Source: a virus. From it: a DNA stretch of 31,290 nt. The stretch is from positions 1-31,290 of the IMG/VR virus record IMGVR_UViG_3300034198_002113, one strand, 5' to 3'. Both the position numbers and the translations under genes were made by a program. Of this stretch, positions 1 to 31,290 are shown one piece after another. The notes beneath the pieces were generated by a model. It was not told the origin of the DNA and made no database searches. It saw only the letters and a list, made by a program, of their open reading frames with translations. Every line of letters begins with the position of its first letter. Within the stretch, counting starts at the first letter, position 1.

Positions 1-87
1 TATATCATTAAAATTATATTTTAAAACAATACAACCTTTAGAATTTGTTGATGTTGAAGGAATGAATGCACAAACAAAAGAAGAAGA
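1..87. repeat. Terminal direct repeat, copy 1 (circular overlap)
   Basis: The first 87 bases are identical to 31204-31290. The portal reading frame continues across the join, so this is the overlap of a circular or circularly permuted molecule. The two copies are one locus, not a duplication inside the genome. Confidence 0.97.
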
Positions 88-700
88 AACAGGAGTTAAA
101 ATGTCAAAGCATTTAGATAATATTGATTTAGATTCTTTTGGAGAAGAAATAGATTTAAACGAATGGGAATTAGTAGATTCACATAGAGTAGATTATAATA
201 TAGAAGAAGAATTAGATAAAAAAATAGATGAATTAAATAAAAATAAATTATCTACTTTAAATAAAATATGGAATTTTGTTAGTACAGGAACAGCTAATCC
301 TAATGCTAAAAGTGAACAAGATGGTGTATTATTTAAATCACGTTATAGATACAGTGGTTCTATTTCTTCAAATAGCAGACAATTTTGTCAAAAAATGCTA
401 ACATCAAATAAATTATATAGAAAAGAAGATATACAAAGAATGAGTCAAAGTGGTGTTAATGCAGGTTTTGGTCCAGAAGGCGCTGATAATTATGATGTCT
501 TTTTATATAAAGGTGGTGGTGCTTGCCATCATTATTGGACACGTGAAACATATAGAAAAAAAGCTGATGTAAATAATCCTAATGCAGAAGAAATTACACC
601 TGCAAAAGCAAGAAAAGAAGGCGAAATATTACCAACTAATAATCCATTAGTATATCAAAAACCTATTGATATGCCTAATATGGGATTTTTACCTAAATAA
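2..700 (+). CDS. Portal protein, C-terminal part (continues from window end)
   Basis: This is the 3' part of the portal gene. The frame is open from base 2 and matches the frame of the gene starting at 30173 when 31203 is joined to 1, giving a protein of about 576 aa. The ATG at 62 is internal. Portal proteins form the dodecameric ring at the capsid vertex through which DNA is packaged and ejected. The part seen here is the end of the clip/crown region and a charged tail, with an acidic stretch near the ATG at 62 and a basic middle. A connector gene follows 10 bases after the stop. The portal call rests mainly on the N-terminal half, which has the usual layout of this family, and on the neighbours. 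Confidence 0.88.
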   Translation: MSLKLYFKTIQPLEFVDVEGMNAQTKEEETGVKMSKHLDNIDLDSFGEEIDLNEWELVDSHRVDYNIEEELDKKIDELNKNKLSTLNKIWNFVSTGTANPNAKSEQDGVLFKSRYRYSGSISSNSRQFCQKMLTSNKLYRKEDIQRMSQSGVNAGFGPEGADNYDVFLYKGGGACHHYWTRETYRKKADVNNPNAEEITPAKARKEGEILPTNNPLVYQKPIDMPNMGFLPK

Positions 701-710
701 TTAATAAGAA

Positions 711-1211
711 ATGGCAAAAGCATTATTTATAACAACAAACGATTTAGTTAAATACACTATTATAAATGGTAATGTAGACCCTGATAGCTATACACAGTAC
801 ATATTTCAAGCTCAACAGGTACACATACAAAACTATTTAGGAACTAAATTATACAATAAAATAAACGATGGTATTGTAGCAGGTAATTTAGCTGCACCAT
901 ATACAACGCTTTTAAGCGACTATATTAAAATGATGGTAGTACATTGGACTATGGTAGAATATTTGCCTTATGCGTCTATTAAAATAAGTGAGAAAGGTGT
1001 ATTTAAACATAATTCTGAAAATAGTACTGTAGTAGATAAATCAGAAATAGATTCTTTAATTGAAAAAGCACGTGATACAGCACAAAGTTATACAAATCGT
1101 TTTATTGATTATATGGCGTTTAACCAATCTTTATTTCCGGAATATAATTTAAATTCTAATTCAGATGTATATCCTGATAAAGATGCAAATTTTTCAGGTT
1201 GGGTATTATAA
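711..1211 (+). CDS. Head-tail connector-like protein
   Basis: This 166-aa protein begins MAKALFITTNDLVKYT and is followed by an all-helical-looking segment with the phrase IQNYLGTKLY near residue 40. Proteins of this size and layout directly after portal in flavobacterial phages resemble the DUF6712-type connector group, placed like gp6/gp15-type head completion proteins that sit under the portal ring. It starts 10 bases after the portal stop. The helical N-terminal two thirds and polar C-terminus fit an adaptor. I have no alignment, so the role is inferred from position and remembered family resemblance. Confidence 0.65.
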   Translation: MAKALFITTNDLVKYTIINGNVDPDSYTQYIFQAQQVHIQNYLGTKLYNKINDGIVAGNLAAPYTTLLSDYIKMMVVHWTMVEYLPYASIKISEKGVFKHNSENSTVVDKSEIDSLIEKARDTAQSYTNRFIDYMAFNQSLFPEYNLNSNSDVYPDKDANFSGWVL

Positions 1212-1215
1212 TATT

Positions 1216-1326
1216 ATGAGTATAAAAGAAACATATAAACCAAAAGAAACTAATGTTAAAAAATTAGAAATCTTTTTAAAAAAATTAGAAAATGGACGAA
1301 AATTGGGGACAAGGTTCGGTAAATAA
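1216..1326 (+). CDS. Small basic protein (possible gene)
   Basis: This ORF encodes 36 aa, starting MSIKETYKPKETN. It begins 4 bases after the connector stop and overlaps the next gene (ATG at 1292) by 35 bases in another frame. It is rich in Lys. The tight spacing after the preceding stop suggests translation, and without it there would be an 80-base gap. Function is unknown. Overlap with the better supported downstream gene keeps confidence moderate. Confidence 0.45.
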   Translation: MSIKETYKPKETNVKKLEIFLKKLENGRKLGTRFGK

Positions 1327-2080
1327 CAATATTGGTTGGGGGAAAGCCGCAGCAAGTAATAATATTTATTGGGGGTATTCTCACTATTTAAGTGAAAGTG
1401 GAGAAACTAATATAACCGGAGAAGGTTCGGCACCTACTATGGAAAGATATTTAGTTTACGATTGTGTTTATCAGCAAGAATATTCTACAGTAGAATATAT
1501 AAGTGGAACTTTTCAAATAAATGATAGAGTATCGTTTACTTCAGGTAATGGAAATTCATTTGGAACAATAAATAGTATTACAGACCAAGAAAATGAAAAT
1601 TTACAAATTATTAGTTTAGGTGTAAATTCTACTAATTGTTATGATAATATTTTAAATTTTATTTCTCAAACAAATTATGAGGGACCAAATGTAGGTGTAG
1701 ATTTTTTTTGCAACCCTTCGGTAAGTAATTTTGCTTATAATAGAAGTATTGATTCTTATATAACTTATTCTTATTATTTAAATGTTTATATTGAAGGAAT
1801 CAATGAAGATGGAGATTACTATTCAAATAATATTACTTTTGATGGTGCAAGTGAAAGATTATATGATTATAATTATTTACAAGGTAAAAATAATTTTATG
1901 TTTAATGTAAATTCAAATATAGGAGGAACTATTGATTATGCATCTATAGATTATGGATATGAACAGCCATATTTTAATTCTATACAATCATATTCTTCTA
2001 ATGATTATTGTTCTTATAATTATTTTTTACAAAATGCAACGGGATATACGTATATAGCAAATTTTCAATCAGGATGTTAA
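1292..2080 (+). CDS. Trp-Gly-repeat structural protein, possible receptor-binding protein
   Basis: This 262-aa protein has three N-terminal Asn/Gly/Trp repeats (NWGQGSVNNNIGWG, then SNNIYWGYSHY) followed by a SGETNITG phrase. The rest is rich in Asn, Ser and Tyr with little charge, as in beta-rich extracellular virion proteins. The same WG-repeat followed by SGET pattern is common in flavobacterial phage structural proteins encoded between head or tail genes and lysis genes. The position before the lysis cassette fits a tail-fibre or receptor-binding role, which is inference. Cysteines are scattered and no enzyme motif is visible. Confidence 0.55.
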   Translation: MDENWGQGSVNNNIGWGKAAASNNIYWGYSHYLSESGETNITGEGSAPTMERYLVYDCVYQQEYSTVEYISGTFQINDRVSFTSGNGNSFGTINSITDQENENLQIISLGVNSTNCYDNILNFISQTNYEGPNVGVDFFCNPSVSNFAYNRSIDSYITYSYYLNVYIEGINEDGDYYSNNITFDGASERLYDYNYLQGKNNFMFNVNSNIGGTIDYASIDYGYEQPYFNSIQSYSSNDYCSYNYFLQNATGYTYIANFQSGC

Positions 2081-2082
2081 TT

Positions 2083-2541
2083 ATGGAAAATATAAGCAAA
2101 AATATAACCTTTGCAAATTGGATTGATTACAAAGGTAAAGAGATTTTTAAAATTGAAAACAGTCCAAATTATGAGCAAATTTCAAATGGTGAATTAATTG
2201 CTGAAAATATTTTTGAGCCATTGATTAATAAATTTGGTGAAGTTATTAAAATTGAAAATGGATTTATTGACTTTGAATTAGGTAAAAAAATATCTCAAGG
2301 TTTACCATATTACAATGGAGATGCGTTAAAAATATCATCAGAAAAAAGTGGAGAAATATTTAATTATATAAAAGACAATTTAGATTTTGATGTTTTGATT
2401 TGGATGTTTGGAAGTGCAAAAAACCCACAAAGTATTTATGTATCTTTTAATTCAGATAATAGAAAAATAATTTTAAAAACTTCTTATAATAAAGAGTATA
2501 AAAAAATTGAATATATAGATTATGAGCCGACAGCAATTTGA
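2083..2541 (+). CDS. Degenerate M15-peptidase-like protein lacking zinc ligands
   Basis: The protein is 152 aa from the ATG at 2083; an upstream in-frame ATG at 2074 overlaps the previous gene. The layout follows phage M15 (VanY/D-Ala-D-Ala carboxypeptidase-like) endolysins: an N-terminal helix, FEPLINKFGEVIKI (44-57), the region that normally holds SxHxxGxAxD, then IFNYIKDNLDFDVLIWMFG (92-110) and a strand ending SIYVS. In active M15 enzymes the ligands are His and Asp of SxHxxGxAxD and the His of WxH. Here the aligned residues are Tyr76, Lys83 and Tyr119, while the Gly and Ala (G79, A81) remain. It is therefore probably catalytically dead and may be a structural or cell-wall-binding module. 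A separate lysozyme lies downstream. Confidence 0.6.
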   Translation: MENISKNITFANWIDYKGKEIFKIENSPNYEQISNGELIAENIFEPLINKFGEVIKIENGFIDFELGKKISQGLPYYNGDALKISSEKSGEIFNYIKDNLDFDVLIWMFGSAKNPQSIYVSFNSDNRKIILKTSYNKEYKKIEYIDYEPTAI

Positions 2542-2704
2542 TTATATATTAAATAAATTAATTAGTAGAAAATTATTAGTTTTCTTAATTGCCTGTATAG
2601 GATTGTTTAACCGAACCTTAACTTCTTCTGATTGGGTTGTAATTGCTACAGCTTATATAGGAATACAAGGTTTTACCGAAATAGTAGAACGATTAAGAAA
2701 ATGA
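2522..2704 (+). CDS. Small membrane protein, holin candidate
   Basis: This 60-aa protein overlaps the previous gene by 20 bases. A basic N-terminus (NKLISRK) precedes a hydrophobic segment (LLVFLIACIGLF), a short polar turn (NRTLTSSD) and a second hydrophobic segment (WVVIATAYIGIQGF), ending in charged ERLRK. Two short transmembrane helices, small size and position before the lysozyme are typical of a class II holin. Holin families are too diverse to name one from sequence alone. It overlaps the next small membrane gene by an ATGA junction, so the two are probably translated together. Confidence 0.6.
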   Translation: MSRQQFDYILNKLISRKLLVFLIACIGLFNRTLTSSDWVVIATAYIGIQGFTEIVERLRK

Positions 2705-2874
2705 TTAATAAGATTTTAGATTTGAGGCAATCGCTTTTAACAGGCACTTATTTTATGTTTACATTTGCAAATGTTGATATTGCTATGAAAGTTATAGCAT
2801 TTATAATAGCCACAGGTTATACTGCTCGTAGATGGTATTTAATGGAAAAAAATAAAAAAAATGAAACTAAATAA
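2701..2874 (+). CDS. Small membrane protein, second holin or antiholin candidate
   Basis: I chose the ATG at 2701, which overlaps the preceding stop as ATGA, giving 57 aa starting MINKILDLRQSLLTG. Longer versions beginning near 2632 would run through the preceding gene. It has hydrophobic stretches around residues 14-24 and 28-42, then a positively charged end (RRWYLMEKNKKNETK). Two adjacent small membrane proteins upstream of the endolysin suggest a holin/antiholin or two-component pinhole arrangement. Which one makes the hole cannot be told. It overlaps the endolysin start by 14 bases. Confidence 0.55.
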   Translation: MINKILDLRQSLLTGTYFMFTFANVDIAMKVIAFIIATGYTARRWYLMEKNKKNETK

Positions 2875-3307
2875 TGCAGGTTATTTACTTATAACAGAAT
2901 TTGAGGGTTTTAGTGCAAAACCTTATTTATGTCCTGCAAAAATTCCTACAATAGGATTCGGTAATACATACTATCCAAACGGAAAACGTGTTACAATGTT
3001 AGATAAAGAAATAACACGAATGGAAGCTTTTGAAATGTTTAAATCAATAGCTGATAAATTTGCTGATAAAGTTTCTAAATTAGTTACAAGTCCATTAAAT
3101 CAAAATCAATTTAACGCTTTAGTTTCTTTAGCATATAATATTGGAACAGGAAATTTTGCAAGTTCTACATTATTAAAAAAAGTAAATGCAAATCATAACG
3201 ACAAGACAATAGAGTTAGAATTTAAAAAATGGAATAAAGTAAATAAAAAAGAAATTGCAGGTTTAACCAAAAGAAGAAATTATGAAGCCAATATATATTT
3301 TAGTTAG
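2861..3307 (+). CDS. Endolysin, GH24 (T4-type) lysozyme
   Basis: This 148-aa protein hydrolyses the beta-1,4 bond between N-acetylmuramic acid and N-acetylglucosamine. The N-terminal catalytic segment reads ITEFEGF, then YLC, then PTIGFG. Glu15, Cys24 and Thr30 have the same spacing (9 and 6) as the T4 lysozyme triad E11-D20-T26, with Cys in the Asp position as in some phage lysozymes. The middle has the conserved NQFNALVSLAYNIG, and the C-terminus has GLTKRRNYEANIY, matching the family G-L-x-x-R-R-x-x-E end. Length is normal. There is no signal peptide, so release depends on the upstream holin candidates. It overlaps the holin-type gene by 14 bases and the spanin by 26. Confidence 0.95.
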   Translation: MKLNNAGYLLITEFEGFSAKPYLCPAKIPTIGFGNTYYPNGKRVTMLDKEITRMEAFEMFKSIADKFADKVSKLVTSPLNQNQFNALVSLAYNIGTGNFASSTLLKKVNANHNDKTIELEFKKWNKVNKKEIAGLTKRRNYEANIYFS

Positions 3308-3761
3308 TTTAATTCTATTTAGTTGTGCTTCACGCAAAGTAGATATTAAAACTAAAGAAATAAAAAAAGATAGTTTAGTAGAAACAAAAATAGATTTAAA
3401 AGAAAATAAAGTTAAAGATTCTACTTCAGAAACTAATACTAATACTATTATAGATATTGATGAAATTACTATTAAACCTTTAGACACTTGTAAAGAAATA
3501 GTAGTTAATGGAAAACATTATAAAAACGTCATTTTAACGTACAAAAAAACTAAAAGCAATAGTTTATATAATAATAAGATAAAAGTGTCTGAAAACACGT
3601 TAAAACACGTTGTAGTAGATAATAAAGTTAAGACTTCAATTAAAGAAAACAATAAAGAAAAGAAAATAGATAAAAAAGCTAATTATTTTATTTATTTGTG
3701 GTTTATTTTAGGAATAATAATTATATATATAATATGGCGAAACAAACGACTGTTCTTGTAA
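3282..3761 (+). CDS. Unimolecular spanin (u-spanin) candidate
   Basis: The 159-aa protein begins with a short lipoprotein signal (MKPIYILVSLILFSC) whose lipobox LFSC puts the lipidated Cys at 15. A long, charged, Lys- and Thr-rich periplasmic stretch follows, then a single C-terminal transmembrane helix (about residues 135-152) and a basic RNKR end. An outer-membrane lipoprotein anchor at one end and an inner-membrane helix at the other is the layout of T1 gp11-type u-spanins, which fuse the two membranes at the last step of lysis. It overlaps the lysozyme gene by 26 bases in another frame. Unrelated spanins converge on this layout, so the call rests on topology and position. Confidence 0.8.
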   Translation: MKPIYILVSLILFSCASRKVDIKTKEIKKDSLVETKIDLKENKVKDSTSETNTNTIIDIDEITIKPLDTCKEIVVNGKHYKNVILTYKKTKSNSLYNNKIKVSENTLKHVVVDNKVKTSIKENNKEKKIDKKANYFIYLWFILGIIIIYIIWRNKRLFL

Positions 3762-3868
3762 AAATAGATAAAAATATTTCAAGACCTAATATACATTCTA
3801 AATGTAAAACTTCTAAATTAAAATCTTCAAAAAATTATAAAAAGTTATATAAAGGTCAAGGTAGATAA
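3734..3868 (+). CDS. Small basic conserved phage protein
   Basis: This ORF encodes 44 aa, MAKQTTVLVKIDKN at the start and YKKLYKGQGR at the end, and overlaps the spanin end by 28 bases. It is strongly basic with many Ser and Lys, including a repeated K-x-SKLKSSKNYKK pattern. Proteins with the same ending (KNYKK-Y-GQGR) are familiar near the lysis genes of flavobacterial phages, which supports a real gene. The function is not known; nucleic-acid binding would fit the charge but is only a guess. Confidence 0.65.
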   Translation: MAKQTTVLVKIDKNISRPNIHSKCKTSKLKSSKNYKKLYKGQGR

Positions 3869-4066
3869 AACGCCAACCTTTCCTATATACAAATTTATTT
3901 TTTTTAATCAATGCAGGTAAGTTTGAATATTTGATTGGCGAACTCGAAATTTGTAAAGGAATATCAAATGCAATTTCTTAACTGACTTATTTTACCTGTT
4001 CCAAACAGCTTCCATTTTTTATTAGGTTCTGCAAGTCTTCAACGCATTGGATTTGGTACAAAATTA
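3869..4066 (-). ncRNA. Candidate structured or antisense RNA in the gene-free spacer
   Basis: No ORF of note lies between the small basic gene and ninG. The stretch has more G and C than its surroundings and several complementary blocks: 3880-3896 with 3947-3961, 3906-3911 with 3931-3936, 3871-3876 with 3935-3940, 3914-3920 with 3992-3998, and a small hairpin 3996-4008. Some of these cross each other, so they are alternatives or pseudoknots. On the minus strand a Bacteroidota-like -7 box (TAATTTTG) lies at 4066-4059, which would start a transcript running towards 3870. A plus-strand 3' UTR structure is the alternative. No known RNA family was recognised. Confidence 0.35.
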
Positions 4067-4106
4067 AATATAATAATTTAATTAAAAAATTAACTTTTTA
4101 ACATTA

Positions 4107-4132
4107 TTGTTAATATCTTATTTAGATATTTG
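4107..4132 (+). promoter_or_regulatory. Possible Bacteroidota-type promoter for ninG
   Basis: TTG at 4108-4110 and GATATTTG at 4125-4132 resemble the -33 TTG and -7 TAnnTTTG boxes, with one -7 mismatch. The ATG at 4137 is only 5 bases beyond, so the mRNA would be nearly leaderless. Confidence 0.35.
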
Positions 4133-4136
4133 CTTT

Positions 4137-4511
4137 ATGAAAAAACCTACACGCAAATCATTAGTAGAAAAATTAGATAAAGTCTTTAGTCAATATATAA
4201 GACGCAAAGACGCTATTAATGAAATTGCAACCTGTGTAACGTGTGGAAAAAAAGATAATTGGAAAAAGCTACAATGCGGACACTTTCAATCACGTTCACA
4301 TTATAGTACACGTTGGGATGAACGTAATGTAGGTGTGCAATGTTACGGGTGCAATATATCACGTTCAGGTGAACAATATAAATTTAGTCAATATCTTGGT
4401 AATAAGTTATCTGAAGAACTACAAATTAAATCAAAGCAAATAGTTAAATTTGCCGATATAGATTTAATAGAGTTAATAGACTATTATACCGAAAAAGTAA
4501 ATACTTTGTAA
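4137..4511 (+). CDS. ninG: NinG/Rap-like recombination nuclease
   Basis: I chose the ATG at 4137, giving 124 aa starting MKKPTRKSLVEKLD; the frame is open back to 4107 but MKKP is the usual start of this family. It carries the NinG zinc-finger layout: CVTC (33-36), QCGHF (46-50), then RNVGVQCYGCN (63-73), with RW and DE between. In lambda this family (NinG, also called Rap) is a structure-specific endonuclease acting on branched recombination intermediates. Here it heads the recombination region that includes the Erf protein. A terminator follows at 4539-4566, so it may be transcribed on its own from the weak promoter in front. Confidence 0.88.
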   Translation: MKKPTRKSLVEKLDKVFSQYIRRKDAINEIATCVTCGKKDNWKKLQCGHFQSRSHYSTRWDERNVGVQCYGCNISRSGEQYKFSQYLGNKLSEELQIKSKQIVKFADIDLIELIDYYTEKVNTL

Positions 4512-4538
4512 GTTTCTTGTTTTTCTTTGTTTCTAAAG

Positions 4539-4566
4539 ACCCTGTATATATAGTGCAGGGTTTTTT
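4539..4566 (+). terminator. Rho-independent terminator after ninG
   Basis: ACCCTG (4539-4544) pairs with CAGGGT (4556-4561), with an 11-base loop and a run of T at 4561-4566. It lies directly upstream of the first copy of the repeated promoter module. Confidence 0.8.
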
Positions 4567-4571
4567 AATAT

Positions 4572-4632
4572 GTTAAAATTTTGTTAAAGTTTTATATCAT
4601 AGTTTTTTATTCAAAATGTATTTATATATTTG
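4572..4632 (+). promoter_or_regulatory. Repeated promoter module, copy 1
   Basis: Two half-sites GTTAAA (4572-4577 and 4583-4588) lie 11 bp apart; TTTTTTATT lies at 4603-4611 and the -7 box TATATTTG at 4625-4632. The distance from the first half-site to the -7 box is 53 bp, the same as in the copies at 12401 and 18692. It drives the operon beginning at 4664. Confidence 0.75.
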
Positions 4633-4663
4633 TCCTATAATTAACAAACAAAAAAAACAAATT

Positions 4664-4747
4664 ATGAAACAAACATTAAAAAATTTAGGATTGGGTTTAT
4701 TATTATGGACTATTTTATTTTCAGTATTATTATTAACAACAATTTAA
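4664..4747 (+). CDS. 27-aa single-pass membrane peptide
   Basis: A very small ORF, MKQTLKNLGLGLLLWTILF followed by SVLLLTTI, with one hydrophobic helix after a basic start. It is the first gene downstream of the promoter module and has the A-rich leader seen before other genes here. The next gene begins 13 bases on. Function is unknown; it could be a membrane-acting early peptide or a leader peptide. Confidence 0.5.
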   Translation: MKQTLKNLGLGLLLWTILFSVLLLTTI

Positions 4748-4760
4748 AAACAAATAAGAT

Positions 4761-4991
4761 ATGGAACAATCAGCAGTAGAATGGCAATTTGAACAATTAT
4801 TCAATTCTTTTGAAAATTTTAATAATGGAAAATATACTTTCGATGAATATCTTTCAAATAATTTAAAAATTAGAGAACAAGCCAAAAATATGGAAAAACA
4901 ACAGATTATAGATGCTTGGGAAGATGGTCAAAATTCATTCCCTACAATTAATGCAGAAAAATATTATAAAGAACAATTTAAAAACAAATAA
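4761..4991 (+). CDS. Conserved small phage protein
   Basis: This 76-aa protein contains EKQQIIDAWEDGQNS (about residues 44-58) and a C-terminal AEKYYKEQFKNK. The same phrases recur in small proteins of many Bacteroidota phages, usually in early or replication operons, and no biochemical role is known. It is acidic and probably helical. It follows the promoter module and the 27-aa membrane peptide, and is separated from the next gene by the short A-rich leader. Confidence 0.75.
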   Translation: MEQSAVEWQFEQLFNSFENFNNGKYTFDEYLSNNLKIREQAKNMEKQQIIDAWEDGQNSFPTINAEKYYKEQFKNK

Positions 4992-4995
4992 GATT

Positions 4996-5175
4996 ATGAA
5001 AGATTTATTAGATTACAACAGATTTAGATTAGAAGCAATGCAAGAGCAGATTTGCAAATTAGAAAGTCATATACAAATATTAGAAACGTATATATTTGAA
5101 TTAGCAGATGAAAATTGCACTGAAGAATACAAAAGAGTAGTTAAACAAGAAATTTATAATTTAAAAACAAATTAA
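4996..5175 (+). CDS. Small coiled-coil protein
   Basis: I chose the ATG at 4996 (59 aa, MKDLLDYNRFRLEAMQEQ) because the longer frame from 4912 runs through the preceding gene and has no leader. Residues 10-40 have heptad-like Leu/Ile spacing (ICKLESHIQILETYIFEL), suggesting a coiled coil. It lies 4 bases after the preceding stop and 1 base before the Erf gene, so it is translationally linked to recombination genes. Function is unknown. Confidence 0.65.
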   Translation: MKDLLDYNRFRLEAMQEQICKLESHIQILETYIFELADENCTEEYKRVVKQEIYNLKTN

Positions 5176-5176
5176 T

Positions 5177-5737
5177 ATGGAATTAACATTAAACCAAAAA
5201 TTATCTTTAATTCAAAAAGAATTTAAAGCAAGCAAATCAAAGTTTAATAGCTTTGGTAAATACAATTTTAGAAGTGCAGAAGATATATTAGAAGCACTTA
5301 AACCTTTTAACGAAAAGTATAAAGTATCTTTTACAATTACAGAATCATTAGTTTATTCGCAGTTTAATGAATTTCCAATGTTATGTTCTACAGCTTCAAT
5401 TAACGATGATATAGATTCTATTTCTGCGACAGCTATTGTTGGTGTAGATTTAGAACAAAAAGGAATGCAAATGCCACAAAAGTTTGGTTCTGCAAGTTCA
5501 TACGCTAAAAAATATGCTTTAGGTAATTTATTGTTAATTGATGATACACAAGACCCTGATGCAACTAATAAACACGATAAAGAACCTGTAACAGACGATT
5601 TAAAATGGTTAAATAAAAATACACCTGAATTTAATAAAGCTATTGAATATTTAAAAAATGGTGGTAATATTGCAACAATAGAATCTAAATATAAAATGAC
5701 TAAAGTAGTCAAAGACGAATTATTAAAAGTTAAATAA
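5177..5737 (+). CDS. erf: Erf-family single-strand annealing protein
   Basis: This 186-aa protein matches the ERF family of phage single-strand annealing recombinases. The N-terminal half has KYNFRSAEDILEALKP (28-43), and the family core phrase SASSYAKKYALGNLLLIDD lies around residues 105-123, followed by a Thr/Asp-rich linker and a small helical C-terminal domain. Erf proteins anneal complementary strands during genome recombination or circularisation. The operon context (NinG upstream, SSB-like protein and RecA-type ATPase downstream, a RecE-like nuclease at 13093) supports this. The stop lies 3 bases before the first attC-like palindrome, so the cassette island was joined directly to the 3' end of this gene. 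Confidence 0.9.
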   Translation: MELTLNQKLSLIQKEFKASKSKFNSFGKYNFRSAEDILEALKPFNEKYKVSFTITESLVYSQFNEFPMLCSTASINDDIDSISATAIVGVDLEQKGMQMPQKFGSASSYAKKYALGNLLLIDDTQDPDATNKHDKEPVTDDLKWLNKNTPEFNKAIEYLKNGGNIATIESKYKMTKVVKDELLKVK

Positions 5738-5740
5738 ATT

Positions 5741-5870
5741 ATAACGGTTTGCGGCTTTGCGATGGTGGGTAAATCGAAGCCGAAAAGTTGAATTTAATAC
5801 AAATGTTTAATCAAGGTACTAATGTTGAATTTTGCACGTCAGCCCCACTATTGCAAAACCGATGTTATGT
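5741..5870 (+). repeat. attC-like palindrome 1
   Basis: Outer arms ATAAC (5741-5745) and GTTAT (5864-5868) pair. An 18-bp inner stem joins 5752-5769 to 5844-5861, with three transitions, two of them G.T-compatible. The spacers between outer and inner stems are unequal (6 and 2 nt). The loop is about 74 nt. Two paired boxes with asymmetric spacers, a total length of about 130 bp and an end reading GTTATGTGCC are the features of integron recombination sites. No integron integrase gene is present. Confidence 0.6.
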
Positions 5871-5890
5871 GCCGTTAATTTCAAACCAAA

Positions 5891-6151
5891 ATGTTTAAAC
5901 GAGGACAAAAAGTAGTTTGCATAAATGACAAAATAAAGCATAGTAACAGACCATTGGGTGCTTTACGTAAAGATGAAATATATACTGTGATTGGTATGGA
6001 TGGCGTAGCTGTTTGGTTAGAGGAAATAAAAGCACCCGTAACCGGTCATTATTATGCTGAAAGATTTAGATTAGTAGAAACTGATTGGGTAGAAGAACTT
6101 TTATGCAAACTAATGTCAGAGGTTGAAGCTGATGAGTTGGTGTCTGTTTAA
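5891..6151 (+). CDS. SH3/KOW-like small protein carried as a cassette
   Basis: This 86-aa protein starts MFKRGQKVVCINDK and continues with LGALRKDEIYTVIG, VAVWLEE and YYAERFRLV. The alternating hydrophobic and Gly/Asp turn pattern suggests a small beta-barrel of SH3 or KOW type; similar proteins are common in phages and mobile DNA but have no defined role. It is the only gene between two attC-like palindromes. The start lies 23 bases after the first GTTAT, and the second palindrome begins 2 bases after the stop, as in one-gene integron cassettes. GC is about 35% by hand count, well above the phage average, and the upstream leader is not the A-rich type seen elsewhere. Confidence 0.75.
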   Translation: MFKRGQKVVCINDKIKHSNRPLGALRKDEIYTVIGMDGVAVWLEEIKAPVTGHYYAERFRLVETDWVEELLCKLMSEVEADELVSV

Positions 6152-6153
6152 TG

Positions 6154-6223
6154 GCACATAACGTTTACAGCTATACGTCAGGTTTTGTTTTTCACAAAAC
6201 TTGCGTATAGGTGGTGTTATCTG
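6154..6223 (+). repeat. attC-like palindrome 2
   Basis: The outer arms are ATAAC (6158-6162) and GTTAT (6216-6220). The inner stem joins CTATACG (6171-6177) to CGTATAG (6204-6210) and continues to GGTTTTG (6181-6187) with CAAAACT (6195-6201), with one extrahelical base. The loop is 7 nt. The ends GGCACATAACG and GTTATCTGC mirror the first element, whose end reads GTTATGTGCC. It lies directly after the 86-aa gene. Confidence 0.65.
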
Positions 6224-6288
6224 CTGGTGCGGTTAATTTAGCAGGATTTTGATTTGAAAACGAATAGAAAATTTAAAAAGTTTTAGCG

Positions 6289-7014
6289 ATGAAATATATG
6301 GGAAGTAAGGCAAGATTTAGTAAAGAGATTTTGCCGATAATATTAAAAGACAGAACAGCCGAACAATGTTATATTGAGCCATTTGCAGGTGGAATGAATA
6401 TTATTTGTGAGGTTGGGGGCAAACGAATAGCAAACGATATTCACTACTATTTAATACAAATGTGGAAAGAACTTGTTAGCGGTTGGATTCCAAAAAAGAT
6501 TACCAAAGAGGAATATTCAGAAGTAAGAACAAACCAAAGCAAATACCCTGCATATTTTGTTGGATGGGTGGGTTTTAACTGCTCTTATTCAGGCAAATGG
6601 TTTGGTGGTTTTGCAGGAGAAACGAAAACTAAAATAGGAACGGTAAGAGATTACCAAACTGAAGCAATAAATAATGTGGCAAAGCAAGTTGAAAAAATGA
6701 AAGGTGTAATATTCCAAAACAAGCCTTACTATGAATTGGAATTGCCACCAAACAGTATTGTTTATTGTGACCCACCTTACGAGGGAACAACAAAATATGC
6801 TAACGACTTTGACCACAATCTTTTTTGGAATTGGGTAAGGAATATTAGCAAACAAGGACATACGGTATTTGTAAGTGAATATAATGCACCTGCTGATTTC
6901 GTTTGCGTATGGGAAAAGGAGGCAAAATCTTCTTTATCGGCAAATGGTAAAATCGGAGGTAATAAGGTGAGCGTGGAAAAACTTTTTAAATTTTCTCCCA
7001 CAAATGTTAATTAG
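6289..7014 (+). CDS. D12-class (Dam-family) adenine-N6 DNA methyltransferase, cassette-borne
   Basis: This 241-aa protein has the D12/Dam order: N-terminal KYMGSKARF (2-10), the AdoMet-binding PFAGG (31-35), an acidic ND before the second strand (49-50), and the catalytic motif IV DPPY (161-164) followed by EGTTKYAND. It transfers methyl from S-adenosylmethionine to N6 of adenine in a specific site. No restriction enzyme partner is visible, so it is an orphan methylase that could protect phage DNA. It lies between the second and third attC-like palindromes. Sampled lines have 35-40% GC, clearly above the about 27% of phage core genes, so recent acquisition is likely. It is shorter than typical Dam (about 270-280 aa) but looks complete. 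Confidence 0.88.
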   Translation: MKYMGSKARFSKEILPIILKDRTAEQCYIEPFAGGMNIICEVGGKRIANDIHYYLIQMWKELVSGWIPKKITKEEYSEVRTNQSKYPAYFVGWVGFNCSYSGKWFGGFAGETKTKIGTVRDYQTEAINNVAKQVEKMKGVIFQNKPYYELELPPNSIVYCDPPYEGTTKYANDFDHNLFWNWVRNISKQGHTVFVSEYNAPADFVCVWEKEAKSSLSANGKIGGNKVSVEKLFKFSPTNVN

Positions 7015-7037
7015 AAGCACTATCGTAGCACTTGCAG

Positions 7038-7107
7038 GTAACTATCGTATAGACGCAGTAAAATATTAAATAAATAAATATAATTTATTGCGTTTATACT
7101 AAGTTAT
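7038..7107 (+). repeat. attC-like palindrome 3 (less certain)
   Basis: TAAC (7039-7042) pairs with GTTA (7103-7106). A 16-bp stem joins 7047-7062 to 7084-7099 with two G.T wobbles, and the spacers between stems are unequal (4 and 3 nt). It has the same architecture as the other two but is AT-rich and ends inside a promoter. It could also be a plain regulatory inverted repeat. Confidence 0.45.
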
Positions 7108-7121
7108 AATTATTATATTTG
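7088..7121 (+). promoter_or_regulatory. Bacteroidota-type promoter before the SSB-like gene
   Basis: TTG at 7088-7090 and TATATTTG at 7114-7121 fit the -33 and -7 boxes, with slightly long spacing. The -33 part lies in the right arm of the third palindrome. It lacks the paired GTTAAA half-sites of the repeated module. Confidence 0.6.
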
Positions 7122-7177
7122 TAAAACTGAATAGCTGACAACAGAAAAAAAAGGTAAGCAAATTAAAAACAAATAAT

Positions 7178-7477
7178 ATGAGTGCATTAATTAATGTTAG
7201 TTTAAGAGTAGACAAATTACCAAAAGAAAAATTTGTTCAAGGTAAAGATGGAGCAGTTTATTACAATTTTACAGTTGCAGTAAACGATAAATCTAACCAA
7301 TGGGGGCAAAATGTTTCTTTAACAGATTCACAAACTAAAGAAGAACGTGAAGCTAAAAAACCTAAAACATATTTAGGTAATGGTAATGTAATTTGGACTA
7401 ATGGAACTATCCAATTAGCAGAGAAAAAAGAAGAAGTATCTTCTAAAGAAGTGGTAAGTTCAGATTTGCCGTTCTAA
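7178..7477 (+). CDS. SSB-like single-stranded DNA-binding protein
   Basis: This 99-aa protein starts MSALINVSLRVDKLPKEKF and has a short beta-rich body (VYYNFTVAVND, NVSLTDSQTKEER, KTYLGNGNVIWTNG) consistent with a compact OB fold. The last residues, after an acidic and Ser-rich linker, are SSDLPF, the acidic hydrophobic tip through which SSB proteins bind partner repair proteins. It is shorter than bacterial SSB (about 150-180 aa) and diverged, but is a recognised pattern in flavobacterial phages. It sits in the recombination and replication block between the cassette island and the RecA-type ATPase. Confidence 0.75.
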   Translation: MSALINVSLRVDKLPKEKFVQGKDGAVYYNFTVAVNDKSNQWGQNVSLTDSQTKEEREAKKPKTYLGNGNVIWTNGTIQLAEKKEEVSSKEVVSSDLPF

Positions 7478-7485
7478 ATTTAATT

Positions 7486-7512
7486 GGGTAGTGTAAAAGC
7501 TACCCTTTTTTT
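7486..7512 (+). terminator. Rho-independent terminator after the SSB-like gene
   Basis: GGGTAG (7486-7491) pairs with CTACCC (7500-7505), with an 8-base loop and seven T at 7506-7512. The next gene starts only 20 bases downstream, so it probably reduces rather than blocks downstream expression. Confidence 0.8.
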
Positions 7513-7532
7513 AAAAACAAGAAAACAATAAT

Positions 7533-8375
7533 ATGGATAAAGAAGCACAAAGGTTATTAATGCAAATGTTTGAAGAAGATTGCTTAATAAATCCATTAGA
7601 GAAAATAGAATACCCGAAACCTGCGATTTCATTTGGTACTAAAAGTTATGATACAAAAGACGGAACAAAAGAATACCCTGTACCTTTAGGAACTTATGGA
7701 AATTTTAGTTTTGTTCAAGCACCACCAAAATCAAAGAAAACATTTTTTGTTAGTTTATTATCTGCAATATATTTAGCAGAAAATTTAGAATCTTTTTGTG
7801 GTGATTTAAAAGCAAATAGTAATAATAAGAATTTAATACATTTTGATACAGAGCAGGGTAATTTTCACGCACAAATGGTATTTAAACGCCCTTTAGATAT
7901 GACAGGTTTAAAAACTAATAAATATCATACTTTAGCATTAAGACAATTATCATTTAAAGAAAGAGTAGATTTTATAGAATATTACCTTTATGACAAATTA
8001 GAAGCAAAAGAAATAGGTTTAGTAATTATTGATGGTATTGCGGATTTATGTAGCGATGTAAATAACATTGAAGAATCTAACGCAGTAGTACAAAAGTTAA
8101 TGAAATGGAGTAAAGAATTAGATTGTCATATAGTAACAGTAATTCACTCTAATTTTGGTTCAGATAAGCCTACAGGTCATTTAGGTAGTTTTTTAGAAAA
8201 GAAAGCAGAAACACAAATACAATTAGAATTAAATACAATTAACAAGGGTTTAGTAACAGTATCTTGCAAACGTTCACGTAACGCACCATTTGAAAACTTT
8301 TCATTTAAAGTTAATAGTTTTGGATTGCCACAAGTTGAAGGTGCTTTTTACGACCCATTAAAAGATATTTTTTAA
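7533..8375 (+). CDS. RecA-superfamily ATPase, replication or recombination (RepA/DnaB-like)
   Basis: The 280-aa protein has a Walker A of the A-P-P-K-S-K-K-T type (63-70) after a beta strand, a DTEQG segment (105-109) in the position of the catalytic Glu strand, and a Walker B LVIID (163-167). These match the hexameric RecA/DnaB/RepA ATPase fold. Proteins of this type act as replicative helicases or recombination ATPases in phages. There is no primase domain. It lies between the SSB-like gene and a DNA methyltransferase, starting 1 base before the latter. The exact activity (helicase or recombinase) cannot be decided from motifs. Confidence 0.78.
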   Translation: MDKEAQRLLMQMFEEDCLINPLEKIEYPKPAISFGTKSYDTKDGTKEYPVPLGTYGNFSFVQAPPKSKKTFFVSLLSAIYLAENLESFCGDLKANSNNKNLIHFDTEQGNFHAQMVFKRPLDMTGLKTNKYHTLALRQLSFKERVDFIEYYLYDKLEAKEIGLVIIDGIADLCSDVNNIEESNAVVQKLMKWSKELDCHIVTVIHSNFGSDKPTGHLGSFLEKKAETQIQLELNTINKGLVTVSCKRSRNAPFENFSFKVNSFGLPQVEGAFYDPLKDIF

Positions 8376-8376
8376 T

Positions 8377-9009
8377 ATGAGTTTAACAATTACAAATGAG
8401 GATAATATGCTTTTAATGTCTCGTTATCCTGATAAATATTTTGAATTGGCTATTGTAGACCCTCCTTATGGTATTGAAGAAATAACAGGAAAAGAAAGTA
8501 GTAACAATAGAGGTGCTATAAATAAGAAAAGAGTATTTGGAATTCAATCAGAAAAATTTAAAGAATGGGATAAATCACCTTCTAAAGAATATTTTATTGA
8601 ATTATTTAGAGTAAGTAAAAATCAAATTATTTGGGGTGGAAATTATTTTGATTTACCTATTTATAGATGTCCTATTGTTTGGGATAAATGCCAACCTTGG
8701 GACACTTATAGTAAAACTGAATTAGCTTGGAGTTCATTTAATATGCCAAGTAGTTTATTTAAATTTGATAATAAAACAGGAGGAAAAATACATCCTACAC
8801 AAAAGCCGATTGAACTTTATAAATGGTTGCTTAATAAATATGCTAATACAGGAGATAAAATATTAGATACACATTTAGGAAGCGGAAGTATTGCAATAGC
8901 TTGTCACGATTACGGATTTGAACTAACTGCTTGTGAACTTGATAAGGAATATTTTGATAAAGCAATGCAACGTATTAAAAATCATACAAATCAAATTAAA
9001 ATTTTTTAA
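8377..9009 (+). CDS. DNA methyltransferase, N6/N4 type
   Basis: The 210-aa protein has catalytic DPPYG early (28-32), then IIWGGNYF, and near the C-terminus HPTQKPIELYKWLL followed by DTHLGSGSIAIAC (about 164-176), the AdoMet-binding motif I. This order (DPPY before the GxG motif) is the beta-type arrangement of the N6_N4_Mtase family, unlike the D12 enzyme at 6289. It modifies adenine N6 or cytosine N4. Its base composition matches the phage core, so it is an older resident than the cassette methylase. There is no restriction endonuclease next to it. Anti-restriction protection of phage DNA is the likely role. Confidence 0.88.
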   Translation: MSLTITNEDNMLLMSRYPDKYFELAIVDPPYGIEEITGKESSNNRGAINKKRVFGIQSEKFKEWDKSPSKEYFIELFRVSKNQIIWGGNYFDLPIYRCPIVWDKCQPWDTYSKTELAWSSFNMPSSLFKFDNKTGGKIHPTQKPIELYKWLLNKYANTGDKILDTHLGSGSIAIACHDYGFELTACELDKEYFDKAMQRIKNHTNQIKIF

Positions 9010-9010
9010 A

Positions 9011-9307
9011 ATGCAAACAACAATTAAAACACATTTACAAGATTTACAAACTTCTGCAACACGAATGTTAACGTTAAATTCAGATAATAAAATGTTAATA
9101 AGTTATTTTAAAGACTTGAATGAAAAGTTAATATATTTACAGCAGTTAGTTGAAATGGATTCAAAGTATAATTGGTTAGAAATAGAAAATATAATGAACC
9201 TATTAAAAAATCAAGATTCAGAACTAACTAACATTAATGTAAATTTTAAAATTAAAGAAGTAACAACAGAAAAAAAAGAAGCATTTTTAACAATTAAAAG
9301 TTTATAG
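9011..9307 (+). CDS. Small helical protein of unknown function
   Basis: I chose the ATG at 9011, one base after the methyltransferase stop, giving 98 aa starting MQTTIKTHLQDLQTS. The longer frame back to 8933 lies inside the methyltransferase. The body is helical with a Leu/Lys-rich middle (YFKDLNEKLIYLQQLV) and a Lys- and Thr-rich end. No motif was recognised. Its position in the replication operon suggests an accessory role only. Confidence 0.65.
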   Translation: MQTTIKTHLQDLQTSATRMLTLNSDNKMLISYFKDLNEKLIYLQQLVEMDSKYNWLEIENIMNLLKNQDSELTNINVNFKIKEVTTEKKEAFLTIKSL

Positions 9308-9308
9308 T

Positions 9309-9533
9309 ATAGAATTATTTACAGTAGCATTAGTAATTATTTTAGCATTAGTATTTTTAGCAACAAGTTTTTTTGAATGTGATGTTATTATAACGCCAAT
9401 TAAAGGAGTAATGTTTGGTGCTTTATATAATAATGATGTATATGATATTGAAACAGACCATACAATTCAGGTAGTAATATTATTTATATCATTCAATTTT
9501 TTATGGACAACTTCAAATGGCTTGAACAAGTAG
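9309..9533 (+). CDS. Two-pass membrane protein without a canonical start codon
   Basis: An open frame of 74 codons between the previous stop and the TAG at 9531. It encodes a hydrophobic N-terminus (ELFTVALVIILALVFLATS), a middle FECDVIITPIKGVMFGALYN, acidic VYDIETDH and a second hydrophobic stretch (IQVVILFISFNFLW). This looks like a known phage membrane protein type, and the coding pattern is clean. The frame is open from 9291 and contains no ATG, GTG or TTG before the first helix; the best start is ATA at 9309, just after the preceding TAG. Rare-codon initiation, reinitiation or a sequence error are possible. It overlaps the sigma-like gene by 31 bases. Confidence 0.55.
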   Translation: MELFTVALVIILALVFLATSFFECDVIITPIKGVMFGALYNNDVYDIETDHTIQVVILFISFNFLWTTSNGLNK

Positions 9534-10045
9534 CAAAACACCACAAAGAATGGGTTAAAACAATCCAAAAACTTGGTGAATATGACTATGCAGAAGATAT
9601 AGTACAAGAATCTTATATTGCTTTAATGAAGTACGCAAACGCAGAAAAATTAATAGACGATAAAGGAAATGTAAGAAAAGGATATATGTTTTTTACATTA
9701 CGTTCTTTATTTTATCAATTCTACAATAAGAAAAAAACTATTAATAAAGTTCCTTTTGATGGATGTTGGGAATTATTTGATGATTCTAACATTGAAGAAC
9801 ATAAAGCATATAACGATATTTGCTTAATGATTGATGAAGAAATAGATAATTGGGGGTGGTATGACAAGAAGCTGTTTAAATTGTATCGTGATAATGATTT
9901 ATCAATGCGTGATATTTCAAAAGAAACTACAATAAGTTTAATTAGTATTTTTCATAGCATTAAAAACTATAAAGAAATATTAAGAAATAAGTTTCAAAAA
10001 CAATATGATGAATACAAAACTAATGATTATAATACACAATATTAA
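9503..10045 (+). CDS. Sigma-70-like (ECF-type) RNA polymerase sigma factor
   Basis: This 180-aa protein resembles region 2 of sigma-70 factors near the N-terminus (YAEDIVQESYIALMKYAN, 28-45) and has a C-terminal helix-turn-helix like region 4 (LYRDNDLSMRDISKETTISL followed by a recognition helix, about 129-155). Group 4 sigma factors have this two-domain form and usual size (about 180 aa). It could direct host RNA polymerase to phage promoters, for example the repeated module found at 4572, 12401 and 18692; that link is inference. The start overlaps the previous membrane ORF. The region 2 match is weak in places, so a DNA-binding protein with sigma-like domains is also possible. Confidence 0.7.
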   Translation: MDNFKWLEQVAKHHKEWVKTIQKLGEYDYAEDIVQESYIALMKYANAEKLIDDKGNVRKGYMFFTLRSLFYQFYNKKKTINKVPFDGCWELFDDSNIEEHKAYNDICLMIDEEIDNWGWYDKKLFKLYRDNDLSMRDISKETTISLISIFHSIKNYKEILRNKFQKQYDEYKTNDYNTQY

Positions 10046-10047
10046 TT

Positions 10048-10551
10048 ATGACAAAAGAACAAATTTATCAAAAAGAATATAGGTTAAAAAATAAAGAAAA
10101 AATAGCTGAAACAGCTAAAAAATATTTTGAAGAAAATAAAGAAAAGATTGCTAATTATAAAAGAGAACATTATTTAAAAAATAAAGAAAAGATTGAAAAG
10201 TACCGAAATGAATGGCGAAATAATAAAGTAAAAGTAGATTCTTTATTTAAATTAACTAATAACACAAGAACTTTAATTAAACAATCTTTTAGAAGAAATG
10301 GATATTCTAAAAATTCTAAAACTTTTCAAATATTAGGATGTACTTTTGAAGAGTTTAAAGAGCATTTACAAAATAAATTTACTGAAGGTATGAATTGGAA
10401 TAATATAGGCGAATGGCATTTAGACCATATATATCCTGTATCACTTGCTAAAGATGAAGATAAATTAATAAAACTAAATCATTATACTAATTTTCAACCT
10501 TTATGGGCATTAGATAATATAAAAAAAAGTAACAAAATAATTAATAATTAA
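10048..10551 (+). CDS. HNH homing-type endonuclease
   Basis: The 167-aa protein has a Lys- and Glu-rich coiled N-terminus made of repeated K-N-K-E-K-I blocks, which looks like DNA-binding spacer helices, and a C-terminal HNH domain: WHLDHIYPVSLAKDEDK (about 127-143), then LNHYTNFQPLWALDN and KSNK. The first His/Asp pair, Asn and final Lys fit the HNH metal site. It is a free-standing endonuclease of the kind that spreads by cutting homologous phage DNA. It begins 2 bases after the sigma-like gene, with no A-rich leader gap, consistent with later insertion into the operon. Confidence 0.88.
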   Translation: MTKEQIYQKEYRLKNKEKIAETAKKYFEENKEKIANYKREHYLKNKEKIEKYRNEWRNNKVKVDSLFKLTNNTRTLIKQSFRRNGYSKNSKTFQILGCTFEEFKEHLQNKFTEGMNWNNIGEWHLDHIYPVSLAKDEDKLIKLNHYTNFQPLWALDNIKKSNKIINN

Positions 10552-10563
10552 AATCAAATTAAA

Positions 10564-10941
10564 ATGGCAAAACAAAAAGCAACAGGTTTAGGTGATACTA
10601 TTGAGCAAATCACAGAAGCAACAGGAATTAAAAAAGTAGTAGAAGTATTTAGCAAAGCAACAGGTTTAGATTGTGGTTGTGATGAACGTAAAGAAAAGTT
10701 AAACAAATTATTTTCTTATAATAGAAATATTAATTGTTTAAATGAAAAAGATTATAATGCTTTAACAGAGTTTATGGATTCTAAAAAAAATACTTTAACT
10801 CCTGAAGAACAAAAAGTAATTTCTGATATTTATTACAATGTTTTTAATTATCGTTTAGAATTAAGTTCGTGTGGTTCTTGTTGGGCTAACAAAATTAAAG
10901 AACTGAAACAAGTTTACAACGAATATAAAATTAATGATTAA
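10564..10941 (+). CDS. Conserved Cys-containing phage protein
   Basis: This 125-aa protein starts MAKQKATGLGDTIEQITEAT and has two Cys groups, DCGCDERK (about 36-43) and SSCGSCWANK (about 101-110), that could bind a metal. The GLGDTIE...TGIKKVV start followed by DCGC is a pattern I recognise from many Bacteroidota phages, usually near structural or packaging genes. Function is unknown. It overlaps the next gene by 8 bases. Confidence 0.72.
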   Translation: MAKQKATGLGDTIEQITEATGIKKVVEVFSKATGLDCGCDERKEKLNKLFSYNRNINCLNEKDYNALTEFMDSKKNTLTPEEQKVISDIYYNVFNYRLELSSCGSCWANKIKELKQVYNEYKIND

Positions 10942-11335
10942 TTGGAAAGAATCTGATTTATTTAATTGGTTAAAAGAAAATGTTTATCCAGATTTAGTTA
11001 AATCAAAAAATCAAATGTCCAGGTGGGATTGTTATAGTCCCGCCACAGGACATAGATTGGAATTAAAATGCAGAAAAACGCACTATAATACTTTATTACT
11101 AGAGAAAAAAAAATTTGATGCGATGAAGCAAGAATGTGAAAAACATTTGGATACTCCTATGTATTTTAACTCAACTCCTAAAGGTATTTATTCTTTTAAT
11201 CTTAATATTATTATACCTGAATGGGAAACTAATTTTAAAAACCCAGCGACAACACAATTTTATAATACAAACAAAATAGAAAAAGAAGTAGCATATTTAG
11301 AAATAACAAAAGCAAAACAATGGAAAACAATGTAA
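10934..11335 (+). CDS. PD-(D/E)XK-like nuclease candidate
   Basis: The 133-aa protein has RWDCYSPATGHRLELKCRKT around residues 30-49. An Asp on one strand followed by E-x-K (ELK) on the next is the active-site pattern of PD-(D/E)XK nucleases, and a helix follows (LLLEKKKFDAM). Small proteins of this type in phages include Holliday-junction-type or VRR-NUC-like nucleases. There are no other marks that name a subfamily. It overlaps the upstream gene by 8 bases and the next by 16. The activity is proposed from the motif only. Confidence 0.5.
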   Translation: MINWKESDLFNWLKENVYPDLVKSKNQMSRWDCYSPATGHRLELKCRKTHYNTLLLEKKKFDAMKQECEKHLDTPMYFNSTPKGIYSFNLNIIIPEWETNFKNPATTQFYNTNKIEKEVAYLEITKAKQWKTM

Positions 11336-11679
11336 TACAACAAGAGTATTTAAAATCAGTTTTATTAAGTCAATTATTATTAGAATCAAACGAAAGTTTA
11401 TTTTTTACAACTCAATACAAACAGCAAATTAAACACAAAATAAATAGCTTAAATAAAGATTTAGAAGAAACAGTAAGAAACGAATATAAAATAATTTACA
11501 ATACCGACCCTGAAACAACTACTAATATTTTAAATAGTATTGAATCAATTATTAAAAAACTTCAAACAAGTTCAATAGATGAATTAGTATTTATAAACGC
11601 AGTAATTGACAAATATAAAGAAAATAAAGAATGGTTTAAAGAATATGGCGAAACTGAATTTTTAAGATTAAATGGCTAA
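11320..11679 (+). CDS. Helical protein of unknown function
   Basis: This 119-aa protein (MENNVIQQEYLKSVLLS) is almost entirely helical, with several Leu and Ile heptad-like stretches (NILNSIESIIKKLQTSSI), and no enzyme motif. It overlaps the previous gene by 16 bases and the next by 8. It resembles small all-alpha proteins of phage replication operons, without a known function. Confidence 0.65.
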   Translation: MENNVIQQEYLKSVLLSQLLLESNESLFFTTQYKQQIKHKINSLNKDLEETVRNEYKIIYNTDPETTTNILNSIESIIKKLQTSSIDELVFINAVIDKYKENKEWFKEYGETEFLRLNG

Positions 11680-11932
11680 AAAACAAGAAGCAATATATTC
11701 ACCAACAGAAAAAGAAATACAGGCGATGTATATTTGCAATAAAAATGATTTAGCATACGTAATACAGCCAATACAATATTCAAAGAAATATAAAGTAATT
11801 AAATTTCAAATTTCAAATAGGTTAGAAGTTTATACCTACAAAGAAAATAATATTGATGTTAAATTTACAGAATACGATGCTTTAAAAAAAACAATGGAAC
11901 TTTATACACAACACTCAAAAAGATTTAAATGA
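11672..11932 (+). CDS. Small conserved protein of unknown function
   Basis: An 86-aa basic protein, MAKKQEAIYSPTEKEIQAMY at the start, with alternating strands (YVIQPIQYSKKYKVIKF, LEVYTYKEN) and a basic tail (SKRFK). It overlaps the neighbours on both sides by 8 and 4 bases (ATGA junction into the next gene), so it is translated with them. No family is recognised with confidence. Confidence 0.65.
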   Translation: MAKKQEAIYSPTEKEIQAMYICNKNDLAYVIQPIQYSKKYKVIKFQISNRLEVYTYKENNIDVKFTEYDALKKTMELYTQHSKRFK

Positions 11933-12120
11933 AAGATACAATAGTAGAATCAGTTATAGAACAATTTAAACAACGTTCTAACGTAGGAATAAATAAATAT
12001 GGTGTTACACTTGATAGAGAAGATTTAAACGCTTTAGAATGGCTACAACACCTACAAGAAGAATTAATGGACGCAACACTTTACGTACAGAAACTAAAAG
12101 AAAAATTAAATGACAAATAG
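11929..12120 (+). CDS. Small conserved phage protein with REDL-EWLQHLQEELMDA motif
   Basis: A 63-aa protein reading FKQRSNVGINKYGVTLDRED at 13-32 and LEWLQHLQEELMDATLYVQK at 37-56. This pattern recurs as a stand-alone small phage protein and as a short segment in proteins annotated as MazG-like nucleotide pyrophosphohydrolases. The EE...D pattern could bind a metal as in all-alpha NTP pyrophosphatases, but the protein is too short to be a complete one. Overlaps are ATGA upstream and 11 bases downstream. Confidence 0.7.
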   Translation: MKDTIVESVIEQFKQRSNVGINKYGVTLDREDLNALEWLQHLQEELMDATLYVQKLKEKLNDK

Positions 12121-12235
12121 CCAATATTTTAAACCAATTACACGCATTAAAAAAGTAATGGATTTTTATTATAAAAGAGGTATAAATTCAGAAAGAGTAA
12201 ACGAAATATACAGAAAAATTATTAATCAAAATTAA
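12110..12235 (+). CDS. Small basic protein
   Basis: This ORF encodes 41 aa (MTNSQYFKPITRIKKVMDFY at the start), overlapping the previous gene by 11 bases. It is basic and helical, ending RKIINQN. The tight overlap supports translation in the operon. Function is unknown. Confidence 0.55.
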   Translation: MTNSQYFKPITRIKKVMDFYYKRGINSERVNEIYRKIINQN

Positions 12236-12240
12236 AAGTT

Positions 12241-12384
12241 ATGCCAATACCACAACCAAATCAAGGTGAACACGAAAAAGAATTTGTACAACGATGTATG
12301 ATAGATGAAAAGATGAAAAAAGAATATCCTGATGTAGACCAAAGATACACAGTTTGTAGAAGTCAAATTAAGAGTAGTAAATAG
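12241..12384 (+). CDS. Small conserved phage protein (RCM...YPD..QR..VC type)
   Basis: This ORF encodes 47 aa. Key parts are MPIPQPNQGE at the start, FVQRCM (15-20), EYPDVDQR (28-35) and TVCRSQ (37-42). The same Cys and YPD-QR pattern occurs in many tailed phages, where it can stand alone or be joined to head maturation proteins; two Cys could bind a metal. Its role is unknown. It is the last gene of the operon: the stop codon lies in the loop of the terminator hairpin at 12371-12391. Confidence 0.72.
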   Translation: MPIPQPNQGEHEKEFVQRCMIDEKMKKEYPDVDQRYTVCRSQIKSSK

Positions 12385-12398
12385 CTACTCTTTTTTTT
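12371..12398 (+). terminator. Rho-independent terminator, end of replication operon 1
   Basis: AGAGTAG (12371-12377) pairs perfectly with CTACTCT (12385-12391); the loop holds the stop codon of the 47-aa gene, and eight T follow (12391-12398). The second copy of the repeated promoter module begins 2 bases later. Confidence 0.9.
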
Positions 12399-12400
12399 AT

Positions 12401-12461
12401 GTTAAAATTTTGTTAAAATTTATAAAAAAGTTTTTTATTGTAAATAACTTGTTTATATTTG
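12401..12461 (+). promoter_or_regulatory. Repeated promoter module, copy 2
   Basis: GTTAAA half-sites at 12401-12406 and 12412-12417 (11 bp apart), TTTTTTATT at 12431-12439, and TATATTTG at 12454-12461. First half-site to -7 box is 53 bp, as in copies 1 and 3. It drives the operon starting at 12500. Confidence 0.78.
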
Positions 12462-12499
12462 TATAACAATTTAAAACAATAATAATTAAAAAAAAAATT

Positions 12500-12685
12500 A
12501 TGAAACAAAATGTAGTTCAAATTAGTATAGCTTTTTTAGATTGGAAGGATTTAGAAATTGCTTTTTTACCTATTACAGATTTTGAAAAAGCTATTAAATT
12601 AGTCAAATGTTTAGGCATAAAAAATGTACGATTACGCCAAGACGATAAAGTCAATGGTGGAACAATTGAATGGGATAATTTTTAA
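12500..12685 (+). CDS. Small protein of unknown function
   Basis: This 61-aa protein (MKQNVVQISIAFLDWKDLEI) is the first gene after promoter module copy 2. It is beta-alpha-like in pattern, with strands VVQISIAFL and NVRLRQDD, but has no known motif. It has the standard A-rich leader. The function is unknown; an early host-takeover protein would fit the position. Confidence 0.6.
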   Translation: MKQNVVQISIAFLDWKDLEIAFLPITDFEKAIKLVKCLGIKNVRLRQDDKVNGGTIEWDNF

Positions 12686-12696
12686 AAACAAACATT

Positions 12697-12906
12697 ATGA
12701 CACAAAAAGAAATTATTGAAAGATTAGAAAGCATTACTTGGTTAATGGCAGAAGTAGAAAATACATTTGTTAAACACGAATTAGAAAAAATTACAGAAGC
12801 TATAAAGGCACAATTTAATTATTCAGATACGTATGAACAAGAAGTAAAAGATGTATTGAATTACGATGAAACAATGTTTAATTTAAATAATATAAAAATA
12901 AGATAA
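12697..12906 (+). CDS. Small helical protein of unknown function
   Basis: A 69-aa acidic, mostly helical protein, MTQKEIIERLESITWLMAEV at the start. It follows the previous gene by 11 bases across the usual A-rich leader and shares 1 base with the next. No motif is recognised. Confidence 0.6.
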   Translation: MTQKEIIERLESITWLMAEVENTFVKHELEKITEAIKAQFNYSDTYEQEVKDVLNYDETMFNLNNIKIR

Positions 12907-13109
12907 TGAACGAACTTGCATTAGTTAAGATACAATCTAAAATACTTGGTTTAGATAGGGAATTAAAACAATATGTAGATGAATTGTTATCAGGTCAAGG
13001 TTTATTAAGTGATGACCAATTAAGCAAAGCTATAAACAGCACAACAAGAGAATTAAGTATTTATAACTATATTTTAAAATTAATAATAATAAATGGAAAC
13101 AACAATTAG
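12906..13109 (+). CDS. Small helical protein of unknown function
   Basis: A 67-aa protein, MNELALVKIQSKILGLDREL at the start, helical, with a hydrophobic C-terminal stretch (YNYILKLIIINGNNN). It overlaps the RecE-like nuclease gene by 17 bases, so it probably helps couple its translation. No function is recognised. Confidence 0.6.
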   Translation: MNELALVKIQSKILGLDRELKQYVDELLSGQGLLSDDQLSKAINSTTRELSIYNYILKLIIINGNNN

Positions 13110-13866
13110 AACTTTCGACAACAAGATTTGGGATAAACAAGAACTATTAGACAATATGTATGAAGATGATTTTTACTATGGTTATTTAGGTAAAAACGCT
13201 TTAAGTAGTTCAAGTTTAAAGATGCTGATACAATCACCAAAAACTTATAAATATGTTACTAAATATGGTTCAGGTGAATCACAAGTTTTGAGAGATGGTA
13301 AACTATTTCACACAATGATATTAGAACCACATAAAATAGATGAACTTGTAATTGTAGATGTAGCAACAAAAGCAGGAAAAGCATACAAAGAAGCTAAAGA
13401 ACAAGGTTTAGATGTTTATACTTCAAAGGAATTAAAAGATGCAGAACGTTTAGCAGATGCACTATTAAGGAATGATGAAGCAGTAAGTTATATGAACAAA
13501 GCACAATTTGAAATACCTGCAATAGCTATGATAGATGGAATACCATTTAGAGCAAAAGCAGATATATTAAAAGGTAATACTATTATAGATTTAAAAACTA
13601 CAACAGGTTTAAATGAATTTCGTTATTCTGCATCCAAATATAGCTATGATTTACAAGCTTATTTGTATCGTGAAATGTTTGGTGTAGATAATTTTGTTTT
13701 TGTTGCAATAGATAAAGGAAGTTTAGATATTGGAATATTTGAATGTAGTGATGAATTTTACGAAAGTGGTAAAAGAAAACTAGAACAAGGTATAGCAAAT
13801 TATAAATATTTCTTTGGTAATGATAAAGTAGATTTAAACCAATATGTATTAAGAGGTATTTTATAA
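13093..13866 (+). CDS. RecE/Cas4-like PD-(D/E)XK exonuclease
   Basis: This 257-aa protein has the marks of the exonuclease VIII-type PD-(D/E)XK family: LSSSSLKMLIQSPKTYKY (36-53) and GKLFHTMILEP (about 69-79) near the N-terminus, then FRAKADIL (D of the motif), TIIDLKTT with E-x-K-like DLK, and SYDLQAYLYREMFG containing the conserved Q-x-x-x-Y. These enzymes resect double-stranded DNA to give single strands for annealing, and here pair naturally with the Erf protein at 5177 and the SSB-like protein at 7178. Length is close to the usual catalytic domain. The genes are separated by 7 kb, unlike the tight red or recET pairs. Confidence 0.85.
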   Translation: METTIRTFDNKIWDKQELLDNMYEDDFYYGYLGKNALSSSSLKMLIQSPKTYKYVTKYGSGESQVLRDGKLFHTMILEPHKIDELVIVDVATKAGKAYKEAKEQGLDVYTSKELKDAERLADALLRNDEAVSYMNKAQFEIPAIAMIDGIPFRAKADILKGNTIIDLKTTTGLNEFRYSASKYSYDLQAYLYREMFGVDNFVFVAIDKGSLDIGIFECSDEFYESGKRKLEQGIANYKYFFGNDKVDLNQYVLRGIL

Positions 13867-13868
13867 TT

Positions 13869-13920
13869 GTTAAAAAAGTGTTAATTATTTTTATATATCA
13901 AAATTAAATAATATATTTAC
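13869..13920 (+). promoter_or_regulatory. Shortened variant of the repeated promoter module, copy 4
   Basis: GTTAAA (13869-13874) and GTTAAT (13880-13885) lie 11 bp apart, and TATATTTA lies at 13912-13919. The half-site to -7 distance is 43 bp, ten less than the other copies, about one helical turn. The -7 box has A instead of G. Confidence 0.45.
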
Positions 13921-13943
13921 AGAGTAATTAAAAAAAAATAAAA

Positions 13944-14162
13944 ATGCAATTCGAAACTATTGGTTATTCAAAAGATTATTATACACTAGATAAAAAATAC
14001 ATCGGCTCTTTAGTATGTGAAAAAGATAGAGAAGTTTATGGCTATTTAGGCAGAAAAATAGAAATATTAGAAGAAGAAATAATATTAAGAAAAAAGAAAA
14101 TAAAAAAAGGTACTGAATTAATCACAGAAATTTTTCCTTTAAATGGTAAAATTATAAATTAA
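13944..14162 (+). CDS. Small protein of unknown function
   Basis: This 72-aa protein (MQFETIGYSKDYYTLDKKYI) has a helical, charged middle (KIEILEEEIILRKKKIKKG). It starts the operon behind the variant promoter module and precedes the glycosyltransferase by 6 bases. The function is unknown. Confidence 0.6.
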   Translation: MQFETIGYSKDYYTLDKKYIGSLVCEKDREVYGYLGRKIEILEEEIILRKKKIKKGTELITEIFPLNGKIIN

Positions 14163-14168
14163 TAAATT

Positions 14169-15497
14169 ATGAAACAACCCAAGAATTTAAGAATATTGCA
14201 TTTTTTAAGTCCTGTAAAATGGAACGCTGATACTTTTTTATCAGATGCAGATGCAAATTTTAAAGTAATGAAAAAGACAATAGAGTTTTTACCTGATTGT
14301 CATCATTATATATTAATGCCTTCTAAAGCAACAGAAGTAATATATCAAAAAAATGTTACCAATATTAGATATGAATATCCACACAGCGTTTTTTTAAATC
14401 GTTATCATTTTGACCATAAAAAAATAGTAGGTTTTAATTTTGATAAAATTGATGTAGATTATATATTTAACCATCAACCAGAACAATCTTTGTCCTTACA
14501 AGTATGGTTTGGTTCAAATAGATATTACAGAGATATTTATACATTTAACTTTTTTCATTGGATTGATTGTTACGAATCAGGCGGAGGCTTTAAAGACGTT
14601 CAACCTATTAATTTTTTAAGACAGTACGAAGCAACTGTAATAGGTGATTATAATTTTTTTCATACACAAAAAAGTGTTAATTATTTATTATCTAATTTTG
14701 AGAAGTTAAATTATATGCCAGAAATAAAGAATGTTCGATTTATGCCTTTATCGGGTAAAGCTACTGAAGTTAAATCTGAATTTGATTTGCCTAATAAAAA
14801 GATAGTTGTATTTAATCATAGATGGAATAAATCATCAGGCACAGAAAGATTTTTAAAATACATTGAAAATATTTCAGATGATTATGTTTTTTGGATTACA
14901 GATGAAAAAAATTGCGATGTTAAACGTGATAATTTTATTGTAAAATCATTGAATTACGAAGATTTTAATTACTTAATGAATAACTGTTATTGTAATTTAA
15001 CTTTTATTGACGGATATACTACTTGGAATCTATCCTCGCAAGATTGTTTAGTAAGAAACAAGCCAGCATTAATATACGATAATGAAATTATTGATACAGT
15101 TTGTCAAGGCAAAGCATATAAATTTAAAAGTAAAAAAGAATTTCAAAGCTTATTAGAAAATTTACCTGATAAAATAGAAAGTTATAATGTAGAATTACAC
15201 GATGATTTATTTAAAAAAAATTTAATAGAATCTTTAAATGAAACTTGGGAATCTACAAAGCAAATACCTAAAGCCGCAGATGATTTTATGAATTGCGTAA
15301 AGAATAAAAAATTAAGAACTAAAAAAGATATTTTAACACAAGTTCATAATGGTATTATTTCAAATGGTTCAAATCACGGAATTAGAAGATATGTATTACA
15401 TAATGGCTTAATAGATGATACAAACGAACCATACCCTACATATTATCTAGAAGAAGAAGAAATAATAAAAGAAGTTAATTTATTTAATAATTTTTAA
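14169..15497 (+). CDS. GT-B fold glycosyltransferase-like protein
   Basis: This 442-aa protein resembles group 1 (GT4-type) glycosyltransferases: an N-terminal domain with LRILHFLSPVKWNAD, then VVFNHRWNKSSGTERFLKY (212-230) at the start of the sugar-nucleotide domain, FWITDE, and near the active end SSQDCLVRNKPALIY, in the place of the family's E-x-x-x-G-x-P-x-I nucleotide-binding loop. The C-terminal 80 residues, with GIRRYVLHNGLIDD, look like an extra module. The substrate cannot be told. In phages such enzymes may glycosylate modified DNA bases or alter host surface sugars; the location in a DNA-metabolism operon, not near tail genes, favours DNA or intracellular targets. No base-hydroxymethylating enzyme is visible. 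Confidence 0.65.
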   Translation: MKQPKNLRILHFLSPVKWNADTFLSDADANFKVMKKTIEFLPDCHHYILMPSKATEVIYQKNVTNIRYEYPHSVFLNRYHFDHKKIVGFNFDKIDVDYIFNHQPEQSLSLQVWFGSNRYYRDIYTFNFFHWIDCYESGGGFKDVQPINFLRQYEATVIGDYNFFHTQKSVNYLLSNFEKLNYMPEIKNVRFMPLSGKATEVKSEFDLPNKKIVVFNHRWNKSSGTERFLKYIENISDDYVFWITDEKNCDVKRDNFIVKSLNYEDFNYLMNNCYCNLTFIDGYTTWNLSSQDCLVRNKPALIYDNEIIDTVCQGKAYKFKSKKEFQSLLENLPDKIESYNVELHDDLFKKNLIESLNETWESTKQIPKAADDFMNCVKNKKLRTKKDILTQVHNGIISNGSNHGIRRYVLHNGLIDDTNEPYPTYYLEEEEIIKEVNLFNNF

Positions 15498-15498
15498 G

Positions 15499-15957
15499 AT
15501 GCAAACAAGAAAAAAATTTAATCCTAGTTATCACAATAATGAATTTAATTATTTAATAAGTGAGTTAACAGATTTAAAGCGTTCTATTATAGATATTGAT
15601 TGTATGATAACAAAATATAAATATAATACTTTTATGATTGACCATAAAAAAAATGAAGATACTACTTCGATAAATACATTAATGCATCTATCAAATTATG
15701 TAGGCATTACTTTAAATGATAAAACTAAAGTACAATGTTTTATAGTTCGTTCAAATGTAAATACTGAAATTTGCGAAACTTTAAATGGCGTTTCTATGAT
15801 TTATGAAATAAAAAATATTAACGATGTAGTAGATAAAAAAAATAAAACTGATTTTATAAAAGGTATATTTAAAGCAAAAAATGATACTGAATTAAAATTA
15901 TTTTTTCAGCAAGAAACACACGAACAAACAAAAGAAAAATTAAGATTCGAATTTTAA
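15499..15957 (+). CDS. Protein of unknown function
   Basis: This 152-aa protein starts MQTRKKFNPSYHNNEFNYL and follows the glycosyltransferase by one base. It is mixed alpha/beta, with a central stretch (MHLSNYVGITLNDKTKVQCF) and a charged C-terminus. No motif was recognised. The tight junction suggests co-translation with the glycosyltransferase, so it may be its partner. Confidence 0.62.
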   Translation: MQTRKKFNPSYHNNEFNYLISELTDLKRSIIDIDCMITKYKYNTFMIDHKKNEDTTSINTLMHLSNYVGITLNDKTKVQCFIVRSNVNTEICETLNGVSMIYEIKNINDVVDKKNKTDFIKGIFKAKNDTELKLFFQQETHEQTKEKLRFEF

Positions 15958-15968
15958 AAACAAATAAT

Positions 15969-16493
15969 ATGGAAATTACTCAAAGATTAAAAGAAATCAT
16001 TAAGCAAGAAACAAACACAGATATAGAAGTAAGAACACGAAAAAGAGAAACAATAGAAATGCGTTCACTATATTGTAATGTACTAAAAGAATTAAAGCCA
16101 AACAAAACACTACAAGCAATAGGTGATACATTAGAATTAAATCACGCTACAGTAATACACGCATTAAAGAACTATAAAATGTATGAAGAATATAACCCTG
16201 AATTAAAAAAGTTTAGAACAACTGTATTAAGTTATTTTACAATAGACAATGAAGAAGAATTAAAAGAACTAACAGATATAGAAAAAGCAAAACACGAAAT
16301 ACATAAACTAACATTAGAAAACCATAATCTAAAAAGAGAACTAAAAGAACAAATAGAAACACCAAGATACGAACACAAAATAATAGATGAACTAAATACA
16401 TTAATGACAAACACTAAAGGTACAATACAACACACATTAATACAAGATAGATTAGAAGCATTTTACACAATGAATAAAAACATAAAACTATGA
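15969..16493 (+). CDS. DnaA domain IV-like DNA-binding protein
   Basis: The first 80 residues of this 174-aa protein resemble domain IV of bacterial DnaA: IEVRTRKRETIEMRSLYCNV (19-38), then LQAIGDTLELNHATVIHALK (about 49-68), matching the family pattern of R-x-R, R-x-x-x-x-Y and IG-x-x-x-x-x-x-H-x-T-V-x-H-A. The H-A/S-T-V-I-H-A signature contacts the DnaA box. There is no AAA+ ATPase domain, so it binds DNA without being an initiator ATPase. The rest is a helical, Glu/Lys-rich coiled segment. Possible roles are marking the phage origin, recruiting helicase or hindering host DnaA. It overlaps the next gene by 4 bases. Confidence 0.78.
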   Translation: MEITQRLKEIIKQETNTDIEVRTRKRETIEMRSLYCNVLKELKPNKTLQAIGDTLELNHATVIHALKNYKMYEEYNPELKKFRTTVLSYFTIDNEEELKELTDIEKAKHEIHKLTLENHNLKRELKEQIETPRYEHKIIDELNTLMTNTKGTIQHTLIQDRLEAFYTMNKNIKL

Positions 16494-16648
16494 ACACTAT
16501 AGACCCAATAACACCATACGAGAGAGCTGTAATACTTTACAATAAATATACTAAAGAATATAATCGAAGTGTATGTATGGGTACAATGCAACAAACAGAA
16601 CACTGGAAAGAAGTAACAAAAGAATTAGCAAAGCTTTATAAAAAATAA
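16490..16648 (+). CDS. Small protein of unknown function
   Basis: This ORF encodes 52 aa (MNTIDPITPYERAVILYNKY), starting 4 bases inside the end of the DnaA-like gene and ending 2 bases before the next. It is helical and basic, with an acidic-basic C-terminal helix (KEVTKELAKLYKK). The tight spacing supports a real gene; no function is known. Confidence 0.58.
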   Translation: MNTIDPITPYERAVILYNKYTKEYNRSVCMGTMQQTEHWKEVTKELAKLYKK

Positions 16649-16650
16649 TT

Positions 16651-16884
16651 ATGGCAGATATAACTAAATGCGAAGATAATCTTTGCCCATCAAAAGAAAC
16701 TTGTTATAGATACACAGCACCTGAATCATTATATTGGCAATCTTATGGTTTATTTAATCGTGAAGAAGATGAAGATAATTGTGATATGTTTTGGGATAAT
16801 GGTTTAAGTTGTAAGTATTGTCATCTATTAAATGGTAATCACAAATTAAGTTGTAAAACTATGAAGATACAAGTTAATATTTAA
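16651..16884 (+). CDS. Cys-rich conserved phage protein
   Basis: A 77-aa protein with an N-terminal CEDNLCPSKETCYRYTA (7-23), the phrase YWQSYGLF, CDMFW, and CKYC at 54-57. The first Cys group followed by YWQSY is familiar in small proteins of Bacteroidota phages; zinc binding is plausible. It lies 2 bases after the previous stop and is the last gene before the packaging genes. The function is unknown. Confidence 0.7.
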   Translation: MADITKCEDNLCPSKETCYRYTAPESLYWQSYGLFNREEDEDNCDMFWDNGLSCKYCHLLNGNHKLSCKTMKIQVNI

Positions 16885-16941
16885 ACAACAATAGATTTTA
16901 TTTATTATTATTTAAATTGAATAATCATTATTTATTTCATT

Positions 16942-17241
16942 ATGGAAAAGTCAAGAGGTGGAGCCAGACCAAATGCAGGTCGTAAATCAAAAGTAGAAGA
17001 AGAAAAAGTAAACAATGTATTTTTAAAAGCTTTAGGCGAATTATATAATAAAGAAACTGAAGAAGATACAAAGATAGCTTTTGTAAAGGATACATTAATG
17101 CAATCACAAAGAGGGCAATTATTTATTGCAGAACATATATTTGGTAAACCTAAAGAAACTATAGAAGCTACACACAACGTAAACGATTTTAACATAAAAG
17201 ATATATTTAAGGTTGGGAATAGCAATAAATCAGAAATATAA
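16942..17241 (+). CDS. Terminase small subunit-like protein
   Basis: This 99-aa protein starts MEKSRGGARPNAGRKSKVEE, a basic GGARPNAGRKSK start found on small terminase subunits and other phage DNA-binding proteins. The rest is helical, and it overlaps the large subunit gene by 29 bases. Small subunits recognise the packaging start on phage DNA and regulate the large subunit. It is shorter than usual (about 140-180 aa) and has no clear helix-turn-helix, so the name depends on position and the start motif. Confidence 0.7.
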   Translation: MEKSRGGARPNAGRKSKVEEEKVNNVFLKALGELYNKETEEDTKIAFVKDTLMQSQRGQLFIAEHIFGKPKETIEATHNVNDFNIKDIFKVGNSNKSEI

Positions 17242-18421
17242 TCTATTAGGTTCAGATAGTAGATACTTTGTAATAACAGGTGGAAGGGGAAGTGGTAAAT
17301 CATATTCCCTTAACTCGTTTCTATTACTATTAACCTATGAAGCAGGACACGTAATATTATTTACAAGATATACTTTAACTTCTGCATCTGTTTCTATTAT
17401 ACCTGAATTTATAGATAAAATTGATACAGCTGATTTAAGCAACGATTTTTATATAACTAAAGATGAAATAGTAAATTTAAAAACAGGGTCTAAAATCTTA
17501 TTTAAAGGTATTAAAACAAGCAGTGGAACGCAAACAGCTTCGCTTAAATCTTTAGCAGGAGTTACTACTTGGGTATTAGATGAAGCGGAAGAATTAACAG
17601 ATGAAGAAACTTTTGAAAAGATAGACTTCAGTATTAGAACAAAAGGAATACACAATAGAGTTCTTTTAGTATTAAACCCTGCAACAAAGGAACACTTTAT
17701 TTATAAGAAATTCTTTGAAGATAAAGGTGTAGAAGCAGGAAGCAATTTAATAAAAGGAGATACTACCTATATACATACAACTTATTTAGACAATATAGAA
17801 AATCTATCTGAATCATTTATAAATCAAATAGAGAATATAAAACAACGCAGACCTGAAAAGTATAAGCACCAAATATTAGGTGGTTGGTTAGACAAAGCAG
17901 AGGGAGTTATATTTACTAATTGGAAGATAGGTGAATATAAACAAATAGGTAAATCAGTATTCGGACAAGATTTTGGATTTAGCAATGACCCTACAACACT
18001 TGTAGAATGCAATATAGACACTTCTAACAAACGAATTTATATAAATGAGCGTTACTATCTACAAGCATTAACAACGTCGCAAATATACGCTTTAAATAAG
18101 CAACATTGTTTAGATAGTTTAATAGTAGCTGATTCTGCAGAACCAAGATTAATATTAGAACTACAAACAGCAGGGTTAAATATAGTACCTGCAATTAAGG
18201 GTCAAGGTTCTGTAACTTATGGTATATCACTTTTGCAAGATTACGATTTAATAGTATCACCTGAATCAATTAATTTAATTAAAGAACTAAATAACTATTG
18301 TTGGTTAGAAAAGAAAAGCAATACACCAATAGATAATCACAATCACTTAATAGATGCTTTAAGATATGCAGTTAGTCATCAATTAGAGAATCCAAATAAA
18401 GGTAATTATTTTATATATTAA
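17213..18421 (+). CDS. terL: Terminase large subunit (packaging ATPase and nuclease)
   Basis: The 402-aa protein begins with TTG at 17213 (no ATG is near in this frame). The Walker A GGRGSGKS lies at 23-30, the Walker B TWVLDEAEE around 119-127 with catalytic Glu, and a coupling-type NPA follows (LVLNPATKEHF). The C-terminal nuclease has FGQDFGFSNDPT, DSAEPR and HLIDALRYAVSH, whose Asp residues form the metal site. This is the Terminase_3 (PBSX-like) layout. It powers DNA packaging into the prohead and cuts concatemers. It overlaps the small subunit gene by 29 bases, and its 3' end is followed immediately by a 9-bp palindrome. Confidence 0.95.
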   Translation: MGIAINQKYNLLGSDSRYFVITGGRGSGKSYSLNSFLLLLTYEAGHVILFTRYTLTSASVSIIPEFIDKIDTADLSNDFYITKDEIVNLKTGSKILFKGIKTSSGTQTASLKSLAGVTTWVLDEAEELTDEETFEKIDFSIRTKGIHNRVLLVLNPATKEHFIYKKFFEDKGVEAGSNLIKGDTTYIHTTYLDNIENLSESFINQIENIKQRRPEKYKHQILGGWLDKAEGVIFTNWKIGEYKQIGKSVFGQDFGFSNDPTTLVECNIDTSNKRIYINERYYLQALTTSQIYALNKQHCLDSLIVADSAEPRLILELQTAGLNIVPAIKGQGSVTYGISLLQDYDLIVSPESINLIKELNNYCWLEKKSNTPIDNHNHLIDALRYAVSHQLENPNKGNYFIY

Positions 18422-18450
18422 TGTCGCAAATTAATACTATTTTTGCGACA
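18422..18450. other. Perfect 9-bp inverted repeat after terL
   Basis: TGTCGCAAA (18422-18430) is the exact reverse complement of TTTGCGACA (18442-18450), separated by 11 bases that contain a TACTATTTTTG promoter-like stretch. There is no long T run, so it is not a typical terminator. A partial echo, TGTCG...TTGACA, lies at 18461-18476. It may be an operator or transcript-end structure. Confidence 0.5.
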
Positions 18451-18484
18451 AAGTAAATGATGTCGAAAACTTGACAAATTAACT

Positions 18485-18634
18485 ATGACATACGGACAAA
18501 TGATTGCAACTATTCAATGCTATATACATCACGTTAAGAATATAGAAGTTAATATAAATCTACCACGCAATATAGGTGAAATTAAGAAGATGCAACAAAT
18601 GTATGCTATAGCTGTAGAGTATCTGAAAGCGTAA
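18485..18634 (+). CDS. Small protein of unknown function
   Basis: This ORF encodes 49 aa (MTYGQMIATIQCYIHHVKNI at the start, ending QMYAIAVEYLKA). It is predicted mixed helix with no recognised motif and lies alone between terL and the third promoter module. The surrounding spacer (18422-18783) otherwise holds only the palindrome and the promoter. The coding pattern is reasonable, but the gene is unproven. Confidence 0.45.
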   Translation: MTYGQMIATIQCYIHHVKNIEVNINLPRNIGEIKKMQQMYAIAVEYLKA

Positions 18635-18691
18635 CATATTTAAAACATAATTGTTACATTTGTAAATGTTGTTTAGCTTAAAAAATAAAAC

Positions 18692-18752
18692 ATTAAACAA
18701 AAGTTAAAGTTTTATAAAATGTTTTTTTATTAAAATATAGTTTTTATATTTG
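18692..18752 (+). promoter_or_regulatory. Repeated promoter module, copy 3
   Basis: ATTAAA (18692-18697) and GTTAAA (18703-18708) lie 11 bp apart, TTTTTTATT at 18723-18731, and TATATTTG at 18745-18752. The first half-site lies exactly 53 bp before the -7 box, as in copies 1 and 2. A further -7-like TACATTTG is at 18655-18662. Confidence 0.72.
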
Positions 18753-18783
18753 TATAACAATAACAAAGAAACAAATAAAAATT

Positions 18784-18966
18784 ATGACAAATTCAATTAA
18801 AAATTTAGATTACAAAGTAGGACAAAAAGTTTATTTTTTAGAAGGTATTGAAGAAAAATATTTTATAGGTACAATAATTAAATCTTTAAAAGTAGCTGTA
18901 AGAATTTTAAATAAAGAAAATAAAATAGAAACTATTGATAAAAGAAATTTAGGAATAGTAATTTAA
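18784..18966 (+). CDS. Small protein, possibly a beta-barrel
   Basis: The 60-aa protein has VGQKVYFLEGIEEKYFIG (about 12-29) and an overall strand-turn pattern (TIIKSLKVAVRIL) like small SH3-type barrels. It is the first gene after promoter module copy 3. Function is unknown; the resemblance is by general pattern only. The next gene begins 11 bases after its stop. Confidence 0.6.
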   Translation: MTNSIKNLDYKVGQKVYFLEGIEEKYFIGTIIKSLKVAVRILNKENKIETIDKRNLGIVI

Positions 18967-18977
18967 AACAAAGTAAA

Positions 18978-19184
18978 ATGAAAAAAATAAAAGTATTTGT
19001 AAATTATTGCGAAATAAAATTTGAAGTAAAAGGATTTTATATAAAAGGTTCAGATTATGATTATACAGGAAGTTGTATTGAAGATGCAGAAGTATTAATA
19101 CAAGGTGTTGATGTTTATGAAATATTATCTACAAAACAATATAATGATATTATTGATTTAGCAATAGAAGAAATAGAAGATTAA
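18978..19184 (+). CDS. Small acidic protein of unknown function
   Basis: A 68-aa acidic protein, MKKIKVFVNYCEIKFEVKGF at the start. It has a strand-rich N-terminal half and a helical acidic C-terminus (IIDLAIEEIED). It forms a two-gene unit with the preceding gene, between promoter module 3 and the terminator at 19208. No function is known. Confidence 0.6.
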   Translation: MKKIKVFVNYCEIKFEVKGFYIKGSDYDYTGSCIEDAEVLIQGVDVYEILSTKQYNDIIDLAIEEIED

Positions 19185-19207
19185 GTTAGGTTAAATTTGG
19201 TTAAATT

Positions 19208-19235
19208 AGACGTGCAGAAATGTACGTCTTTTTTT
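19208..19235 (+). terminator. Rho-independent terminator before the tail operon
   Basis: AGACGT (19208-19213) pairs with ACGTCT (19224-19229), followed by seven T at 19229-19235. It separates the two-gene early-type unit from the tail genes. Confidence 0.82.
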
Positions 19236-19282
19236 GTTTAATACAATATCAGAAAATAGTTATTAATATAAAAAACAATAAT

Positions 19283-19966
19283 ATGAAATTAGAGATTAGC
19301 ATACCAACAGAATTAAAAGAAATTAAGTTAGCACAATACCAAGCGTTCTTAAAAATAGCTAAAGATAATGAAGATGAAGAATTTCTTAATCAGAAAATGG
19401 TTCAGGTATTTTGCAATATAGATTTAAAAGACGTTGCAGAAATTAGATATAAAGACGTTATAGAAATAACAGAATCGTTATCTAAAATGTTTAACGTGCA
19501 ATCACATAAATTTATAAATAGATTTAAACTTGGTGAAGTTGAATTTGGTTTTATTCCTGATTTAGAAGAAATGACTTTTGGTGAATATACAGATTTAGAT
19601 TCTTATATTGGCGATTGGGATAATATGCATAAAGTTATGGCAGTATTATATAGACCTATAACAAAGAAAGGTTTAAATAATACTTACGAAATAGAAAAAT
19701 ATAATGGTAGTATTACTTATTGTGATGTAATGAAACACGCACCTTTAGATGTTGTATTTGGTGCTTCGGTTTTTTTTTACAATTTAGGCAACGAATTATT
19801 GAAAAGTACGATGAATTATTTGGAACAGAACAAGGGGATACAGACTATTCTGCAACAGCACAATTTGGAAAACGATGGGGGTGGTACAGTTCAATCTATG
19901 CTCTTGCTCAAGGAGATGTTACAAGATTTGACAGAATTACCGAACTACCAATTAATCAATGTTTAA
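19283..19966 (+). CDS. Tail assembly chaperone, short form (frame 0)
   Basis: I chose the ATG at 19283 (MKLEISIPTELKEIKLAQYQ), with the A-rich leader; the longer frame to 19220 lies in the terminator. The product is 227 aa if no frameshift occurs. N-terminal residues 1-165 are the probable chaperone domain for the tape measure protein, equivalent to lambda gpG. The final codons overlap the -1 frame, which continues with a recognisable C-terminal extension. The last 60 or so residues in this frame are therefore partly a by-product of the overlap. The gene heads the tail block ending with the tape measure at 24511. Confidence 0.7.
   Translation: MKLEISIPTELKEIKLAQYQAFLKIAKDNEDEEFLNQKMVQVFCNIDLKDVAEIRYKDVIEITESLSKMFNVQSHKFINRFKLGEVEFGFIPDLEEMTFGEYTDLDSYIGDWDNMHKVMAVLYRPITKKGLNNTYEIEKYNGSITYCDVMKHAPLDVVFGASVFFYNLGNELLKSTMNYLEQNKGIQTILQQHNLENDGGGTVQSMLLLKEMLQDLTELPNYQLINV
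19768..19779 (+). other. Slippery run of nine T for a -1 frameshift
   Basis: The frame-0 codons are GTT TTT TTT TAC. A run of nine T (19770-19778) allows a -1 slip so that TTA CAA is read next. Downstream the -1 frame is open to 20031 with no start codon of its own. Confidence 0.6.
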
Positions 19967-20031
19967 CTTTTTTAACATTTGAAAAACAAAAAAATCAAAT
20001 AGAATCAGATTTAATTAAAAAAAGAGTATGA
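19777..20031 (+). CDS. Tail assembly chaperone, -1 frame extension (GT-like)
   Basis: In the -1 frame the sequence encodes 84 more residues, including DELFGTEQGDTDYSATAQFG, then KRWGWYSSIYALAQGDVTRF and the ending LTFEKQKNQIESDLIKK. KWGWY..I..LA.GDVTRFD followed by a helical end is the conserved C-terminal part of the same chaperone in Bacteroidota phages. The frame is open back to 19726, but has no ATG, GTG or TTG, so it must be made by frameshifting or transcript slippage at the T run. The full fusion is about 249 aa. It ends in an overlap with the next gene (ATGA). Confidence 0.7.
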   Translation, partial: LQFRQRIIEKYDELFGTEQGDTDYSATAQFGKRWGWYSSIYALAQGDVTRFDRITELPINQCLTFLTFEKQKNQIESDLIKKRV

Positions 20032-20483
20032 GTACATTTTACGAAATAACGCAAGTAATTAAGAATAAACTACAAGAAGATTTATTTGTTAATACAGTTA
20101 CAACCGGTGATATATTTAAAGTTGATTTAAATAAACAAACTATTTTCCCTTTAAGTCATATTATAGTTAATTCAGTATCTTATAATGGTCCTGTATTAAA
20201 GTATAATATATCTATATTGTGTATGGATATCGTAGATGAATCAAAAGAAAAAGTAACAGATATATTCTTGGGTAACGACAACGAACAAGACGTATTAAAT
20301 ACTCAATTAGCAGTTGCAAATAGATTTTTAGAAGTATTGCGTAGAGGTGCTTTAGCAGAAGATTATGAATTAGTAAATGATAGTGCTTCAATAGAATTTT
20401 TTACAGAAAGATTTGAAAATAAAATAGCAGGTGTTACATTTACTTTTGATATGGCTATACAAAACACGATGACAAAATGTTAG
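20028..20483 (+). CDS. Neck or tail-terminator-like protein
   Basis: This 151-aa protein has SVSYNGPVLKYNISILCMDI, a GNDNEQDVLNTQLAVANRFL segment and FFTERFENKIAGVTFTFDM, a phrase set common to flavobacterial phage proteins encoded between chaperone and tail completion genes. Its size and beta-rich character fit the tail terminator (gpU-like) position. It overlaps the chaperone -1 extension by 4 bases and the next gene by 7. Confidence 0.6.
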   Translation: MSTFYEITQVIKNKLQEDLFVNTVTTGDIFKVDLNKQTIFPLSHIIVNSVSYNGPVLKYNISILCMDIVDESKEKVTDIFLGNDNEQDVLNTQLAVANRFLEVLRRGALAEDYELVNDSASIEFFTERFENKIAGVTFTFDMAIQNTMTKC

Positions 20484-20983
20484 AAGTTGAAGCGACATTA
20501 AAACGCTTTAGAGATTACGTAATACAACAATCAAGAAGTAATTTAACTAAAAGCCAAAAAAATAGTTCTAAAGCACTTTATAATTCTATCGATGGTGAAG
20601 TAGTTACAGAAAATGGTTATTCTATTGTAGGGTTTACAATGTTAGAATACGGACACTACCAAGATAAAGGTGTTTCAGGTATAATTAAAAAATATAATAC
20701 TCCGTATAGTTATAAGACAAAAATGCCACCTGCGAAAGCTTTTGATAAATGGATTGTTCGTAAAGGAATAGCACCAAGAAATGCAAAAGGTGAATTTCAA
20801 AATAGAAAGAGTTTACAATATGCAATAGCAAGAAGTATTTTCTTAAACGGAATTAAACCAAGTTTGTTTTTTACAAAACCTTTCGAAGCAGGATATAAAA
20901 AATACATAGACACAGATTTAATGGTTGCTTTTGGGCAAGATATAGAAACAATGATAGATTATAATTTAAAAGATATAAAATGA
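20477..20983 (+). CDS. Tail completion / HK97 gp10-like protein
   Basis: A 168-aa basic protein with KALYNSIDGEV (27-38), YGHYQDKGVSGIIKKY (about 59-74), then basic stretches typical of neck proteins (KWIVRKGIAPRNAKGEF). The EYGHYQDKGVSG phrase resembles the gp10-like head-tail joining group. It overlaps its neighbours by 7 and 4 bases. The role at the head-tail junction is inferred from this similarity and position. Confidence 0.58.
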   Translation: MLEVEATLKRFRDYVIQQSRSNLTKSQKNSSKALYNSIDGEVVTENGYSIVGFTMLEYGHYQDKGVSGIIKKYNTPYSYKTKMPPAKAFDKWIVRKGIAPRNAKGEFQNRKSLQYAIARSIFLNGIKPSLFFTKPFEAGYKKYIDTDLMVAFGQDIETMIDYNLKDIK

Positions 20984-22044
20984 ATGTAATAAGCGCAAGA
21001 AGTCCTTTTGAAATAGTAATAAACGAAACAGGACAAACAGGTAGCAAAGTAGAATTATTTATTTGGAATAAAGGTACAACAGAACCTACTACACCTACTT
21101 ATATAATGAGTGAAAATATTGCTTCTGCTACACAAACAGAAACTAATTATAATATATCACCTTATATTTTAGAATACATAAATCAGATATACGTAAACTA
21201 TTCATCTACACCAATAGTTGAAGCGAATACAGATTGGTGTTTTGTTCGTGTTAAAAGATATAAAAATGTTTCAGGAACTTATACTTTATTATCTAATACT
21301 TTGTATATTGGTATAAATGCTTTTACAGATATTATAGATGGGTTTAATACAGATATTGCAGATGGGCAAGATTACATTTTATTGGGTAGCAATATAGGAT
21401 ATAAATTGCAATACTATAATAGAGTACCTTATTATAATTTTCTTTGTAAACGTGTAACAGGAATTGATTATACCATTAAATATTATACAGCTTCAGGTAG
21501 TTTAATTACTTACAATACTTTTTTAAGTGGTGGTTCAACTGATTATTTTAATTATAGACTTCCATTAGCATATAATAATTCTGCTTATTGTGAAATAGAA
21601 AATACAGATGATGGGGTTTTATATCGAGTTTACACAGAAGCTATTGAAGAATGTAAATATATGCCTGTTATTTGTACGTATGTAAATAAATTAGGTGGTT
21701 GGCAACAATTAACTTTCTTTAAAGCACAAACAAATAAAATAGATATACAAGGTAGTAAATATGATTTAATGCAAGCTGATATTAACTACAATCCATTTAT
21801 AGGACAAAGTAAATCTTTTAATATAAACGGAAAACAATCTATAACTTTAAATACAGGTTGGGTTTACGAAAATTATAATGATTTTATACGCGAATTAATG
21901 TTATCTGATACAATTTTGTTAGATGACAAACCTGTAATAATTAAAACGCAATCTTTAACTTATAAAACAAATTTATTAGACAAGAATATAAACTTTACTG
22001 TTGATTTTGAATATTCTAATAGTTTACTAAATAACATAATATAA
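20980..22044 (+). CDS. Tail structural protein, possibly distal tail
   Basis: This 354-aa protein starts MNVISARSPFEIVINETGQT and is beta-rich: VELFIWNKGTTEPTTPTYIM, NISPYILEYINQIY, then CTYVNKLGGWQQLTFFKAQ in the C-terminal half. It resembles a conserved tail protein of flavobacterial phages that begins with SPF/Y...N-E-T. It lies before the larger tip-like protein at 22044 and after the completion proteins, so a distal-tail or tube-tip role is inferred. The start is 4 bases inside the previous gene. Confidence 0.55.
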   Translation: MNVISARSPFEIVINETGQTGSKVELFIWNKGTTEPTTPTYIMSENIASATQTETNYNISPYILEYINQIYVNYSSTPIVEANTDWCFVRVKRYKNVSGTYTLLSNTLYIGINAFTDIIDGFNTDIADGQDYILLGSNIGYKLQYYNRVPYYNFLCKRVTGIDYTIKYYTASGSLITYNTFLSGGSTDYFNYRLPLAYNNSAYCEIENTDDGVLYRVYTEAIEECKYMPVICTYVNKLGGWQQLTFFKAQTNKIDIQGSKYDLMQADINYNPFIGQSKSFNINGKQSITLNTGWVYENYNDFIRELMLSDTILLDDKPVIIKTQSLTYKTNLLDKNINFTVDFEYSNSLLNNII

Positions 22045-24383
22045 TGAATGTAGTATCACTTCATATTTATACGGGTTCAACTTCTAAAAGGTTGGATTTA
22101 TTCAACGATGAAAAAATATCTGTAACAAGTGCGATTCAAAATGCAAATGATATAGGAAAAATATTTACCGATTTTTCTCAATCGTTTACAATTCCTGCAT
22201 CTGCTAAAAATAACAAAATACTTTCACATTGGTACGAAAGTTCTTTAGATAATGGTTACGACCACAGAAAAAGATATGACGCATATATTAAAATAAATTC
22301 AGTTCTATTTAAGAAAGGAAATATACAACTTGAAAAAGCAAATAAAAAGAATGGATTTATAGAAAGTTATTCAGTTACTTTTTACGGAAATCTAACTCAA
22401 TTAAAAGATAAATTTAAAGATGATAAATTAAACACAATAGATTTTAGTAGTTTAAATCATACTTATAATTCAACTAATATAATAAATAGAATAAATCCTA
22501 CAAGTAGTTATTTAGTTCAATATCCTTTAATTGGTTCACAAAGAAAATTTTATTATAAAGAGGGTACTTCAACACAAGATATAAATAAAACTACAGGTGC
22601 TATAAAATGGAATGAATTATTTCCTGCAATACCACTATGGAAAATATTTGAATTTATACAATCAAAATACGGAGTTACATTTACAGGAAGTTTTTTTAGT
22701 TTAGACCAATGGAGTAAATTATTTTTATATCTTAAAAATGCTGAAGCAATTACATATACTTCAGAAAAAATAATGGTAGATTTTTATTCAGTTGTTACAG
22801 GCCCATTTCCTGAATTAAATTTAACTACAAATGTAATTACAACAAATTGGAATTTTGCTATAACTTCTTCTGCAAGAATATATTCTGATATTTTTGTTTA
22901 TCCACGTTCGGGTTATGGTGGTGTTGCTTATACAGTTTATATTTATAGAGATGATTTATTGTATAGAACTTATCAATGTATAGGTGATTCACAATGCCAA
23001 TTAGATATGTTAGATTATGGAGATACGCAAGGGGCTAATCATACATATAAGGTTTATGTTAGTTCTAATTCTGATTTTCAATTTGGAACATATTTAGATT
23101 ATTTAAGAGTAAATTATAATAGTAGTTTAACAGTTCGTGCAGGAAGCGATACACAAACTACAACAGGAAAAATAAATATAAACAATTATATCCCTGATAT
23201 TACTATTAATGATTTTATTACAGGTTTAATTAAGGCGTTTAACTTAATGATTATTCCTAAAGATATAAATACATTTGAATTTTTGCCTTTAGAAATGTAT
23301 TATAACGCAGGTAAAATTTTAGATATAACAAAATATGTTTATTCTAATGAAATGGATATTGAACGCCCTAAATTATTTAAGGCAATTAACTTTCAATATG
23401 AAAAGAGTAACAACATATTAAATAACGCTTATAGAGGTTTATATAATACTGAATATGGCGATTTAATTTATACAAATACTAATTCTAACGAAAGTTCTAA
23501 TTATGATATTAAATTACCATTTGAAAACGTGCTATTTGAAAAGACTATAAATCAACCTTTTGAAACTGCAACTATAATAGATAAAGATTTAAAACCATAC
23601 ACACCAAAACCAATGTTAATCTATAACAATGGAACTTTACCTACTGATTTTTCAAATAATGATAGAATACATATAACAACAGAAACAGGAGTAACACATT
23701 TAGATAATTACGTTAGATTTTCAAACGAATATAATAGTTTGCCTACTGATTTAACATATTCGTATTTAATGACTATGAACTTTGGTAATGAACAATCTCC
23801 TTGGTATAATGTTTTAGCACCAAAAGGACTATATTTTAGACACTATAAAAATTATATAGATAACTTATATAATATTAAAACACGTATTGTTAAATGTAAA
23901 GCATTATTCCCTACAAGTCTATTAAGTTCAAGTGTAACAAATGGAACAGGTAAAAATTTAGGAATAGCTTTAAACGATAGATTAATAATTAGAAATAAAA
24001 GATATATTATTAATAATATGACTATTGATTTAACAAGTGGCGAAACTAATTTAGAATTAATTACAGATTATAGAGGTTTAAACGCTGCAAGTTCAGTAGG
24101 ATATAAATTTGCAAGTTTACAATTATTTCAAGTTGATAAAACAGCACAAACAGTAGAAGAAATTATCTACTTAAATGACTATGATAAATTCACTTTAAAG
24201 GGTGCTGAAAACTTTGTTATATATACACCTACTTCTAATAATAAAACCGATATATCATTAAGTATTTCTATTCCTGAAAATACAAGCGGAGTAGATAGAC
24301 GTGATAGAGTAGGAATTGAATATTATACAAATGATATTTTACAAAAAACTGAATATATAAACATACTACAAACTGCAATATGA
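22044..24383 (+). CDS. Large tail tip or baseplate protein
   Basis: This 779-aa protein starts MNVVSLHIYTGSTSKRLDLF and contains FSQSFTIPASAKNNKILSHW (about 47-66), a pattern I associate with large tail-tip proteins of Bacteroidota phages. The long middle is polar, rich in Asn, Thr and Tyr, and the C-terminal part has the SGETNLELITDYRGL stretch (about 666-680). The last 100 residues look beta-rich (VRV-type sandwich), which could be a carbohydrate-binding end. It overlaps the previous gene by 1 base and the next by 4. Host recognition is an inference. Confidence 0.6.
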   Translation: MNVVSLHIYTGSTSKRLDLFNDEKISVTSAIQNANDIGKIFTDFSQSFTIPASAKNNKILSHWYESSLDNGYDHRKRYDAYIKINSVLFKKGNIQLEKANKKNGFIESYSVTFYGNLTQLKDKFKDDKLNTIDFSSLNHTYNSTNIINRINPTSSYLVQYPLIGSQRKFYYKEGTSTQDINKTTGAIKWNELFPAIPLWKIFEFIQSKYGVTFTGSFFSLDQWSKLFLYLKNAEAITYTSEKIMVDFYSVVTGPFPELNLTTNVITTNWNFAITSSARIYSDIFVYPRSGYGGVAYTVYIYRDDLLYRTYQCIGDSQCQLDMLDYGDTQGANHTYKVYVSSNSDFQFGTYLDYLRVNYNSSLTVRAGSDTQTTTGKININNYIPDITINDFITGLIKAFNLMIIPKDINTFEFLPLEMYYNAGKILDITKYVYSNEMDIERPKLFKAINFQYEKSNNILNNAYRGLYNTEYGDLIYTNTNSNESSNYDIKLPFENVLFEKTINQPFETATIIDKDLKPYTPKPMLIYNNGTLPTDFSNNDRIHITTETGVTHLDNYVRFSNEYNSLPTDLTYSYLMTMNFGNEQSPWYNVLAPKGLYFRHYKNYIDNLYNIKTRIVKCKALFPTSLLSSSVTNGTGKNLGIALNDRLIIRNKRYIINNMTIDLTSGETNLELITDYRGLNAASSVGYKFASLQLFQVDKTAQTVEEIIYLNDYDKFTLKGAENFVIYTPTSNNKTDISLSISIPENTSGVDRRDRVGIEYYTNDILQKTEYINILQTAI

Positions 24384-24526
24384 TAAAAAACATTTTAGAA
24401 TTATTATCACTAACGGAACATTACGGACAAAGTGAGATAATAGAAATAGCAAAAGGAAAGTATAAAATAAAAAAAACTTGGAAACAAGCATTTGAACAAA
24501 TTAAAAGACAATGGAAAATAAAATAA
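24380..24526 (+). CDS. Small basic protein before the tape measure
   Basis: This ORF encodes 48 aa (MIKNILELLSLTEHYGQSEI), linking the tail-tip gene (ATGA overlap) and the tape measure (overlap 16 bases). It is helical and basic. Function is unknown; the double overlap suggests that it is translated. Confidence 0.55.
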   Translation: MIKNILELLSLTEHYGQSEIIEIAKGKYKIKKTWKQAFEQIKRQWKIK

Positions 24527-26262
24527 TTAACTTACAAATTAATGATAATATTAACGAAGCCGAAAGTTCTGTTAAATCATTAAAAGCACAATTACGTGAA
24601 GCACAAAATGAAGTAGCTTCTTTGTCTGATAAATTTGGGGCAACTTCTAAAGAGGCGGTTGAAGCTGCGAAACAAGCTGCAATATTAAGAGATAAAATAG
24701 GCGATGCAAAACAATTAACAGACGCTTTTAACCCTGATGCTAAATTTAAAGCATTAAGTAATTCTTTAACAGGTGTTGCAGGTGGTTTTTCTGTTGTTAC
24801 AGGTGCTATGGGTGCATTTGGGACTAATAGTAAAGCAGTAGAAGAAGAATTATTAAAAGTTCAATCTGCTATGGCAATGGCTTCAGGTTTGCAAGCCGTT
24901 GGTGAAAGTATTGATTCTTTTAAACAATTAGGTGCGGTAGTTAAAAGTTATTCAGTAGTACAAAAATTAATAACTGCGGGTCAATGGTTATGGAATGCAG
25001 CTATGGCTGCTAATCCTATTGGGGTTTTAGTTGCTGCAGTTACAGCTTTAATTGCGGGTGGTGTAGCTTTAGTTAATTATTTTAAATCAAGTTCAGAAGC
25101 AACTGCACAAAATACAAGAGCAGTAGAAACAAATAAAAGAGCTTTAGAAAATCAAACAAAAACTTTAGATAAAAATTCAAGTGAATTAGAAAGAAAACAA
25201 AACCACGAGTTAGCAATGGCAAAAGCTTCAGGTGCAAGTGCTTCTGCTATACGTGCTTTAGAATTAAAGTTAATTGATGAAAAAATTGCTTATGAAAAAT
25301 CTGCTGCAGCAGTTGCTTATAATACATACGAAAAGAATAAAAATTATTTAGCTTCTTTAAAAGCTGCAGATGCAGACGATGAAGCAATTAAAAAACAAAT
25401 TGAAATAACAAACGCTTCGGTTAAAGAAGTAAATAAACAAAACGAAAATTTAAAAAGAACTTACGAACAACGTAAAGATATTCAGTTAAGACACCAAGTT
25501 GAAATTAGACAAGCACAAACAGACCACCAAAAAGATGTTGAAGCTAAAACAAAAGAACATAATCAAAAATTAAAAGACGCTGCAGAGCAAGCCGAAAAAG
25601 AACGTGTAGCAAAAGTTTTAGAAAGTAGAAAAAAAGATTCTGAATCAGTTATTAGCGATAATTTATCACCTGCTGCAAAAATGTCTAATGCTTCCTTACA
25701 GGTTATTTCTGCAAATCAAATAACAGAAACTTTAATAGCACAAGACCACTCTAAAATAAGAATGGATATTGCCAAAAAAGAAGCAGATGCAAAAATAGAA
25801 CAAGCACAAAGAGGAGCTGCATTATTAAGTAATATTTCAGACTTAATGGGTAAAGATACAGCAGCAGGAAAAGTAGCGGCAGTAGCTGCAACAACTATTA
25901 ATACTTATGCAGCTGCACAAGCAGCGTTTTTAAATGCACAAAAAAATCCAATATCTATTCTTGGACCCGCATATCCATTTATTCAAGCAGGTTTAGCTAT
26001 TGCAGGTGGTATTAAAAATGTTCAAGCAATTTTATCTGTACCTACTCCAAACGGAGGTGGTGGTGGTTCTGCACCAAGTGCTACAAGTATGGGAACAGCT
26101 GCTCCAAGTTTTAATGTAGTAGGTCAAGGCGGTGCAAATCAAATAGCACAATCAATAAACAACCAAGAACAACAACCCGTGCAAGCGTATGTAGTTGCAG
26201 GAGCAGTAACAACAAGTCAAGCATTAAATAGAAATATTATAAATAACGCTTCAATGGGTTAA
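24511..26262 (+). CDS. Tape measure protein
   Basis: The 583-aa protein starts MENKIINLQINDNINEAESS. It has long Ala/Lys/Glu-rich coiled-coil stretches in the N-terminal and central parts, a hydrophobic segment around residues 169-190 (NPIGVLVAAVTALIAGGVAL), and an Ala/Gly-rich end with GGGGG. Coiled coil with internal hydrophobic stretches is typical of tape measure proteins, which set tail length and enter the host membrane. At about 0.15 nm per residue a tail of about 87 nm would be expected. It is the longest gene after the tip protein and lies at the end of the tail block. Confidence 0.82.
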   Translation: MENKIINLQINDNINEAESSVKSLKAQLREAQNEVASLSDKFGATSKEAVEAAKQAAILRDKIGDAKQLTDAFNPDAKFKALSNSLTGVAGGFSVVTGAMGAFGTNSKAVEEELLKVQSAMAMASGLQAVGESIDSFKQLGAVVKSYSVVQKLITAGQWLWNAAMAANPIGVLVAAVTALIAGGVALVNYFKSSSEATAQNTRAVETNKRALENQTKTLDKNSSELERKQNHELAMAKASGASASAIRALELKLIDEKIAYEKSAAAVAYNTYEKNKNYLASLKAADADDEAIKKQIEITNASVKEVNKQNENLKRTYEQRKDIQLRHQVEIRQAQTDHQKDVEAKTKEHNQKLKDAAEQAEKERVAKVLESRKKDSESVISDNLSPAAKMSNASLQVISANQITETLIAQDHSKIRMDIAKKEADAKIEQAQRGAALLSNISDLMGKDTAAGKVAAVAATTINTYAAAQAAFLNAQKNPISILGPAYPFIQAGLAIAGGIKNVQAILSVPTPNGGGGGSAPSATSMGTAAPSFNVVGQGGANQIAQSINNQEQQPVQAYVVAGAVTTSQALNRNIINNASMG

Positions 26263-26314
26263 TTTACTATAAATAAAACTTATTTAAATAATAATTTACT
26301 ATAAATAAAAACTT
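26261..26314. repeat. Short direct repeat in the spacer after the tape measure
   Basis: AATTTACTATAAATAAAA at 26261-26278 recurs at 26293-26310, a period of 32. The rest of the AT-rich spacer to 26476 shows no other gene, terminator or promoter that I could name. Confidence 0.7.
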
Positions 26315-26476
26315 GCGTTGTAAAGTATTGATTTTATTAGAATTTTACGTTAAATTAAAAAACTTTAAAAAAACAATATAGTATATAATAATTAATAATA
26401 ATGCTTTAAATCAAATAAAAATAGCTTTAAAATTAAAGTTAATAAAACAAAACAAAACTTAATTTATTTTAATAAT

Positions 26477-27073
26477 ATGAAGATAATAGAACTAATAATA
26501 GACGAAAACGAACAACTTTCGGGAGTTGACGCCGTTTCAATAGTAGAATTTCCTGCAATAGAATCTAATTTTATTTCATTAAATAAACAATTAGCATTGG
26601 CTAAAGTTGATGATGAAAAACGTATTTTAATGGGTGCCGCCTTAATTCCTAATAAACATATTTATAGAAGAAATGGCGAAGATGAATATTATATTTTCTT
26701 TTCTGATGAAACAGTACGCAAAGCAAGTGAATTATTTTTAATGAACTCAAATCAAAATAACACTACTTTAGAACACGAAAAAGAATTAAAAGATTTAAGT
26801 ATTGTAGAATCTTGGATAGTAGAAGATTCTGAAATGGATAAATCTAAAAAATATGGTTTAGATGCCCCTGTTGGTTCTTGGGTAGTTTCAATGAAAGTTA
26901 ATAACGATACTATTTGGAATGATTTTGTAAAAACAGGTAAAGTTAAAGGATTTTCTATTGAAGGATATTTTGCTGATAAATTAGAAATGAGTTTACAAAA
27001 AGAAAAAGAATTAGAGTTATTAGAACAAATTAAAAACATCATTTTAAATGATGAAAAAAAAAAGTTCAATTAG
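26477..27073 (+). CDS. Prohead protease / XkdF-like protein (frame 0 product)
   Basis: This 198-aa product starts MKIIELIIDENEQLSGVDAV and has IVEFPAIESNF, LMGAALIPNKHIYR, a central His region (TTLEHEKELKD), and FSIEGYFADK near residue 155. These match the XkdF-like head maturation protease group, which processes the prohead in HK97-type assembly; it lies upstream of scaffold and capsid genes. The frame ends at 27073 after the A run. The -1 frame continues into a HAD-like domain, see the next entries. Confidence 0.72.
   Translation: MKIIELIIDENEQLSGVDAVSIVEFPAIESNFISLNKQLALAKVDDEKRILMGAALIPNKHIYRRNGEDEYYIFFSDETVRKASELFLMNSNQNNTTLEHEKELKDLSIVESWIVEDSEMDKSKKYGLDAPVGSWVVSMKVNNDTIWNDFVKTGKVKGFSIEGYFADKLEMSLQKEKELELLEQIKNIILNDEKKKFN
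27058..27064 (+). other. Slippery A_AAA_AAG heptamer
   Basis: Frame-0 codons GAA AAA AAA AAG TTC contain A_AAA_AAG, the dnaX-type -1 frameshift heptamer, within a run of ten A (27054-27063). The -1 frame is open from 27055 to 27369. Confidence 0.65.
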
Positions 27074-27369
27074 CAAAAATATCATTTGATTATGATTCTA
27101 CACTTTCAACTGCAAAAGGTACAGAATTAGCAAAAAAGTTAATAGCAGAAAATAATGATTTATATATTATTTCTGCAAGACACTTAAAAAGTGAAATGTT
27201 AAACAAAGCTAAAGAATTGGGAATACCTTTAAACAGGGTTTATGCAACAGGAAGCAATACAAACAAAATCAATAAAATTAAAAGTTTAAAAATAGAAACG
27301 CATTATGATAACAATGATAATGTTATTAAACAACTTGATGGGATTGGTAAATTATTTACAAACGATTAA
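27064..27369 (+). CDS. HAD-like hydrolase domain reached by -1 frameshift
   Basis: The -1 frame encodes 101 residues after the shift. It has the HAD motif I as FDYDST (D-x-D-x-T), motif II Ser in YIISARH, a Lys region with KAKELGIPLNRVYATGSNTN and the acidic HYDNND of motif IV. The frame has a TGA at 27052 and no usable start codon, so it is probably made as a fusion of about 297 aa with the prohead-protease-like protein. In Bacteroidota phages this HAD domain is often joined to, or next to, the same protease. The other possibility is a homopolymer sequencing error. Confidence 0.68.
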   Translation, partial: VQLAKISFDYDSTLSTAKGTELAKKLIAENNDLYIISARHLKSEMLNKAKELGIPLNRVYATGSNTNKINKIKSLKIETHYDNNDNVIKQLDGIGKLFTND

Positions 27370-27379
27370 ATATAAAATT

Positions 27380-27565
27380 ATGAGTGATAAAACAAGTTCG
27401 CCAAAAGGTGGAAAACGTGGATGTTTATGCAAAGATGGAAAATATAGTTCAAAATGTTGCAAAGGTGAATTATCAGAACAAGGTGTAGGTTCTTTACAAG
27501 ATCAACAATCAAGTTCAGTTACAAACACAAATGCACCAAGAGTTTTAGTACGTTCTAATGGCTAA
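27380..27565 (+). CDS. Small conserved Cys- and Gly-rich phage protein
   Basis: I chose the ATG at 27380 (61 aa, MSDKTSSPKGGKRGCLCKDG at the start); the frame open from 27305 is a different ORF start inside the HAD region. The pattern KGGKRGCLCKDGKYSSKCC is familiar in small proteins upstream of scaffold genes in Bacteroidota phages. Four Cys could bind a metal. The role is unknown. Confidence 0.7.
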   Translation: MSDKTSSPKGGKRGCLCKDGKYSSKCCKGELSEQGVGSLQDQQSSSVTNTNAPRVLVRSNG

Positions 27566-27615
27566 TTTATAACAAAACTAAATAATAATAATTTAACTAA
27601 TAAATACTTATAAAT

Positions 27616-28179
27616 ATGAATGTAATTAATCAAATTAAAACTCTTTTGAGTATGGAAGTAAAACTTGCTCAAATGAAACTTAAAGATGGTGTTACTGTTT
27701 TAGAAGCAGATGCTTTTGAAATGGATAATGCGGTTTTTATTGTTAATGGTGAGGAAAAAATTCCTGTGCCTGTTGGGGAATACGAATTAGAAGATGGAAA
27801 CATTTTGGTAGTTGAAGTTGAAGGAGTTATTAAAGAAATTGCACCTGCTATGGCAGAAGAAGCAATGCCTGAAGATGCACACCCTGCTGCTGAAGCTGTT
27901 GAACCACAAGTTGAAGCATCTGCTGAAGTTGCTACTCCAAAAAGAATTGTTGAATCAGTTTCTAAAGAAATGTTTTTTGCAGAAATTGAAAAATTAAGAA
28001 CTGAAATTGCTGAATTAAAATCAGTTAAAGAAGTTGTTAAAGAAGAATTAAGTTCAGAAGTTGTTGTTGAACCATTAACACACTCACCTGAAGTTAAAAA
28101 CGAAGTTAAACTAAATAAATTATCACCTAATCGCCAAATGACTACACAAGATATAGTTATGGCAAAACTTTTTAATTAA
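27616..28179 (+). CDS. Scaffolding protein
   Basis: This 187-aa acidic protein starts MNVINQIKTLLSMEVKLAQM, has a small N-terminal domain (VPVPVGEYELEDG in its second half), a Glu/Ala/Pro-rich low-complexity linker (EEAMPEDAHPAAEAVEP) and a helical C-terminal segment (FFAEIEKLRTEIAELKSVKE). Low-complexity acidic sequence and a coiled coil just before the major capsid gene are typical of scaffolding proteins, which guide prohead assembly. It ends 6 bases before the capsid start. Confidence 0.8.
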   Translation: MNVINQIKTLLSMEVKLAQMKLKDGVTVLEADAFEMDNAVFIVNGEEKIPVPVGEYELEDGNILVVEVEGVIKEIAPAMAEEAMPEDAHPAAEAVEPQVEASAEVATPKRIVESVSKEMFFAEIEKLRTEIAELKSVKEVVKEELSSEVVVEPLTHSPEVKNEVKLNKLSPNRQMTTQDIVMAKLFN

Positions 28180-28185
28180 TAAATT

Positions 28186-29139
28186 ATGGCTACGACAACA
28201 AGCATTACCACAAGTTATAGTGGGGAATTTAGCGGAAAATATATTTCTGCTGCATTATTATCAGGTTCTACTATTGCAAATGGTGGAATTGAAGTAAAAC
28301 CAAACGTAAAATATAAAGAAGTATTGAAAAAAATTGCTACTGATGCAATCGTTAAAGATGCTACTTGTGATTTTACTGCTACTTCTACTGTTACATTAAC
28401 AGAGAAAATTTTACAACCTGAAGAATTTCAAGTAAATTTACAACTTTGTAAAAAAGATTTTAAATCTGATTGGGAAGCAGTTCAAATGGGATATTCTGCA
28501 TTTGATTCTTTACCACCTGCTTTTGCTGATTTCTTATTAGGACACGTTGCGGCTAAAGTTGCTGAAAAAACAGAACAAAACATTTGGAAAGGTGTTACTG
28601 CTAATGCAGGTGAGTTCAACGGATTTGCTACATTAGTTGCTTTAGATGCTGCTTTACCTGCTGCACAAGAAGTTGCGGGAACTACTGTTACTGCTGCTAA
28701 CGTAATTGCACAATTAGGTTCTATTGTTGATGCTATCCCTGCTTCACTTTATGGAAAAGAAGATTTATATTTATACGTTTCTCAAAACATTGCAAGAGCT
28801 TACGTTCGTGCATTAGGTGGATTTGGTGCATCAGGTTTAGGTGCTAATGGTACAAACACAATGGGTACACAATGGTTTAACAATGGTTCATTATCTTTTG
28901 ATGGTGTTAAAATCTTTGTTGCTAATGGTTTAGCTAATAATACTGCTATCGCTACATTGAAATCTAACTTATTCTTTGGAACAGGTTTATTAGCTGATTC
29001 AAACGAAGTTAAAGTTATTGATATGGCTGATTTAGATGGTTCTGAAAACGTAAGAGTTGTAATGAGATTTACTGCAGGTGTACAATACGCTGCTATTGAA
29101 GATATTGTTACTTACGGAATCACAAACTCTGCTAACTAA
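28186..29139 (+). CDS. Major capsid protein, HK97-like
   Basis: This 317-aa protein begins MATTTSITTSYSGEFSGKYI and has EILQ/QPEEFQVNLQLCKKDFKSDW around residues 85-110 and a GGFGASGLGANGTN loop (about 208-221). The length, Ala/Gly-rich helices and position between scaffold and tail genes fit HK97-fold major capsid proteins of Bacteroidota phages; there is no obvious pre-cut delta domain, agreeing with the separate scaffold. GC is somewhat above the core average and codon use is clean, as for a highly expressed gene. A strong terminator follows at 29162. Confidence 0.85.
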   Translation: MATTTSITTSYSGEFSGKYISAALLSGSTIANGGIEVKPNVKYKEVLKKIATDAIVKDATCDFTATSTVTLTEKILQPEEFQVNLQLCKKDFKSDWEAVQMGYSAFDSLPPAFADFLLGHVAAKVAEKTEQNIWKGVTANAGEFNGFATLVALDAALPAAQEVAGTTVTAANVIAQLGSIVDAIPASLYGKEDLYLYVSQNIARAYVRALGGFGASGLGANGTNTMGTQWFNNGSLSFDGVKIFVANGLANNTAIATLKSNLFFGTGLLADSNEVKVIDMADLDGSENVRVVMRFTAGVQYAAIEDIVTYGITNSAN

Positions 29140-29161
29140 TAATAATTAGTTTTATTTAAAT

Positions 29162-29193
29162 AAAGGTAGGTAAAATTGCCTACCTTTTTTTTT
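29162..29193 (+). terminator. Rho-independent terminator after major capsid
   Basis: AAAGGTAGG (29162-29170) pairs with CCTACCTTT (29179-29187), with an 8-base loop; the T run continues to 29193. Confidence 0.93.
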
Positions 29194-29214
29194 AACTTTT
29201 AAAATATATAAAAA

Positions 29215-29751
29215 ATGGCTTGTGATATTTCATTAGGACGTGCAGAAAAATGTAAAGATTCTGTAGGCGGATTAAAAGCAGCATACTTCATTAATTGGGG
29301 CGATGCTACAACTGTAACATATTCAGGAACTGCAGGACAAGAAGATGTAATTACCGCTTTAGGTGGTTCGCCTGTTGGTTACAAATATGAATTAAAAGGA
29401 AGTTCTACATTTGAACAAACTGTAACTTCTTCAAGAGAAAATGGAACTACATTTGTGGACCAAAAATTAAGTTTAAGTTTAAAAAAATTGTCTATTGCAG
29501 ACCACAAACAACTTAAATTATTAGCTTATGGAAGACCGCAAGTTATCATTGAAGATAACAACGGGAACTTCTTTATGGCAGGTTTAACTAAAGGTATGGA
29601 TTTAGTTACTGCAACTATTTCAAGTGGTGCTCAAATGGGGGATATGTCAGGATACAAAATGGAGTTTCAAGGAATGGAACCTGTACCTGCTAACTTCATT
29701 ATAGGACCATTAGTTACTTCTATTTTGGCTTCAATAGTTGAGGGAGCATAA
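29215..29751 (+). CDS. Probable major tail protein
   Basis: The 178-aa protein starts MACDISLGRAEKCKDSVGGL and continues with a beta-rich body (YKYELKGSSTFEQTVTSSRE, LKLLAYGRPQVIIEDNNG). It matches a conserved Bacteroidota phage structural protein encoded directly after the capsid, generally seen as the tail tube subunit; a decoration or head-tail role is the alternative. It is flanked by strong terminators on both sides, consistent with a high and separately tuned message. The location away from the other tail genes is unusual for a major tail protein. Confidence 0.6.
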   Translation: MACDISLGRAEKCKDSVGGLKAAYFINWGDATTVTYSGTAGQEDVITALGGSPVGYKYELKGSSTFEQTVTSSRENGTTFVDQKLSLSLKKLSIADHKQLKLLAYGRPQVIIEDNNGNFFMAGLTKGMDLVTATISSGAQMGDMSGYKMEFQGMEPVPANFIIGPLVTSILASIVEGA

Positions 29752-29770
29752 TATTATTATTTGTTTTTTT

Positions 29771-29803
29771 AAAAGGGGTGTTATTTATTTAACGCCCTTT
29801 TTT
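29771..29803 (+). terminator. Rho-independent terminator after the probable major tail gene
   Basis: AAAAGGGGTGTT (29771-29782) pairs with AACGCCCTTTT (29791-29801), with a G.T and one bulge, then T to 29803. Confidence 0.88.
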
Positions 29804-29850
29804 GTTTTAAAACAATTTTGAATTTAAATTATTAATATATAAAAATAGTT

Positions 29851-30180
29851 ATGATAATTCTAAAACAACAAAATACTCCGCAAAGTTTGTCATTTATTCC
29901 ACGTGAATATAATGCCACAACTATTGTTTTAAGAAACGAAACAACAGGAGTAGAAACAACAATAACTGCTACTTTCGCTTTATCAAGTTATTATTTAACT
30001 ACTACTACTATTTTTGATTTAAAAGAAAATACATTTTATAATTTGACTATTAAAAATGGTTCTAATATAGTTTACAAAGATATTGTTTTTTGCACAAACC
30101 AAGCTAACGATACTTATACAGTAAACCAAAATCAATACGTTTCAAACGTAACAAATAACGAATTTAAAATTTATGAGTAA
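29851..30180 (+). CDS. Small beta-rich structural protein
   Basis: A 109-aa protein, MIILKQQNTPQSLSFIPREY at the start. It is rich in Thr and Asn, with alternating strands (TTITATFALSSYYLTTTTIF), and ends with NNEFKIYE. It resembles small virion proteins near the portal in flavobacterial phages. It overlaps the portal start by 8 bases. No function is known. Confidence 0.6.
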   Translation: MIILKQQNTPQSLSFIPREYNATTIVLRNETTGVETTITATFALSSYYLTTTTIFDLKENTFYNLTIKNGSNIVYKDIVFCTNQANDTYTVNQNQYVSNVTNNEFKIYE

Positions 30181-31290
30181 TATATCAATAGTAAATTTAA
30201 GTGCTTATACAAGCCCTGTAATTCAAGAGAATAAAAAGAATGATTATATTGAATATGGAAGTGATAATAATTACTTTCAATATTTAATAGACAGATATTT
30301 ATATTCTGCTACAAATGGTGCAATAATTACAGGTATTGCTAATATGATTTATGGTAAAGGTTTAGATGCTTTAGATTCTAATAAAAAGCCAAATGAATAC
30401 GCACAAATGAAATCTATTATTAAAGATTCTGATTTGCGTAAAATAGCTTTAGAACGTAAGTTATTAGGAATGGCTGCTATGCAGGTAGTAATGCAAAACA
30501 AACAAGTTAAGAAAGTATTACATTTCCCTATGCAAACATTACGTGCTGAAAAATGCAACGATAAAGGGCAAATAGAAGCTTGGTATTATCACCACGATTG
30601 GACTAAAAAGAAACCAAACGAACCTGAAAAACGTATTCCTGCTTTTGGATTTGGAAATGGAAATGAAGTTGAGATTTATGTTATTAAACCATACGTATCA
30701 GGTTTTGATTATTATGCACCAATAGATTATTCAGGTGCTTTACCTTATGCTTTATTAGAAGAAAAAATAGGTGATTATCAAATAAATGACGTTCAAAACG
30801 GATTTAGTGGTACAAAGGTTATCAATTTTAACAATGGTATTCCTTCAGAGGAAATGCGTGATAAAATGAAGCGTGATGTAATGAACAAATTAACAGGTGC
30901 AAGAGGTGAAAAAGTTATTGTTGCTTTTAATCAAAACGCAGAAAGTAAAACAACTGTAGAAGATTTACCATTAAACGATGCACCTGCACATTACGAATAT
31001 CTATCTAAAGAATGTTTTGATAAACTTATTGTAGGGCATCGAGTTACTTCACCTATGTTGTTAGGAATACGCACAGGAGACGGAGGATTAGGTAACAATG
31101 CTGATGAAATTAAAACAGCCACTTTATTATTTGATAATATAGTTATTAAACCATATCAATTAGAAATTATTGATGCTATTGATGAAATATTAGCTGTTAA
31201 TAATATATCATTAAAATTATATTTTAAAACAATACAACCTTTAGAATTTGTTGATGTTGAAGGAATGAATGCACAAACAAAAGAAGAAGA
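30173..31290 (+). CDS. Portal protein, N-terminal part (continues at window start)
   Basis: The gene starts with ATG at 30173, 8 bases before the preceding stop, and is open through 31290, where the frame joins the copy at the window start. The protein begins MSNISIVNLSAYTSPVIQEN and has DYIEYGSDNNYFQYLIDRYL (30-49) and GAIITGIANMIYGKGLDAL, the usual start of SPP1/HK97-type portals in these phages. Later segments include RIPAFGFGNGNEVEIYVIKPY-like strands and ENPLNDAPAHYEYLSKECFD-like helices. Together with 2-700 the protein is about 576 aa. It sits between the capsid/tail-tube genes and the connector, completing the head gene cluster. Confidence 0.88.
   Translation, partial: MSNISIVNLSAYTSPVIQENKKNDYIEYGSDNNYFQYLIDRYLYSATNGAIITGIANMIYGKGLDALDSNKKPNEYAQMKSIIKDSDLRKIALERKLLGMAAMQVVMQNKQVKKVLHFPMQTLRAEKCNDKGQIEAWYYHHDWTKKKPNEPEKRIPAFGFGNGNEVEIYVIKPYVSGFDYYAPIDYSGALPYALLEEKIGDYQINDVQNGFSGTKVINFNNGIPSEEMRDKMKRDVMNKLTGARGEKVIVAFNQNAESKTTVEDLPLNDAPAHYEYLSKECFDKLIVGHRVTSPMLLGIRTGDGGLGNNADEIKTATLLFDNIVIKPYQLEIIDAIDEILAVNNISLKLYFKTIQPLEFVDVEGMNAQTKEE
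31204..31290. repeat. Terminal direct repeat, copy 2 (circular overlap)
   Basis: Identical to bases 1-87. The gene reading across it, portal, stays in frame when 31203 is joined to 1, so the contig is a closed circle of 31,203 bp. The length of 87 may reflect assembly k-mer overlap and not a physical terminal repeat. Confidence 0.97.

Follow-up and report, generated by a model that had tools for sequence, protein, structure and literature searches.

Phased pairs of GTTAAA half-sites upstream of three promoters in a Bacteroidota phage, a possible binding site of a host activator

Sigma-A promoters of Bacteroidota are characterized by a -7 box of the consensus TAnnTTTG, and the available portions of the two reports that describe it make no mention of a bipartite element further upstream (PMC9723704, PMC7366714). 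As far as these texts go, the promoter search in B. thetaiotaomicron spanned only -50 to +1, and F. johnsoniae promoters gave no identifiable -33 motif (PMC7366714). In another phylum, head-to-tail 11-bp repeats of the form TGTWAH-N5-TGTWAH, refined for VicR to TGTWAHA-N4-TGTWAHA, are the targets of WalR and VicR, two regulators of the OmpR type (PMC4168254). That phage genes can be placed under a host two-component regulator is described for a Synechococcus cyanophage, some of whose genes are controlled by the phoBR system of the host (PMC10976474). There, however, a subset of stress-responsive genes is concerned, whereas the control that we propose here would extend to all three mapped operons.

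The window analysed here is the entire 31,290-nt stretch of IMG/VR virus record IMGVR_UViG_3300034198_002113, which derives from a Bacteroidota phage. At three loci on its plus strand, direct reading reveals two (A/G)TTAAA half-sites 53 and 42 bp upstream of the box TATATTTG. Promoters 1 and 2 carry the direct repeat GTTAAA-N5-GTTAAA, at 4572-4577 and 4583-4588 with the box at 4625..4632, and at 12401-12406 and 12412-12417 with the box at 12454..12461; promoter 3 carries ATTAAA-N5-GTTAAA, at 18692-18697 (ATTAAA) and 18703-18708 (GTTAAA), with the box at 18745..18752. The module thereby measures 61 bp in all three copies (4572-4632, 12401-12461 and 18692-18752). The fixed geometry on which the original prediction was built is borne out by this reading and by order-2 Markov simulations of the window, in which chance produced 0.007 modules on average with any distance allowed, compared to the three observed, and at least three modules arose in 0 of 2000 simulated windows; chance AT-richness was ranked low as their origin. 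TTAAA-N6-TTAAA pairs occur eight times on both strands of the window, three times upstream of TATATTTG, while a further TATATTTG at 7114, upstream of an SSB-like gene, is preceded by a lone TTAAA, 48 bp away, instead of a pair. All three boxes lie in non-coding stretches upstream of a gene, and their earlier assignment to the Bacteroidota -7 consensus agrees with the published motif, as given in the available text (PMC9723704, PMC7366714).

Exact spacing had been claimed for every part of the module, and it holds for half-sites and box. The T-rich stretch TTTTTTATT, found on the plus strand at 4603..4611, 12431..12439 and 18723..18731, is not exactly fixed, since it starts 22, 23 and 22 bp before the respective boxes; although its first copy occupies the expected place of a -33 element, we set it aside as an element of this type because of the 1-bp shift and because F. 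johnsoniae, as noted above, gave no such motif. Predicted intrinsic terminators on the same strand directly adjoin module 1 (4535..4567, approximate; fold of -16.4 kcal/mol, z -5.9) and module 2 (12370..12399; -11.0 kcal/mol, z -4.0), in line with what had been expected for these two copies; a terminator pattern scan found the latter and missed the former, and no terminator was seen directly upstream of module 3. By PHROG and Pfam matches, promoter 1 is followed by genes for a small peptide, Erf, methylases, an AAA ATPase and a sigma-like protein, and promoter 2 by genes for an exonuclease, a DnaA-C-like protein and the terminase large subunit. Downstream of promoter 3, past 18745, the matches are to tail/tape-measure, head-protease and portal families, which makes the third operon a structural one. 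Replication-type and structural operons both carry the module, and its designation as a marker of three early operons does not fit the third promoter.

Spacing, orientation and box distance are constrained in relatives and unrelated phages as well. When IMG/VR was scanned for a half-site pair at any distance of 36-66 bp before the box, 120 of 121 distinct sequences among the matches listed lay at 42-44, 52-55 or 63-64 bp, that is, in registers separated by one helical turn, in steps of ~10.5 bp. A complete scan with the wrong box TTGATATT returned only 39 stretches (29 distinct), without phasing; the reversed box GTTTATAT was unusable as a control, since real boxes, read as GTTTATATTTG, overlap with it, and after removal of these overlaps 43 of 72 distinct matches were left, with unclear phasing. 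In a two-gap scan, GTTAAA pairs were 10-11 bp apart in 51 of 115 cases, 50 of them phased, compared to 7 of 118 and a flat distribution for the reversed half-site AAATTG. Pairs were direct in 77 cases, reversed in 7 and inverted in none, and all 37 modules in 16 loci of at least 14 kb lay on the coding strand. An unbiased k-mer test on 87 phage promoters returned GTTAAA near 42 bp as the top 6-mer (27 vs 1.9 expected). Where selection used TTAAA alone (n=26 and 32), G preceded it in 96-100%, giving the half-site logo (T)GTTAAA, in which the first G follows a T in 73% of cases for one register and 44% for the other. TGTTAT pairs in viruses adopted the module geometry in 1 of 19 distinct cases; phasing of TGTAAA pairs was partial, with 17 of 42 distinct cases at 41-44, of which one promoter family contributed 11. 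The constraints on the 11-bp spacing, on orientation and on the ~10.5-bp distance steps support the earlier proposal that a sequence-specific protein would bind to a single face of the DNA.

Random half-site spacing was looked for in relatives and not found: at the position of promoter 3, of 70 relatives, 53 have retained the module, and the two registers are represented by 25 and 28 of them. Among named phages, the complete genome of Riemerella phage RAP44 carries it, and Flavobacterium phage 11b has a single phased half-site 43 bp before its erf operon. No convincing phased half-site was seen in filifjonk9-1. Several cultured flavophages lack the module: no TANNTTTG box is preceded by a phased pair in the regions inspected for Tenacibaculum pT24, Chryseobacterium MA9V-2 and Cellulophaga phiSM, and the module is absent from Nonlabens P12024L, the closest named phage by TerL, and from the initial 50 kb of Cellulophaga phi13:1. 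BLAST searches of named phages with module-like queries gave mostly weak, AT-rich matches.

The module is also present in bacterial chromosomes. In 151 genomes of one order, 15 of 17 matches were phased, as were 33 of 34 rows in 199 genomes of one family; the controls gave 1 and 2 hits. Its frequency in the host scans is ~0.1-0.4 per genome, a rarity that would be odd for the site of a global regulator. Host copies mainly precede operons that encode DegP-like proteases and autorepressors unrelated to one another (PadR, TetR); these operons have their own palindromic operators in the core promoter, differing from operon to operon, with the module as the common upstream part. There was no phosphate-regulon gene among the host matches inspected, and a PstB motif search of host stretches covering part of each genome gave no match. 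In E. coli, the pho box lies one turn nearer the core promoter.

Since the module also stands, in phase with the helix, at promoters in a wide range of other phages and at those of certain host genes, its reader is probably a bacterial rather than a phage protein. The module consensus TGTTAAA-N4-TGTTAAA agrees with the VicR consensus at every position, and this fit leads us to favour an OmpR/PhoB-type host activator. The likeness to WalR/VicR sites, to the extent that these are covered by the available text (PMC4168254), is one of sequence and comprises the direct repeat and its 11-bp period, and relatives of the regulator are present in the hosts. The module differs in that it belongs to another phylum, occurs in phages and precedes a Bacteroidota box in one of two fixed registers, and viruses do not use the TGTTAT variants. 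OmpR-type DNA-binding domains number 5-7 in each of four hosts tested, from which the window's own host may differ. In three of four genomes, a universal WalR/PhoB/VicR-like regulator has GTTAT/C-N6-GTTAT repeats in its own promoter, at distances of exactly 53/42 bp from a -7-like TATCTTTA; in the fourth, its promoter is without 53/42 repeats. The link to this regulator is weak, given that its own repeats read GTTAT and viruses do not use TGTTAT pairs in module geometry.

We tentatively read the three modules as sigma-A promoters with a bipartite upstream activating site that would be read by an OmpR/PhoB-type host activator, although we give this reading somewhat less than an even chance. A host-encoded protein, most likely a WalR-, VicR- or PhoB-like response regulator, would bind both half-sites head to tail on a single face of the DNA and contact RNA polymerase. 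It would do so in either of two registers, one helical turn apart, which place the half-sites 53/42 or 42/31 bp upstream of the box; for a box beginning at -12, these positions translate to about -65/-54 or -54/-43 relative to the start site. The module would then act as a common 'on' signal for all three mapped operons, the structural one included, and replace a cascade of phage-made activators.

The main rival, which we consider rather unlikely, is an UP element, in which the alpha C-terminal domains (CTDs) of RNA polymerase would bind the half-sites directly and strengthen the promoter without an activator. With their centres near -62, -51 and -40, the half-sites occupy positions of alpha CTD binding in E. 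coli, and the phased location at about -40 to -65 and the two registers one turn apart are compatible with such elements and with a flexible linker. Moreover, 10 of 10 hosts have an alpha CTD in which the E. coli DNA-contact residues R265, N268, C269, G296, K298 and S299 are conserved as judged by eye, and the module is combined with many unrelated repressors at different promoters, which would suit a simple element of promoter strength. E. coli-type UP elements, however, consist of A-tracts, whereas the half-sites are strictly GTTAAA, in a single orientation and with a near-invariant G; furthermore, no GTTAAA pair occurs at 22 rRNA promoter loci, some of them overlapping, from 11 hosts, although A-tracts stand at places similar to the half-sites, and a k-mer test of 227 host promoters gave no clear GTTAAA enrichment. 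Less probable is a host protein outside the OmpR/PhoB family that recognises 11-bp direct repeats: geometry and host occurrence would fit it equally, only the VicR-like consensus pointing to one family, but such head-to-tail repeats are WalR/VicR targets in the text available to us (PMC4168254).

The original prediction had assigned activation to a phage protein coordinating the phage operons, with two candidates: the sigma-like protein (9503..10045, plus strand; weak Pfam matches to Sigma70_r2, 0.0012, and UPF0122, 0.00048, both below the cut-off) and a helix-turn-helix protein resembling DnaA domain IV (15969..16493, plus strand; Bac_DnaA_C, 6e-07, just below the cut-off). Both recur on module-bearing contigs (34 and 40, respectively, of the loci L094-L211, mostly fragments), but RAP44 has the module and no homologue of either (E 1e-4), host chromosomes share the geometry, replication-type and structural operons have the module in common, and DnaA boxes do not resemble GTTAAA. 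With a structural third operon and a probably host-encoded reader, a phage activator of three early operons finds no support, and we regard a phage-encoded reader as slightly more doubtful still than a host protein of another family. Very improbable, finally, is an operator for a repressor or silencer: host copies do sit in repressible promoters, yet operon-specific palindromes occupy the core there, while the common module lies upstream at activator positions and its phasing with the box fits an activator.

No description of a TGTTAAA-N4-TGTTAAA site was found in the open-licence literature, judged mostly by titles and the beginnings of abstracts. We see about an even chance that it represents an undescribed Bacteroidota upstream element, read by one conserved host activator in two helical registers, which serves as the main switch of many phage families and, in the hosts, controls a few strongly repressed or stress operons. 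Beyond the -7 box, little is known of how Bacteroidota and their phages control transcription; operon prediction in many uncultured phages could profit from a short, recognisable promoter element shared by phages of different families, and the module offers a natural source of promoters for trials in Bacteroidota. If one conserved host activator does read the element, expression of a whole phage genome would be tied to a host signal, and the module points to a single host factor on which many phages may depend.

The window, a virus record of 31,290 bases with a G+C content of 22-36% by kilobase and nearly all of its long ORFs on the + strand, is a tailed phage of the Bacteroidota, probably a flavobacterial one, because the large terminase subunit shares 56% identity with its counterpart in Nonlabens phage P12024L. 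In all three modules (4572-4632, 12401-12461 and 18692-18752; promoters 1 to 3), the (A/G)TTAAA half-sites lie 53 and 42 bp before TATATTTG. This three-copy geometry is real: when the window was simulated with an order-2 Markov model, modules averaged 0.007 per simulation with any distance allowed, and not one of 2000 simulations contained three. The fixed spacing of the original prediction holds for the half-sites, but not for the T-rich stretch upstream of the box, whose position shifts by one base among the copies; folding supports the proposed terminators directly upstream of copies 1 and 2. Promoter 1 is followed by genes for Erf, a methylase, an AAA ATPase and the sigma-like protein, and promoter 2 by those for an exonuclease, the DnaA-C-like protein and terminase. 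As promoter 3 precedes tail, protease and portal genes, the three operons are not all early, contrary to the original proposal. A fourth intergenic TATATTTG, at 7114-7121 (+) upstream of an SSB-like gene, lacks the half-site pair; hence, the module does not accompany all promoter-like boxes of the phage.

The spacing recurs, as predicted, in relatives of the phage. Across at least 80 IMG/VR loci from a terminase search, GTTAAA is found upstream of TATATTTG chiefly at 31-33, 41-44 and 52-53 bp, with few occurrences at other distances up to 120 bp. Near 1522 distinct TANNTTTG sites, many of which fall inside coding sequence, it occurs 201 times at 13 positions phased with the helical turn versus 63 times at 30 others (25-67 bp); for the reverse complement TTTAAC, the same sites and positions gave 34 phased and 36 other occurrences. 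The promoter-3 position was compared in the 70 loci that extend 500 bp or more beyond terminase, the module being sought within 650 bp: 53 have the full module, 9 match less well, with one phased GTTAA or, in 6 of these, two, and 8 have neither. Measured from TTAAA, the 53 split into registers 51/52 (25 loci) and 41/42 (28 loci), so that at one promoter position the module takes either of two registers that differ by one turn. Both registers are mixed in single loci among the 16 of at least 14 kb, which carry one to four modules each; with half-sites relaxed to RTTAAW, all 37 lie on the coding strand.

The module is far more widespread than the original prediction could see. Scanning IMG/VR for GTTAAA-N5-GTTAAA, then 19-49 bases, then TATATTTG, returned at least 119 stretches. 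After removal of identical matches, and with a slightly wider reading range, 123 distinct instances were counted among the matches listed, 49 at 42-44 bp, 68 at 52-55, 3 at 63-64 and 1 at 74, with two at other distances (18 and 40 bp); these are not independent, many being homologous promoters. When both gaps were left free (retrieved loci L004, L094-L130, L259-L324), 51 of 115 GTTAAA pairs were spaced by 10-11 bp, 50 of them phased, whereas the 118 pairs of the reversed half-site AAATTG lacked structure. Exchanging the box for the unrelated TTGATATT left just 39 stretches (29 distinct) in the entire collection, and these are not phased. Module-bearing contigs include long ones (L122, 368 kb) and, going by contig names, isolate-derived ones (L106, L112, L161). 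Among named phages, the complete Riemerella phage RAP44 carries, near 48110 on its minus strand, a pair whose half-sites precede TATATTTG by 53 and 43 bp; several other named phages examined lack the module. Record OQ791282.1, named Shigella phage Henu10, shares its terminase coordinates with Riemerella phage vB_RanS_PT15 and may be mislabelled.

Judging from genome sequences, the module also occurs in bacteria without the window phage. The class of the Bacteroidales MAG G001, sampled evenly with 295 genomes, gave matches in 4, one of them G289. The group of genome G289 (64 genomes) has four matches: two in G289 itself and two more, at 54 bp (here the box is TAACTTTG) and at 60 bp. Both G289 matches lie on small contigs, which are probably phage, since one match is identical, along its entire length, to the promoter of viral locus L041; these phage-like contigs inside a bacterial assembly (C47 and C57; L092, L093) are possibly a host lead for the window's phage group, or a binning artefact. 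The order sampled through G115 contributed one match each in 17 of 151 genomes (control, 1 match), 15 at 43-45 or 53-56 bp and two at 60 and 62. In the family sampled through G273, at a guess the Flavobacteriaceae, 30 of 199 genomes matched (34 rows listed; control, 2 matches), 33 rows being phased (41-44, 53-56, 64-65) and one at 49 bp. Loosening the pattern to TGTTAAA-N4-TGTTAA before any TANNTTTG box gave matches in 73 of the 199 (control, 3 matches), most again at the PadR promoter.

Genes behind host modules were read by ORF, eight of them being checked by Pfam. In 18 of the 34 rows of the G273 family, the operon is of the DUF4870-PadR kind and a palindrome separates module and box, and TetR operons show at least four different palindromes; we infer that these palindromes are the operators of the respective repressors. 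Since promoters of unrelated repressors have one upstream element in common, this element is not part of any single repressor's system. The DUF4870-PadR promoter (e.g. L230-L258, L534-L560) keeps the order TGTTAAA repeat, palindrome, TATATTTG across much of one bacterial family. Other modules precede DegP-like proteases (L085, L238, L239; Trypsin_2 matches weak, sequences truncated), with four GTTAAA half-sites in phase at 64, 53, 43 and 32 bp in L085 (1501-1572).

The module is probably an upstream activating site read by the host. Were it instead a UP element, bound by the alpha CTD of RNA polymerase, its position and phasing would fit, and this domain is conserved in the hosts. However, the G of GTTAAA is nearly invariant and the orientation fixed, host rRNA promoters have A-tracts in place of a GTTAAA pair, and no enrichment is visible in 227 host promoters (1.2 Mb), a set for which 6 of 60 stretches were picked for holding a match. 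At the rRNA promoters (L442-L463, upstream of 16S rRNA), the A-tracts lie about 44-38 and 33-28 bp upstream of the -7 box and resemble classical UP elements; the -7 boxes often stand two or three in succession.

For the host-read site, an OmpR/PhoB-type regulator is a candidate reader: the module consensus agrees with the VicR consensus given in PMC4168254, and four host genomes encode 5-7 such DNA-binding domains each. One universal regulator has PDB matches including VicR, YycF/WalR and PhoB, and in its own promoter a TATCTTTA box is preceded by GTTAT/C-N6-GTTAT at 53/42 bp in 3 of 4 genomes, the intervening sequence having diverged. In viruses, however, TGTTAT pairs do not follow this geometry (1 of 19), and TGTAAA pairs do so only in part (17 of 42 at 41-44 bp, 11 of the 17 from one family), for which reason the tie to this VicR/WalR/PhoB-like regulator is a lead, not a result. 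Eleven contigs within L787-L818 form one viral promoter family with TGTAAA-N5-TGTAAA 44 bp before TATATTTG, possibly a variant of the module.

For the sigma-like (gene 9503) and DnaA-C-like (gene 15969) proteins, put forward as candidate phage-encoded activators, neither the named-phage collection (E 1e-5) nor module-bearing RAP44 contains a match. Among the matches listed, they occur in 22 and 51 of 80 terminase loci, respectively, and being common in the window's own group can account for their frequency among module-bearing contigs. Of the proposed phage or host activator, the named phage proteins are disfavoured by RAP44. Among the papers covered by our literature search, none was found to describe the element; cyanophage genes under host phoBR control, as described in PMC10976474, offer a precedent for the general idea, and the presence of the module in bacterial genomes argues that its reader is probably a host protein.

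Follow-up and report, generated by a model that had tools for sequence, protein, structure and literature searches.

How did two genes enclosed by palindromes come to lie between erf and the next gene of a phage genome, and do they represent the cassettes of an integron? The question is raised by the window (the whole stretch of DNA analyzed here), a complete-looking virus record of 31.3 kb from IMG/VR with an 87-bp terminal repeat, in which three palindromes and two genes occupy the interval between the erf gene (5177–5737) and the gene starting at position 7178. A preliminary description of this DNA had recognized attC-like palindromes and had proposed either the capture of a cassette array by an external integrase, or the shuffling of genes between such sites by a recombinase in Bacteroidota phages. 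At its core, this proposal names the right kind of system, but the island is better explained as an integrase-less example of a phage-type integron in which the cassettes are reversed; it very probably represents a two-cassette array of an integron-type gene capture system that is adapted to Bacteroidota phages and is mobilized in trans.

The three palindromes, P1 (5741–5868), P2 (6158–6220) and P3 (7039–7107), lie on the plus strand, as do all other features of the island. They are found essentially where they had been described, and by an arm-pair measure they are the three top-ranking TAAC...GTTA hairpins of the entire 31 kb. Each is located just after a gene end: P1 follows the stop codon of erf, P2 that of an 86-aa ORF, and P3 that of a D12/Dam-family methylase gene. 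All three fit the plan of an attC site: the palindrome is imperfect, AAC...GTT boxes form its outer ends, the stem lies inside them, and the unpaired spacers are of unequal length. P1, which has a long loop, is composed of an ATAAC box, a 7-nt spacer, a 17-bp arm, a 3-nt spacer and a GTTAT box, and P2 possesses a left spacer of 8 nt and a right spacer of 5 nt. Compared with shuffled sequences, the DNA folds of P2 (z = -6.1; 0 of 200 shuffles as good) and P3 (z = -2.5) stand out; the free folding of P1 is not significant (z -1.0), a measure that by itself is uninformative here because of the long loop of this palindrome. The arms of P1, GGCTTTGCGATGGTGGG and CCCACTATTGCAAAACC, form 16 of 17 pairs, a value reached by none of 5000 shuffles, and a P1-related palindrome with 89% identity over 140 nt is present in L011. 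Palindrome counts were obtained with our own scanner and first-order shuffles. A search with 4227 Rfam families yielded chance matches only within the island. The strict attC boxes (R' GTTRRRY, R'' RYYYAAC) are not found at these sites; the boxes observed are GTTATGT, GTTATCT, GTTATAA, GTTACCT and similar, so that only AAC/GTT, mostly TAAC/GTTA, is constant. With three attC-like palindromes within 1.4 kb and no integrase encoded in the record, the latter in agreement with the preliminary description, the island corresponds to a CALIN, a cluster defined by two or more attC sites with less than 4 kb between them and by the lack of an integron integrase in the vicinity.

The left phage flank of the island is erf itself, the product of which is a single-stranded DNA annealing protein (PF04404, E = 8e-30; PHROG 155). 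The first gene unit (5864–6162) has a body that extends from GTTATGTGCC to GGCACATAAC and contains the 86-aa ORF (5891–6151), which has no match in Pfam or PHROG that would back the SH3/KOW-like character proposed for it in the preliminary description, and no relatives in the viral contigs. The second unit (6216–7042; body from GTTATCTGCTGG to GCAGGTAAC) consists of a leader, the gene for a D12-class (Dam family) N6-adenine DNA methyltransferase (6289–7014; PF02086, E = 1.6e-18; PHROG 56, E = 1e-46) and a trailer, which are exchanged as one block. This methyltransferase may shield the phage from host defenses. Complementarity between the two ends of a unit, as in integron cassettes, is seen in both of them (GTTATGTGCC/GGCACATAAC and GTTATCTGC/GCAGGTAAC). 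The nearly mirror-like ends previously ascribed to the first two palindromes thus exist as a complementary pair (GTTATGTGCC/GGCACATAAC), but they are the ends of one gene unit, and such pairing within a unit is general. The two units are richer in GC than the remainder of the window (35–36% versus 26.7%), and the island is its GC maximum, although the structural genes reach 34%. A second DNA methyltransferase gene (N6_N4_Mtase), located just downstream at 8377–9009, has no palindromes around it.

What the locus looks like without its two genes can be read from 80 phage contigs with a close Erf homologue (78–94% identity). In most of them, erf is followed after only 50–75 nt by the next phage gene, phrog_24909 (7178–7477 in the window), which therefore marks the right side of an empty site. 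Two of these relatives (L177 and L190) carry P3 alone at the position of the island, with the same right flank as the window (GTTATAATTATTATATTTG), and in L190 the left flank ATTATAAC before this lone resident palindrome is also identical to that of the window. P3 is thus the resident site of this phage lineage. Because these relatives hold it with shared flanks, the insert of the window (P1, gene 1, P2 and the methylase) can be placed exactly: it joins directly after the left box TTATAAC (5739–5745) of the resident hairpin. Another relative (L188) contains three other small genes at this site; the first hairpin that separates them is of the S2 type, the next resembles P3, the third is P2 in nearly identical form, and P3 itself comes last. 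One other gene occupies the site in a further contig (L150). The right phage flank GTTATAATTATTATATTTGTAAAACTGAATAGCTGACAA (7103–7141) is conserved in L150, L177, L188, L190 and the window. Gene content at this position is hence not fixed among relatives, and the sites are empty or differently filled, with insertion exactly at the boxes. The gap after erf is also a general insertion spot, as other relatives hold inserts there that lack hairpins. A ParB-like ORF (~270 aa, '...VIDGQHRL...') in the erf gap of L192, L195, L171 and L193 is accompanied by a duplicated intergenic leader and no hairpins, and represents a different route of gene gain; in L174, the gap contains a 165-nt insert that resembles a tRNA gene (GGTTCGAATCC T-loop).

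The hairpins and the gene bodies of the island recur in other phages. P2 is found in nearly identical form (61 nt) in 12 viral contigs with different genes on each side, and Flavobacterium phage mymlan6-1 carries a match at 98.4%, again between different genes; the same palindromes with other genes between them, which the preliminary description had suggested looking for, do therefore exist. The identity of P2 across phages ends at TAAC and GTTA, with variable bases beyond. The complementary pattern is observed for the methylase unit, which aligns with other phages (74–94%) exactly from GTTA to TAAC, untranslated regions included; such DNA homology is present in L006, L001, L016, L018, L021 and others, and the palindromes differ on both sides. 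Among the alignments between phages, 103 are confined to a hairpin and run from TAAC to GTTA, the body-only ones run from GTTA to TAAC, and in the control such a motif is near 12% of random positions. A leader that starts with GTTACCTGCTGGTGCGG is found before a variety of genes, most of which encode methyltransferases, and the hairpins located before this leader are likewise diverse. The hairpins are also related by structure: the S2 family, with the loop CGTTTTAATG, has a covariation of 0.669, compared with 0.169 ± 0.026 after shuffling, and a covariance model (R1) built from a hairpin subfamily with this loop matches P2 of the window (E = 5.6e-5), which had not been used in building the model. 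Of the two outcomes that would have spoken against the preliminary description, a covariance search without signal and a gene content that is fixed among relatives, neither was observed. The megaphage LR745206 (634 kb, uncultured) also contains this methylase cassette, together with two hairpins of the S2 type (L001:2590-3877).

In 125 bodies of phage arrays, the two ends of one body pair with each other at positions 1–6 (0.64–0.78), and pairing between body ends of neighbors across a hairpin is at the level of shuffled sequences (0.27–0.47 at positions 2–6). Pairing within a body and none across neighbors is consistent with a circular unit that completes the site with its own two ends. Body and hairpin are often separated: the body in L006 is 94% identical, the flanking hairpins usually differ even at such identity, and only a few pairs share the upstream hairpin together with the body. 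A simple cassette of hairpin plus gene would therefore need frequent replacement of the hairpin or cutting at both boxes. This separation suggests that both boxes are usable, or that hairpins are replaced over time, and it is the weakest step of our account.

Stem-loop linkers comparable to these hairpins are known as the PeSL elements of T4-type phages, and the palindromes of the island could likewise be linker modules that serve as terminators or processing sites and as short patches of homology, at which annealing recombinases such as Erf shuffle genes through homologous recombination. Hairpins placed just after gene ends and reused at high identity, the neighboring erf gene, and leader and trailer sequences common to different genes speak for this explanation, which we nevertheless regard as unlikely; the exact stop of homology at TAAC/GTTA with variable bases beyond and the pairing of body ends within one body rather than with neighbors speak against it, and so does the finding that the arrays lie next to a tyrosine recombinase and to an attI-like motif, at frequencies well in excess of the control.

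This recombinase was encountered in a scan for integrases that covered 51 phage records, the majority of them with these cassettes; a tyrosine recombinase related to the integron integrase is present in 8 of the 51, and in the mapped loci its gene immediately follows the 3' end of the cassette region in the same orientation. A scan of the viral contigs with seven array integrases then provided 80 loci that were picked without regard to hairpins. At these loci, 215 hairpins are found upstream of the integrase gene and 15 downstream, and strong hairpins occur at 0.67 per kb upstream, 0.035 per kb downstream and 0.016 per kb in shuffled DNA. The junction between array and integrase contains the attI-like motif AACTAYTATATGTA with a score of at least 12/14 in 39 of 67 loci (control, 0), typically 60–200 nt before the integrase; the motif was not found in the window, where P3 scores 10/14. 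The isolated Polaribacter phage Leef_1 possesses four such hairpins upstream of its integrase gene, which had been interpreted as serving lysogeny (PMC8776804).

The array integrases of these phages retain the catalytic R, K, HxxR, H and Y residues, and most of them have a C-terminal SP motif, as does Vibrio IntIA. The IntI-specific insertion (TIGR02249 profile positions ~180–240) is missing from the array integrases of both the other phages and the chromosomes, and an integron integrase above the NCBIfam cut-off was detected in 0 of 299 Flavobacteriaceae genomes and 0 of 51 phage records. Their best family match is NCBIfam NF040815 ('site-specific tyrosine recombinase/integron integrase'), and the best fold matches of the phage enzyme are XerA (5hxy) and IntI4 (2a3v). 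Because of long branches, the phage group is not firmly placed relative to IntI and Xer in the integrase tree. The cargo of the arrays, 80 non-redundant cassette ORFs, includes eight N6/N4 and five C5 DNA methylases, and single ORFs match the Dam and EcoRI methylases. In the phage record G345, the integrase gene beside the cassette array (L379:8539-9768) is shortened and followed by an HNH-type ORF, as if it had been invaded by a homing endonuclease. Polaribacter phage Freya_10 (L460) has one strong hairpin upstream of its integrase; the Freya isolates differ in record length and in the position of the integrase near the start of the record, and cassette variation among them is possible.

In Flavobacteriaceae chromosomes, hairpins of these families likewise form arrays, next to the gene for an Xer/IntI-like integrase of 375 aa, and R1 matches are present in 80 of 299 genomes. 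That these chromosomal matches are chance terminators was considered and rejected, as those that were read are AAC...GTT sites. The phages differ in the orientation of the genes. At R1 sites in phages, both neighboring genes lie on the same strand as the site in 63 cases and both on the opposite strand in 0; the corresponding numbers for chromosomes are 5 and 27. Independently of R1, the better fold is that of the coding strand in phage arrays (153 to 26) and that of the opposite strand in chromosomal arrays (2 to 24), the chromosomal polarity being based on few arrays. The repeated cassettes of the chromosomal array L345 consist of a gene plus a 3' hairpin, which is the canonical layout. This layout, a gene with attC at its 3' end, is not the one seen in the phages, in which the sites are reversed and insertion occurs at the left AAC box; in phage and chromosomal arrays alike, the longer spacer is the 5' one when read along the strand that folds. 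The integron-type cassette of the preliminary description thus stands, with its exact AAC/GTT insertion and its empty or refilled sites, but its composition of one gene and a 3' attC has to be reversed into an upstream palindrome and a gene. Many chromosomal array integrases have a divergent neighbor gene (L349:18573-18974, L317:15949-16338, L347:18689-19063 and others), the small product of which contains a CxxC...GRxDKKFC motif (weak DUF2116 treble clef) and is possibly a regulator or an accessory factor.

The same chromosomal arrays raise the prospect that the cassettes of the island are of the ordinary chromosomal integron kind and were taken up from a flavobacterial host through the host's own integrase, with no phage-specific system involved. 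The shared hairpin types beside an Xer/IntI-like integrase favor such an origin, and integrase-less clusters in phages are already known (PMC9892861). Yet the polarity of the phage cassettes is opposite to that of the chromosomal ones and phages have their own integrase beside arrays. Moreover, P2 (allowing up to 3 mismatches) is absent from 397 Flavobacteriaceae genomes, so that no host donor was identified, and a search of plasmids for P2 found nothing. We consider this origin quite improbable. The integron-type array envisioned in the proposal of capture by an external integrase is retained, but a bacterial source alone does not explain it; the alternative guess of a recombinase that shuffles genes between sites in Bacteroidota phages is closer to the evidence, because dozens of phages carry an integrase directly 3' of their arrays.

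Single-strand transposition of the IS200/IS605 or RAYT type, in which the hairpins would act as the recognized ends, would be in keeping with imperfect hairpins that bear conserved short boxes and with an ssDNA-like strand asymmetry, but is hardly credible given that the enzyme co-occurring with the arrays is a tyrosine recombinase and that the boxes are symmetric (AAC/GTT) in an attI/attC-like layout; in the loci inspected, no Y1 transposase came to notice next to the arrays. Homing endonuclease mobility was considered and set aside, as were simple terminators, which leave the exact exchange of both bodies and hairpins unexplained.

From the layout of the integron-type array we infer the following course of recombination. 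Each cassette would consist of an upstream hairpin and a gene, with P1 belonging to the 86-aa gene and P2 to the methylase. The enzyme, a tyrosine recombinase, would use the coding strand in its folded form as substrate and cleave it at the A^AC box that lies 5' of the hairpin; the cassettes would leave in circular form, each circle completing its site from the two matching ends of one body, and would be inserted before a resident hairpin. In canonical attCs it is the bottom strand that reacts, and it does so at the box located 3' of the gene. When this rule is applied to the phage polarity, the reaction is expected at the AAC box 5' of the hairpin, and this box is the exact joining point of the insert in the window. 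The activity of the attC top strand is lower (PMC9892861). For the phage of the window, the recombinase would have to be supplied in trans, either by a co-infecting or resident phage with its own integrase beside an array, or by an integron-like integrase of the host. Since the cargo is biased towards DNA methyltransferases, the likely benefit would be that modification enzymes able to overcome host restriction can be exchanged rapidly.

More broadly, we think it likely that Bacteroidota phages own a class of integron characterized by an Xer/IntI-like integrase that lacks the IntI-specific domain, by an attI-like site, by cassette genes that face the integrase, and by folding of the coding strand. 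It would provide a shared, swappable store of small phage genes that is rich in DNA methyltransferases, and integrase-less phages such as that of the window would use its cassettes in trans. In the open-access literature we found no description of a layout that combines an integrase with reversed cassettes. Integrons have been studied mainly as bacterial platforms; here, their logic is met again in a trait widespread among phages, which is equipped with an integrase and an attI-like site of its own and with inverted cassettes, and which offers a concrete mechanism by which phages might swap methyltransferases and other small genes. These data bear on whether the IntI-specific insertion is needed for the use of folded sites, on how genes acquire attC, given that hairpins and gene bodies exchange separately, and on phages as a reservoir of cassettes. 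Isolated and sequenced phages, e.g., Polaribacter phage Leef_1, make the system directly testable.

Compared with chromosomal integrons (IntI/attI/attC), the phage arrays are alike in their tandem cassettes, AAC/GTT hairpin sites, attI-like junction, and an integrase at one end, and in both systems the ends of one cassette pair in the circle. They differ in that the array integrase lacks the IntI-specific insertion and falls below the NCBIfam cut-off for integron integrases, that the cassette genes are reversed relative to the sites, and that the boxes are not GTTRRRY. The Flavobacteriaceae arrays (L345, L349, L354 and L317) share the hairpin families and an integrase without the IntI insertion, but are distinguished by the N-terminal extension of this enzyme (~375 aa), by canonical polarity (hairpin 3' of the gene), and by a divergent Zn-ribbon-like neighbor in many loci. 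Recombinases of the XerA type and NF040815 provide the best likeness in family and fold, but the array integrases sit beside cassette arrays. XerA, in turn, resolves dif sites. The nearest counterparts among viruses are the CALINs, integrase-less attC clusters, that Qi et al. (2023; PMC9892861) described in virulent phages including Polaribacter phage P12002L, an attC of which was recombined experimentally by IntI1; 'divergent directions' are mentioned for this phage, and it carries five R1 matches on the strand of its genes. These CALINs resemble the island in their attC-like sites between phage genes, their DNA methyltransferase cargo, and the lack of a phage integrase; what distinguishes the system outlined here from that description are the dedicated phage integrases beside such arrays, the empty sites, and the consistently reversed polarity of the cassettes.
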